Shown in pieces: positions 1 to 64,000 of a stretch of DNA of 64,000 nucleotides; positions within the stretch are counted from its first letter, which is position 1; every line of letters starts with the position of its first letter. The notes beneath the pieces were generated by a model. It saw only the letters and a program-made list of their open reading frames with translations. It did no database searches and was not told the DNA's origin. A program made the translations under genes and the position numbers. This DNA is from Halichondria panicea (lineage: Eukaryota; Porifera; Demospongiae; Suberitida; Halichondriidae). The stretch is taken from contig NC_087380.1 of assembly GCF_963675165.1 (NCBI RefSeq), forward strand, positions 1,603,803 to 1,667,802, read 5' to 3'.

Positions 1-9
1 CCAACTTAC

Positions 10-370
10 TACAGTTTCCAGCTAGATGCAACTGACAATAATATTATAATAGCTTATTATTTTATGCTGTAAGACTATAATCCCAGAAGATCACAGAAAG
101 AGAGAGAAGTTCCATGGGTAGTTATACAGAAGCATGAGCTTAGTTGTAGATATTTAGCTTCAATGATGTCTCCTACTAGATCTATACCTAAAACCAGCAT
201 TCTATATTCAAGTGGCAGTACTGCAAACAAGATTTGATTTGCATCTTTTGCTTTGAGAACTGAATCCATGCCATTGAGAACCTTGAAACTCAAACATAGC
301 ATGCCTAGTTTAAGCTCAGTCTAGGTCTTTCTAGTGACTCTGAGTAGTTGCTATAGTATAGCCTCTCTCC
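10..370. repeat. Duplicated 5' flank block, copy 1
   Basis: This block upstream of gene A is matched, with small indels, by 55605-55915 upstream of gene H. Shared landmarks are ACAGTTTCCAGCTAGA, a run around CCCAGAAGATCACAGAAAG and GAGAAGTTCCATGGGTAGT. Because each copy precedes an Ig receptor gene, a segmental duplication that carried 5' flanking DNA is more likely than an independent transposon insertion, but a dispersed repeat is not excluded. No coding potential was recognised. Confidence 0.7.
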
Positions 371-636
371 TTCTTGCATGTGTAGATCCATCCTGATTTA
401 AGCACTGAGCACCGAGGACTCTCAGTCTCAACTACATAATTTATTTGCAGAACTCTGGTTTTCACATTATTGTAACCACACTGTGGTCATCAACCATGAA
501 TAATATTATTTGTGACCACTATTTACTATCACCCTCATCTTGCCCTCACGATAGGAAGTTCTCCAGACACAATTTTTAATCGGGGCTGGTGCGAGACTAG
601 TGTTCAGTGTTTTCTCTTTTGGCCTATTAACAAAAG

Positions 637-3600
637 ATGTCACTAAAAGCGGCCATTGTGATACTGGTAGTTCTGCTGGTGACCTTGTCAAGTGGTGAGT
701 GGTTGGTGACATACAGCATATCAAATGCGATAAACACTTATACATGTCGATGCAGTCTGTGTATCAAGCTTTAGAGTGTTAAAGGCGTCTCCTACACTGT
801 ACACACACACACAATAAACATTGACACCCCACCTCCCACACACACGCTAGGAGCGGGGCTGGTTCTAAACCTGGACGAGCCCACTCAAGCAATACCGGGC
901 AGTGTGCGACTGAACGTGAACGGATCTCGTACTATAAGCTTGGTGGGGGGAAGCTCGTACGTCATTAGTTGTCAACTCCCCTCTGGCGGCTTCCAACAAT
1001 CACAGGTACGTAAATAGGTGGAGTTTTATATCGTCAGAGTTAGTTAAAGGCACATCATTTCTGATTACGGTGTCTTACATTACACATCACCAGGAGTGTA
1101 TGAAGAGGAGTATGCGACTCCCACGCACATTCCATTCTACATCTAGGACTGATAAATGTGGGCTGGAGGTACAAACCACAACAGACCATGTGCATGATGC
1201 TGATACCACTACACCTACGCACCCACTTAAGATGCGGTTTGATAGTGACGTGGTATGACATACTCATACCGTAACCTGGTTTACACTACAACTGCTACAA
1301 TTGGATACTCCTCTTCATACACTCCTGACATCACATAACACTTCACTGTGGTGTACAAAGCAAATTTCTCATCAGTTTACAACAATTGTTTCCATGTACT
1401 GTAATTTTTTGTACAGAGATCGAAGGAAAATCTATGCTAACAAATGTCATAACTCAGAGGAGGTACGACACGCGTGCCTCGATTAGGCTAATTGCCTCTG
1501 CAATAACGTTGAGCGTGGGCGTAATTATGCCTCGATTATCTACCCACGCTCAACGTTATTGCAGAGGCAATTACAGTAGAACCTCGATTATCCGGCCCTC
1601 CATTATCCGGAACCTCGATTATCCGGCTTGGCAGTTTTCTTTTTAATCAGATTAAATAAAAAAAATGAAAAAAAATGGGCGTGTCCCTCAAATGCGCATG
1701 CGCGTTGCAGCTGTTACCATGGAGACATGCCTGCTTATCTTCTGCGCATGCGCAGACAACCATATGGCACTGCTGTTTATCAATAAAGTGGGTGGATCAA
1801 GGCGTGGTTTGTCTATTCGATTATCCGGCATATTCACTTATCCGGCCTGCTTCTGGAACCAAGGTGTCCGGATAATCGAGGTTCTACTGTAGCTTAATCG
1901 AGGCACGCGTGTCGTACCTCCTCTGGTGAGGATCTACAACTGTAGTAACTACAGACAGTTTTATTCTTGCAACTGTAATGTCCAGAGCTATTCTTGCAAC
2001 TGTGGTGTTATTCTTGCAACTGTAATGTCCAGAGCTATTCTTGCAACTGTGGTGTTATTCTTGCAACTCAATGTCTAGAGCGGAAGTACCTGTCATGTGA
2101 ACAATTACTAACAAGATTCTGGCCCAATTAAACAAATAACCACTAATTGATCTCATTGGTCAACAGCTGTATAGAAAAATATCATACAGCACCAGGCATG
2201 CACAGTTTTCAAATTTTTTGTTTGTTTTTTCATTTGTTCAAGAAAGTAAGTAAAGAGAAAAGAGCCACTCAAAGCAATGACAGAAACACAAAGCTGCTCT
2301 CCAACAAGCTAAGATAGCTAAGCTCCATGGGCGTGGTTTAGATACATTTTATCCAAGAAGAGCTTGCAACTCCAGTAAGGGGCGTCGAATGGTCCCAAGG
2401 AAGCTCTTGAGCATCTGTAGGAGTCGACGTGTTGCTCAACTAGCTCTTTGACGGCTGCAAAATCCGGCATAGTCTTGTTCTTTTTGCAGTCTGCATCGTG
2501 AATTGAATTGTTGCTAGGGGGAGGTCCCTTTATAGTGCTGCGGTCACGTGGTATAAGTTAGATTATGCCACACCTCATTTGGAGGAAGTGCACCCCATAT
2601 ATCCTCTTAGGTGTGGTATATCCTATACATCTTGCAAACAAAGGCTTTGTTCTCGAGTAAGGGCTAGTTTTGCTTACCAGTACATTGAAGGCCATTGCAG
2701 TCTCTCCAGAATCAGGAATAGCAAAATATGTTTGTAATTATACTTTGCCTTGTAGTAGCTGCAAGAAGCTGCAAACTACAAACCAGTTAATGCACCGTTT
2801 TACGCGAGGCATTAACTAGTACATATACAGCTCTGGTAGGTAATCAAAACCTCAATGTTAAGGTAACCAGTGTGTCATCTATGATTGAACCAGAGATAAA
2901 GGAAAGAGAGAGATTGGAAACGGAAGTACCCTCAAATGAACATCCGCTCTTCCTCGCAGTTCAATCGAGGCTATCTTTAGCAAGCCATCTGTAAGGGGTG
3001 TGGCTTGCGAGGTAGCCAAACTGATGCCTATTTCTACACACTGTGGAGAATAAACCACTAGCAGATGTGCTTTTTCTGTACAGCCCACTGATCGATCTAT
3101 AGCTATTTTAGAAGTTACAACCAAGACGCTTATATGTTATAGCAATCAAAAACCCTAAAATATAGCACTTTGAAGCTTATAACTTGACTTGAATGTCTCC
3201 TTTTACTGGGTGTGGTCAGTCATGAGCTCTGACTATACATGGCTTACAGAATAGGCGTGTTATAAATTGCTGAAGGAGATGATGTCTCGAGGAAACACAA
3301 CTTTTTTATTTCGAGCGAGTTACCCGGCAAAAAATGGGACAAAAACGGATGGTTTTCGAGGCCTCTGTGTAGAACCAATGTTAAATTGTCACGTGCATCA
3401 CTTTCAATCTCTCATCCATGATTGACCATACACAAATACTTTACTATAATTGGAAAGCCAAGAATGCAAGCTTGGTGACGACTCTAGCATTTTTATGTTG
3501 TACAGGTTTGGTTTAGGGATGGCTCTGCTGTGGAGATCAGAGTGATGGGCAATAGGACAATGACAGCTGGCGTGTATGCTATATCGGAGAACAGCAACCG

Positions 3601-6600
3601 GTGGGATCTGGTCTTGAATGTGTTTGGCTCTAGCTCCACTGGACGGTATACTTGTCAAAGGATGGACGACCAAGTCTCCCTAGTCATTGGAATGAGTGAG
3701 TGACAACTGTTAAGGAATTAATTTCACATAATTCGCAATCAAAAGAACTGCAAAGAGAGTGAGTATGCGCATGCAATTCGAGTGTTATTCACAATCGATT
3801 AACCTCTCGCATTAATTTGAAACCCGATATATAACAACATCGTAAGTATGTGTATATTCTAGGAGATCATGCAGATAAAACTAGTATATGTAAAGTGCAT
3901 GAAAGTGTATAATTATTATTTACTTGTGTGTTTTGGCCAAAGATCAGCAGATGTTTTGATTTAGGCATATATAGTATCCTATTATCTATTACTTTGTTGT
4001 CCACCACCTCTTAGATCATGTTTGTCATAAATACTGCAATCTGATTGGTTAGAGGAAATGTTCTATCCAATTTAGAAAATCATGTACTTTAATAGAAAAT
4101 CATGTACTTCAATAGAAAATCATGTAGCAAAGATTTGATCAAGATAAGATAATAACCATAATAAAAGTACATAATAATAAGCAATACTTGATGTCAATGA
4201 GTGTTTCTTTGGTATTGTTTCCTTTCTTGCTTGTTCTACTTCTTTACTTGACTTTGGGGGAGCGAATTTCTTGCTTTCTTTGCCACTGGAGCAGTAAGTA
4301 GGTTCTCACTGGCTGTGAAGGAGAGCAAATAGTCTACGAACCTTCGTCTTGCAGGTCAGAGAGAGCAGATAGGAAGGTGGGGCTGGTTGCTGCAGCAGAT
4401 ATGGAGGTGGGGCTGGTTGCTGCAAAGACAGAGTTGGAGGTATGGCTGGTTTGGAAGGAAGCAGGGAAGGATGTGGGCTGGGTCTCAGTACATGTAGTTC
4501 GAAACCGTGTAATAGGCGACTCAAGAAAGCGTTCGGCACAGGAGGAGGCTCAGAATCCATTGTTTGTGCGTTCAAACCATTGTTGTCAGGCGTATGAGCG
4601 TTGTTGCTATGATCTAAAATGCTTAGACACTGTTTAGGAAGTTTCTACGTGATTTAGAAGCCCAAAGGGCGTTCTGTAGAACCCTGAGGACTTCTAAATC
4701 ATGTGGAAACTTCCTAAACAGTGTCTAAGCATTTTAGATCATAGCAACCATGAGTATTTAGCCAATCAGATTTGAATGTTCTTATCTAATCTTTGCTACA
4801 TGATTTTCTAAGTGAAGTACATGATTTTCTATTGAAGTACATGATTTTCTATTGAAGTACATGATTTTCTAAATGGATAGAACATTTCCTCTAACCAATC
4901 AGATTGCAGTATTTATGACAAACATGATTTGTAGTAATACTGCAATCTGATAGGTCACTGAGAGGTCCATTATTTCACTTATGGACCTGAGGTCTTCTAA
5001 GTAGGTCTATTATACTGATTATGCCTACAGGCAAGATGATGTCAAGATTAACTTGTATGGAACATGGCAACATCACACAGTTTATGTTGAAGTCATAGTA
5101 ACGATGATACAGTGCATCATTAAAAATTAATTTTTTTTAAAGTTTTGCGTTCTGCAGTGCCGCTTTGCAGCTTTTATCTCTCTCTTGCAGCTACAATAGC
5201 TAGTGCTCTAGTGCAGAGCTAACTACTATGACAATAGCAACTTTTTATTTGCAATGCGTGATTCTCAAGAAACAGAAACTGCCTTCATCAATGTGAGTTT
5301 TTTTATGTAGACTAGCCAGAGCAAAGCTTTAACGTTGCTTGAGGCTTGTAGAAACTCTTGGTTTCAGAGTCTTCTTTGTGTTAATATAGCCTAGCTTGCT
5401 TAGCACTATTCTAAACCAGTTATAGGCCTCGTCAACGGTCACTATGGAGTTTTGAGACCCTCAGGCCCTTAGTATAGCACCCTCGCTACGCTCGAGATGC
5501 TACAGCCTCGGGCCTTCAGTCTCAAAACCCCATAGAGACCTTGGACTCAGTCTATAACTATTATATGGAAATAATTATGTGTTCTGCACTGTGTGTATAC
5601 TGCATCGGGTTGTTTTGTTTGAGACACTGCGGCTGTTTTGGCAATTGTGCGTAATCAATTATGTTATTGTGTTGAGTAGTCTACATGCATGCATACGTAC
5701 CACCAAGAGTAGCTATACAATAGAGAGAGAGTATCAAACGTAGGCATACTGTGCATCATGCAGATGTATGCGGAGAGTAACGTGACTTCCGCATACATAC
5801 ATCTGATATAACCAAAATTAGTGTTTGCTACATATATAGAATAACCACAAAAACTGGCCCCCAGACAATATAGCCTGACCCAGAGCAAAGGAAGTTGCAT
5901 GGTCACATTGTCAATTAATCTTCTTGTAATTTCCAATTCCTACAGTAAATGCACAGAAACCATAGAAGGAACCCCAACCTACCCAACCCACTGACTCATT
6001 TCATTTTTGCATTCCCTAATCATTCTTGAGTGTTTATCTTAAAACTATCGTTGCTACACCTGCTACATTAAGACAGGAGTCAAAGAAACAAGGAAAGTGC
6101 AGCAACAACTTGTTTGTGGCTAATTTAGTTTTTGGCTCATTGCTCCGAGTTTGACTATTCTATTTACTTTATAGTATCACTGAGTGTTGTTAGTATCATT
6201 TCCTACTAGTATAAAAGGCTATGACCGTTTGCAGCTTTTTGGCTTAGCTATATAGGATAGCTACTTTTCTCTGCAAGTTTCCATATATCTTTTTTCTGTC
6301 TTCGTGCACACACATTCTTCCGTAAACATTTTGATATGTGACCAACTTCCTCTGCCCAGAGGAGGTTGGTCACATATATCACATGTGCTTCAGTAATTAA
6401 CAATCCATGTTTAACCCCCCCCCCCTCTGAGAGCTTTAACAGAAGCATGAACATACATGTAAAGAATAGCTAGCTTACCAACTTAAAATTGACTATGGAA
6501 ATAGGAGACTTACTATAGGTGGTTACCCAATTCTCCCAATTCTCTGGTCAGATAATTAAGGCAGTTCCTCACAATTTATTCTTTTCTTTCAACCCCTCCA

Positions 6601-6668
6601 ACACACACACACACACACGCACACACACACACACACCATACACACACACACACGCACGCACGCACACA

Positions 6669-6725
<57 letters not shown>

Positions 6726-9700
6726 CTATCTATTTAATGCCTTGTGCTAATTCTACAGTGGTTTTCCTTACCTTTGCAGGCTATACTGCAAGAGCACTGC
6801 AACCACAATGTAGTAAATATAGTATTTTGGTTGGCTTCTGTTATGATTGTTAGTAACAAGCCAACAAAATTACTTGCTATGGCCTGCAAAATGCAAACTG
6901 TAACTGGTTTTAATTTGGCAATTTCAAAACTGCCAAATTAGTGGACTTAATTGCTGTAGTAGTCTAAGACGTCAAATTAAAAATCGCCAAATTCTAATAG
7001 CTCACTCGCCAAATAATTATAATAGCCGCTAAATGTTCCAGGTGTCTCATATTTTGTCTGACTGAAGTGATGGTAGCTCTGATGGTAGCTCAGCTAACTT
7101 GTTGCTTGTTCATTGTGGCAAAATGATATGAGCTAAAACTTGTATGTATAGCTATAGGGAGCGGAGGGCCTATATTTACTAGGCTCAAAATTGGATATTT
7201 CCGAAAGCAGTTTGTTGACCTCAAGCATTATAATTATAGAAGGAGTGCTGTGAAAGTAGAGTAGTAACCCCTTGAGTTGTGTGAAAAGTCTGCAATAGCC
7301 AGTATTTTACTCATCATTGATTTTTGTGATGTGTGGTGAACTAAAATAACACAGACAGGTAATCACTACATTGTGGTTGCAGTGCTCTTGGAGTATAGCC
7401 TGCAAAGGTATGGAAAACCACTGTAAGAACCAAAATTAGAGGTTAATGATTGTTTTGTGCTTGCCACCTATAGAAGAACCACATAGACCCATCCCCATTA
7501 TCAGATACTACCACCACAAAACCTGGCCCAGACAATACCCTTATAAATTAAGCCTCCCTCAAGGTCAGATTTAGTTTACACAAGTACACAGCCATGCACA
7601 AGCTAAGTTGAAGTATTACAGCAGCCTATATATCAAGTCTAAGATAAGTTCTATACTTTATGTCAGCATTACCTCAAATGTGAATATAGCTTACAATCAG
7701 CATGGCCCCAAGTGAATAGCTTCCAATAATTATTCAGTATACTAGTTGTTCTGAATGCAACAGATGAATGGGGAGGGTTGGTGCACCGTTAAAGCATAGA
7801 TAGAAGAGGAAGGGGATTGGAAACGAATCACGTGTGCCGAACACTCCTTGTCTGCCGGAAGCATGCATAGATCGAAGAGGGAAGTGATCACTATACTTAG
7901 AAAAAATTTGCATATTCAAGCTTTGAAGTGGCCACTGCTAATGAGGTGTCTATCCAACTAAGAAACCTGCTAGCAGGTCACTATCTGAGTTAGTGACCTG
8001 CTAGCAGGGCTCTAACTAGTACCCACAGGTTTCTAACTAAAACCACAGATGCATGAAATAATTAAATTCAGACAGATTACAATCAGCACAAAATTACAAA
8101 TTGATTGTTATATTACTTCCACGCCTTCCATTCTCTTTGAGGTGGCGCTGTAACCCACAAATTAGTTGGTATAAAGTGTTAGGAGGGTAAGGTTGTTTAC
8201 ATCTTTGTTTCCTTACTTCTAAAACAAATCTTGAAAGCCAAAAATTCATTTCTGCCGAGGTGCTGAATGCGTTTTCTCCAGCTAGTAGTGCTTTATTTCT
8301 TGACATAGCCCAGTCAATCCATAACGTGACAGCCCATTGTGTACAACTCTTAGTTTTTTGCGGAATGCTGATATTTTTGTTTTTTTGGGGAAGCGTAACG
8401 AGAAACTGTAGCTGTAGTAGAGACAGCAGTGACAGCAGTGGTGGAAGTAGTACCAGTAGTGGAGTCAAAGCTTGCAGTTTGAGAACTGGTTATAGCAGCA
8501 TCAATTAAATAGTCGACTTGAGTGAGCAAATCATCACTTATCGGAGTGAAATCCAATAGATTTTCTTCAAATTGGTTTAAATACTCGTTAGTTTGTTGCG
8601 TTGACAGGGCCTTGTAGGGATCGCCCATTTGGGAGCTGGTCACTTGTATTCCACCAACGATACGGTCATCTGGTTCATCAAAAAGTGACTCCCAATTAAG
8701 TCTGATGGGGTGCTCCACTCTCCAACTACAAAAGGTGCATCCAGGACCAGTACAGTCGTGGTACAGTGAGCTAAAATCTTTGGGCTCTCTAAATTTGAAA
8801 GACATCTCTTTTTACTAGCTTGAAACTCTCTTTTTGCATGAAACTAATCTCATTATACGCATTTTCTAAGCGAGATAGACCATGTGTAGTACGGCTTCTT
8901 AGCTGGATAGTAACCCTCGGGATTAGTGGCTTCTGCAAGTCACTAATTGTCCTGGCTGCGCCTCGGGTCAATTAGTGACTTGCCTCAGCCACTACACTCC
9001 CTCAGGTTTACTATCCAGCTAAGAAACCTACTACACATGGTCTAACTAATACTTATACTTCCTCAAAATAAAAATTGTGTTCCAGCCAGCTGATTTCGAG
9101 TATATGGTTTTCTAGTTCTCAAGAATGGCTTTCTAGCTCAGGTCTACATTTGCACTGTACAATGGAAAGTATAGTGCTCCGGCTCCATTTCAGAGTAAGT
9201 GGTGTTGAACTGTTTGTTAATAATAAATAATAATTAATTACTTTCCATTTACTTTCTTTCCTTTTCATGTAAATGCAGGTAGGTTTAAGGAAGCTTTTAA
9301 GACTGTTTTGACAGAGAGTACATAGATTCAAAGCTTCATCACCAGAGGAAGCAGTTGCCTTCAACACAGCTTCTGCGTTGATAGTTTTGTTGGAGGGTTC
9401 TGAACATAGTGTGATGGTTCGGGATTTTACTGTGAAATTCTACTCAGAATTGAAGTCGTGACACTCTGCAGCATCATTTAATTATCATGCACAGTTAAAT
9501 TTATAGAATTGAACAATTATTTATCACAGTTAAGAATTGAACATGTGAACAATTGATTTCTCTATACAATATTATGCTGCCTTCTTTTGGGAAGGGGTTA
9601 TTCTCATCACCTAGCTGCAATGGTCGTCTTCTGTTGTCTTTCAGCAGTTGCCTCTAATTGTTGCACATGTGCTGTTGATCACCCGAAGAGCCTGTGTTCT

Positions 9701-12700
9701 TAGCAAATTCACTAACATTCGGGTTCTCGTTGGATTTACCCCTCTGTCTTTGTTGGCCAATTTAACGGGGTCCTGGCACAACCTGTTGCTGATGACTCCA
9801 GGTACGTATTGTGAACAGATATCTAACCATCTCCACAAATGACCTCACTGCAGGTATTGTTATAAAAGTATAGTGTGGGCAATAATCAGTACAGCATGCT
9901 TACCAGCAATCCTAAATTCATTCTTTCGTGAATGACGATTCAAAATTTTCACGGCATTTCTGTAAGTGCAAACAAAGACAATGCAAAACTTCAAATACTC
10001 CTCTAACAGTATATTAGCAGAATATATTCAACTAGCCCTTTTTAGAGATGAAAAAAGGAGACAAAAAACACTCCTGAAATACTTTATTAGTATGAAAGTT
10101 TCACTTGTATCATTCAAAAAGTAATACTTACGCAAAGCACTAGGACCCAAGTATACAGTTTGACACAAGTACAAACTGCAAATCGGCTTTACGTACATAT
10201 GTGCTAGAGGGAGACATAATTTTGACTATCACCTTACCCTACAAAACTGGCCTATTATTCTGCTTCAACTCTACTGAAGTGAGTTTCTAACTTACCAGGT
10301 ATGAATACAGTTAAGCCACGGACATCTGGCCTAACCCAGAAGTCTAAGTTAGACTCTAACAACGTCTGCAAGAACTGAGTCAGAGAAAATCTTTGTTACA
10401 ATCCCGCCAGAACGTGATTACGTAACAAGGCAAGGAGTGTTTCAACGGATATCATTGAAATTGTCGTTCGTTTCCAATCCCTCCCTTTTCTATCTATGGT
10501 TAAAGACTCTTTAACCCATCATTCTCGACTCTCAAGGTCGGGCATCTGTTTGCCTTTTCTACCTGTATGGTTTTATGCTGTTTGCTCTTTTGTTCCTTTT
10601 TTTTTCTTTTGCTCGCCTAACTAGATAGGATAATACAAGGTATCAAGGATCCACCACTATAATATTAGGACATCAGATGCCAACCTTTTTAAAGATTAAT
10701 TTAAGTGAGCATTCCGTTTGAGCTAGTAACGCAAACAGTTGACACAATTTATCCCACACAAATGATACTTTTTGTATACCCTCAAACGCACACACACACA
10801 CACACAGGCAACCCAGTGGCCATTGCTACTGTTCCCACCCTCTCCCTCACTCTTGGCAGTCAAACCCTTTTTCATGCCTTGATAACCTTTGTGTCAGGTT
10901 CCCCACATCCTACTATGGAACAGATCACATGGACAGTGAATGGAGCTCCCTCAACCGTCACTGGCCACGTCTTCCAACTGCCCCTCAATATTAACTGGGA
11001 CCACGCAGGACTGTATGTGTGTAGTGTCACCACTGCTCAAGGAGCTGCTACCGCTGAGTTCACAGTCACTGTCAATGGTAAGTCTTAGCACATAAATGAT
11101 TGTTGCCAGTGGGTGGCTTCTCTGTATGTATATAAGGAGGCGGCTGTACGATACTGTACTGGGTGCCTTATTTCTAACGTGATGCTAGCTATACAACCTC
11201 CCCTCTCAGTGCAACCCCAGGTGACCCTGTCCCCCGCGACTGTACCCCCGGTAGAGAAAGGCGGCTCCTTCACACTGACCTGTGCTGACCGTGAGGGTAC
11301 ACCCCCTCCAACCTTTGAATGGAGTAGAGACAATCAAGTCATCTCAGGTACCCTCCATCCTCCTAGCAGATCAATTTATATACTTGTACACTGTATTAGT
11401 ACACTGTATCAGTACACACAATTCTGTTGCCTCTTTTATGTAGTAAATAGGCCTAAGAGGTGGTTATTTTTTTCCCAGTGGTAGTTGTTTTTGTCTAGTA
11501 AGAGGTATTGGAACCGAACAATTTTGTGTGAAACATTCCGCGTTTTAGAGTGTGACAAAAACTATGAAGGATTATATTTATAGTCAGTATCAAGGCCCCC
11601 GTAGTGCGTCTAAAAGTATACTAGAAGGACTATACTGCAAACGTTTATAAACAGTACATAGCATGAAGCCATTCTATATAGCACTTAATAACTAAGTCGA
11701 GCGATGTCCTTGCTGTTTCGGCTTCACAGCAGGGAAAGAGAAAAGTTGACATAGTTGACAGTTCAAGCTAAGTCAACGAAAAGAGACTATTTTTAAGACA
11801 ACGGACTTAGAGCCGCTAGTACCAACCACCACTGACCAGTGTGGGGCATATCTAATTAAATGCGTGTATACCGTATAGCGAGTATATTTCGAGAGGACAC
11901 ATTTTTACAGAAAGACCATTACAGTAGAACCTCGCTAATCCGGACAAAATGGCAAACTGAAAAAGAGGAGGGGCTGTCAGTAGAATGGATTACTGCGCAT
12001 GCGCAATGTAAATTGCTTACGTGAGCTGAATCAGCAATAATTTTACTGATAAACTGTCAAGACAATGGCCACTGCAAAGAAAACGAAAAGAGAGCTCACA
12101 AGACTCACTGTATTGGAGAGAAAGTTGAGATAAAGACTATTCTAGCTAGCAGCTTCCCTTCTGGCCACAGTAATATTATAATACATGTACAAAAGTGTAT
12201 TCGTTAATGATATTCATAATCAATTAATGACATCTGTTAATCTGGAAATTTCATGTATTCGGATGGGGTCTGGTTCCGCTCTATTCGGATTAGCGAGGTT
12301 CTACTGTAGAAAAGTTTTCGTGGTTTTAATTTTCGCGGAATAGCAGCCTTTTTTGCAGCATGCATGCAATATTAAATTTGTGGGTATAAATGTTTGCGGT
12401 ACATGCTTATAAGCAAAAACTGCGAACATTTTATACCTGCTACATATACAGGAGTTATAGAAGTTACCCCTCTCCCCCTCTCCTCGTGTAGGTGATGGTT
12501 CTCGTGTGCTCGTGACTGCCTCTGTTGAAGATGTTAGCTCCACCCTCACCATAATGTCAGTAGAGCTTGGTGATGCTGGGAGCTACAGTTGCACTGGGGC
12601 CAATGGAGCCGGAGCATCCACACGGCGCACTGACGTCATTGTGTTGTGTGAGTTGCTCATCTGTAGTAGTGGTCCATCACTATCAGTGCATACAATCACG

Positions 12701-14381
12701 ATTAGATCAGCGATTTCTTTTGAGCGCCAAATTTTGTAAAATTCACTTGTCATACCGGGGGGGGGGGTTAGATTTGCACTTTATCCCCAGTATAGGGGGG
12801 AATTTGTTTGACAAGTGCATAATAATATTGTGTTTTTTCGGATTTTCGGAGCTAACTTTAAGAGGCCATAATTTATTGAGTTTGTTAAAAACTAAAGGAT
12901 GCATCTGGTAGCTCTTTGATAGCTTATTAATATTACCTCCACCACAGATGCACCTATTCTTACTCCTATCTCTACTCGCACCATCTGGGTTGTTGGGCAG
13001 ACGCTTCTGCTGGAGGCTTCGTTAGTGGGGGCTGTCCCCCGGACCATCGACAGCGTGGCCTGGACTAAAGACGGTGCTAATAGCAGGGGAACCCCCTCCA
13101 GCGAAGGGTCAAAGTACACTCTAACGGTTCCGGGGCTGACTTTGGGTGATGAGGGCATGTACGAGCTGACACTAACCAATGAGATTGGAGCAGGAATTCC
13201 GCTATCATTCAGTATCACTGTTAACTGTGAGTATAATCGTAATAAATTAACAGGGGCTCATTGGAGTATCCCCATTACCATAATGACTACTGCATTACCT
13301 AGGATACAGTGATGCAAAATAACATTGTTGTTGCATTGCTTTAGCAATCTAACAGAGTTACAATCCCCCACCCCCATAGTACCTCCTGTGTACGTCTCCA
13401 TCACCAACTATCCTGTTATGAACTCACTAGTTGCCATAGACACCATCGGAGATACCACTGAGACAGCATTGACTTGCAGAACTAACTCAACTATTTGCTG
13501 TACAGGACAAGATAATCCCAATAGTGCCAATGGATTAGGAGATTGGCTATTTCCGAATGGAACAGTTGTCACTAGGAATCAGGACATTACTGATTCAGAC
13601 ACTGATCTACTGTACAGTGTTGGAGATACAGGTGCACTCAGACTCCATCGTCGAGGGTCTGTGTCAGGTCTCACTGGCTCCTACTGCTGTGTGATTCCTG
13701 ATAACACTGGAGTAGATGTGACATTCTGTGTGCAGTTAGGTAAGTGGGTCTGTGTTCTCATCCTGTTACTGTATTATCCTGTGTTTCAGTGACTGGAGTC
13801 ATCACTATATCTCCTCCCACTACAAGTAAGTAGTACTATCATTGAGATGAGCGCAGCATGTTTTGTGTTAGTAACAACTTGTGGGTTGTCTCATGCATTC
13901 CATTACAGCCTCTACTGATGAGAGCTGTTTCTGTCAGTGTCCCCAGAGTGACAACACTGGTGCTGTGGTGGGAGGAGTGGTGGCCCTGGTAGCAGTGATT
14001 GCAGTGACTGTAGTGATGGTGACGTACCTAGTGCTCCGGTATAAGAGAGGAGGGAAAATGTGAGTAGTTGGTTTAAAGTAGTTTGTGTCAGTAGACACAC
14101 TTTGTTCAGTGTAAACAAGCTTCATATGAACTGAAAGCTTTTATTGTCATAATCACTACTAAGTAATATCATCTGTTCTCTCCACACACAGGACTGTTCC
14201 TCGAGATATCTCCCTTACGGACCAGGGTCAAAGTGCAGCCGCTACCTACGAGACCGTCCTTGCCACTTATGAGGAGATCCCAGCCTCTAGAGAGGTCAAA
14301 GGTGACTACAGCTACACACAGAACAATGCTTACTCGACTGTGAGTGGGCGTGAGGCTCCTGCTGCTGGAGGAATACAATAA
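637..14381 (+). CDS. Gene A: Ig-domain transmembrane receptor with tyrosine-motif tail
   Basis: Eleven exons splice in one frame to 660 aa: 637-694, 851-1005, 3506-3695, 10808-11077, 11210-11347, 12492-12647, 12948-13226, 13380-13739, 13790-13825, 13909-14059, 14192-14381. Exon 1 is a signal peptide (MSLKAAIVILVVLLVTLSS). Ig domain 1 is split over exons 2-3 (ISCQ, VWFRDG, GRYTC). Ig 2 is exon 4 (GLYVCS), Ig 3 is split over exons 5-6 (LTCAD, GSYSC), and Ig 4 is exon 7, which lacks the second Cys (MYELTL). Exon 8 is the family's cysteine-rich Ig-like domain (TALTC, ICC, GDWLFPNGT, GSYCCVIP). Exon 10 carries one helix (GAVVGGVVALVAVIAVTVVM) and LRYKRGGKM; exon 11 is the cytoplasmic tail with YETV, YEEI, YSYT and YSTV. 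The last codons read GGIQ-stop where other copies read GIYDN-stop, from a small indel. The big intron 3696-10807 holds several transposon relics. Likely a plasma-membrane receptor signalling through phosphotyrosine; ligand unknown. Confidence 0.85.
1455..1925. mobile_element. Nested inverted-repeat element (outer MITE)
   Basis: Outer arms at 1455-1486 and about 1892-1925 are near-perfect reverse complements (GAGGTACGACACGCGTGCCT on the left). Inside them is a second hairpin with perfect 29-bp arms at 1491-1519 and 1543-1571, followed by a complete pogo-like MITE at 1574-1889. The element sits in intron 2 of gene A. No transposase is present, so it is non-autonomous. Confidence 0.8.
1574..1889. 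mobile_element. pogo/Tigger-like MITE with TA target duplication
   Basis: The ends are CAGTAGAACCTCGATTATCC and its complement ending GGTTCTACTG, flanked on both sides by TA (1572-1573 and 1890-1891). This end sequence and TA duplication are typical of Tc1/mariner-superfamily pogo/Tigger elements. At 316 bp with no transposase it is a non-autonomous derivative. It inserted into the larger hairpin element around it. Confidence 0.85.
1961..2075. repeat. Short tandem repeat, unit about 47 bp
   Basis: About 2.4 copies of a unit built from TTATTCTTGCAACTGTAATG plus CTATTCTTGCAACTGTGGTG, in intron 2 of gene A. The two halves of each unit also resemble each other, so it grew from a shorter repeat. 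Confidence 0.75.
2520..2640. repeat. Dispersed repeat family, copy 1
   Basis: The segment around GTGCTGCGGTCACGTGGTAT and ATATCCTCTTAGGTGTGGTA is repeated in diverged form at 44300-44400 inside the adhesion GPCR gene (GTGCTGCGGTCCCGTGGCAT). Both copies contain an internal AGGTGTGG/CCACACCT inverted pair. No coding content seen; class unknown. Confidence 0.5.
4015..4928. mobile_element. Large foldback element with long terminal inverted repeats
   Basis: The left arm (about 4015-4135) and right arm (about 4790-4928) are reverse complements over more than 100 bp, including ATACTGCAATCTGATTGGTT and repeated GAAAATCATGTACTT units. A second palindrome lies inside: 4604-4660 pairs with 4691-4748 (57-bp arms). 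The 914-bp element lies in the long third intron of gene A. No transposase is visible; small ORFs inside it look incidental. Confidence 0.8.
5419..5558. repeat. Inverted repeat (hairpin), arms about 50 bp
   Basis: Arms 5419-5468 and 5510-5558 are imperfect complements around TATGGAGTTTTGAGACCCTC and its mate. This is probably a short foldback element in the intron of gene A. Confidence 0.65.
5560..6330. other. Intronic stretch, no gene recognised
   Basis: Inside intron 3 of gene A. I see only a small hairpin at about 5762-5810 (CAGATGTATGCGGA and its mate) and short unconserved ORFs. Nothing resembles a known domain. Confidence 0.6.
6334..6377. repeat. Tight hairpin, 21-bp arms
   Basis: ATATGTGACCAACTTCCTCTG at 6334-6354 pairs with 6357-6377 with one mismatch and a 2-base loop. 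Probably the centre of a decayed foldback element. Confidence 0.7.
6600..6722. repeat. (CA)n microsatellite
   Basis: About 120 bp of CA dinucleotides with scattered CG, TA interruptions, in intron 3 of gene A. The Thr/His ORF that crosses it is an artefact of the repeat. Confidence 0.95.
6753..7427. mobile_element. MITE-like element with about 62-bp terminal inverted repeats
   Basis: The left arm 6753-6815 contains CTTTGCAGGCTATACTGCAA. The right arm 7365-7427 is its reverse complement with few mismatches (TTGTGGTTGCAGTGCTCTTG). The interior of about 550 bp is AT-rich and codes for nothing recognisable, consistent with a non-autonomous DNA transposon. Confidence 0.75.
7968..8006. repeat. Hairpin with 13-bp arms
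   Basis: TAGCAGGTCACTA pairs with TTAGTGACCTGCTA a few bases downstream. The flanks (AAGAAACCTG, CAGGTTTCT) are also complementary, so this is a small foldback relic resembling the hairpin at 8876-9044. Confidence 0.6.
8094..8805 (-). pseudogene. Crypton-type recombinase-like (DUF3504/ZMYM-QRICH1 family) fragment
   Basis: On the minus strand an ORF opens with MSFKFREPKDFSSLYHDC (8805) and runs through an acidic and Ser/Thr-rich stretch to 8350. The next segment lies in another frame (8094-8370): KSCTQWAVTLWIDWAMSRNK, FVLEVRKQRCKQPYPPNTLY, QLICGLQRHLKENGR. The pattern TQWA...W, then F..E.RK...YPP.TLY.L..GLQR is that of the N-terminal part of the domain shared by ZMYM2, QRICH1 and KCTD1-type proteins, known to derive from Crypton tyrosine recombinases. 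The two frames meet at a run of six A's (plus-strand T's, about 8353-8358), which points to a homopolymer frameshift. The catalytic C-terminal part is missing. It lies antisense in intron 3 of gene A: a dead transposon fragment. Assignment is from memory of the family pattern. Confidence 0.55.
8876..9044. repeat. Inverted repeat element, arms about 45 bp
   Basis: 8876-8920 (GACCATGTGTAGTACGGCTT) pairs with 9001-9044 (AAACCTACTACACATGGTCT). An inner pair (GCAAGTCACTAATTG and CAATTAGTGACTTGC) extends the foldback. Confidence 0.75.
9370..10780. other. Intronic stretch, no gene recognised
   Basis: The rest of intron 3 of gene A. A segment at 9644-9800 is open on both strands and bounded by a plausible AG and GT, but it breaks the frame of gene A (stop after about 19 codons in phase 1), so I do not call it an exon. 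Confidence 0.55.
11922..12306. mobile_element. pogo/Tigger-like MITE with TA target duplication, copy 2
   Basis: The ends CAGTAGAACCTCGCTAATCC and GATTAGCGAGGTTCTACTG are inverted repeats, flanked by TA at 11920-11921 and 12307-12308. It is 385 bp, without transposase, inserted in the intron that splits Ig domain 3 of gene A. Same superfamily as 1574-1889 but the interior differs. Confidence 0.85.
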
Positions 14382-14639
14382 CTGAACTATCACATGACTC
14401 AAGTAGACTAGTAATTTATTTCTTGTTTACATTTCGGTTACTTTATACAGAGCACATAGATATACGTACTTCATAAGCCCCTCTCCTTTTCCTTTTTTCA
14501 CCAATATCAGCTTTTTTAGTACAACAAAGTAATATTATACAGTATAAAGCTACATGTATAGAATCAAGATTTTTGGTAAGTCTGAAAGTTTGCATCCTAA
14601 TGACAATTTATTGGCAAATCAGGTGCCTGGGAACGTTTG

Positions 14640-14667
14640 GGTGGGTAAAGATCATTAATGAAACAAT
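14640..14667 (+). promoter_or_regulatory. Conserved motif upstream of gene B
   Basis: GGTAAAGATCATTAATG lies about 50-75 bp before the gene B start codon. The same word is found just upstream of the starts of C (as a palindrome), D, E and F. Its position and conservation suggest a core promoter or leader element of the family; this is inference. Confidence 0.55.
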
Positions 14668-14716
14668 TTCGAAACAAATAACTATGTCTCTGGAAAAGGA
14701 GAGAAGATTGCAGGCA

Positions 14717-16069
14717 ATGGAGACTCAAGGTGTTCTGCTTCTACTGCTGTTGCTGTTGTGTACTGTGTCCACCTGCTGGAGACAAGGTAATCTAGTGATA
14801 TGTATAACTAGTTTCCTGCTGTTAGTACAAATGTAGCTAGATCTATCAGAATTTTATGAAATCGTTAAAACATTTTAACTTGAATCACCTTGTATCACAA
14901 CAGTCTCACTGACACTGGAATCTGGCCCTGTCATCACTACTAACAATGTAGATATCCACTATTGGAGAGGGTGCTAGTCTCCCTTCTCTCATCTGTCACA
15001 CTGACCTCACTGCCTGTTGTAGAAGTGCTGCTGACAACAATGGTAATGGAGGACTAGGACAGTGGACGTATCCTGATGGGAGTGTGATACTGGGCAATGG
15101 TTACTCAGCGACTGCTGGACAACAATTCTACATTAATAGGAATGGTCCTCAGCTCATTGGACTGGCTCGTAGAGAGACTACCAACCCCCTCACTCCAACT
15201 GGGTCCTACTGTTGTACTGTACCAACTACTGAAGGAGATATGACCATCTGTGCTAACCTGGGTGAGTGGATAAAAGTATTATCATTGTATTATGTCAGCC
15301 AGTATGTGTTAATCTTCATGAGTTTATGAAACCATCATAACTCACTTGTATCATGCATAACCTTATCCCCCTCTTACAGTTGCACCTACTTCAGTCACAT
15401 GTTCTGATAATCTCCCGTCCATTCCTAATGGAGGCATAACCTATGCTGGTGGGTCCACTAACAACAGACCAGTGGGTGCTACAGCCAGTTACAACTGCGT
15501 CAATCCCTACTGTCTGGTTGGAGTGTCAGTGAGGACTTGTGGGAGTAATGGAGAGTGGAGCTCAACAACAGCTCCAGTGTGTCAGAGTAAGAAATGGCCG
15601 AATGTGCACGTTGAGTGTGTACCTGTTCCCATAGTGATCTGCTCTGACTTATCCTCACCGACAAATGGGGACATTGACTATGGTGGTGCTGGATCCACTA
15701 ACAGAAGATCAGTGAACACAGTGGCCACCTACACCTGTGACACTCGCTACACTCTCACTGGAGGCAGTACCACCAGGACTTGTGAGAGTGATGGAGTGTG
15801 GAGTGGGTCAGCTCCAATGTGTCAGAGTAAAGTAAATGAACTCTGTACTCTTTGTTTGTTGAGTGTATTCTCCTATACAGCTGACTGCCCTGACTTACCT
15901 TCACTGATCAACGGGATGATTATGTACAATACTGGATCTCCTGACAACAGACCTATCAATGCTGGAGCTATATACACCTGTAACACTGGCTACACTCTCA
16001 CTGGAGGGGACACTACCAGGACTTGTGTGAGTGGAGGGATCTGGAGTGGGGTACCTCCAACTTGTCAAA
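14717..16069 (+). pseudogene. Gene B: truncated sushi/Ig receptor copy
   Basis: Exons: signal peptide 14717-14786 (METQGVLLLLLLLLCTVSTC), Ig-like exon 14904-15261, and sushi exons 15380-15586, 15635-15826 and 15881-16069. The Ig exon is 358 bp, not a multiple of three. It reads VSLTLESGPVITTNN, then hits a stop (HYWRGC-stop), while PSLICHTDLTACC, GQWTYPDGSV and GSYCCTVP continue in another frame. An indel near 14950-14965 therefore breaks it, unless this is an assembly error. The three sushi exons are intact, each with four Cys and the GYTLTGG, WSG core. No membrane or tail exon follows; the phosphatase fragment begins 0.4 kb downstream. Compared with gene D (same order signal, Ig, sushi) it has lost its 3' half. 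Confidence 0.75.
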
Positions 16070-16448
16070 GTGAGCTAAACTCTTGTACAGTTTGTGTTTG
16101 TGAGTACAATAAACTTTTGCTATTCCGGCTCTCTGAAGTACGGCCACCTCGATATATACTGGCCATTTGGTTTCACGGATTGCTAGCTTGCACAAAACTC
16201 GCCCTGAAATGCGGTCACTCGTTATTCCGTATCTCCCAAAAAATATACACTCTCCTATTCTCAGTTTAGGTCGGTGAGTGATCACATGACGATCACATGA
16301 CAGTATGACTTACAAACTACTATCTCCTAATCTTCAGCACAGAAACAGCCAAGGTATAATTATAAGAGTTAGTTTGATTTAGATACCTGTATTGTATTAA
16401 TTGGATTACATACCTGTATTGATGTCATGTGACACACTGCATGTGTAG

Positions 16449-17395
16449 ACGCCCTCCTGGATACTGTACATGCTCGACAGTGGAGGAGGGAGTTACCAGG
16501 AGCTGGTGTATGACGATCAAATCAAATGGTGAGTCTTCACTTATAAGATAATTATGTGTTAAGATAATCTCCATCTTCGTCTAGGGTTGTGGATACGTCC
16601 AGTGAACTAACTGCCAAATATGGAGACATTCCTGCCATTGCCTTTTTCCACATTCCAAGGTACTTCTCATAATATACTGTGTTTGTTTGACCCTTCTCCC
16701 CATCTTTGTGTGTACCAACTGTCCCTACCCTCTCCTCCTCCTTGCAGCACTGGATACCAGAAGGTCTACTCCCCTAACTTGTGTCAAGGCACTGCCAACG
16801 ATACCGTCTCTCCACAGACTCAGGCAAACAGTGAGTGTGTTGAGACAGTTCCTACCTCTAGTCTCGTCCCCACACCCAATATCCGCTCTTATTAACTGCT
16901 TATAGAGCCCTGTGTTGGAGACTAACAAATACTGGCTTTATTCCCTCCTCCACACACACACACACCCATTGCAGAGTTGATATCGACTCTGTTTGCTCAG
17001 GCCAATGTACGCATGACTGTGGTGGGTCATAACCATGGCAACAATTGGTGCTGTCCCGTCCTAGGCTCTGATCACATAATCTGCTACGCCAGACACACTG
17101 GCTATGGGGGCTATGGAACGTGAGTGCATAGTAGTACAACTATGATCAATCTCTGCATGTGTACATCACTTTGACCCAAAAATTACGCCCTTTTGGAAAA
17201 CCTCATTTCAATTTCACTTCTGTTTATCATACTGGGCTGGCCCTGCCCTGTTGGTGTGATATAATAGGCATAATAGATTACCTCACACCCTCCCCCCCCC
17301 CCTCTAGGTGGATGAGGGGATCGCGCGTGTTGATACTCAAGGAGCAGGGACAGTACAGCACTTACGTCAGAATGGAAGATGGGAGGATCATCTGA
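16449..17395 (+). pseudogene. 3' fragment of a purple acid phosphatase-like metallophosphoesterase, copy 1
   Basis: Five exons splice in frame: 16449-16528, 16585-16659, 16748-16830, 16975-17119, 17308-17395. They read YMLDSGGGSYQELVYDD, ELTAKYGDIPAIAFFHIP, GYQKVYSPNLCQG, MTVVGHNHGNNWCC, YARHTGYGGYGTWMRGSRVL, ending VRMEDGRII-stop. LDSG, AFFHIP and GHNH match the C-terminal half of calcineurin-like phosphoesterases of the PAP29/Dcr2 type, where the His residues bind metal. The N-terminal half with the DxH, GDxxD and GNHE motifs is absent, because sushi exons of gene B lie directly upstream. The fragment has no inactivating change of its own but has no visible start, so it is either a displaced fragment or a 3' end reached by splicing from B. 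Copy 2 at 26.1-27.1 kb is degraded. Confidence 0.7.
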
Positions 17396-17640
17396 TTCAT
17401 ATGGACTAATACATGACTGTTAGCATTATATTTTAGGTATAATTATGTACACTGATCAATTTTCTTAGAATCTGCGATGACGATTCAATTATATTCTCAA
17501 CTCTCATATTTGGCTATAATTATTTATTTCTTCCGTTAATTAATTACAAAATCGTTCAATTATTAAATTAACAGTCTGTTTTTAGGTAGCCTCCCCTTCA
17601 CCGGCCTTCCTTCCAGACACAGTTATCTGTTTCCATTATT

Positions 17641-17679
17641 AAAGATCATTAATGGCATTAATGATCTTTACCCACCCAA
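17641..17679. promoter_or_regulatory. Palindromic version of the family upstream motif (gene C)
   Basis: AAAGATCATTAATG is followed after GC by its reverse complement ATTAATGATCTTTACCC, about 85-120 bp before the gene C start. Genes B, D, E and F have the single forward copy closer to the ATG. Confidence 0.5.
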
Positions 17680-17761
17680 AATTAGCACCCTAAAAACTAG
17701 CCTCGATCCCAGGCCGCACTTCCCACTTCTCTTAGCGAAGTGGCTAGCTAGACTGCATGCA

Positions 17762-20700
17762 ATGGAGACTCAAAGTGTTCTACTTCTGCTACTGTGTGCT
17801 GTGTCCACCTGCTGGGGACAGCAAGGTAATCCTGTGATAATAATTGCTATTGGTAGATCTAGACTAGTAGGTGCTAACCTGAGTGAGTGGATTGTACAAT
17901 GGTTACCATATCCATATCACCTTCTCACAGTGGTGTGTTTGTTCCTCCCTACCCCCACCAATGGAGTGATCTTCTACTCTGATACAATACTGGGTGATGG
18001 TACTGTGGCCACTTACACCTGTGACACTGGCTACACTCTCAATGGAGGTAGTACCAGGACTTGTGGGAGTAATGGAATGTGGAGTGGGTTTGCTCCATCT
18101 TGTCAGCGTAAGTGGAATGGACTTTGTACTGTTTGTTTGTTGAGTGTATTGTCTCCCATACAGCTAACTGCCCTGAATTACCTACACTGGCCAATGGGAT
18201 GATTATGTACAGTGCTGGATCCACTCACAGCAGACCGATCAGCTCTAGTGCTACACACTCCTGTAACACTGGCTACACTCTCACTGGAGATGCCACCAGG
18301 ATATGTGTGAGTGGCGTGTGGAGTGGGTCACCTCCAGTGTGTCAGCGTAAGTGGAATGGACTTTGTACGTGCAGTTGAAACTGTTCACTATTTCAGGAAC
18401 TTGTTCTGATTTACCACCACTAATGGAGCTTCACCTTGTTTTATACAGTGAACACAGGACCCACTGAACCACCCACCACCTGTCCTTACCTCACTGTACC
18501 AGCCAATGGAAGGATAAACTACAATATGGGGACAGCTAGTCCGAAACCAGTGGACACTGTGGCCACCTACACCTGTAACACTGGATACACTCTTGATGAA
18601 GGCACTACCAGGACTTGTGGGAGTGATGGAGTGTGGAGTGGGTCAGCTCCAACTTGTAGACGTAAGTGAAATGGAGGACTCTGTATAATTATACTGTTCA
18701 TTTGTTTAGTGTGTATCATCTCCCATACAGCTAACTGCCCTGACTTATCACTGATCAATGGAATGATTATGTACAGTGCTGGATTCACTAACAACAGACC
18801 TTTCAGCTCTAGTGCTGTGCACTCCTGCAACCCTGGCTACACTCTCACTGGAGGTACCTTTAGGGTCTGTGTGACTGGAAGGAGATGGACTGGGTTACCT
18901 CCAACTTGTCAGCAGCGTAAGTATAGAATTGAATTTGTACTGTTGAATGTATAATGTTCACTATTTCAGAACTTTGTTCTGATTTACCACCACTAATGAA
19001 TGGAGGCATTATCTACATTGGTGGACTCACTGACAGCAGACCTGTTAATACCGTTGCTATCTACACTTGTGACACTGGATACACTCTCAATGGAGGTACT
19101 TCAAGGGTCTGTGTGACTGGTGGAATGTGGAGTGGGTCACCTCCTGTGTGTCAGCGTAAGTTATGAAATGTATAGACTATTCTTTTGTTGAAGTGTGCCT
19201 GTTTTTCCAGGTATCTGCTCAAACTTACCCCCACTGACCAATGGGATGATCTCCTATAGTGGTGAATCCCCTGACGTGGCCACCTACACTTGTGACACTG
19301 GCTACACTCTCAATGATGGAGACGCTACCAGGACTTGTGGGAATGGAGGAGTGTGGAGTGGGTCATATCCAGTGTGTCAGCGTAAGTTGAATGGACTTTG
19401 TACTGTTGTGTAGCTAGATCTTACCATGGCTAGGTCTACATGCAAGTATACCATAATTATGAGACTAAAATGTTTTGCGAGCATCCAACATAAGCAAATT
19501 TTGAGAGCAGTATTTGTATAGCAACACACTCCTTGCCAGAACGTAATAGTTGGATCACAAAGTGTCACATTTTCTTGATTTGTCTCATTCGCAATGGTTT
19601 TACACCAGCAAAATATTCTATAGTAATACGGTATTCTAGCAGTTAGTTCCGGTTCAGTGTGTTTATTGTTGAGTTTACCTGTATTGTATCCCATACAGCT
19701 GACTGCCCTGACTTACTCCCACTGATCAATGGGATGATTATGTACAGTGCTGGATCCACTAACAACAGACCTCTCAGCTCTAGTGCTGTGCACTCCTGCA
19801 ACCCTGGCTACACTCTCACTGGAGTGAGCACGATCAGGTTCTGTGTGACTGGAGGGAGATGGAATGGGTTAGCTCCAATTTGTCAGCGTAACCGTAAGTG
19901 TCTGTACTGTTGAATGTATAATTTTTACTATTTCAGAGTTCCACTACATCTTAACAGTTACTTCACCTTTCTTGATACAGTGAACACAGGACCCACTGAA
20001 CCACCCACCACCTGTCCTGACCTCACTGTACCAACCAATGGAATGATCAGCTACAATATGGGGGCTGTTAGTCTGAGACCAGTGAACACTGTGGCCACCT
20101 ACACCTGTGTCACTGGCTTCACTCTCAGTGGAGGTACTTCAAGGGTCTGTGTGACTGGAGGAGTGTGGAGTGGGTCAGCTCCAGTGTGTCAGCGTAAGTG
20201 GAATGGACTTTGTACTGTTGTGTAGCTAGATCTTACCATGGCTAGATCTACATGCATGTATACCATAATTATGAGACTAAAATGTTTTGCGAGCATCCAA
20301 CATAAGTAAATTTTGAGAGCAGTATTTGTATAACAACACACTCCTTGCCAGAACGTAATAGTTGGATCACAAAGTGTCACATTTTCTTGATTTGTCTCAT
20401 TCGCAATGGTTTTACACCAGCAAAATATTCTATAGTAATATGGTATTCGTTCCGGTTCAGTGTGTTTATTGTTGAGTTTACCTGTATTGTCTCTCATACA
20501 GCTAACTGCCCTGACTTACCCACACTGACCAATGGGATGATTATGTACAATACTGGATCCCCTGGCAACAGACCTTTCATATCTACAGCTACACACTTCT
20601 GCAACACTGGCTACACTCTCACTGGAGGTACCACCAGGGTCTGTGTGAGTGGAGGGAGATGGAATGGGTCAGCTCCAACTTGTCAGCGTGAGTTCTGTAA

Positions 20701-22477
20701 CTCTTGTACAGTTTGTGTTTGTGAGTTATAGGTACATAAACCCAAGGAAGATTGCATAGGTGGAATTGCTGTTGTAATATTTATGTTCACTATTTCAGGA
20801 GCTTGTTTTGATTTACCACCACTAATGGATGGAGGCATTGCCTACACTGGTGGACTTGTTGACAGCAGACCTATTAATACCATTGCTATCGTCACTTGTG
20901 ACAATGGCTACACTCTCACTACTGGAGGTGGAGGGAGTTTCAGAGCTTGTCAGAATGATGGGACCTGGGATGGAACTACTCCAACCTGTCAATGTGAGTT
21001 CCACTACATCTTAACAGTTACTTTACCTTTCTTGATACAGTAAACAAAGTAACCACTGAACCACCCACCACCTGTCCTGACCTCACTGTACCAGCCAATG
21101 GAGTGATCAGCTACAATATTGGGACTGCTAGTCCGAGACCAGTGGGCACTGTGGCCACCTACACCTGTGTCACTGGCTACACTCTCAATGGAGGCAGCAC
21201 CAGGACTTGTGGGAGTGATGGAGTGTGGAGTGGGTCAACTCCAGCTTGTCAAGGTAAGGAGTACTAATCTAAATGGTTAATAGATTGTGCTGTCTCCACA
21301 GCCACCTGTCCTGACCTTACTCCACCAACCAATGGAGTGATCATCTACAGCTCTAGTACCTCACCACACCCTCAGGGAACCGTGGCTAAACAGATCTGCT
21401 TGAATGGATACGTACCCTCCACTACCAGCACTGCTACCAGAGTGTGTGGAGCTGACAGATTGTGGAGTGGATCAGCTCTCACTTGTCAATGTAAACTAGT
21501 ACAATGAACTACCAGAGTTACAATCCTCCACCCCCACAGTACCTCCTGTTTACGTCTCCATGGGAACCACCAACTATGCTGCTATGAACTCACAGGTTGC
21601 CATAGACACCATCGGAGATACCACTGAGACAGCATTGACTTGCAGAAATGACTCAACTATTTGCTGTACAGGACAAGATAATCCCAATAGTGCCAATGGA
21701 TTAGGAGATTGGCTGTTTCCGAATGGAACAGTTGTCACTAGGAGTCAGGACATTACTGATTCAGACACTGATCTACTGTACATTGTTGGAGATACAGGTG
21801 CACTCAGACTCCATCGTCGAGGGTCTGTGTCAGGCCCCACTGGCTTCTACTGCTGTGTGATTCCTGGAAATACTGGAGTAGATATGACATTCTGTGTGCA
21901 GTTAGGTAAGTGGGTCTGTGTTATGCATTAATTGATTGTTGAGATGAGCGCAGCATGTATTGTGGTACTTGTCATACACTCCATTACAGCCTCTACTGAT
22001 GAGAGCTCTCTCTGTCAGAGTGACAACACTGGTGCTGTGGTGGGAGGAGTGGTGGCCCTGGTAGCAGTGATTGCAGTGACTGTAGTGATGGTGACCTACC
22101 TAGTGCTCCGGTACAAGAGAGGAGGGAAAATGTGAGTTTGAGTTATTTAAGTGGTTTGTGTCATTAGTTTTAAGTAGACACACTTTATCGTGTGCAAACA
22201 AGCTTCATATGGACTAAACAAACTGAAAGCTTTTATTGTTATAATTACTAACTAAGTAATATCTGTTCTCTCCACACACAGGACTGTTCCTCGAGATATC
22301 TCCCTTACTGATCAGGGTCAAAGTGCAGCCGCTACCTACGAGACCGTCACTGCCACTTATGAGGAGATCCCAGCCTCCAGAGAGGTCAAAAGTGACTACA
22401 GCTACACACAGAACAATGCCTACTCGACTGTGAGTGGGCGTGAGGCTCCAGCTGCTGAAGGAATATACGATAACTGA
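17762..22477 (+). CDS. Gene C: 12-sushi/Ig transmembrane receptor with tyrosine-motif tail
   Basis: Sixteen exons give an uninterrupted 1024-aa product. Signal peptide 17762-17825 (METQSVLLLLLCAVSTCWGQ). Sushi exons: 17931-18107, 18164-18346, 18449-18661, 18731-18916, 18970-19155, 19211-19381, 19699-19893, 19981-20193, 20502-20687, 20799-20993, 21041-21253, 21302-21490. Each has a CP.L..P.NG start, a TYTC or HSC centre, GYTL and WSGS.P.C. Three longer ones (18449, 19981, 21041) begin with a linker like [15 protein letters not shown]. The Ig-like exon is 21540-21905 (LTCRNDSTICC, GDWLFPNGT, FYCCVIP), the helix 21990-22131, and the tail 22282-22477 with YETV, YEEI, YSYT, YSTV and terminal YDN. 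Sushi domains commonly bind proteins or glycans, as in complement regulators and selectins. It is the fullest intact member of the cluster; ligand and function unknown. Confidence 0.88.
18396..18427 (+). pseudogene. Relic of a deleted sushi exon in a gene C intron
   Basis: After the acceptor-like CACTATTTCAG the sequence GAACTTGTTCTGATTTACCA matches the start of the sushi exon at 18970 (and 20799, 27972), then stops abruptly and joins the 3' intron of the next exon. Most of one sushi exon has been deleted here. Confidence 0.7.
19400..19690. repeat. Intron insertion duplicated with sushi exons, copy 1
   Basis: About 290 bp beginning TAGCTAGATCTTACCATGGC and containing TTTTGCGAGCATCCAACATA, repeated nearly identically at 20212-20500. 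The inner part resembles the element at 56490-56700 (GCGAGCATCAAACATTTGCG), so it is an inserted small transposon. The spacing between copies (about 812 bp) shows it was copied together with a pair of sushi exons. Confidence 0.8.
20212..20500. repeat. Intron insertion duplicated with sushi exons, copy 2
   Basis: Second copy of the 19400-19690 block, about 812 bp downstream, with few differences and a small deletion near 20447. It marks the boundary of an internal tandem duplication covering one linker-type and one short sushi exon of gene C. Confidence 0.8.
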
Positions 22478-22638
22478 ACTATCACATGACTCATCGTTTA
22501 ATTTGTATTTCTAGTTGATGCAGAGCATGTAGATATTATAATTATTATACGTGCTTCATCAGCCCACTATGTTCGTTTTCTTTTAGTAAACGTTATTTTA
22601 TAAAAATTGATAAAGCATAAACACTATATAAATTGTAC

Positions 22639-22820
22639 TACCGTGTAGCACGAAATTTTCGAGGCCCTTATATTTCGTGGAATGGCCTCTAAAAGCATTT
22701 CGTTGCAGTGGAATGACTGCTTTCCGGAAAAGCTACACATTTTAAACTTCAATTTTCGTATATACTAACCCACAAAATCCGCGAAAATTAAGCCCCTCGA
22801 AAATTTCGCGCTATAGGGTA
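22639..22820. mobile_element. MITE between genes C and D
   Basis: Ends CACGAAATTTTCGAGGCCCT and CCCCTCGAAAATTTCGCGCT are inverted repeats, 182 bp apart, bounded by TAC and GTA. A half copy of the same family is at about 47880-47951. No coding sequence. Confidence 0.75.
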
Positions 22821-22835
22821 TGTTAACAGGCATGG

Positions 22836-22862
22836 GGTGGGTAAAGATCATTAATGGAACAA
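22836..22862 (+). promoter_or_regulatory. Conserved motif upstream of gene D
   Basis: GGGTAAAGATCATTAATGGA, 37-63 bp before the start codon of gene D, is the same word as upstream of B, C, E and F. It lies just after the MITE at 22639-22820. Confidence 0.6.
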
Positions 22863-22898
22863 CTTCCAAAGATTACTGTGTGTAAGAGGTTGCATGCA

Positions 22899-25454
22899 AT
22901 GAAGACTCAAGGTGTTCTGCTGTTATTGCTGTGTGCTGTGTCCACCTGCTGGGGACAGCAAGGTAAATCCTGTGATAATGATTGGTAGTAGGTATGAGCT
23001 ATGACTATGAACTTGGTTTGAACCTTGTATCACTCAACAGTTTCCCTCACTCTGGGATCTGGTCCTGTCATCACCACTAACAACACGGAGATCTTTATCA
23101 CTGATATTGGAGAGGATGCTGTTGGTGGTCTGCCTTCTCTCACCTGTCACACTGACCTCACTACCTGCTGTAGGAGTAACGCTGACAACAATGGCATGGG
23201 GTCACTAGGACAGTGGACGTTTCCTGATGGGAGTGTGATGCTGGGAAATGGTGCCTCAATGACTACTGGACAGCAGTTCTACTTCGTAAGGAATGAACCT
23301 CAGGTCATCAAACTGTCTCGTAGAGATAACGTCAATCCCCTCACTCCAACCGGATCATACTGTACCAACTATTGGAGGAAATATGACCCTCTGTGTTAAC
23401 CTGGGTGGGTGAGTGGATTGCACAATCGTCAGTAACCTGTACACAGTGGTGTGTATGTCCCTTCCTCCCCCTACCAATGGAGTAATCTCGTACTCTGACC
23501 CTACAATGGGTCTGAACACTGTGGCCACCTACACCTGTAACATTGGCTATGCTCTCACTGGAGACACCATCAGGTCTTGTTGGAGTGATGGAGTGTGGAG
23601 TGGATCAGCTCCAACTTGTCAAGGTGTTAAAATTGGATCGAGATACATCAGTGTGCTTACATGGGAAATTATTTTCATGCTATAATTTGATACTTTATCC
23701 CCCCACAGTCGCCACTGTCACCTGCTCTGATGATCTCCCAACCATCTCTAATGGAGGCATAACCTATATGTTTGGGTTCACTAACAGCAGACCTGTGGGT
23801 GCTACAGCCACTTACATTTGTTTTAGTGGCTACCGTCTGACTGGAGTGTCAGTAAGAACTTGTGGGAGTGATGGATTGTGGAGCTCAATAACAGCTCCAG
23901 TGTGTGAGGGTAAGGAATGAATAATGTGTACGTTGAGTGTATCTGTTCCCATATAGTGATAACCTGCTTTGACCTATCTTCACTGGTAAATGGAAACGTC
24001 CACTATGGTGGTGCTGGATCCCCTGGCAGTAGACCAGTAGACACTGTGGTCACATACAACTGTAACACTGGCTTCACTCTCACTGGAGGCAGCACCAGGA
24101 CTTGTGGGAGTGATGGAATGTGGAGTGGGTCAGCTCCAACTTGTCAGCGTAAGTGGAATGTGTTTGTTTGTCGTGTGAATCTGTTTCCATTCAGAAATCA
24201 CGTGCACTGATCTGCTCTCACCGCCTAATAATGGAGCTATTTCCTATAATGGTGGATCCACTGACATCAGACCTATCAACACCATAGCTACACACAGCTG
24301 CAACACTGGCTACACTCTCAATGGAGAGTGTGTCAGAAGGACAGAACATGGAATGGTTCACCTCCAACTTGTCAAGGTGAGGACAAATAGTTACCAATAG
24401 TTGTTAGTGGACTCCTTGTTGACAGTTTCCTGTGGCCCCCCTCCCTCTATTACCAACGGATATCCCGGACAACCAACCAGCACAATGATCGGAGGAGAGG
24501 CGATCTACACCTGTGACACTGGATTCATTCTTATTGGCTTTGAAACCATCATGTGTTTGAGTACTGGTAACTGGAGCACCTCACCGTCCTGTCAGAGTAA
24601 GTGCGGCAGTTTTTTTATTTTATTATTACCACCGCCCTATAGCCCCTCCCCCTGTGTACTTGTCCCTCTCCTCCACCAACTATTTGTCTGGGCTCTCTGA
24701 GATCCCCCTGTCCTCCATGGGAGAGGGGAGTGGCCTCGTCTGTCATACTGACCTTGCTGGCTGCTGTGAGGGGAACACAGGAGATTGGTACTATCCTAAC
24801 GGTTCTGTTGTTATGGAGGATGGAGCGTTGTATGTTAGCAGAGGTCAGATGAGTGTCAGTCTGATGATGAGTGGAACAGCTACTGCTCCTGGTGGTGTCT
24901 ACTGCTGTGTGGTGCCTACCAGTGGAGGGATGAGCACAGCATGCAATGTGTTAGGTTAGTGCTGACAATAATTACACTGTTGGGTTGTCATTGTCCCATA
25001 TTCCATTACAGCCTCTACTGATGATCATGAGAGCTCTGAGTCTCCCTCTAGATCTGACAACACTGGTGCTGTGGTGGGAGGAGTGGTGGCCCTGGTAGCG
25101 GTGGTGGTGATTGCAGTGACTGTAGTGATGGTGACCTACCTAGTGCTCCGGTACAAGAGAGGAGGGAAAATGTGAGTTTGTTTAAAGTGGTTTGTGGTTT
25201 GTGTAACTTACGGACTAAACAAAAGGAAAGCCATAACTACTTCACTTATTTCTACACACAGGACTGTTACTCAAGATATCCCCCTTACTGAGCAGGGTCA
25301 AAGTGCAGCCGCTACCTACGAGACCGTCCACGCCACTTATAAGGAGATCCCAGCCTCCAGAGAGGTCAAAGGTGACTACAGCTACACACAGAACAATTCC
25401 TACTTGACTGTGAGTGGGCACGACAACACAGAGACTCCAGCTGTGGAAATATAA
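22899..25454 (+). pseudogene. Gene D: frameshifted Ig/sushi/Ig receptor copy
   Basis: Signal peptide 22899-22962 (MKTQGVLLLLLCAVSTCWGQ); first Ig-like exon 23041-23404; sushi exons 23447-23623, 23709-23909, 23957-24148, 24195-24376 and 24426-24596; second Ig-like exon 24643-24954 (LVCHTDLAGCC, GDWYYPNGSV, GVYCCVVP); helix exon 25012-25171; tail 25262-25454. Two exons have lengths out of phase. The first Ig exon (364 bp) lacks a few bases at the YCC motif, so it reads SYCTNYWRKYDPLC-stop. The fourth sushi exon (182 bp) shifts frame after TLNGE, with RTWNGSPPTC in another frame. The downstream exons are clean. The tail diverges from the others: YKEI for YEEI, YLTV for YSTV, and no terminal YDN. 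Probably a recent pseudogene, or an assembly with errors; alternative splicing around the broken exons could still leave a usable product. Confidence 0.72.
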
Positions 25455-26129
25455 ATTATGATAACTGAACTTCATTATGTTTTTAGCTCATGCAGATGTG
25501 AATATAGTTTCAGTGTACAATATTTAGCTACTGTAGGAGCTCCTCCCCTCATCCTCCTTCTCACAAATGATGCATGTTTAGACAACATTTTCAATGAAAG
25601 TGGTTTCACGATAAGTTCAAAGTCACATGACTACACAGCTGGATCATAGACTTGCCTGTTGAGGTCGTAGTGTCATTCCAGCACTGGAGGCTCCCTTGTT
25701 GGACCCGTACTGAAGACTGGTCACCATGTTCCCCTCTTGAATCACCTCAGACGAGAAGTCCCTCTCATTCTCTCAGCTTCTTTTAGCCGAAAAACATTCT
25801 TACGAGCAGTATACGGCTCAAGGCTATGATCCCAAACAGCACCTTCATATTAGTGTGTGTGCATGTTGACATTAAATGCATTTCTCTACAGTGGACACTA
25901 TATACAGCCATTTCCTGAACAGTGGACTCTAATCTTTGATCTTTGATAATTACATTTGCCTGGTATTGTGGTAAGAGGTAATTAATTATTTTATGTGTCA
26001 TTCACCATCACTATTGCTGCACAATCCTTATAAGAAATAATTATAATTATAATCAGAAATAGCCAAGGTATATATATATAGATGTGCATACCTGTATTGT
26101 TGTCATGTGACACACTGCATAGACGCCCT

Positions 26130-27134
26130 CCTAAATACTGTACATGCTCGACAGTGGAGGAGGGACTGCATGAGTTACCATGCAGGAGCTTAGTGGTGTA
26201 TGATGATCAAATCAAATGGTGAGCCATTCACACAGTCTGTGTTGAGATAATCATTTCTTCCTTTAGGGTTGTGGATACGTCCAAGGAACTAACTGCCAAA
26301 GTAATTCCTGCTATTGCTTTTTTCACATTCCAAGGTAATCATATAATTATTACCATTACCTTATAGTGTTCTCATAATATCTGTGTGTTTTGTTTGACCC
26401 CTTCCCCCTACCTGTGTACTGTACCAGCTGTCACTACCCCCTCCCCCCACTCCTTGCAGCACTGGATACTAGAAGGTCTACTCCCCTAACTTGTGTCAAG
26501 GCACTGCCAATGATACCGTCTCTCCACAGACACAGGGCAAACAATGAGTGTGTTCCTACCTCTAGTCTCATCCCCACACCCAATATCCGCTCTCATTAAC
26601 TGCTTAGAGGTCTGTGTAGGAGGCTAACAAAATACTGGCTTCAAAATGTGTATATAATAAGTCTATTTATTCCCTCCTCCCCCCCCCCGCACACACACAC
26701 ACACACACGCACACACACATTGTAGAGTTGATATCGACTCTGTTTGCTCAGGCCAATGTACGCATGACTGTGGTGGGTCATAACCATGGCAACAATTGGT
26801 GCTGTCCCATCCTAGGCTCTGATCACATGATCTGCTACGCTAGACACACTGGCTATGGGGGCTATGGAACGTGAGTGCATAGCAGACTAGTACAACTATG
26901 GTACACACTTTGACCCAAAATTATGCCATTTTTTCACTATTTGGGCTGGCCCTGCCCTGTTGTTGTGATATGCACAACTAAGAGTTTTCGGTAAAAATGT
27001 ATTACATGACTACATAAGTCTGAATACCTTACACCCCCCCCTCTAGTTGGATGAGGGGATCGCGTGTGTTGGTACTCAAGGAGCAGGGACAGTACAGCAC
27101 TTACGTCAGAATGGAAGATGGCAGGGTCATCTGA
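26130..27134 (+). pseudogene. 3' fragment of the purple acid phosphatase-like gene, copy 2 (degraded)
   Basis: Copy of 16449-17395, sharing its 5' flank (CATGTGACACACTGCAT). Exons correspond at about 26130-26218, 26267-26334, 26460-26545, 26726-26870 and 27047-27134. Lesions: an insertion after TACATGCTCGACAGTGGAGG introduces a stop, one base is missing in the AFFHIP segment (reads AFFTFQ), and GYQK became GY-stop. The last two exons (VVGHNHGNNWCC, WMRGSRVLVL, ending DGRVI-stop) are still clean. It lies between genes D and E just as copy 1 lies between B and C, so it was copied as part of a larger segment and decayed. Confidence 0.8.
26692..26720. repeat. (CA)n microsatellite
   Basis: Short CA tract next to the splice acceptor of the fourth phosphatase exon in copy 2; copy 1 has a shorter tract at the same place (16952-16966). 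Confidence 0.85.
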
Positions 27135-27291
27135 TTCATAATGACTGTTAGCATTTATAGCTACACTGATCAATTTTCTGTTAAAAAGTACATAATCTGC
27201 AATGACATTCAAATATTAAATCTACATTCTCAACTCAGCGGTTAGGGTGGGAAAAGTGTGTGTGTTTGAGTGGCTAAGGTTGCTGGCCATG

Positions 27292-27316
27292 TGGGTGGGT
27301 AAAGATCATTACTGGA
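27292..27316 (+). promoter_or_regulatory. Conserved motif upstream of gene E
   Basis: GTGGGTAAAGATCATTACTG, about 40-65 bp before the gene E start, is the family upstream motif with one change (ATTACTG for ATTAATG). Confidence 0.55.
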
Positions 27317-27356
27317 AAATAACTGTTTTGGATGTGTCTCATACAAGATGCAAAGA

Positions 27357-30300
27357 ATGGAGACTCAAGGTGTTCTGCTTCAGCTACTTTTGTTGTGTGC
27401 TGTGTCTACCTGCTGGGGACAGCAAGGTAATCCTGTGGTAATGATTTGTTATGGTAGTAGGTGCACAATAATCCTATCACTTTCTCACAGTGATCTGCTT
27501 GTCCCTCTCTCCCCCCACCAATGGAGTCATCTCCTACTCTGATACAACACTGGGCAATGGTACTGTGGCCACCTACATATGTACCACTGGCTACACTCTC
27601 ATTGAAGATACCACCAGGACTTGTGGGAGTGATGGAATGTGGAGTGGGTTTGCTCCAACTTGTCAGCGTAAGTGGAATGAACTTTGTACTGTTTGTTTGT
27701 TGAGTGTATCGTCTCCCATACAGCTAACTGCCGTGACTTACCCTCACTGACCAACGGGATGATTATGTACAGTGCTGGATCCACTGACAACAGACCTTTC
27801 AGCTCTACAGCTGTGCACTCCTGCAACCCTGGCTACACTCTCACTGGAGGTATCAGCAGGGTCTGTGTGAGTGGAGGGAGATGGAGTGGGTCAGCTCCAA
27901 TTTGTCAGCGTATACGTAAAGTGGAATTGAATTTGTACTGTTGAATGTATAATTTATGTTCACTATTTCAGGACCTTGTTTTGATTTACCACAACTAATG
28001 AATGGAGGCATTACCTACACTGATGGACTTGCTGACAGCAGACCTATTAATACCGTTGCTACCTACACTTGTGACAATGGCTACACTCTCACTACTGGAG
28101 GGAGTTTCAGACAATGTCAGAATGATGGCACCTGGAGTGGGTCAGCTCCAACCTGTCAATGTTAGTTCCACTACATCTTAACAGTTGCTTCACCTTTCTT
28201 GATACAGTGAACACAGTACCCACTGAACCACCAACCACCTGTCCTGACCTCACTGTACCAGGCAATGGAATGATCAGCTACAATATGGGGACTTTTAGTC
28301 CGAGACCAGTGGACACTGTGGCCACCTACACCTGTACCACTGGCTACACTCTCAATGGAGGCAGCACCAGGACTTGTGGGAGTAATGGGACCTGGAGTGG
28401 GTTTGCTCCAATATGTCAGCGTACGTGGAATGGACTTTATACTGTTTGTTTGTTGAGTGTATCGTCTCCCATGCAGCTAACTGCCCTGACTTACCCTCAC
28501 TGACCAATGGGATGATTATGTACAGTGCTGGATCCACTGACAACATACCTTTCCTCTCTAGTGCTACACACTCCTGCAACCCTGGCTACACTCTCACTGG
28601 AGGTACCATCAGGGCTTGTGTGAGTGGAGGGATCTGGACTGGGTCAGCTCCAACTTGTCAACGTAAGTGGAATTGAATTTGTACTGTATAATTTATGTTC
28701 ACTATTATTTTCAGGAGCTTGTTTTGATTTACCACCACTAATGAATGGAGGCATTACCTACGCTGGTGGACTTGTTGACAGCAGACCTATTAATACCATT
28801 GCTACCTTCACTTGTGACAATGGCTACACTCTCACTGGAGGGGGTTTCAAAACTTGTCAGAAAGATGGGACCTGGAGTGGATCAGCTGTAAGCTGTCAAT
28901 GTGAGTTTCCACTACATCTTAATAGTTGCTTTACATTTATTGATACAGTGAACACAGGACCCACTGAACCATCCACCACCTGTTCTGACCTCACTGTACC
29001 AGCCAATGGAATGATTGGCTACAATATGGGGACTGCTAGTCTGAGACCAGTGGGCACTGTGGCCACCTACACCTGTAACACTGGCTACACACTCAATGGA
29101 GACGTCACCAGGACTTGTGGGAGTGATGGAGTGTGGAGTGGGTCAGCTCCAACTTGTCAAGGTAAGGAGAACAAGATAATCTAAATGGTTAATAGATGGT
29201 GCTGTCTCCACAGCCACCTGTCTTGACCTCACTGTACCAGTCAATGGAGTGATCATCTACAGCTCTAGTACCTCACCACACCCTCAGGGAACCATGGCTA
29301 CACAGAGCTGCTTGAATGGATACGTACCCTCCACTACCAGCACTGCTACCAGAGTGTGTAGAGCTGACAGATTGTGGAGTGGATCAGCTCTCACTTGTCA
29401 ATGTAAGCTAGTACAATGTACACTAACAGACTTACAATCCCCCACCCCCACAGTACCTCCTGTTTACGTCTCCGTGGGATCCACCAACTATCTTGCTATG
29501 AACTCACAGGTTGCCATAAATACCATCGGAGATACCACTGAGACAGCACTGACTTGCAGAACTGACTCAACTATTTGCTGTACAGCACAAGATAATTCAG
29601 GAGATTGGCTACTACCAAATGGAACAGTTGTCACTAGGAGTCAGGACATTACTGATTCAGACACTGATCTACTGTACAGTGTTGGAGATACAGGTGCACT
29701 CAGACTCCATCGTCGAGGGTCTGTGTCAGGCCCCACTGGCTCCTACTGCTGTGTGATTCCTGACAATACTGGAGCAGAACTGGCATTCTGTGTGCAGTTA
29801 GGTAAGTGGGTCTGTGTTCATCCATTAATTTAATGATTATGCCATGTTTCAGTGACTGAAGTCATCACTACCTCTCCTCTCACTACAAGTAAGTGGCACT
29901 ATCATTGAGATGAGCACAGCATTTATTGTGTTAGGTTGGTTCTGAGTTGTCTCATACATTCCATTACAGCCTCTACTGATGAGAGCTCTCTTTGTCAGAG
30001 TGACAACACTGGTGCTGTGGTGGGAGGAGTGGTGGCCCTGGTAGCAATGGTGGTGATTGCAGTGACTGTAGTGATGGTGACCTACCTAGTGCTCCGGTAC
30101 AAGAGAGGAGAGAAAATGTGAGTTTAAGTAGTTTGTGTCATTAGTTTAAGTAGACACACTTTGTTCAGTGTAAACAAGCTTCGTATGAACTAAACAAACT
30201 GAAAGCGTTATTGTCATTTACTAAGTAATATCATCTGTTCTCTCCACACACAGGACTGTTCCTCGAGATATCTCCCTTACTGACCAGGGTCAAAGTGCAG

Positions 30301-30449
30301 CCGCTACCTACGAGACCGTCCCTGCCACTTATGAGGAGATCCCATCCTCCAGAGAGGTCAAAGGTGACTACAGCTACACACAGAACAATGCCTACTCGAC
30401 TGTGAGTGGGCGTGAGGCTCCTGCTGCTAGAGGAATATACGATAACTGA
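27357..30449 (+). CDS. Gene E: 8-sushi/Ig transmembrane receptor with tyrosine-motif tail
   Basis: Thirteen exons give an uninterrupted 780-aa product. Signal peptide 27357-27426 (METQGVLLQLLLLCAVSTCW; an in-frame ATG at 27348 adds three residues). Sushi exons: 27491-27667, 27724-27915, 27972-28160, 28208-28420, 28477-28662, 28715-28900, 28949-29161, 29214-29402. Then the Ig-like exon 29454-29801 (LTCRTDSTICC, GDWLLPNGT, GSYCCVIP), the short linker exon 29853-29888 (VTEVITTSPLTTT, also in A), helix 29970-30117 (GAVVGGVVALVAMVVIAVTV, then LRYKRGEKM), and tail 30254-30449 with YETV, YEEI, YSYT, YSTV and terminal GIYDN. Exon order closely follows gene C with fewer sushi repeats. The last sushi pair and the Ig, helix and tail are nearly the same as in C, which suggests gene conversion or recent duplication. 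Confidence 0.88.
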
Positions 30450-30639
30450 ACTATCACATGACTCAAGTAGAAAACATTTGTTTAGTTTATTTTTATTTGA
30501 TACAGATATACGTACTTTACCTCTCCTTTTCACCCACAAAAATGTTATGGCACAAAACAATAATAATGTAGAATAAATTTATGATGGCTTTTAAAATAAT
30601 GATAGAATAGAAAATTGATTAACAAGGAAAACTATGTGT

Positions 30640-30661
30640 GTAGGTAAAGATCGTTAATGGA
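30640..30661 (+). promoter_or_regulatory. Upstream motif of relic F
   Basis: GTAAAGATCGTTAATGGAAC, about 20-40 bp before the F start, retains the family motif although the gene behind it is dead. Confidence 0.5.
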
Positions 30662-30681
30662 ACAACTTACAAACAGATACA

Positions 30682-31545
30682 ATGAAGAAGTTGTGCATGC
30701 AATGTAAGGTGTTCAGCTTCTGCTGCTGTTGCTGTTGTGTGCTGTGTCCACCTGCTGGGGACAGCAAGGTAATTAAGTAGATATATTCTAGCAGTCAGTT
30801 CCATAGAGTTCTCGTCTGTGTGTTCCTGTTGAGTACCATAATCTCATATCTCGATCATATGTTGTTGAGTGTAAAAAGTGGGATTAAGTCATTAATTTCA
30901 GCAGCGAAATAACAAACTTTAGCACACAAAATGTGGTTTCAACATTGATTTAACTAACATACTACCATGTAAAATGTGGGCGTGTTTTGAGCTAATCACA
31001 TGTGCAACTCAATGAATATCATTAAACTATTTTCACAGTCCCTATTATTCAAATTGTAAAAAAGACTGCCTATAAAAAATTATTCCGGAATATTTGGCAC
31101 AGGCCTACCCACTCACTGATCAACAGGATACAGTGCTGGATCCACTAGCAACAGATCTTTCCTCTCTAGTGCTATGCACACCTGCAACATTGGCTAATAG
31201 TATATAATCTCACTGGAACTAGATCTACTTTCAATGCAGGCACCAGGTTCTGTGTGAGTGGAGGAATCTGGGATCAACACCATAGCTATGCATAGCTGCA
31301 ACACTGGCTACATTCTCAATGGATACAGTGGAATAGCTCACCTCCAATTTGTCAAGGTGAGGACAAAATTACAGTAAATACCCAGTTTCCTGTGGCCCCC
31401 CTCCCACTATTACCAATGGATCTCCTGGACAACCAACCAGCACAATAATTGGAGGAGAGAGGCGACCTACACCTGTGACACTGGATTCAGTTTGCATGAG
31501 TTCTGGCAACTGGAGGCTGAGCTGCTCACCGTCATTGTCAGAGTA
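30682..31545 (+). pseudogene. Gene F: relic of a sushi receptor copy
   Basis: 30682-30768 is a signal-peptide exon in which the word GAGACTC after the usual start has been lost. The usual ATG now runs straight into TAA, and an upstream ATG reads a cysteine-rich shift frame (FCCCCCC) instead. From 31095 to 31360 there are scraps of two sushi exons (ACTGGATCCACTAGCAACAG, CAACACTGGCTACATTCTCA), and at 31384-31545 a decayed copy of the SCGPPPSITNG-type sushi exon found in D and G. No reading frame survives. Confidence 0.75.
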
Positions 31546-31599
31546 AGTCCCTCTCTAGTGTTGTCTCAAGTGTTGCCACGGCCACTATAGTACTAGTTG

Positions 31600-32050
31600 G
31601 GCGGATCTATGGGCGGATCTAGCAGAACGTGTGTAGTATAAAGGATTCAAGATTCATTGTCCGACCTCCTCTGGAATTTATGTGGCTTTCATGCACACAA
31701 TGTAATCACCAACCTATGAATTAAATTATTTGTCACTGATTTAATAGATGATTTTGATATAGAATTAAGTTCTCCAGACCCTATTTTTAATCGAGGCTGC
31801 ATGGTGCGAGAGACTATAGACCTCTAACACTATGACATCGTAGCTTGTCCAGATGTAATATGACATTCAACTGAACTGCAATAATTATAGGATTGAATTT
31901 CATGTGCACATTTCCTTTTCACTTCCTTATCAATGACTTCTATTAGTCTACAATTTGATATACCTGTGTGCATATGAATTTATTAAAAAAAAATATATAT
32001 CTAAGCAATATCATCTACAAGCTATTAGCTAGGTAATACTATTACCAGTA
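31600..32050. other. Spacer between relic F and the adhesion GPCR start
   Basis: No gene seen. A piece at 31769-31820 (TTCTCCAGACCCTATTTTTA, ATCGAGGCTGCATGGTGCGA) resembles 558-605 upstream of gene A, so it may be a diverged copy of the family's 5' flank. Confidence 0.45.
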
Positions 32051-32052
32051 TA

Positions 32053-35000
32053 ATGAGAATGTTCCCCTCAAGGTTATTAGTTTGCTGTCTGCTGGGAAGT
32101 GTTTCCCTAGTGTATGGACAGCAGACTTTAATAGGTGAGTTGATATAGGAAGTGCAGCTATAGCTATATGTGAGTTGATATATACAGTGCATTTAAATAT
32201 ATAACAGCAAAATTTTATCCTAGATCTATAGATTTACTGGTACGGTCCTATAGTAGCCGGTACATATTTGGTATCAGAAAGTGTATTAATGGTGCAGTGC
32301 AACTGGCAGACCCCTCCTGGGGCTCTAGCATTAACCACACTGAGGGAGATATCATCTCATTCTCTGATATTGGATCAGGAGATGGCAATATATCAAGACC
32401 CCTTGATCTGCTCTTTGAGTACCTATTATGGTGTAGATCTAGTGAGGTGGCAGTTTCCTAAATGTGACAGGCTCTGGGAAAACCTGACATTTGGAGCAGA
32501 ATTTGGTATTGAGCTATAGCTAAATTTGTGCCTACAGTGTAAAATCTAAAATAAAATGTTATTGGTGTATAAGTATCTATAGTCCTTCTACTACCTCTCT
32601 GTAAAATCTGATGCTCTAAATCCAAATCTTTCCATCGAAGCGCCTCATCCAAACTTTCACTATTACCTTACTTTTCCTAATTGAGCAATCTTTGAGAGGC
32701 GTTTTTCTTGATACTACATTTTACAGCTTCAAGTTTCTAACGCGCATAACTCGGGTATGAAACTAGGTATGTGAACACTAAGCATATCATTATGTAGGCA
32801 ATGCTCTGCTCTATCACTTGGTACATTAATCAACGAAATTTTAGTCTGCTCCAAATGTCAGATTTTCCCAGAGCCTGTCACAAATAGTCAAACATCATTA
32901 ATTTTAATTCATGAACAAGTTACGCAATTAAGGTACGATCGCTCTCAAATACTGTTCAACTACTGAAATAGTTGCCGATATTTTTACTGAACGTCTCAGT
33001 CGCGAAACTTTGCAAAATCCGGAGTGGTAGAACCAAGTAAAGTGAGGAGAAGTGTTGAATGCACCCGTAATTAACACTAATTAGAGTGCCTTTCTGCTCA
33101 TTGTTATCCTGAAACTCTGTGCAATTCATCGTTTGCTAGCTAGATATAGCTCAAACTGTTGTGCGCATCAGCCAATACATCTGCACAGTATAATTATAGT
33201 ATAGCTATCATTAAAATAACTGAGTGTACATCTGTCCGTAGTTTTGTAGATGCTCACCACAGATATCCAGCGGGTTCTTCTGAAGCAAGTCTTTCAAAAT
33301 AGCTAAAGCATGGTAAAAAGCAGAAAAAGGGTTACTTCCATGGTCATGCAGCTGCTGCATGCAACATATTCAGAGTCTATAGCTAGATAGTCTAGCTATT
33401 TCATACTAATTTATTGGCTTGTTCATTCTGTCATTGTGGAGCATGCATGCATGAACAGAGTTCTATAGCTGTCAGCTTTTATTGTAAATAATACAGTGCA
33501 TCCAGCTTAGAGAGTAGATTACCACAAATGTGTGAGTATAGTTGTAAATGTTTGGAACCTTTGGTGCATTAACACTGAAAAACTACACCTTTTTGATACA
33601 GTGAACACAGGACCCACTGAACCACCCACCACCTGTCCTGACCTCACTGTACCAGCCAATGGAGTGATCAGCTACAATTTGGGGACTGCTAGTCTGAGAC
33701 CAGTGGACACTGTGGCCACCTATACCTGTGTCACTGGCTACACTCTCGATGGAGTCACCACCAGAACTTGTGGGAGTGATGGAGTGTGGAGTAGTTTTTT
33801 CGAAATTTTTTTTTTGAGTGGGAGTGGGAGTGGTAGTGGGTCACCTCCCAATAATTGTTATGGTAAGTGGAATGAACTTTGTACTGCTTATTTGTTGAGT
33901 GTATCGTCTTCCAATAACACTGAAAAACTACACCTTTCTTGATACAGTGAACACAGGACCCACTGAAACACCCACCACCTGTCCTGACCTCACTGTACCA
34001 ACCAATGGAGTGATCAGCTACAATATGGGGACTGCTAATCTGAGACCAGTGGACACTGTGGCCACCTACACCTGTGTCACTGGCTACACTCTCGATGGAG
34101 ACACCACCAGAACTTGTGGGAGTGATGGAGTGTGGAGTAGTTTTTCCGAAAATCTTTTTTTTTTGAGTGGGAGTGGGAGTGGTAGTGGGTCACCTCCCAA
34201 TAATTGTTATGGTAAGTGGAATGAACTTTGTACTGCTTGTTTGTTGAGTGTATCGTCTCCCAACATAACACTGAAAAACTAACGATTTTCTACTGTTTTG
34301 ATGACATCGGCAGCCGCTATCAACCGCAAGTTTAACTAGTGTTCAAGCTGGCGCTGTGCTAATGCCTCTCGCCATGATTTGCTTTCGCTTAAAAGTATAG
34401 AAGAGAAAGTATAGAAGAGGAAAAAGTGTATAAAATAATCTGTCTAAAACTGACTTGCAATTGTATAATTATGGTATCATTGTTGTGTTTTGTGGCTGCT
34501 TATACCAGGACCTCAAGGATCTAGGAAGCAACAAAGAAGAAGATTTTGTTTTCAATTAATTATAAGCGGAAGTGCATAATTATTTCATAAAGTTAGCTTA
34601 TCTATATAAAGTCACTGAGAAGAAAAGACTTATTACATGCATCTATTGTTGTATTATGTGGCTTTAATACCAGGACCTCAAGAAAGAAGAAAATTGGATC
34701 TGTAGTTCATGCAGTGTATAATTATAATATTTAAGAAGAAAAGACTTGTGTACATACATATTGTTATCTATAGTAGTGTTTTGTAGCTTACCAGGCCCTC
34801 AAGAAAAATATGATTCTGCCAGGAGGATCTGGATCTGGGGAATGAGCGCGCATGCGCATTACATCCATAGGAATAATTAAAGGGTGTGTCCAAAGAGATC
34901 AATTTCACAAATGGCTACTGCTAGCTAGCTGTTTTAACAGGTATTTTCTGAGTCTTGTAGCTAACAAAAAGCTAGCGCTTTAGTGCAAGGCTAACTCATA

Positions 35001-38000
35001 TGTTGAATAGAAAGTTTGTGCGGACAGATGATGCTATGAAAGATTCTGAAGAGACTGCAACAGCCTTCAATGTGAGTCAAACTAGCCATAACTCGAGAAA
35101 GAAGCTTTAGTTTGCTAATCCACGAATAAAAATCCAAGAGAACGTGGCTAGAAGCCTATAGAAGCTGTTAGTTTTCGTCGCATTGCAACCGTTGAGCAGT
35201 TACAGCTGGAACAGACACACAGACACACAGACACACACACACACACACAGTCAGCTTTACCGTATCCCTCTTGCGGCTACGCCTCGAGGCATAATTAAGA
35301 GTGGGTATACAGCTATCGTACACCCACTTCTGTGGCAGCAGCATATATAGGATGTTTTTTTGGTATCAAAATGTAGCCCGTAAACTTACTACAGAAATTT
35401 GCAAGCTAAGCTATTAATTTTTGCAGAAAACTTGCAGCTCAGTGTTCAAGTGAGGAACTTTAATTTAGCTGACAAGGCAATAATTATTTATGGCTCGTTG
35501 TATTACAGGCTGCAGTATCCTTCTATTTTTTCTAAGAACTCTGAGGTCTTTCTTGCATCCTAAAATAGTTATAGCTAGATATACATATGTAGTCAAGCTA
35601 GATAAATTTCTTTATATCACATCTCTGAGCCATGTGGTTGTCAGCCACTTAGATATTCATACTCTGCCTCAAGTACCAGTGGAACAAAAACGTGTATTGT
35701 CATGATACCCAACCACTCGCAGAGGGTTGGACTACATGCTACTGCCATCCAAAACTAATTTCTGTATGCCATAATAAGTATAGCTGTAAGATAGGGGAGG
35801 GGGACCGCCAACACTATGACACCGCGGCGCCACTGAATTACTTTTTTGTTTTCATGATCCCATTCTTATACCTATAGTTATTGACTGTGGCGACCTCTTT
35901 GACCCCTCCAATGGAGCAGTGAACACATCCTCCGGAACAACCTTCATGATGACTGCTACCTACACCTGTAACACTGGATACAATCTGACTGGTGATATGA
36001 CCAGGACTTGTGGGGCAAATGGAACTTGGAGTTGGACTGCTCTAACATGTGATCGTACGTTAAATTGTTTTCATGATCTCATTATTATACCTACGTATAT
36101 AGCTGTTGACTGTGGCTCCCTCTCTGACCCTGGGAATGGAATTGTTGATGCATCCAATACCACCTTAATGAACACTGCTACCTACACCTGTAACACTGGA
36201 TACAATCTGACTGGTGATACGACCAGGACTTGTCAGGCTAATGGAACTTGGAGTGGGACTGCCGCTTGTACTCGTAAGTTAATTGTTTTCATGATCTCAT
36301 TATTATACCTACGTATATAGCTGTTGACTGTGGCTCCCTCTCTGACCCTGGGAATGGAATTGTTGATGCATCCAATACCACCTTCATGAACACTGCTACC
36401 TACAACTGTAATACTGGATACAATCTGACTGGTGATACAACCAGGACTTGTCAGGCTAATGGAACTTGGAGTGGGACTGCCGCTTGTACTCGTAAGTTAA
36501 TTGTTTTCATGATCTCATTATTATACCTACGTATATAGCTGTTGACTGTGGCTCCCTCTCTGACCCTGGGAATGGAATTGTTGATGCATCCAATACCACC
36601 TTCATGAACACTGCTACCTACAACTGTAATACTGGATACAATCTGACTGGTGATACAACCAGGACTTGTCAGGCTAATGGAACTTGGAGTGGGACTGCCG
36701 CTTGTACTCGTAAGTCTTCATTGTTTTCATGATCCCATTATTATACCTATGTAGCTGTTGACTGTGGCTCCCTATCTGACCCTGGGAATGGAATTGTTGA
36801 TGCATCCAATACCACCTTCATGAACACTGCTACCTACACCTGTAACACTGGATACAATCTGACTGGTGATACAACCAGGACTTGTCAGGCTAATGGAACT
36901 TGGAGTGGGACTGCCGCTTGTACTCGTAAGTCTTCATTGTTTTCATGATCCCATTATTATACCTACGTATATAGCTGTTGACTGTGGCTCCCTCTCTGAT
37001 CCTGGGAATGGAATTGTTGATGCATCCAATACCACCTTCATGAACACTGCTACCTACACCTGTAACACTGGATACAACCTGACTGGTGATACAACTAGGA
37101 CTTGTCAGGCTAATGGAACTTGGAGTGGGACTGCCGCTTGTACTCGTAAGTCTTCATTGTTTTCATGATCTCATTATTATACCTACGTATATAGCTGTTG
37201 ACTGTGGCTCCCTCTCTGACCCTGGGAATGGAATTGTTGATGCATCCAATACCACCTTCATGAACACTGCTACCTACAACTGTAACACTGGATACAATCT
37301 GACTGGTGATACGACCAGGACTTGTCAGGCTAATGGAACTTGGAGTGGGACTTCCGCTTGTGCTCGTAAGTTAATTGTTTTCATGATCCCATTATTATGC
37401 TTATATATATAGCTGTTGACTGTGGCTTCCTCTCTGACCCTGAGAATGGAATTGTTGATGCATCCAATACCACCTTCATGAACACTGCTACCTACACCTG
37501 TAACACTGGCTACAATCTGACTGGTGATACGACCAGGACTTGTCAGGCTAATAGAACTTGGAGTGGGACTGCCGCTTGTACTCGTAAGTTAATTGTTTTC
37601 ATGATCCCATTAATATATCTATATATAGCTGTTGACTGTGGCTCCCTCTCTGATCCTGGGAATGGAATTGTTGATGCATCCAATACCACCTTCATGAACA
37701 CTGCTACCTACACCTGTAACACTGGCTACAATCTGACTGGTGATACGACCAGGACTTGTCAGGCTAATGGAACTTGGAGTGGGACTGCCGCTTGTACTCG
37801 TAAGTCTTCATTGTTTTCATGATCCCATTATTATACCTACGTATATAGCTGTTGACTGTGGCTCCCTCTCTGATCCTGGGAATGGAATTGTTGATGCATC
37901 CAATACCACCTTCATGAACACTGCTACCTACACCTGTAACACTGGATACAACCTGACTGGTGATACAACTAGGACTTGTCAGGCTAATGGAACTTGGAGT

Positions 38001-41000
38001 GGGACTGCCGCTTGTACTCGTAAGTCTTCATTGTTTTCATGATCTCATTATTATACCTACGTATATAGCTGTTGACTGTGGCTCCCTCTCTGACCCTGGG
38101 AATGGAATTGTTGATGCATCCAATACCACCGTCATGAACACTGCTACCTACAACTGTAACACTGGATACAATCTGACTGGTGATACGACCAGGACTTGTC
38201 AGGCTAATGGAACTTGGAGTGGGACTGCCGCTTGTGCTCGTAAGTTAATTGTTTTCATGATCCCATTATTATGCTTATATATATAGCTGTTGACTGTGGC
38301 TTCCTCTCTGACCCTGAGAATGGAATTGTTGATGCATCCAATACCACCTTCATGAACACTGCTACCTACACCTGTAACACTGGCTACAATCTGACTGGTG
38401 ATACGACCAGGACTTGTCAGGCTAATAGAACTTGGAGTGGGACTGCCGCTTGTACTCGTAAGTTAATTGTTTTCATGATCCCATTAATATATCTATATAT
38501 AGCTGTTGACTGTGGCTCCCTCTCTGATCCTGGGAATGGAATTGTTGATGCATCCAATACCACCTTCATGAACACTGCTACCTACACCTGTAACACTGGC
38601 TACAATCTGACTGGTGATACGACCAGGACTTGTCAGGCTAATGGAACTTGGAGTGGGACTGCCGCTTGTACTCGTAAGTCTTCATTGTTTTCATGATCCC
38701 ATTATTATACCTACGTATATAGCTGTTGACTGTGGCTCCCTCTCTGACCCTGGGAATGGAATTGTTGATGCATCCAATACCACCTTCATGAACACTGCTA
38801 CCTACATCTGTAACACTGGCTACAATCTGACTGGTGATACGACCAGGACTTGTCAGGCTAATGGAACTTGGAGTGGGACTGCCGCTTGTACTCGTAAGTC
38901 TTCATTGTTTTCATGATCCCATTATTATACCTACGTATATAGCTGTTGACTGTGGCTCCCTCTCTGACCCTGGGAATGGAATTGTTGATGCATCCAATAC
39001 CACCTTCATGAACACTGCTACCTACACCTGTAACACTGGATACAATCTGACTGGTGATACAACCAGGACTTGTCAGGCTAATGGAACTTGGAGTGGGACT
39101 GCCGCTTGTACTCGTAAGTCTTCATTGTTTTCATGATCTCATTATTATACCTACGTATATAGCTGTTGACTGTGGCTCCCTCTTTGACCCTGGGAATGGA
39201 ATTGTTGATGCATCCAATACCACCTTCATGAACACTGCTACCTACAACTGTAACACTGGCTACAATCTGACTGATGATACGACCAGGACTTGTCAGGCTA
39301 ATGGAACTTGGAGTGGAACTGCCGCTTGTACTCGTAAGTTAATTGTTTTCATGATCCCATTAATATATCTATATATAGCTGTTGACTGTGGCTCCCTCTC
39401 TGACCCTGGGAATGGAATTGTTGATGCATCCAATACCACCTTCACGAACACTGCTACCTACACCTGTAACACTGGCTACAATCTGACTGGTGATACGACC
39501 AGGACTTGTCAGGCTAATGGAACTTGGAGTGGGACTGCCGCTTGTACTCGTAAGTTAATTGTTTTCATGATCTCATTATTATACCTACGTAGCTGTTGAC
39601 TGTGGCTCCCTCTCCCACCCTGGGAATGGAATTGTTGATGCATCCAATACCACCTTCATGAACACTGCTACCTACACCTGTAACATTGGCTACAATCTGA
39701 CTGGTGATACGACCAGGACTTGTCAGGCTAATGGAACTTGGAGTGGGACTGCCGCTTGTACTCGTAAGTCAAAATTACTTCATTGTTTTCATGATCCCAT
39801 TATTATGCTTATATATAGCTGTTGACTGTGGCTCCCTCTCTGACCCTGGGAATGGAATTGTTGATGCATCCAATACCACCTTCATGAACACTGCTACCTA
39901 CACCTGTAACACTGGATACAATCTGGCTAGTGATACGACCAGGACTTGTCAGGCTAATGGAACTTGGAGTGGGACTGTTCCAACATGTGATCGTAAGTCT
40001 ATTACCAGTAAATAAGACTCTTCGTACTTGGAAAATGCATTAAAATCACTTGCGAATAATTATATGCATGGCTCTACTTTATTGTGCCATTCTTATACCC
40101 TGTAGCTGTCAACTGTGGTGACCTCACTGACCCCTCCAATGGAGCAGTGAACACATCCTCCGGAACGACTTTTAATATGAACGCTACCTACACCTGTAAC
40201 ACTGGCTACAATCTGATTGGAATTACGCCCAGGACTTGTCAGGCTAATGAAACTTGGAGTGGCAGTGAACCAACTTGTAATCGTAAGTTTTATATATCTC
40301 TTGATCATTGCGTACACTGCTGCTGTGGTACGTCCTTGTCTTCTCTGCAGTTGTCACCTGTCAAATCCTCTCTGCTCCCACCAATGGAATGGTTGATGAA
40401 CCTAGAAACACCTTTGGAAGCAATGCCACCTACACCTGTAACACTGGCTACACTCTTAATGGAGACACTACCAGGACTTGTGGAAGTGATGGAGTGTGGA
40501 GTGGCAGTGAACCAACTTGTAATCGTAAGTTAGAACTCATTAGGCTGTGTCATTGATCAATTTTTGTCCGATCTTTGCATATAATTTCAAGCGCATAGCT
40601 CCTGATCCATGAAAATATATAAGTGTACAGTCATATATATTATATTATACATACCGTATATCTTCTAATTTATCGGACGGCAAAAAATTATTATTTTGGA
40701 AATTGTCCGGGTATAATTGGAACAGATTTTTATAGAGCATGCGAAGTGTCCGGAATAATTAGCAGCTGCATGCGAGCTAGATAAGTTTAATAGAACAGGG
40801 TACGACTGAATAGTTGTACTAGCTATCTAAAACTAGCTACTCAAAGCTATCTAACTGAAGCACTCTAAGTCTTACTTGCGGTATACCTTACTTGCCATCT
40901 ATGAATGGTAACTCAACTTTTCAAGGTATTGTCCGGATATTTAGAACAAACGTAACATTAAAGTACTGGAGTGTCCGTTGTATTAGAACAACGAAAATTG

Positions 41001-44000
41001 CCCAAAAGAGTGTCCGGGGTAATTAGAAGTGTCCGATAAATTAGAAGATATACGGTACTTATATTATTCAATCAGATGAATGTGTTTACTGAATATCTGA
41101 ACATCCATTGTGTCTGATTATCGGTGCCTTGCTCTACCCAGTTAAATATTTCGGATTCTAAAATATTCGTACAGCTCAGAATATAGTGATTGAAAAATAC
41201 AAAAAAATTTCCACCATAAGTATGAAAATAAACCCGCTAGCTAACTGCAGCATGTACGTACTGTATTACTAACATTTGTGAATGAACCAAATCAGCAGAA
41301 AAATTGACCCTCTGTGATCTAGCTATTGCGTTCTGGCAAGAATCGTGTGTATTTACTAGTACTATAATTTAGGTGTTGCGATTTTATTGTTGCGAATTGA
41401 TCAACCCTAGCAAAGCTTGCATATGTTCATAATAATACGATATAGATCTATCATCCTGATTCTCTAGTTGTTGACTGTGGAACCCCTCCCACTATTTCTG
41501 ATGGCAGTAGGACAATAGCTGGTACAACATTTGGAGAGATGGCCACCTACACCTGTACCAGTAGTGGGTTCAGTATCTCTGGATCAGCCACCATAACTTG
41601 TCAGGCTAATGGGAGCTGGGAACCTGAGCCAGCCTGTACTATGGATTGTGAGTTATTGTCTGAGTGTATTAGGCTGGTCCAGTTACGTACTCTGTTCTGT
41701 GCAGCCATTGATTGTGGCCCACCTCCCTCTGTTTCTAATGGCTCTCCTGGAGCACCCTCACCTGACACAAAGCTCGATGGAGTGGTGACCTACACCTGTG
41801 ATACTGGGTATGAGGTCTCCACTGGAGTCACCACAGCAATGGCTACCTGTATGGCCAACAGGGTGTGGGAGCCTGTACCAACTTGTCAACGTCGTAAGTT
41901 ATATAATTATGTTTAGAATTCCATTACGTACGGCATTTATTTTTTCGATATACACTGCCACTCGTACAAAAATGGCGTAAACTATCATGTACTTCCTTCA
42001 TGTACGTGCTCATGCATATGTGTAAAGCACTCGCATGCACTATTAGTTCTTCCTGCATGCAAGTAATGTCAGTGCATGAACGGTAGAATAGTGCGAAAAT
42101 TCTCTCATGGTTGAAGTGAGGATTTTTTAATATAATTATTCTGCTGAGATATCTGAATCCGCTTTAGTGGATAATTGATGGGAACTGATCGTCCCGACAA
42201 CCTTACCCTCACAAATGACATTACTGGTGGAAAAGAGCAAATTTGTTTGAGCCTGATACTCGTAAACACATTAGACTTTGAGACAACTCATTGACAGTAA
42301 GAGCTCCTGATAATGTCACCCTCTCAGCTTTTGCAAGCATCAGAGTGAACATGCTCAATTAATGATAAAGACAATGCTCCATCCATGGCTGCATATTTCA
42401 CAACTATACCAAAAAACCCACTCAGCACTTGTGCTATATGTGTCAGTGCTGTACACAATGGTTCATTGATTGATTGTTCTGGTTGTAACTAATGAGTTCA
42501 GAGTTCAGAGTGGACAGTTCGGATGCAATCTTTACACAGGCGAGACTGCCGGACTTCAAGATTGCATCCTCACATGCACTCGTTCACATGCAGTCATAGC
42601 ATCTGGCGTTAATCTGAATATAGAAAAAAATTTTCTCTATAGGCGTGGTTTGTGAAGCTGAACAGGATTCTGTATGGGAGCTAGTCTTCCCTACCACTTT
42701 GGCTGGCTTTTCTTATTCGCAGCAATGCCCACAAAATGGAAATGGAACAACTTTAGGTATGTAACACCATGCATGCATGGAACCAATAAATGGTCCACTG
42801 CTGCATGTAACACCTTATGAATGTTGTTTCACCATTGAGCATATACGATCAAGCATTCCCATGTGACTGTGTGTGTGCGTTGATGTGCATGTATAATTAT
42901 TAGGTACTGCGACTCGTTTCTGTACACTGGGTGGTGTATGGGAAGCAGTGAACACAGATAACTGCACTAGAGAAGTAATCATCTCACTTAATAACACGGT
43001 AAGTCTTTGCTGTTACTGTAGTACTTTACACGAACATGCACTGTCATAAAAAGTACTGTAACTGTTCATGACAATTTTTGACGATCTTTCACCCAGCTAT
43101 ATAGTTTTCTATACTCTCCATTCAGGCAAATGAACTATTTGCATCTCAGAACAATGCATCTCAGAACGAAGTTGATAACCTTCTTGTTTCTCTTGTGGAG
43201 GCTACTAGTGTAAATGCAACTGGAGACTTCACCATATTCCCCCAAGACCTCAGTACTACTAATACGATCGTTCAGTCAAGTGTGAATTACCTCATTCAAA
43301 ACGTAGAGATTGCTAGCCCCATGTCTTCTCTCAATTTAGTGAAGTAAGCTAATTATATTAGTGAAGCACTTTTAAATAATTGTGTCTTGTAGGAAGTTAT
43401 GAACGTTCTCAACAATGTTCTGGATGAGAGGAATACAGAAGGATGGGAAAGATTACAAATGGTATAATAATAGCGATATAGATCATTAACTAACAATAAA
43501 ACTACTTCAGGATTCTGCTGCTGAGAGTCAGCAATTGCTGTTGAATGCAGAGTTATATGGTCAGTATGTGTCATTGGCACTAAGGAGTGAAGCTGTGGAT
43601 ACAGGCAATGTGACGGAGATCACACTTGTGAGACAGAACATCGGTATGTGTGTATACTTCACCATTTGCTATATGTATTCGTATAGTGAATGATTGGCTA
43701 TGCAATATGCTACCACATGCATCCTGATACCGGTATGATATCAATATCAGCTGTATATGTACTGGAACTATCATACTCCATAAAGCATGATCTTTCCAGT
43801 ATCATAATCAAGGAGCATTCCACATGCTCTACTGTTGTCTTTCATTGTTGTGAAGCCGTCTTTTTTCTCAACTGGCCTGGTGTCTCTCACTCGCTCTTGC
43901 TCGCACAAAGTCAATTTATGTTGCTATGTATCCAGACCTGACCTTTTATCACACCTCGCGGATTCGCAAATGAAGTCCAAGTTAGATAAACCACACCCAC

Positions 44001-47000
44001 TCGTAGAGTATGCGTCTTAGTAACCACCTTGGTTACGGTAGATTCCCTCGGCTTTGTTTCGTAAGCAGAAAGTGCACTAACTCTGTTATTATGCCTCAAG
44101 GCGTAGCCGCGCGAGGGATACGGCAAAGCTGACTGCATGTGTGTGTGTGTGTGTGTGTGTGTGTTCCAGTTGTAACTGCTCAACAGTTGCAATGCGACAA
44201 AAACTTACATCTGGTCATCGAATGCACAAGCTACAAAATCCGACGTTAGTCTCACTCTTTTTGGTAAATGCAATTTTGATGCTATAGGGGGAGATTTTTG
44301 TAAGTGCTGCGGTCCCGTGGCATCAGTCTGATAATACCACACCTATACTCGAAGGATATGCACCCTGTATATAATTATATCCTCGGAGTAGGTGTGGTGT
44401 TATAATTATGCATTTACTACATGTCCAGTGCTAGCTGCAATGGAAGTTGACACCACTAGTTTGGATGACATTATCTTTCCTGAAGTTGTTAAAGTCAGTG
44501 AAGAAACAGGCTCAGCTCAAACTGTGATACCAGCTACTCTTCTTGCAGAGAGAGGCGCTCTGCAAGGTATTAAACTTTCGTGTAACCATTGATTGTATTT
44601 TATCGATGTCTGTCTCAATTTTCAGAGGGGGGTGTTACAGCAGTCAACATTCTATTCTCCAACTTGGAGGATTTTCTTCCGAAAACCAACCTTGAAATGT
44701 ACAGTACTAAGTCATGTTCTGCTCAGTCTCATTGTATATGCTTACACAGGAACACGACCAGACCAGTATCACAGGTTATTTCTAGTCAAGTCTTCTCCAA
44801 TGTGAAGTTAAATAACTCCCAGACAAAGGCAACCTTCAGATTCACCACCCAGAAGGTAATTTATTTATACAGTTGGAATTACGAGTGACACTAATTGATA
44901 TGCGTGCAGTTTTCTGAAGATGAAGTAGCCGAAAATGCCAAATGTGTATTTTGGAGTGTTTCTAGGTGAGCTCTCTCTTTCATTCTAATATGTACATATT
45001 GTTGGTCACATGACCACAATTATTATATATTAATTTTGTAAAATAGCAGGTGGTCCATGGAAGGTGTGACTACAGTCAGTGTGGATGAAGACGAGCAGAT
45101 GAGAGTATATAATATTGTCTGTGAGAGCAGTCATTTCACAGCATTTGCTGTTCTAATGGATGTCACTGGAGCACTGAATGTGAGCCTTATATGTTAATTT
45201 TTACTTGGATCAGTCTTTATAATTATAATGCTTCGTCCTTGGTCTTTTGTAGGACACAACTTCAGAGATCAGGTTTGCTCTATCGCTGGTGACTTATGTT
45301 GGTTGTTCCATCTCCATCTTCTTTCTTCTGTTGTCTATCGTCTATTTCTTGACATTGAGGTAATTATAGGACTAGATATAGCTTTGATAAACCTTACCAT
45401 GCTGTTAATGTTTAGAAAGGAACTGCTGATCAAGGTTCATAGCTTCATCCATCTCAACCTGTGTATTTCTTTGCTCCTTGGTTACTTGGTGTTCCTGTCA
45501 GGAGTAGAGACTGCTGTGGCCAACAAGGTATACTTGAGTTTTATATAATGTATGCATTCATTGTGCAGTATTTTAGCTTGTGCAGTTTATACACGAACAA
45601 TAAGAAATGATCGGTATATCGAGGTCACTATAATTAATTCAGAGTGCCGGATTAATAATTAATAATTATGTCTACTGTAATTATGACTTGCAGGTAGCGT
45701 GTGTGTTTGTGGCTGCTCTCCTTCACTACCTGTTCACGGCTGTGTTCTTTTGGATGCTGTGTGAGGGAATCATGCTCTATCTCATGTTGGTAGTTGTCTT
45801 CAGCCAAATATCCAAGAAATGGTGGATATTCTTTATTATTGGATGGGGTAAATTATTTCATAATAGTACACTAATTAAGTCTTAAATCTTAAAAGCTACG
45901 AATGCACATAATTATATAAATATACCGTATACCTTCTAATTTATCGAACACTTTTCTGGGAAATTTTTGTTACAGCGGACATGCACTCTGGTCCTTTAAT
46001 ATATTACTGGTCGATAAGATACATTCCAAGCAACGTATAGCTTTATTAGTTTGCATGAGGATTAGCTAGTGCAACTGTTCAGTCGCACATGCATGCACTG
46101 TACTATTAGCTCGCATGCAGTTGTAGTATGCCTGTTCTGACAGCTCACGTGTACAATAAAGATCTGTTCCAGTTATACCCGGACAATTTTCTGTTGTAGA
46201 AAAATGTATACGGTATATATATAGTCGTATATACTGCATGCAGCTATATAAAAGTTTGCTTTCCTTGTGACTGTTGGCCCTTGATCACAATGAAAAGACC
46301 TCTCTACAAAATTTACGGAGCCAGTGAATTACTTATATACCCGGAGGGTTCATCCATTTCAGTAAAATTATGCATGTGCGGTGAACGCCGGTGATGATAA
46401 TTATAGTATTGCATTAAGTATATGTTTCTTGCAGTTGTTCCAGTGATACCAGTGGCTATATCTGCTGGATTTATTCATGACCAGTATGGCACAGAAGAGT
46501 AGTAAGTTTCTATTGTAAATGGGAAACTCAACTCTAAATTCTATAAACAACTACAGCGTTTCCCCCAATAATTTTCCAATAGAATGCGTGTAATTATTTT
46601 ACACCTAACAACTGACAATCCTTTTATATATTCAGTTGTTGGATTGCTGTTGGTGCCGGTGATAAAGGAGCCATATGGGCATTTGTTGTACCAATGCTAC
46701 TAGTTGTTCTGGTGAGATCTCTAGCTTGCAATACCATTTGTACGCATGTCCTTTCAAATAACAGTAGCTGTTTTTAAGAGTACATCTGTGTGGAATAAAC
46801 GAACTGTATATCATGTAGTATAGTGTATTCTAGAATGTTCTGGTAGATTGTCTTGTACTAGATGCTAGTTGTTATTAGAACCTTCTATAGTAGCTGTTTT
46901 GGAATTTTGTATGAATACTCTGTGTTGTTACAATATGAGAGGTCTTTAACTAAAAGTCACAACGATTCTACATGCACGATTCTATATACAATCTGCATGT

Positions 47001-47608
47001 ATTCATTTTTAAGTTGACTGAAATGTACCTTATGACGACTACCCGCATACATACAGGTGAATATATTCTTCCTCTTGGCTGCTTTGCGCAGTGTCTATAG
47101 ACAGAGAAAGTCAACCATGCAACGAAGTGCTGGAAAAAAGGAATCTTTACAGTTATTCTCGTGAGTGTGTCAACTCTCATGCATCAAGGCATTATAGAAG
47201 AATATAGGGCATGCATGCAACTCACTATCAGACTGCCTGAGTTAATTGCATGTCCTATTCTCTTTATAAGCCTGGTAAAATGTTGATCCTAATGCTTTGT
47301 ATACTTGCATGCACATGCAGACAACTCTTCAAGGCCACCGTAATTCTCCTTCCATTACTGGGGCTCACTTGGGTGTTTGGTCTACTCTCAGTCAACAGCA
47401 GCACTATTGTGTTTGCATGGTTGTTCTCTATCTTTAACTCACTGCAAGGCCTGTTCGTATTCATCTTCCATGTGCTCAGGAGTGAAAAGGTGCTGTGTTA
47501 TACACATATATATACATTGTGATTTAGCATTGTTATGTTTCTTCTAATTTTTAGGTCACAACCTTCGTAAAGCAGTCATTGTACAGAAACAAAATTAGTA
47601 TTGCATAA
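32053..47608 (+). CDS. Adhesion G-protein-coupled receptor with about 25 sushi domains
   Basis: Proposed start exon 32053-32134 is a signal peptide ([20 protein letters not shown], then YGQQ). Phase-1 sushi exons follow at 33602-33862 and 33948-34211, then an array of 23 from 35878 to 41893. Next come a hormone-receptor motif (42643-42998), GAIN/GPS (43126-45179), seven helices (45253-47489) and a short tail ending RNKISIA-stop at 47608. All joins are in phase, giving 2201 codons. Only the 5' end is uncertain: the two sushi exons before the array resemble the receptor cluster and may belong to a separate relic, but phase and residues at each junction fit. The conserved part alone (35878 on) is about 2000 residues. 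Adhesion GPCRs sit in the plasma membrane, are cut at the GPS, and signal through G proteins when the tethered segment is exposed. Confidence 0.75.
32243..32519 (+). pseudogene. Decayed Ig-like exon in the first intron of the adhesion GPCR
   Basis: One frame reads [17 protein letters not shown], resembling NNTEIFITDIGED in gene D's first Ig exon. Another frame reads [20 protein letters not shown], matching the LTC...QW.FP part. The two are offset by a frameshift and later motifs (YCC) are missing. It lies after the signal exon where genes B and D carry an Ig exon, so the GPCR's 5' end probably came from a receptor-family gene. Confidence 0.5.
33602..34211 (+). other. Two sushi exons with a Ser-Gly insertion
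   Basis: Exons 33602-33862 and 33948-34211 are near-identical linker-type sushi repeats ([15 protein letters not shown], then a four-Cys core). Before the last Cys, the usual WSGSAPTC is replaced by WSS, a Phe-rich piece encoded by a T run (FFEIFFL or FSENLFFL), then [14 protein letters not shown]. The reading frame is kept in both, although the T runs differ in length and are compensated nearby. They are counted in the adhesion GPCR model but are closest in sequence to genes C and E. Confidence 0.75.
34335..35296. mobile_element. Dispersed transposon family X, copy 1 (empty-site form)
   Basis: About 960 bp starting near AGTGTTCAAGCTGGCGCTGT and ending TACGCCTCGAGGCATAA. Matching pieces: 53449-53814 plus 54471-54924 (direct) and 55916-56486 plus 56860-56905 (inverted). 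It contains GCGCATGCGCATTACATCCA and a short CA tract. No coding sequence was seen, so it is a non-autonomous element or a compound of several, lying in the intron before the sushi array. Confidence 0.7.
36975..38722 (+). repeat. Recent 874-bp tandem duplication of four sushi exons
   Basis: Exons at 36975, 37195, 37413 and 37629 are repeated exactly 874 bp later (37849, 38069, 38287, 38503), introns included. Private changes are shared: an ACAACTAGG codon variant, [15 protein letters not shown], and the ATATATCTATATATAG intron end. Few differences were seen, such as TTCATG to GTCATG and GGGACTTCC to GGGACTGCC. Confidence 0.85.
40652..41057. mobile_element. MITE with perfect 27-bp terminal inverted repeats
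   Basis: TACCGTATATCTTCTAATTT begins the left arm (40652-40678); the right arm (41031-41057) is its exact reverse complement. Internal GTCCGG-containing subrepeats are also inverted. It lies in the intron before the last two sushi exons of the adhesion GPCR. A diverged copy is at 45923-46215. Confidence 0.85.
42643..42998 (+). other. Hormone-receptor motif (HRM) exons of the adhesion GPCR
   Basis: Exons 42643-42756 and 42904-42998 encode [30 protein letters not shown], then [19 protein letters not shown]. The C...W....G....Q.CP..G..TRFC...G.W......C pattern is that of the HRM found between the ectodomain and GAIN in many adhesion GPCRs and in secretin receptors, where it helps ligand binding. 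Confidence 0.8.
43126..45179 (+). other. GAIN domain and GPS cleavage site of the adhesion GPCR
   Basis: Exons 43126-43338, 43393-43461, 43511-43643, 44429-44566, 44626-44855 (possibly with a 54-bp in-frame intron), 44910-44965 and 45050-45179. The helical first half is followed by the beta half and the GPS. CVFWSV is the first conserved Cys-x-Phe-Trp, and [14 protein letters not shown] contains the H-F/T cleavage triad in place of the commoner H-L-T. The segment starting TAFAVLMD is the expected tethered agonist. The donor at 43339 (GTGAAG) is weak but is the one that keeps the frame. Confidence 0.8.
43915..44420. repeat. Repeat cluster in a GAIN-domain intron
   Basis: 44090-44200 contains TATGCCTCAAGGCGTAGCCG, a GT microsatellite at about 44138-44164, and TAACTGCTCAACAGTTGCAATG, matching (inverted) the end of transposon family X. 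44300-44400 matches the repeat at 2520-2640. No exon seen between 43644 and 44428. Confidence 0.6.
45253..47608 (+). other. Seven-transmembrane region of the adhesion GPCR
   Basis: Exons 45253-45359, 45416-45527, 45694-45847, 46435-46501, 46636-46711, 47057-47160, 47321-47489 and 47555-47608. TM1 [20 protein letters not shown]2 [20 protein letters not shown]3 ending [20 protein letters not shown]4 [22 protein letters not shown]5 [16 protein letters not shown]6 [22 protein letters not shown]7 [26 protein letters not shown] in TM3, GWG in TM4 and LGLTWVFG in TM6 are hallmark motifs of family B2. The intracellular tail is only about 20 residues. Confidence 0.92.
45923..46215. mobile_element. Diverged copy of the 40652 MITE
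   Basis: Begins TACCGTATACCTTCTAATTT and ends TGTATACGGTA, with interior GCATGCAGTTGTAGTATGCC comparable to the first copy. It lies in the intron between TM3/4 and TM4 exons. Confidence 0.7.
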
Positions 47609-48590
47609 ACTTCTGCCTCAGGAAAAACAATCTGGTATAAATAGACTTATTAATTTTACTGATTCAGTCTATATATCCTAGGGATGTCCAGTAATTAATT
47701 ACTTCCCCCAGGCACTATTCTTAAAATCTACTTACTCAGCAGAATTGAATTGATATGATGCATCTTGACAAAATTTGGTACATGCACGCAATAAAATTCA
47801 AAAATGTTGTGTAGTAAGCTTGACAGTATTGAGCTAGCTACCTAGATGGGCGTGGCTTCCGATAAGCAGTCAATCCACGAACATTGTGGAACGAAAGGCT
47901 TTTAGAGGCCATTCCACGAAATATAAGTGCCTCGAAAATTTCGCGCTATACAATAGTAGTTTTTGGCTGCTTTATAAATAGGGGTGCTTATACATGGCCG
48001 CATGCATGCATGGGAGTCCAAGGTGTATTTTTTTGTACACACCTCTAAGCATGCATGTGTGTGTGTGTGTGTATCATCATTATAGCAACCGATGCTTCTG
48101 CAATTCATTATAGCAATAATTTATTGGTGCCAGACTGTGCATGAAATACATGTATATAGTCATGCAGAGTAAAAATCCGACGAGTGTTATTCAGCTCAAG
48201 CCAATTGCAAGTCACTCTAGATTCAGCAAACACGATTCTACAAGACAAAGCCATTGAGACTGTATCTGAGTCTTGCTCAGAGATGTCATACATTGCTGGA
48301 TATTGGAAAATTCAAAACTGGCATACAAATTTAATCTTTAATGATCATCAGATGAATGATGCCATACTCACAGGAAAACCTTGAAGCACGGCTACTTGCA
48401 TAAATATACTAACTGTTTTTTCACTTAGTGCCGCTATATACTATACTAGCGAAATGATAATACGAAGTCCATACTCATTGTACATAATTTAATAAGACTT
48501 GTAGTTATAGTCACCTTTTTATTTTTGGTTCGTTGAAAACACGATGCCAGGAATTCAAGTGTAGATATTTTCTTTATATAAACTTAGCTA
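47609..48590. other. Intergenic stretch after the adhesion GPCR
   Basis: No gene recognised. It contains a half copy of the 22639 MITE at about 47880-47951 (GAGGCCATTCCACGAAATAT, CTCGAAAATTTCGCGCTATA) and a short GT tract near 48056. Confidence 0.6.
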
Positions 48591-48593
48591 CGT

Positions 48594-48937
48594 ACTACCA
48601 GTATAGTCGGGCACCGCCGCCTCTACTGTTGCCCGGAAGGAGGTCGGGAATCACAGTTTTGTTCTGTTGGTGGAATTCCACCAACCCAATCAGATTGCAG
48701 TATCTCAAGTGGATTGATCACACCCACTCAAATTTACCACGTGTGAATTTTGCACACGTTGGATTGACTGAGAGGCGTGGCCAACACCCACTTTAATAAA
48801 TGATATTCATCGCTATTGGCTAGCACCCACATAGAATAAATGATATTCATGATACTATTGCGTAACAGGCCAGAACAAAACTGTGGATTATTCCCGACCT
48901 CCTTCAGGGAGGGCGGCGGCGCACGACTACTACCAGT
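48594..48937. mobile_element. Inverted-repeat element with about 70-bp arms
   Basis: 48594-48666 (GAGGTCGGGAATCACAGTTT) and 48871-48937 (CTGTGGATTATTCCCGACCT) are reverse complements with a few mismatches. The about 200-bp interior has no coding sequence; it includes two near-identical AATAAATGATATTCAT words. Confidence 0.75.
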
Positions 48938-49239
48938 ACATGCAGTGAGTTGATAGCTAGCTCTAGATTCTAGTCTTCAAGCTTGTCATCAAGGAGGGGG
49001 GTGCTCAAGCCCCCAAAGCTTCCCACTGGATCCGTTACTGCGTGACTGAATAGTGTTATTAGTGCCATCTGTTTTGTGTAGAACTTTCTGTCATTTTTTG
49101 TGAGCTATTCATTGATGGGAAAGGAATGATAATAAACCAGCCCAACCCCCATGAGCTGGTGTGCTTGTGATAGTCAAATCACACTGAGCTAGATTATCTT
49201 TAGATCTGAGTGGCTATTCTCTAGACTCCTGCCAGTACA

Positions 49240-49929
49240 ATGGAGCTTTTGCTTCTAGCATTAGGTGAGATTTGCTGACCTTTAGATATCTGTGCTGCTA
49301 CATTAAAAGGTCTATAATTATGCACACTGCTTATCTTTTGAAAGTCTGTTTTTTGTCTGTATAGTTTTCTGTTCTTTGTCAAAAAGTCAGGCTCAAACCT
49401 GTGGTGATATTGGGACCAATGTTGAGGGGTTCACTGAAAGCAGAGAACAGAAGTTCTTCCTCAACACTCAAGCTCCCGCTCCATGTGACGGGACAATCGA
49501 TCAGTTTGAGTACTGCTATTACGTAACTGATCAGCAATTAGGAGGTTATCTGTTCACATTTGCTGTCTATAGGGAAACATACCCAGGGAGTAACGCATAC
49601 ACTCCAATTTCTGATCCATTCAACACTGGTACATCTTTTTTCAACCAAGGAGGGGACAGTTTTACATGCAAAACATTTCAAGCTGATCAGACTATCAAAG
49701 TTCAAGCTGGTGATATGATTGGTGCTTGCATATATGACCCTCCAAATGAGAGTGGCTTTCTTGGTAGTAGAACGCAACTTGACGTAGTTGGACAACAAGC
49801 TGGTTCCGATCGATTCCTGATGTGTCAGCAACTGATAACTCAGGATGTAGTAACTCAGCTGTTCCTGATTTCGTTAGTGGTCTCAGTAGAGCGAACTCGT
49901 TCGTTATGCACATCTATGCAATTATATTT
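49240..49929 (+). pseudogene. Secreted or surface protein fragment, unknown domain, probable frameshift
   Basis: Exon 1 (49240-49264) plus the start of exon 2 (49365 on) form a signal peptide: MELLLLALVFCSLSKSQAQ. The following 140 residues (TCGDIGTNVEGFTESREQKF, DQFEYCYYVT, YLFTFAVYRETY, QAGDMIGACIYDP) resemble no family I can name; Cys spacing and the early position suggest an extracellular beta-rich domain. From about 49800 the open frame loses character, while another frame reads SIPDVSATDNSGCSN, AVPDFVSGLS, SFVMHIYAII up to a good donor at 49930. That looks like the real continuation, so an indel at about 49785-49815 is likely. No further exon of the same gene is clear; gene G's scraps begin 0.65 kb on, and G may once have been its 3' part. 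Confidence 0.55.
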
Positions 49930-50316
49930 GTAAGTCCTTCAAAATAGAACTATTCATTCATATTGTAATAATGATTCGTTCTCGAGTTTATATGGCTTAC
50001 TTTAAAGGACATTGCAGACTCTTCAAATTTGTGTGCAGCAACATCAGTGGATATAACTTAGCTATTCTATACTTAGTTAGCTCTGCATGTGCTAGCTATT
50101 GATAGCTGCAAGGGTAAGAATAGAGCTGCAAAGCCACACTGGTTCAGAGCTTGCAGCCATGCACTAATAATTATAGATCTTGAACTTTTGGCATCTCTTT
50201 CAGTAGGCATAACTCGAGAACGAAGCATTGTTTTGTAAATCCACGAAAGAAAACATGGCTAGAAGCCTATAGAAACTCTTACTTGCACTTCATTGATCAT
50301 TGAGCAGCTGTAGCAG

Positions 50317-50402
<86 letters not shown>
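50317..50402. repeat. (CA)n microsatellite
   Basis: About 43 uninterrupted CA units, the longest perfect dinucleotide run in the window, hence likely length-polymorphic. Confidence 0.95.
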
Positions 50403-50406
<4 letters not shown>

Positions 50407-50503
50407 TGTAGTGATTTGTGCACGCATGTCAGACCTCCTCCGCATATTTAGTGCATGCCATGGCAGCAAGCAGAGGCGGGTGACTCCTATCGGCCAGTTG
50501 GAG

Positions 50504-50543
50504 CGTCGCCCGGTTTCTTAAATTTCACGGAAACCGGGCGACG
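50504..50543. repeat. Perfect hairpin, 13-bp GC-rich arms
   Basis: CGTCGCCCGGTTT at 50504-50516 pairs perfectly with AAACCGGGCGACG at 50531-50543. It sits immediately before the broken sushi exon of gene G and may be part of an insertion at the breakpoint. Confidence 0.75.
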
Positions 50544-50583
50544 ACCCAGCCCACCAAACTGAACTATTTTCTTGAGATCAAGG

Positions 50584-52617
50584 TTGATCAAAAGACACAG
50601 GACTTGTGGGAGTGATGGAGTGTGGAGTGGGTCAGCTCCAACTAGCTTGTGTGCGTAAGTGGAATGGACTTTGTACTGTTTCTTAATTGCTTGAATTATG
50701 TTCACTATTTCAGGACCATGTTATGATTTACCATTGCCTATACTCATGGACTTGCTGACAGCAGACCTATTAATACCTTTGCTACCCACACTTGCGACAA
50801 TGGCTACACTCTCACTGGAGGGAGTTTCAGAGTTTGTCAGAGTGATGGGACCTGGAGTGGATCAGTTCCAACCTGTCAACATGAGAACAAACAAAATTAA
50901 TAATAAATATCTTTGTTAGTTTCCTGTGGCCCTCCTCCCTCAATTGACAATGGATCTCCTGGGACACCAACCAGCATAATGATCAGAGGAGAAGCGACCT
51001 ACACCTGTGACATTGGATTCATTTTGATTGGCTCTAAAACCATCACATGTTTGAGTACTGGAAACTGGAGCAGCTCACCATCCTGTCAGAGTAAGCGGTC
51101 ATTTTTGCATATATAATTTTTATCCCAACCCCTCATAGCCCCTCCCCCTGTGTACTTGTCCTTCTCCTTCACCAACTACTTGTCTGGGCTCTCTGAGATT
51201 CCCCTGTCCTCCGTGGGAGAGGGGAGTAGCCTCGTCTGTCATACTGACCTTGCTGGCTGCTGTGAGGGGAACACTGGAGATTGGTACTATCCTAATGGCT
51301 CTGTTGTTACGGAGGATGGAGTGTTGTATGTTAGCAGAGGTCAGATGAGTGTCAGTCTGATGATGAGTGGAACTGCTACTGCTCTCGGTGGCCTCTACTG
51401 TTGTGTGGTGCCTACCAGTGGAGGGAGGGACACAGCGTGCATTGTGTTACGTTAGTGACATAGTGTGGATTGTTATTGCAGTTCATACATTCCATGACAG
51501 CCTCTACTGATGCATGAGAGCTCTGTGGATGCTCCATCTACTGATGATAGCTCTATGGGTGCTCAGAGTGACAACACTGGTGCTGTGGTGAGAGGAGTGG
51601 TGGCCCTGGTAGCAGTGATTGCAGTGACTGTAGTGATGGTGACCTACCTAGTGCTCCGGTACAAGAGAGGAAGGAAAATGTGAGTTTGACGGTTTAAAGT
51701 GGTTTATGTGGTTTGTGTCATTAGTTTAAGTAGACACACTTTGTTCACTACCAAATGGAACAGTTGTCACTAGGAGCCAGGACATTACTGAATCAGACAC
51801 TGATCTACTGTACAGTGTTGGAGATACAGGTGCACTCAGACTCCATCGTCGAGGGTCTGTGTCAGGCCCCACTGGCTCCTACTGCTGTGTGATTCCTGAT
51901 AATACTGGAGTAGAACTGGCATTCTGTGTGCAGTTAGGTGAGTGGGTCTGTGTTCATGCATTAATTATTGATTATGCCACGTTTCAGTGACTGAAGTCAT
52001 CACTACCTCTCCTCCCACTACAAGTCAGTGGCACTATTATTGAGATGAGCGCAGCATGTATTGTGTTAGGTTGGTACTGACAGCTTGTGGGTTGTCTCAT
52101 GCATTCTATTACAGCCTCTACTGATGAGAGCTCTCTCTGTCCCCCGAGTGACAACACTGGTGCTATGGTGGGTGGAGTGGTGGCCCTGGTAGCAATGGTG
52201 GTGATCGCAGTGACTGTAGTGATGGTGACCTACCTAGTGCTCCGGTACAAGAGAGGAGAGAAAATGTGAGTTTGCCACGGTTTAAAGTGGTTTGTGTAGA
52301 GTCAGTGTCATTAGTTTAAGTAGACACACTTTGTCGTGTGTAAACAAGCTTCATGTGAACTAAACAAACTGATTGTCATAATTATACTACTAAGTAATAT
52401 CATCTGTTCTCTCACACACAGGACTGTTCCTCGAGATATCCCCCTTACTGATCAGGGTCAAAGTGCAGCCGCTACCTACGAGACCGTCACTGCCACTTAT
52501 GAGGAGATCCCAGCTTCCAGAGAGGTCAAAGGTGACTACAGCTACACACAGAACAATGCCTACTCGACTGTGAGTGGGCGTGAGGCTCCTGCTGCTAGAG
52601 GAATATACGATAACTGA
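50584..52617 (+). pseudogene. Gene G: recombined receptor copy with two membrane exons
   Basis: Pieces in order: 3' half of a sushi exon (to 50655); sushi exon 50714-50880 with an internal deletion, frameshift and donor GT changed to AT; intact sushi 50920-51090 (SCGPPPSIDNG); Ig-like exon 51139-51450 (LVCHTDLAGCC, YCCVVP); membrane exon 51501-51679 with an early stop (STDA-stop); only the 3' half of the other Ig-like exon type, about 51749-51937; linker exon from 51987; second membrane exon 52115-52265 (GAMVGGVVALVAMVVIAVTV); tail 52422-52617 with YETV, YEEI, YSYT, YSTV, YDN. The second helix and tail are intact and match gene E. The order shows two different 3' ends fused by recombination. 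There is no signal peptide unless 49240 supplies it. It could still donate sequence to its neighbours by gene conversion. Confidence 0.8.
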
Positions 52618-52954
52618 ACTATCACATTCTTCATAATGTCTCAAGTTTTGAATTGTATTTTAGTTCATACAGAGCACATGCAATATCAGCTCTTCTCACA
52701 TAACGTTTACACCACACTCTGCCTGTTTTCCTCTCATTGTAATTGAAAGAAAAAAAGGGAAATAGGTGGAGTGTTTTCAGAGGTTCAACATGATCATGTA
52801 ATATTCCCATGTACATATTATGTTTCTTGATCAGAATGAAATCATGCTACAAAACTAATAATTTGGCTCTAGACCTCATGATAAGTCAATAGGTATAGGG
52901 AAGATATTCACTATTAAGGTGTGTGACTGTGTTCAGCCATAGTATCTAGTGTTC

Positions 52955-53393
52955 AGCTGCCTTGGAGAAAGTTCAGAGGAGAGCAGCCCACTGGATCTGT
53001 TCCAAGTGGGACAAACATAATTACAGCTGGACAAAATCGTACGACCAAGCCCGGACTGAGCTCCAATGGCCAACACTATCGCAAAGGCATGCAATACAAG
53101 ATCCTAAACTCTCTGGACTGCATCAATTTCGAGAAATATTTCAGACTAACTACCACAAACACAAACACAATTCAAGGCATCACCACCTCACACTATTTTG
53201 TGAACAATCGAGAATAAACTGTTACAGGCATTCGTATTTCATGATCTAGGATTGGTTACATGGAGAAACAACCATTTCATTAATGCCCCCAAGACTCTTG
53301 CCCGAACTTATGGAACAATCTTCCAGAAGACATTGCAAGCTCAACTTCCTTAAAGTTATTCAAAACTAAGCTACATGACTTTTCAATTCATTA
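52955..53393 (+). pseudogene. LINE (non-LTR retrotransposon) 3' end, copy 1
   Basis: KVQRRAAHWICSKW, ELQWPTLSQRHA, then in another frame WNNLPEDIASSTSLKLFKTK, LHDFSIH-stop at about 53393. QRRAA...L.WPTL..R and the final WNNLP..I....SL..FK..L are the usual C-terminus of LINE reverse-transcriptase proteins. There is a frame change between the two parts and nothing of the reverse-transcriptase core, so it is a 5'-truncated dead copy. Confidence 0.75.
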
Positions 53394-53448
53394 GAAAATG
53401 TACATTAGTATGTGTTTGTTTGTGTTCTCAGGGAGTACCTTAGTAAAC

Positions 53449-54924
53449 TAGTGTTCAAGCTGGCGCTGTGCTAATGCCTCTCGCCATGTTTTTGCTTTCG
53501 CTCTAAAGTATTAGAGTGTTATTAGTTTCTATAATGAATTTTATATTAAAGTTAGCTTATCTATATAAAGTCACTGAGAAGAAATGACTTATTTACATAC
53601 ATCTATTGTTGTTATTTATTGTATTATGTAGCTTACCAGGACCTCAAGAAAGAAGAAAATTGATTCTTCCAGGATCTGTAGTTCAGTGTATATAATATCT
53701 AAGAAGAAAAGACCTGTGTACATGCATATTGTTATCTATATTGTTATATGGTAGTGTTTTGTGGTTTACCAGGCCCTCAAGACAAAAATGATTCTGCCAG
53801 GAGGATCTGGATCTTGGATATTATTTTCTCACACGTGGGGAATCTGCACTAGTCACACAATACGTCAAGATGACAGACACATGCACAAATCTCCCTATCT
53901 CATCCCTCCCCGCCCTTCTAGGTCGCCCTTCGATGCTATGGTCATGCTGTCAGCTGGATCGTTCTATGCATGGCCCCTCAAATTTCAGAATCAGGCTCCT
54001 AGTGGGCTGTGACGGGCTCGAGCTGGATGCGTCCAGGTTTAGATATCGCAACAGAGGAAATATCTCTCCCGGTGATGCATCGTGCAAACTATGCAACACT
54101 GAAGAAGAATCACCTTCACACTTTTTAGTAAGTTGCCCTGCTCTCTCAATGCGCAGACTTGCTCTCCTGCAGGATGCCCCATCCTGCATCAGTGTTCACC
54201 TCCCCCACGACTCAAGGGCACTACATGACACCCTCTACAATCTCCTGCAAGGCCTTGTCTGGCTGAAAGCTGCCCATGCGCAAGAGTGGCTCTTGCTCTT
54301 CATCAAAGATCTAAGGCAAACCCGCGCTGATCTCCTTCTCACAAGCACATTGGTTTAAAGCTCCACCCTCTTACTGCGTGTTATAATAATACCCATTTTC
54401 AATATTCTTTTTTGTCTGCCCAATGGGCTACTCTTCATTATTTGGAGGCTACAAAGAAGAAGAAGAAGAAGGGGAATGAGCGCGCATGCGCATTACATCC
54501 ATAGGAATAATTAAAGGGTGTGTCCAAAGAGATCAATTTCACAAATGGCTACTGCTAGCTAGCTGTTTTAACAGATATTTTCTGAGTATTGTAGCTAACA
54601 AAAAGCTAGCGCTTTAGTGCAAGGCTAACTCATATGTTGAATAGAAAGTTTGTGCGGACAGATGATGCTATGAAAGATTCTGAAGAGACTGCAACAGCCT
54701 TCAATGTGAGTCAAACTAGCCATAACTCGAGAAAGAAGCTTTAGTTTGCTAATCCACGAATCAAAATCCAAGAGAAGGTGGCTAGAAGCCTATAGAAGCT
54801 GTTAGTTTTCGTCGCATTGTAACCGTTGAGCAGTTATAGCTGGAATACACACACACACAGACAGACAGACACACACACAGTCAGCATTACCGTATCCCTC
54901 GTGCGGCTACGCCTCGAGGCATAA
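53449..54924. mobile_element. Transposon family X, copy 2, interrupted by a LINE fragment
   Basis: 53449-53814 matches 34335-34836 with internal gaps, and 54471-54924 matches 34837-35296 closely. The two halves meet at GGATCT/GGGGAATGAG, which is uninterrupted in copy 1 (about 34832-34846). Everything from 53815 to 54470 is thus a later insertion. Confidence 0.85.
53815..54470 (+). mobile_element. LINE 3' end, copy 2, inserted into family X
   Basis: The frame to the stop at 54358 contains GDASCKLCNTEEESPSHFLV, SCPALSMRRLALLQ: a CxxC...H....C zinc motif typical of the C-terminus of many LINE reverse transcriptases. A short 3' UTR follows, ending in an (AAG)n tail at about 54450-54470. It is strongly 5'-truncated and lies exactly at the site that is empty in copy 1 of family X. 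This is a different LINE family from 52955-53393. Confidence 0.8.
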
Positions 54925-55005
54925 CAACCTTAAAGGGCGACTTGGATTCGAAGCTAAGTAAGTGTCTACTTGGAATAGCTAGCTAGCTAGTAAAGCTAAC
55001 CTCGT

Positions 55006-55046
55006 GCATAGATACTATAAATTACTGTAATTTATAGTATCTATGC
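55006..55046. repeat. Perfect 19-bp hairpin
   Basis: GCATAGATACTATAAATTA at 55006-55024 pairs perfectly with 55028-55046 around a 3-base loop. Probably a foldback relic. Confidence 0.85.
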
Positions 55047-55604
55047 CTCGTGCCTGACTGACCTAGTACCTCGTACGTGCAGCCGGCTATTATAGTGTAC
55101 AAAACTTTCTGTACTATTGATAATCAACACCAAACACAGAAACTAGACAAAGTGACAACAAATAATGGCACAGTCACTCCATCATGGATATGAAACACTT
55201 CAACATCCGTCTATGCCTAGCGCCTACACTGTACTGTACGGCCGAGGATAAAGCTGCTCAAGATATAAGTGGTGAGTGTAATGCTTGTGCATATGTTGGG
55301 GGACTACTGAGCGTTGTACATATTAGGCGTACCCTAGGTACGTTTAAGGTACGGTATTAAAACTGTTTGCTCATTAATTATTCATGAGCTAGATCTAGCA
55401 GCTAGCTAGAGTGTTAGTCTCGCGCACCAGCCCCGAATATTTTCTATTTGAACGCTAGGTCGATAACATGGGTCTGGTGAACTTAAATTAATATCAACAA
55501 GTTGTGTTGACACGCCAAAAATTTCTTGGCGTGTTAACCGCTGCGGTCAATTAGAGGGGAAAAGAAGTTATGCCAAGCAGCCTCTTGTTGCCCAACTTGC
55601 TTAC

Positions 55605-55915
55605 AGTTTCCAGCTAGAGACAATAATGGCTTATTTATGCTCTAAGACTATCCCAGAAGATCACAGAAAGAGAGAGAAGTTCCATGGGTAGTAGTTGCAC
55701 AGAAGCAAGAGCTGAGTTGTAGCTTCAAGGATGTCTCCTTGGCTACTATCTCTATATAATAGATCTATACCAAACCAGCAATCCATATATTCAAGTGTCA
55801 GTACTGCATAAGATTTGATTTGCATCTTTTGCTCTGAGAACTGAATCCATTCTCTATTAAAACATAACTGCCTGGTTTCAGCTCAGTCTAGATCTTTCTA
55901 GTGACTCTAGTAGTT
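55605..55915. repeat. Duplicated 5' flank block, copy 2
   Basis: Matches 10-370 upstream of gene A. Here it is followed by an inverted copy of family X and, 2 kb later, by the start of gene H. Confidence 0.7.
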
Positions 55916-56905
55916 ATGCCTCGAGGCGTAGCCGCACGAGGGATACGGTAAAGCTGACTGTGTGTCTGTGTGTCTGTTCCAACTGTAACTGCTCAACGGT
56001 TGCAATGCGACGAAAAATAACAGCTTCTATAGGCTTCTAGCCACGTTCTCTTGGATTTTGATTCGTGGATTAGCAAACTAAAGCTTCTTTCTCGAGTTAT
56101 GGCTAGTTTGACTCACATTGATGGCTGTTGCAGTCTCTTCAGAATCTTTCATAGCATCATCTGTTCGCACAAACTTTCTATTCAACACATGAGTTAGCCT
56201 TGCACTAAAGCGCTAGCTTTTTATTAGCTACAAGAGTCAGAAAAGATCTGTTAAAACAGCTAGCTATAGTAGCCATTGTGAACTTGATCTCTTTGGACAG
56301 ACTTTTTAATTATTCCTGTGGATGCAATGCGCATGCGCGTTCCTCCCCACATGTTGGAGAATCCAGTGGCAGAATCAACTTACTTCTTCATGTTCTTTTT
56401 CTTGAGGTCCTGGTATAGCGGTAAGCCACAATACAATATAGACTAGATAACAATAGATTCATGTACACAAGTCTTTTCTTCTCAGTATTACCGTATTACT
56501 AGCGAGCATCAAACATTTGCGAACTTTACGAGGGTTGATCAATTCGCAACAATTAAATCCGCAAAACCTAAATTATTACTAGTAAATACACATGATCCTT
56601 TCCAGAACACAATAGTTAGATCGCAAAGGGTCAAATTTTCTGCTGATTTAGCTCATTCGCAAAGGTTTTTCACTCGCAAAATATTCTAGTAATACGATAG
56701 ATACACACTTTCTGCTTGTTTATATACTATACTGTCTGTGCTTAATTCTCTCTTACTTTGTGCCTTTGACAAACTCACAGTATGCACTATTAACTGTGGA
56801 CACCCCTTTCTTATGAAACAATCAAAGCACATTGCAAATTATTTACCTCTTCTATAACACTCTGAGCGAAAGCAAAAACATGGCGAGAGGCATTGGCAAG
56901 CGCAC
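55916..56905. mobile_element. Transposon family X, copy 3 (inverted) with a nested insertion
   Basis: Runs from TATGCCTCGAGGCGTAGCCG (reverse of the family's end) through GCATGCGCGTTCCTCCCC to about 56486, then resumes at about 56860 (CTGAGCGAAAGCAAAAACAT, GGCGAGAGGCATT). Between lies 56490-56700, an element with ends CCGTATTACTAGCGAGCATC and AATATTCTAGTAATACG, of the same family as the intron insertions of gene C. Confidence 0.75.
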
Positions 56906-57595
56906 GCTTGCAACACTTGTTGCTATAGCTTCTCTCCTATTCTTGCATGGCAAACACGTATTTTTGTTTTGTGAGAGTTTCCTGGCCTGGAACGAAAAAA
57001 CGCTTCGTGTAGCCCTCCAAAAGTATCCTATAAGAGCAAGAACACAGATCGAGCTATAGAAGTTTTTTTGGAAGTATAAAATTAGTTTTGTTGTTTCTAG
57101 TAACTTTATGATTCGCTCAGAGCTTCCACTGATGTTTTGAAGATTGATACTGCCATACAGATTGATACACCGATATATTTATCATGTATGTGCTTTCTAT
57201 CATGGTTTCACAAAAATCATGGTTTCACAAAAATCATGAATATTCATGAGTAAACTGTTTACCATAACTTTCAGAGTGTGTAGCTAGTACTGATATAGTC
57301 AGAATTGTGTACATGCAACTAACATGAAGCTGTGTACAGTATGCTGTAGCTAGCTAGAGTGTGTAAGAAACCGTTGTTGGTATTCAGTGTTCCATATGAT
57401 TAATGTCCCAAGCTACGTTAATGTCAATCTTTACATATTAGGGCTAGGCTGCCGTTGTGTGTGTGGGTGTTATCACAGTGTGGCTTGTGTGAGCCTCGAA
57501 TCCAGGCCGATTAAAATCGCACGCGTTAGTTTATCCTCCAGAATCTGGGGAATCCCCTTTTTTTTCATCAGCTTAGCTCTCTATTGCGTTGTTCC

Positions 57596-57805
57596 AGAAG
57601 GCTTTCACACTAGTCTGAAGCCAGAAGAGGCTCTCATCTACCTCTATAACGGTTGTATGGTCAGGATGTCTTACTTTGGATCTATACAGGCTATGGGAAG
57701 TGTATGGTGCCTCAAACTGCTACTTGTGAAGACAATCCGGCTATAAGACCATCGTAGACGTAGATGAGAGCCTTTTCTGGCTTCAGACTAGTTTTCAAGC
57801 CTTCT
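57596..57805. repeat. Inverted repeat, arms about 46 bp
   Basis: 57596-57641 (CACTAGTCTGAAGCCAGAAG) pairs with 57760-57805 (CTTTTCTGGCTTCAGACTAG) with few mismatches; a foldback element about 110 bp before the start of gene H. Confidence 0.75.
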
Positions 57806-57913
57806 AGACCAATGCAATAAATGTAAACACTGTATATGCATGTGACTGATGCACATGTCCCGTGTGTGTAGTCAGTCAGTACTGTGATTGTGATGCTACA
57901 CATGTTTCTATTA

Positions 57914-60900
57914 ATGCAGCCAATGGAGAGTTTGTTGACTGGTCTCCTCTTGTTTCTCTCCACTCACTGTCTCTTGGTGGATGCTCAAGGTGGGTGGTGT
58001 GTGTGGGTGTGTGGGTTCAAAGAAGCAAGGACATGTATGCGTGTAAGGTACTAATCTAGTAATGAGCAAAGGTGCAAATTCTAAGTTAAACAAAAGAGCA
58101 CATGCGGTAATAAAAGATAAAGAAAGTTAGTCCAGTTAATTAGGGGTACAAGGTGTGCCTCGGCCGACACCAGGTCCACTGTAGGAATGGTCGTCCTGAT
58201 AGCACGGCCCCGGGAGGACCGGTAGCCTCGCACACACTGTATGGTCGATCTTAGTAGACTGTACGATAATGAGCATCTTAGCTAGTTTATGACCTGGTGG
58301 TACGGTTGGTCCCATTTCTCCGCTAGGAGGGAAGCCAGTCTCTTGTAAAAATTAGCAGCTGATAGCCCACACTCACCACCCCCCTCACACACACTCACCA
58401 CCCCCCCACACACTCACCACCCCCCCACACACACACACACCCACTCACACACACACACACACAGGAGAGCCTATTGTGACTAGCCTCACATACAACGCCC
58501 CCACACTCACCCTAACCTGTTTGTCCAGTGGGGGGCCGGCCACTACTGTCGTGTGGCGTAGGAACTGCTCCCCCCTCACAATAGGCACACCCTCACAGAA
58601 CCTCACAGACAGTATTGCGGGGGCGTACACCTCCACCCTCACACTCCCCACACCAGCTGATGATGGTGTCTACAGCTGTACAGTGGAGAATAGGCGAGGG
58701 AGATCCAGTAGCACAGTCACTGTCGGAGGTATAGGGTGGGGTCAGGGGGTACAATTTTGACCAGCGTATTATTATCGTTGCTTCCTCAGATGATGTTGCC
58801 TTTGATGTCACCATCACTCCTAGTGAAGCCACACCCATTGCTGGTCGACCTTTGACCCTCACCTGCAGCCACAACAGTAGTGATGATCTCACCTCCGTCA
58901 GCTTCCAATGGTTGGACACACAGGGGACATCTGTCAGTAATAACTCCACTTTGACCTTTGACACTCTGAGAGAAAGTCAGCGAGAGTACTATTGTGTGGT
59001 TACCGTGGGAACTGAAGTCGGCTGTGTCGAGTATTATAGCAATGTACAAGGTGAGAGTACATGGACTATTATAGTAATATAACGTACGTATGATACTAAT
59101 AATATTATTTCTGCCCCTTTGTCTAGTTCCTGTGTTTGGTGTTAATATCAGTGATGTTTCTGGAACTGTTGGTATGGCAACAACGCTCAGCTGTACCCTC
59201 TCTGACTCCCCTGTTACCATGGCAATGTATCGTTTCTTCAAAGGGGGTGTTTCCATTGGTACTAGCTCCACCCACATGTATACCATCCCCATGGCTCAGT
59301 TGTCTGATGCTGGGAATGACTACACATGTGAGGTGGTCATATCTCTTGATTACCTTGACCTCTCCAGTCCCCTCACTCTGAGCAGCAACCAACAGGCCAC
59401 CATATCACTAACCAGTGAGTTTATTTAGGCTTAGTTTATACCTAGATGTGTCAACTTTTCTGTTAGTTTTTTTATACTATATAAGTACGTAAAAAACAAC
59501 AACACCATATATAGCGCACTAATAATTGACTGGCTATACTAATGTTAGCTATACTTATTAAGATGTTGTACATAATTATACTAATTTGCACCTTACTCTT
59601 TCTACAGTACCGGACCCCAGTATGTTCATCAGTGTGACCCCCTCCACCATGGACACCACCCCCTTCACTCCCTACACTAGCGTGGATGCCATTATTAACT
59701 GTGCTACCACAACCGTTCTCATACCTGGTGTGGATGCTATCATTGTATTACTAAGAGTGGAGAACGGTGTAGAATCAGAGGTGGTCAGCACAGCAAGGAT
59801 AACAGCAGGTCCAGTTGTGAATACATTGAATGTCTTTTTCCTACGATCGTACTCCCACTCTCCTGCTAGTAGGATGGCAGACTCTGGTAGCTATGTGTGT
59901 GAGGGAACCATCATTCCTGAAGATGCTGGACTGAGGCCCTTTATCACTGATGGTACTAGCAGGTCCACCCTAACAGCCATTGATGTTCTTGGTGAGTGCA
60001 TGTACCTTCAGCCCAATTGTGTGTTCTATCAAAACTTGTGCAAACACACACAATAGCACTGTCAATCCTATATAATTATGTACAACCTAGCTACTGGTTG
60101 TACTAATACATAAGGCTATGTAGCCCACGGTTTTTTGTCAACATAGGCTGTTTTTCGTCCCTCCGGTCCCATAACTTTGATCTGAGCATGTCATGTGATA
60201 GGGTTTGTCTAGAGATCTCATTGTTGAGCTTTCTAGTTATGGCCTAGGTTGCTGTTTTTCAGACAATTAATACATGCGGCTATATACATGTATAGCCGAT
60301 GTGGTCTTTTCAGGACTACATGTATGTATTTCACTCTTCTCTGTACAGATCCGATACTGGACATTGCTGTCACCATGGTAACTGGTCGTATACTAGACAT
60401 ACCTCCGTACAACACCTATGCTATCACTTGTACGGCTTCATCAAGAGTTCAAAGTACACCCACGGCCATCACCAAGACGATAGAGTGGAGTGTATCCTTT
60501 AACAGTGGAGCAGTTACCATGGTAACAGAGGGGGTGGTGACTAATCACCTCGCCATGGCTACTAGTTCCAGCGTCTTGAGTATAATGACAAGTGTATCTG
60601 GAGAGTATGAATACAGGTGTGGTAGCCAACTAGAGCTGGTGGGTGTGGCTGACAGTGTGGAGGGGGCGGTCACATCAAGTGTCACTGTGTATGGTAAGCA
60701 CACACACACACACACATACATACTGCCGCCCACTCCACAGGCCCCTCCTCTCCCACCATGCCCACGTCACTGACTGTATCCATGGTGAACCATGAGTCGG
60801 CCAGCTTCGAGTGGGTGGTGATGACTGTTGCCTATGACAACGAGAGTTACATAGTGACATATGGCCTCGACTCTAATGACCTCACCAACAGCAGTGCCAC

Positions 60901-60942
60901 TCAACCTGGCTCCAGTGACATCAGCCTCACCAATAGTGTAAG

Positions 60943-60980
<38 letters not shown>

Positions 60981-61147
60981 GGTGCGTGCGTGTGCTCGTG
61001 ATACACTATATACCCCTACCTTGCAGGTGTACAGTATATCTGTGGGAGGTCTACAAATGAAGACAAGGTATTATTATCGTGTGGTGTCCACCAACTCAGC
61101 AGGCAGTACCCAATCAGAGCTGGCCACCTTCAACACCACTGGTGTTG

Positions 61148-61182
<35 letters not shown>

Positions 61183-64000
61183 TGTGTGGGTGTGTGGGTG
61201 TGTGGGTGTGTGTGTAGTAGATTCCTAACAAGCACCAAGTCTCACTCCCTGGTAGTGTGTGTGTGTACATGTGCCTACTGTAGCACTGTTGTGTATGCTG
61301 CTTTGACCACTATACACTGCAGGTCCGAGTGCTCCCCTCTCCCTGAGCTACATTATGACCACACCCACTAACCACACCTTCTCATGGCTTCCTCCTAACA
61401 ATACTGACATTGCTGTAACCCAGTACACACTCACCTGCCAGGGAACACTCAGGTACACATTATTATGAATAATATGCTAATTTATAATTTTGCTGACAGG
61501 ATTGGGGACCCTCTGGATTCTATCGCCATAGTAACCGTCATGACCTGTGTGAACGCTGACCTCGTCCCTTGGGCCAACTACACATGCTTCGTGGTTGCCA
61601 ATAACAACAATGGCTCCTCCCCTAGTAGCAACGAGATCAGTTTCATTACTCCTGAAACAGGTATTCAATAACCTTAGCAACCAGCAATAACCCCTAGCTC
61701 ACGCACACATCACACTCACATTCCCTACCCCCCACAGCTCCTAGTGGACCCCCTGGTAACTTTTTTGCTGGCTTAAATCCTACCGGAGGGATAGTACCAT
61801 TCACCTGGACTTCACCACCTTCTAACCAAAGGAATGGATTCATCATTGCATACTCTCTGGAGTGTAGTGCAGGACCAACAGATACCGTTGTCACAGTGTT
61901 CCCGCCATCTCCTAACAACCAGTACACGGCCATCAACTACTCTGCCCTCACTACCTACACTTGTAGTGTACGAGCTAGGAACAGTAAGGGGGAGGGGCCA
62001 CCAGCCACACTGGACGTTACCACAGCAGAGGATGGTACATATCATGCATGTGATAGGTTCGTGACCATGTATTGACCTTTCACCCTGTAGTTCCTGGAGC
62101 TCCTCCGATGTCGTTCACTGCCACCGCTCGTACTAACGGGACAGTGCTCTTTAATTGGAGTCCACCCCCCTCTGCACAACAAAATGGCGTCCTCACTGAC
62201 TACACTTTGACCTGTGCCCCGCCACTTTCCTTCAACTATGGTCCTAATGAGGTGGGCGGGACTGGTGAGGGGTTTTCCCCTGCCACACGCTACACATGTA
62301 CACTCACTGCCAGCACAGCAATTGGAGCTGGTCCATCAGCCAGCGTAACCATAGTAACATGTAAGTATATTATTATTCCTAGAAGTTATATAATGACTGT
62401 GGCTCCTCCCACTTCCTGTAGTTCCGTCAGTACCAGCTGTGAGTGTCATCTCTCTATCAAGTACTCAGCTGGGGGTCAACTGGACCACACCCGTTAATGC
62501 AATCATCACAGAGCATGTTATATATCTGGATGGGGCGGAGTTTGGCCGCTCCCAGGGGTCAGAGTTCATTATCAGTGGTCTACGTCCATACACAGAGTAC
62601 AATGTGGGGGTCAGTGCTAGTAACGAGGCAGGAGAGGGATCAGTCAGCGAGGGACAGATTATCAGGACACTAGAGGATTGTGAGTGCACGGGTATCAGTG
62701 TGTGTATTAGGAGCCTTTGTGGATCATAATAATTATATAGCGTTCTTTATTTTATTTGAGTATTTCTTTTAGTGCTGCTCTAAGAAAACAATTAATTACT
62801 ATCGTTAGTTTGTGGAGCCTTTTATTGATCCATCATTATTACAGCCATCGTGTAGTTGTAGGGTTAGCAGCTTTCTTCTCCACCATCATAACTGTATAGC
62901 TGTTGAATCACCATCCCTATTACCCCCCACAGTGCCTGGGCGTGTGGAGTGTGCCCCTCGCTGGGTGTCTAGCTCCTTCACTTCTGTCACTGTACGTTGG
63001 GCCCCGCCTACTCAAGAGAACGGCATCACCCTCGCTTACCACATCCGATTGGTTCGTTATGGAAGCTCTGACTCCACCCCCCTGGCCGAGGCTAACGTGA
63101 CTAGCTCTGATAGGGAGGTGACACTGACCCCCAGTGATGACTTGGTGGGGGGTATCCCCTACACTGTCCAGGTGGTGGCTGAGAATAGCATCGGACGTAG
63201 CACTGAGATATGCCAATCCATTGACTTCATTGCTCAGCTTGGTGAGTTGAAATTGACTAGTAATAATTATCATAATTATGATATCTACCTAATCTAGTTT
63301 TGAAATTAAAACTATCGACAATAGTTACCCCTAGTCGTTGTGAAATGTCTCATTTTAAGAAAAAATGCGTGCTATAGCCTTCTTGTTTAATATCCCCCCC
63401 ACAGAGCCCCCGCCCCCTTCTGGCCTGGGGGTCTCACGTACTCCTGATACTATAACACTGTCCTGGGACGTGCCTACTCTACTGGAGGCTAGAGGCTACG
63501 TTAGCTACACAGTGACCTTTGGACCCAGTGTGGGAGCACGCAAGAGACGACAGACATCTGATGAATGTAGCGTGTCACCTTGTAATGTCCCCGTGGAGAG
63601 AGGGGGTGTGGTCATCAGCGGCTTGGACCCTGGAACGAACTATGACCTCACAGTTACACCGTCCAATGAGGAAAACATTACTGGAATGGCTGCCACGGCA
63701 ACAGCTCCAAGTAAATGAAAACACTTAATAATATCTTGTGCCGGTATAAATGCAATGTGCAGGATGGTGGTATTTTGCACATTATAGACAGCAGTCTTAC
63801 TACCTGTGTTCCTTGCCCCCCCCCCCCCCGTACAGCATTATTGTGTGCTCACCTATACAGTTTGTGACAGCTGTTCCATTTGACAACAGCTGTCACAACT
63901 ACATTGTACCAGTGCCGGGAGGGATGAGCACAGCATGTATTGTGTTAGGTTGGTGCAAACAATGATAGTCTCATGCATCCATTATACAGCCTCTACTGAT
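57914..64000 (+). CDS. Gene H: 5-Ig/7-FN3 surface receptor (3' end beyond window)
   Basis: Signal peptide 57914-57989 (MQPMESLLTGLLLFLSTHCL). Ig exons: 58465-58728 (LTLTCLSS, VYSCTVEN), 58790-59050 (LTCSHNSS, YYCVV), 59127-59414 (LSCTLSD, YTCEV), 59608-59991 (IINCATT, YVCEG), 60349-60693 (ITCTASS, YRCGS). FN3 exons: 60741-60937 with 61027-61147, 61323-61452 with 61500-61660, 61738-62034, 62091-62360, 62422-62679, 62933-63241, 63405-63710. FN3 hallmarks such as LFNWSPP, VNWTTP, VRWAPP, LSWDVP and the Y.V.V.A.N ends are visible. About 1222 codons lie in the window and every junction keeps phase 1 between domains. The window ends in an AG acceptor and GCCTCTACTGAT-like codons, the start of the membrane exon of genes A-G, so the same helix and tail probably follow. 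Ig plus FN3 ectodomains are typical of adhesion and guidance receptors. Confidence 0.85.
58375..58464. repeat. CA/CCACCC-rich simple repeat at a splice acceptor
   Basis: Repeated CACTCACCACCCCCC units followed by CA dinucleotides, running straight into the acceptor of the first Ig exon of gene H. Confidence 0.85.
60938..60990. repeat. (GT)n microsatellite at a splice donor
   Basis: GTGTGT run just after the donor that splits the first FN3 domain of gene H. Confidence 0.85.
61148..61216. repeat. (GT)n/GGTGTGTG microsatellite
   Basis: Second GT-rich run, directly after the donor ending the first FN3 domain of gene H. Confidence 0.85.
63785..63951 (+). pseudogene. Decayed second-type Ig exon before the membrane exon of gene H
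   Basis: GTGCCGGGAGGGATGAGCAC and CATGTATTGTGTTAG/GTTGGT match the end and donor of the Ig-like exon in gene D (24925-24960) and the intron relics in A, C, E and G. Upstream of it only a scrap remains, interrupted by a perfect hairpin (63862-63875 with 63885-63898). No phase-1 reading is open, so gene H probably splices over it. Confidence 0.6.
63862..63898. repeat. Perfect 14-bp hairpin
   Basis: TTGTGACAGCTGTT and AACAGCTGTCACAA flank a 9-base loop, inside the decayed Ig exon. Confidence 0.85.

Follow-up and report, generated by a model that had tools for sequence, protein, structure and literature searches.

We propose that the DNA analysed here, a stretch of 64,000 nucleotides (the window; C4:1603803-1667802, forward strand), is one cluster of a large paired-receptor complex on contig C4, in which related ectodomains would be joined to opposing phosphotyrosine outputs for use in immunity or allorecognition, and we give this reading a probability of roughly 0.6. 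The genome with which the window was compared comprises 131.5 Mb in 39 contigs of one assembly. Comparison of the window with itself revealed repeated blocks on the forward strand from about 13 to 52 kb, and its reading frames contain signal, sushi, Ig-like, helix and tail exons. Pfam domains in the window include 12 sushi domains in gene C, I-set in gene A and both Ig and FN3 in gene H, while an Rfam search of the window gave no match. The initial annotation had described the interval as a receptor cluster; this is confirmed, with the correction that features from outside the family, namely a GPCR of adhesion type, one RTK-type ectodomain exon and transposon-like repeats, also lie within it.

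The sponge origin of the DNA, claimed earlier, is borne out by a silicatein-type active-site motif found by a degenerate pattern search at three linked places within 11 kb on contig C2 (a longer pattern gave no match in the genome). All three translations contain CGASYAF in a cathepsin-like context, and the one that was tested had silicatein alpha as its best solved match (1.4e-11), with cathepsins behind. The silicatein active site carries a serine where that of cathepsin carries a cysteine, and these predicted silicatein-type genes support a siliceous demosponge as the host.

Genes A, C and E of the window are intact, being open throughout when spliced in silico with GT-AG introns only. Nearly all of these introns are phase 1, the exceptions being the helix/tail intron, which is phase 2, and one phase-0 intron within an Ig domain of A. 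Gene A (637-14381, on the forward strand like all genes and exons of the window described below) has 10 exons, encodes 648 aa in one ORF and contains Ig domains only. Its signal exon (637-694) is followed by Ig exons at 851-1005/3506-3695, 10808-11077, 11210-11347/12492-12647 and 12948-13226, a membrane-proximal Ig exon (13380-13739), a helix exon (13909-14059) and a tail exon (14192-14381); a possible 36-nt stalk exon at 13790-13825 would, if included, bring the product to 660 aa. One Ig exon of A submitted to Pfam matched I-set at 8.6e-6. Gene C (17762-22477; 16 exons, 1024 aa) joins a signal and 12 sushi domains, recovered by Pfam as 12 stretches (1.7e-92), to an Ig exon (21540-21905), a helix exon (21990-22131) and a tail exon (22282-22477). 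Gene E (27348-30449; 12 exons, 769 aa) has the same order with eight sushi domains, counted by exons, and Ig, helix and tail exons at 29454-29801, 29970-30117 and 30254-30449 respectively.

The other copies are broken, partial or at the window edge. Gene B (14717-16100, end approximate) has a signal exon (14717-14786), Ig and three sushi exons, and is without helix and tail. Gene D (22899-25454) runs through signal, Ig, sushi, Ig, helix and tail and is broken twice: its first Ig exon has lost 8 nt relative to the aligned B, and the reading frame of one sushi exon is disrupted; its tail, which is not in the set of 31 considered below, reads YKEI in place of YEEI. Gene F (30690-31500, limits approximate) is a relic of signal and sushi exons with a stop directly after the ATG, and two stray sushi exon copies, 96% identical, lie at 33567-34281. 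Gene G (50598-52617) is a relic mosaic of sushi, an Ig exon of the type found next to the membrane in D (IgD), a broken helix copy, an Ig exon of the C type (IgC) truncated at its 5' end, a helix and an open tail exon, with stops in one of its helix copies. Gene H (read here from 58366 to 64000) passes from Ig exons to FN3 exons and then to the first 11 bases of a helix exon; the rest of the helix and the tail lie past the window edge at C4:1667803-1668249, within locus L041 (C4:1667803-1675000). Pfam recognized Ig_2 in one exon of H (8.3e-11) and fn3 in three, and had no hit for a further Ig-like exon at 59562-60053; a signal exon of H was searched for and not found. The earlier division into intact copies (A, C, E) and dead ones (B, D, F, G) is thus upheld, with B classed by its missing helix and tail.

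Genes A, C, D, E, G and H share a helix/tail cassette under differing ectodomains, as the initial annotation had claimed. The window contains the tail exons of A, C, D, E and G; at the protein level the other four have 80-94% identity to the C tail. For the helix exon, A, D, E and G show 83-96% identity to C, with the second, broken helix copy of G left out of the comparison. That H would end in the same cassette was also correct, its tail matching the family tail at E 1.9e-32 with 90% identity. In front of this cassette stand Ig domains in A, 12 sushi plus Ig in C, eight sushi plus Ig in E, Ig, sushi and Ig in D, and Ig plus FN3 in H.

In A, C, E, G and H, the intron that precedes the helix exon contains the relic of an IgD-type exon, reduced to its 3' end, of which the membrane-proximal Ig exon of D is the living counterpart (3' end at 24924-24954). 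In A the relic is at 13844-13871, with relics of the same kind before the helix of C, E and G; in H it is at 63918-63966, is 87.8% identical to 24924-24972, is longer and lies behind FN3 exons. H carries a second, separate graft of the cassette, and the intronic relic of an Ig exon shows that there were at least two events in which helix and tail were placed behind other ectodomains.

The label Ig, given from the start to the conserved membrane-proximal domain, needs qualification, as nothing in Pfam scored above the gathering cut-off and the assignment comes from a motif and weak profile matches. In 14 diverse aligned copies the Cys, Trp, Leu, Gly and Cys of a Cys-Trp-Leu-GxYxC core are invariant and the Tyr nearly so, and further cysteines are also kept. 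A profile of the 14 matched 33 solved chains up to E 10 (best 0.0039), which are Ig-like by name rather than by individual check (NCAM, TIM, nanobodies, CD22, CSF1R and others); TIM-1 and TIM-4 were matched weakly, at 0.0067-0.015. The predicted structure was too poor for use (pLDDT 51.9), and no relatives were confirmed in viral and prokaryotic collections. We consider the domain a probable divergent Ig domain.

The genome-wide search with the tail sequence that had been suggested with the initial annotation was run with the exon from C. At E<=10 it gave 42 matches, with all 42 candidates scored; the 37 strong ones (E<=1e-20) comprise 36 on C4 and one on C5. The C4 tails form clusters at 275-322 kb (9), 1100-1145 kb (12), 1540-1668 kb (13) and 2.92-2.93 Mb (2), consistent with the earlier picture of tandem receptors, part intact and part dead, with a common tail; the genes are recently duplicated, and the tail bears tyrosine motifs. 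The C5 match is an isolated tail receptor (L045, C5:1665386-1668147) with Ig, sushi, Ig, helix and tail, and the region upstream of it is also similar to that in front of a C4 gene at 1.6 Mb. Two tail receptors at C4:2921839 and 2929999 have identical Ig exons and represent either a very recent duplication or a retained haplotype. Near-identical pairs of this kind would be expected if the copy number were partly an assembly artefact, with a second haplotype kept as extra copies; we regard this as very improbable, given that a single contig carries clusters in both orientations, separated by up to 2.6 Mb, and that the copies are several percent apart.

We read 31 tails, 30 from loci of the tail search and one from L045, of which 30 are distinct. 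All 31 are open and all keep YEEI. They have on average 2.7 YxxI/L/V motifs, and 28 of the 31 contain two such motifs at the wider spacing YxxI/L/V-x2-12-YxxI/L/V. A canonical ITAM (YxxL/I-x6-12-YxxL/I) was found in none of the 31 and neither was a hemITAM; ITIM-like motifs (I/L/V/S/T-x-Y-xx-I/L/V) occur in seven and are not a family trait, and ITSM-like matches occur in three. A reading as canonical ITAM or ITIM receptors was set aside on these counts. Phosphorylated YEEI is a high-affinity ligand of Src-family SH2 domains, and the genome contains three ORFs that combine SH2 and kinase domains in a Src-like layout, with single-ORF matches at C2:7.25 Mb.

The ectodomain extends well beyond the tail family, and the genome adds two features that the window alone could not reveal, its presence on receptor phosphatases and a concentration over several megabases of one contig. 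The membrane-proximal Ig exon of C has at least 150 matches (the best 150 of 297 candidates), and 141 of those listed are on C4, where the Ig exon is present at 331-481 kb in the absence of any tail match. One locus there, L039, reads from the Ig exon into a different helix, followed on the intracellular side by an I-set Ig and two PTP domains, the second of which is degenerate. The motif HCSAGVGRTG was read in L039, L043 and L044, with a Pfam PTP in L039 and L044, so that this linked class, to which the window genes do not belong, has the make-up of receptor tyrosine phosphatases, with an HCSAGVGRTG phosphatase behind a transmembrane ectodomain. In all 14 such loci fetched (13 at C4:331-481 kb and one on C1) IgC is followed by the phosphatase-type helix and I-set exons, the Ig exon being just 55-61% identical in three of the 14. 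The resemblance to the window genes is at the level of DNA: L039 and gene E are 90% identical over 949 columns spanning sushi and Ig exons including introns, the alignment stops about 90 bp before the helix exon, and between the helix region and 6 kb L039 has no match to the window. The phosphatase family PF00102 has at least 176 matches (the best 150 of 361 candidates), and by hand count 54 of the 63 PTP catalytic halves among the matches listed are on C4. The I-set exon linked to the PTP has 41 matches, 37 of them below 1e-28 (35 on C4 and two on C1). We also note a compact group of PTP matches at C4:4414767-4419330, apart from the other arrays.

The best matches of the L039 PTP among solved structures are PTPRS (1.7e-48) and LAR (9.7e-45), which in other animals are adhesion receptors. 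One explanation for the data is then that these are ordinary adhesion or tissue-organising receptors, an expansion, within this lineage, of LAR-like phosphatases with their partners, and have no immune function; both output classes could be parallel adhesion receptors. L039 does share tandem PTP domains with the R2A phosphatases, LAR and PTPRS. It departs from their Ig, FN3 and tandem PTP architecture in its sushi plus Ig ectodomain and extra intracellular I-set, and its class exists in tens of tandem copies. Tandem arrays with recent turnover, dead genes among them and exchanged ectodomains would be atypical of developmental adhesion receptors, and we consider the adhesion explanation rather unlikely.

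The ectodomain exchange can be followed in the IgC exon. A tree of 32 rows, 19 from tail loci and 13 from phosphatase loci (the phosphatase row L056, below 55% identity, was left out), requires seven changes of output class, at least five of them forced by well-supported branches, and rows of both classes occur in each of two deep clades; support is weak on 12 of the 28 inner branches. The classes are still clustered beyond chance, as only 11 and 9 of 500 shuffles scored as low. The IgD relic bears on how this arose. It is present at one junction in 14 of the 17 aligned IgC-type tail loci, as judged by eye, with L010, L014 and L027 having no relic or only a stub, and a relic probe matched none of the 14 phosphatase loci. 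Because 14 of 17 loci share the relic junction, a single fusion, with ectodomains exchanged among the duplicated copies later on, is the simpler account, and many independent fusions of tail and IgC were set aside. The class changes in the IgC tree may come from gene conversion after that single fusion.

Selection on the separate domains was summarized as whole-domain pairwise means of dN/dS, after removal of the rows that were present twice owing to the overlap of L040 and L041 with other loci, which shifted ratios by at most 0.01. Means were 0.44 for the tail (0.44-0.45), 0.42 for the PTP-linked I-set, 0.78 for the tail-class helix, 0.57 for IgC, 0.30 for IgD and 0.67 for the distal IgV; the value of 0.82 for the PTP-class helix is doubtful, having come from 16 rows, at least two of them stray, for 14 phosphatase loci. 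No domain mean exceeded 1 and the pattern is one of net constraint. The genes had been called fast-evolving, which is accurate for copy number and domain make-up but not in the sense of proven diversifying selection. Another possibility is that the locus is largely a birth-and-death graveyard, in which recombination in a repeat-rich region generates chimeras, most of them with little function. Of the eight genes in the window, four (B, D, F, G) are broken or tailless, and since 16.4-17.4 kb of the window matches 26.1-27.1 kb on self-comparison, a single block seems to have been copied to give B-spacer-C and D-spacer-E. However, the constraint on the tail and I-set exons, the open reading of every fetched tail with its YEEI, and the three fully open genes of the window make this explanation improbable.

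In the paired-receptor reading, the family consists of single-pass receptors with duplicated sushi, Ig and FN3 ectodomains built mostly from swappable phase-1 exons. One output class has a short tail with several YxxI/V tyrosines, the conserved YEEI being expected to recruit SH2 proteins once phosphorylated; in the other, tandem tyrosine phosphatase domains stand behind the same kind of sushi plus Ig ectodomain. On binding a ligand, the tail class would attract kinases, or the phosphatase would be brought to the contact, where it might dephosphorylate the tails. Related ectodomains would then signal in opposite directions through phosphotyrosine, much as paired immune receptors do. The paired receptors of vertebrates (KIR, LILR and others) have shared ectodomains with opposing outputs, ITIM tails being set against ITAM adaptors. 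The C4 family resembles them in its shared ectodomains and in the opposing outputs we infer for it; unlike in the vertebrate pairs, the phosphatase would be part of the second member. Should the two classes indeed counteract each other, shared ectodomains would here inhibit and activate through a construction other than the ITIM/ITAM design, and perhaps a far older one. A broader and more tentative proposal, which we hold as possible but doubtful, is that C4 harbours a multi-megabase complex in which one ectodomain repertoire, duplicating rapidly, is mounted either on a phosphotyrosine tail or, through exchange of exons, on a receptor phosphatase, with a kinase receptor array elsewhere on C4, forming a catalytic paired-receptor system and the genetic basis of sponge histocompatibility.

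By analogy of design, the closest known systems appear to be FcoR/fester of Botryllus and Alr of Hydractinia. In the available text on the Botryllus schlosseri fuhc locus, type I receptors mix Ig and sushi domains, FcoR tails have an ITIM, hemITAM or core YxxI/L/V, and uncle fester has its 3' exons in common with fester and an unrelated 5' half (PMC12065747). The likeness, compared by architecture only, is that of type I receptors with Ig and sushi at one locus; unlike FcoR/fester, the C4 family has up to 12 sushi domains, a YEEI tail without a canonical ITAM and an ectodomain that is also found on phosphatases, and it belongs to a sponge. Hydractinia Alr is described as one large interval with clustered intact and dead single-pass genes of the Ig superfamily (PMC11067881), and the C4 clusters of intact and dead single-pass receptors are similar, but differ in having sushi, FN3 and phosphatase twins. 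A phosphatase fused to a shared ectodomain is not described for FcoR/fester or Alr in the available portions of those sources (PMC12065747; PMC11067881), and the open-access literature, as far as its accessible text goes, yielded no equivalent system.

Sponges are reported to tell self from non-self grafts, and the aggregation factor is a candidate for sponge cell recognition (PMC5450542). That factor is described as an extracellular proteoglycan complex (PMC11999971), unlike the single-pass receptors of C4, and both are recognition candidates. We regard the C4 receptors, from their predicted products, as a good candidate for sponge recognition of self, non-self or microbes; the interval is bounded, the receptor family is defined, and the tail exon can serve as a countable marker. 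Perhaps the family is instead a germline-diversified set of pattern-recognition receptors for microbes or symbionts, with no part in telling individuals apart. This would fit with accessible reports that LPS-regulated genes of Halichondria panicea include Sushi and Ig domains (PMC8242945) and that other sponge immune receptor families are reportedly expanded, although phosphatase-linked twins would be unusual for simple pattern receptors. It is a possible but minority reading in our estimate, and the sequence does not separate microbe recognition from allorecognition.

Other genes are interspersed with the receptors of the window. An adhesion-type GPCR occupies 35846-47519, with a tandem array of sushi exons (about 18.5 units, period 220/436 bp, about 95% matches), further sushi exons and then 7TM exons, at 47.2 kb recognized by Pfam as 7tm_2. 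Sushi domains overall also occur off C4, among the best 150 of 4112 candidates. Dispersed transposon-like repeats, up to 97% identical and in both orientations, lie amid the receptor genes at 34334-35302 and 53446-56921. An ectodomain exon at 49307-49930 has 36 matches including itself, 35 of them on C4, and 34 of its 35 other matches are at C4:2.52-2.75 Mb, the site of an array of tyrosine-kinase-type domains (C4:2520661-2756279); kinase matches are also numerous elsewhere. The one array gene that was read (L042) has an ectodomain and helix beside the kinase. The window ORF at 49.3-49.9 kb is similar to this ectodomain and is apparently a displaced RTK ectodomain.
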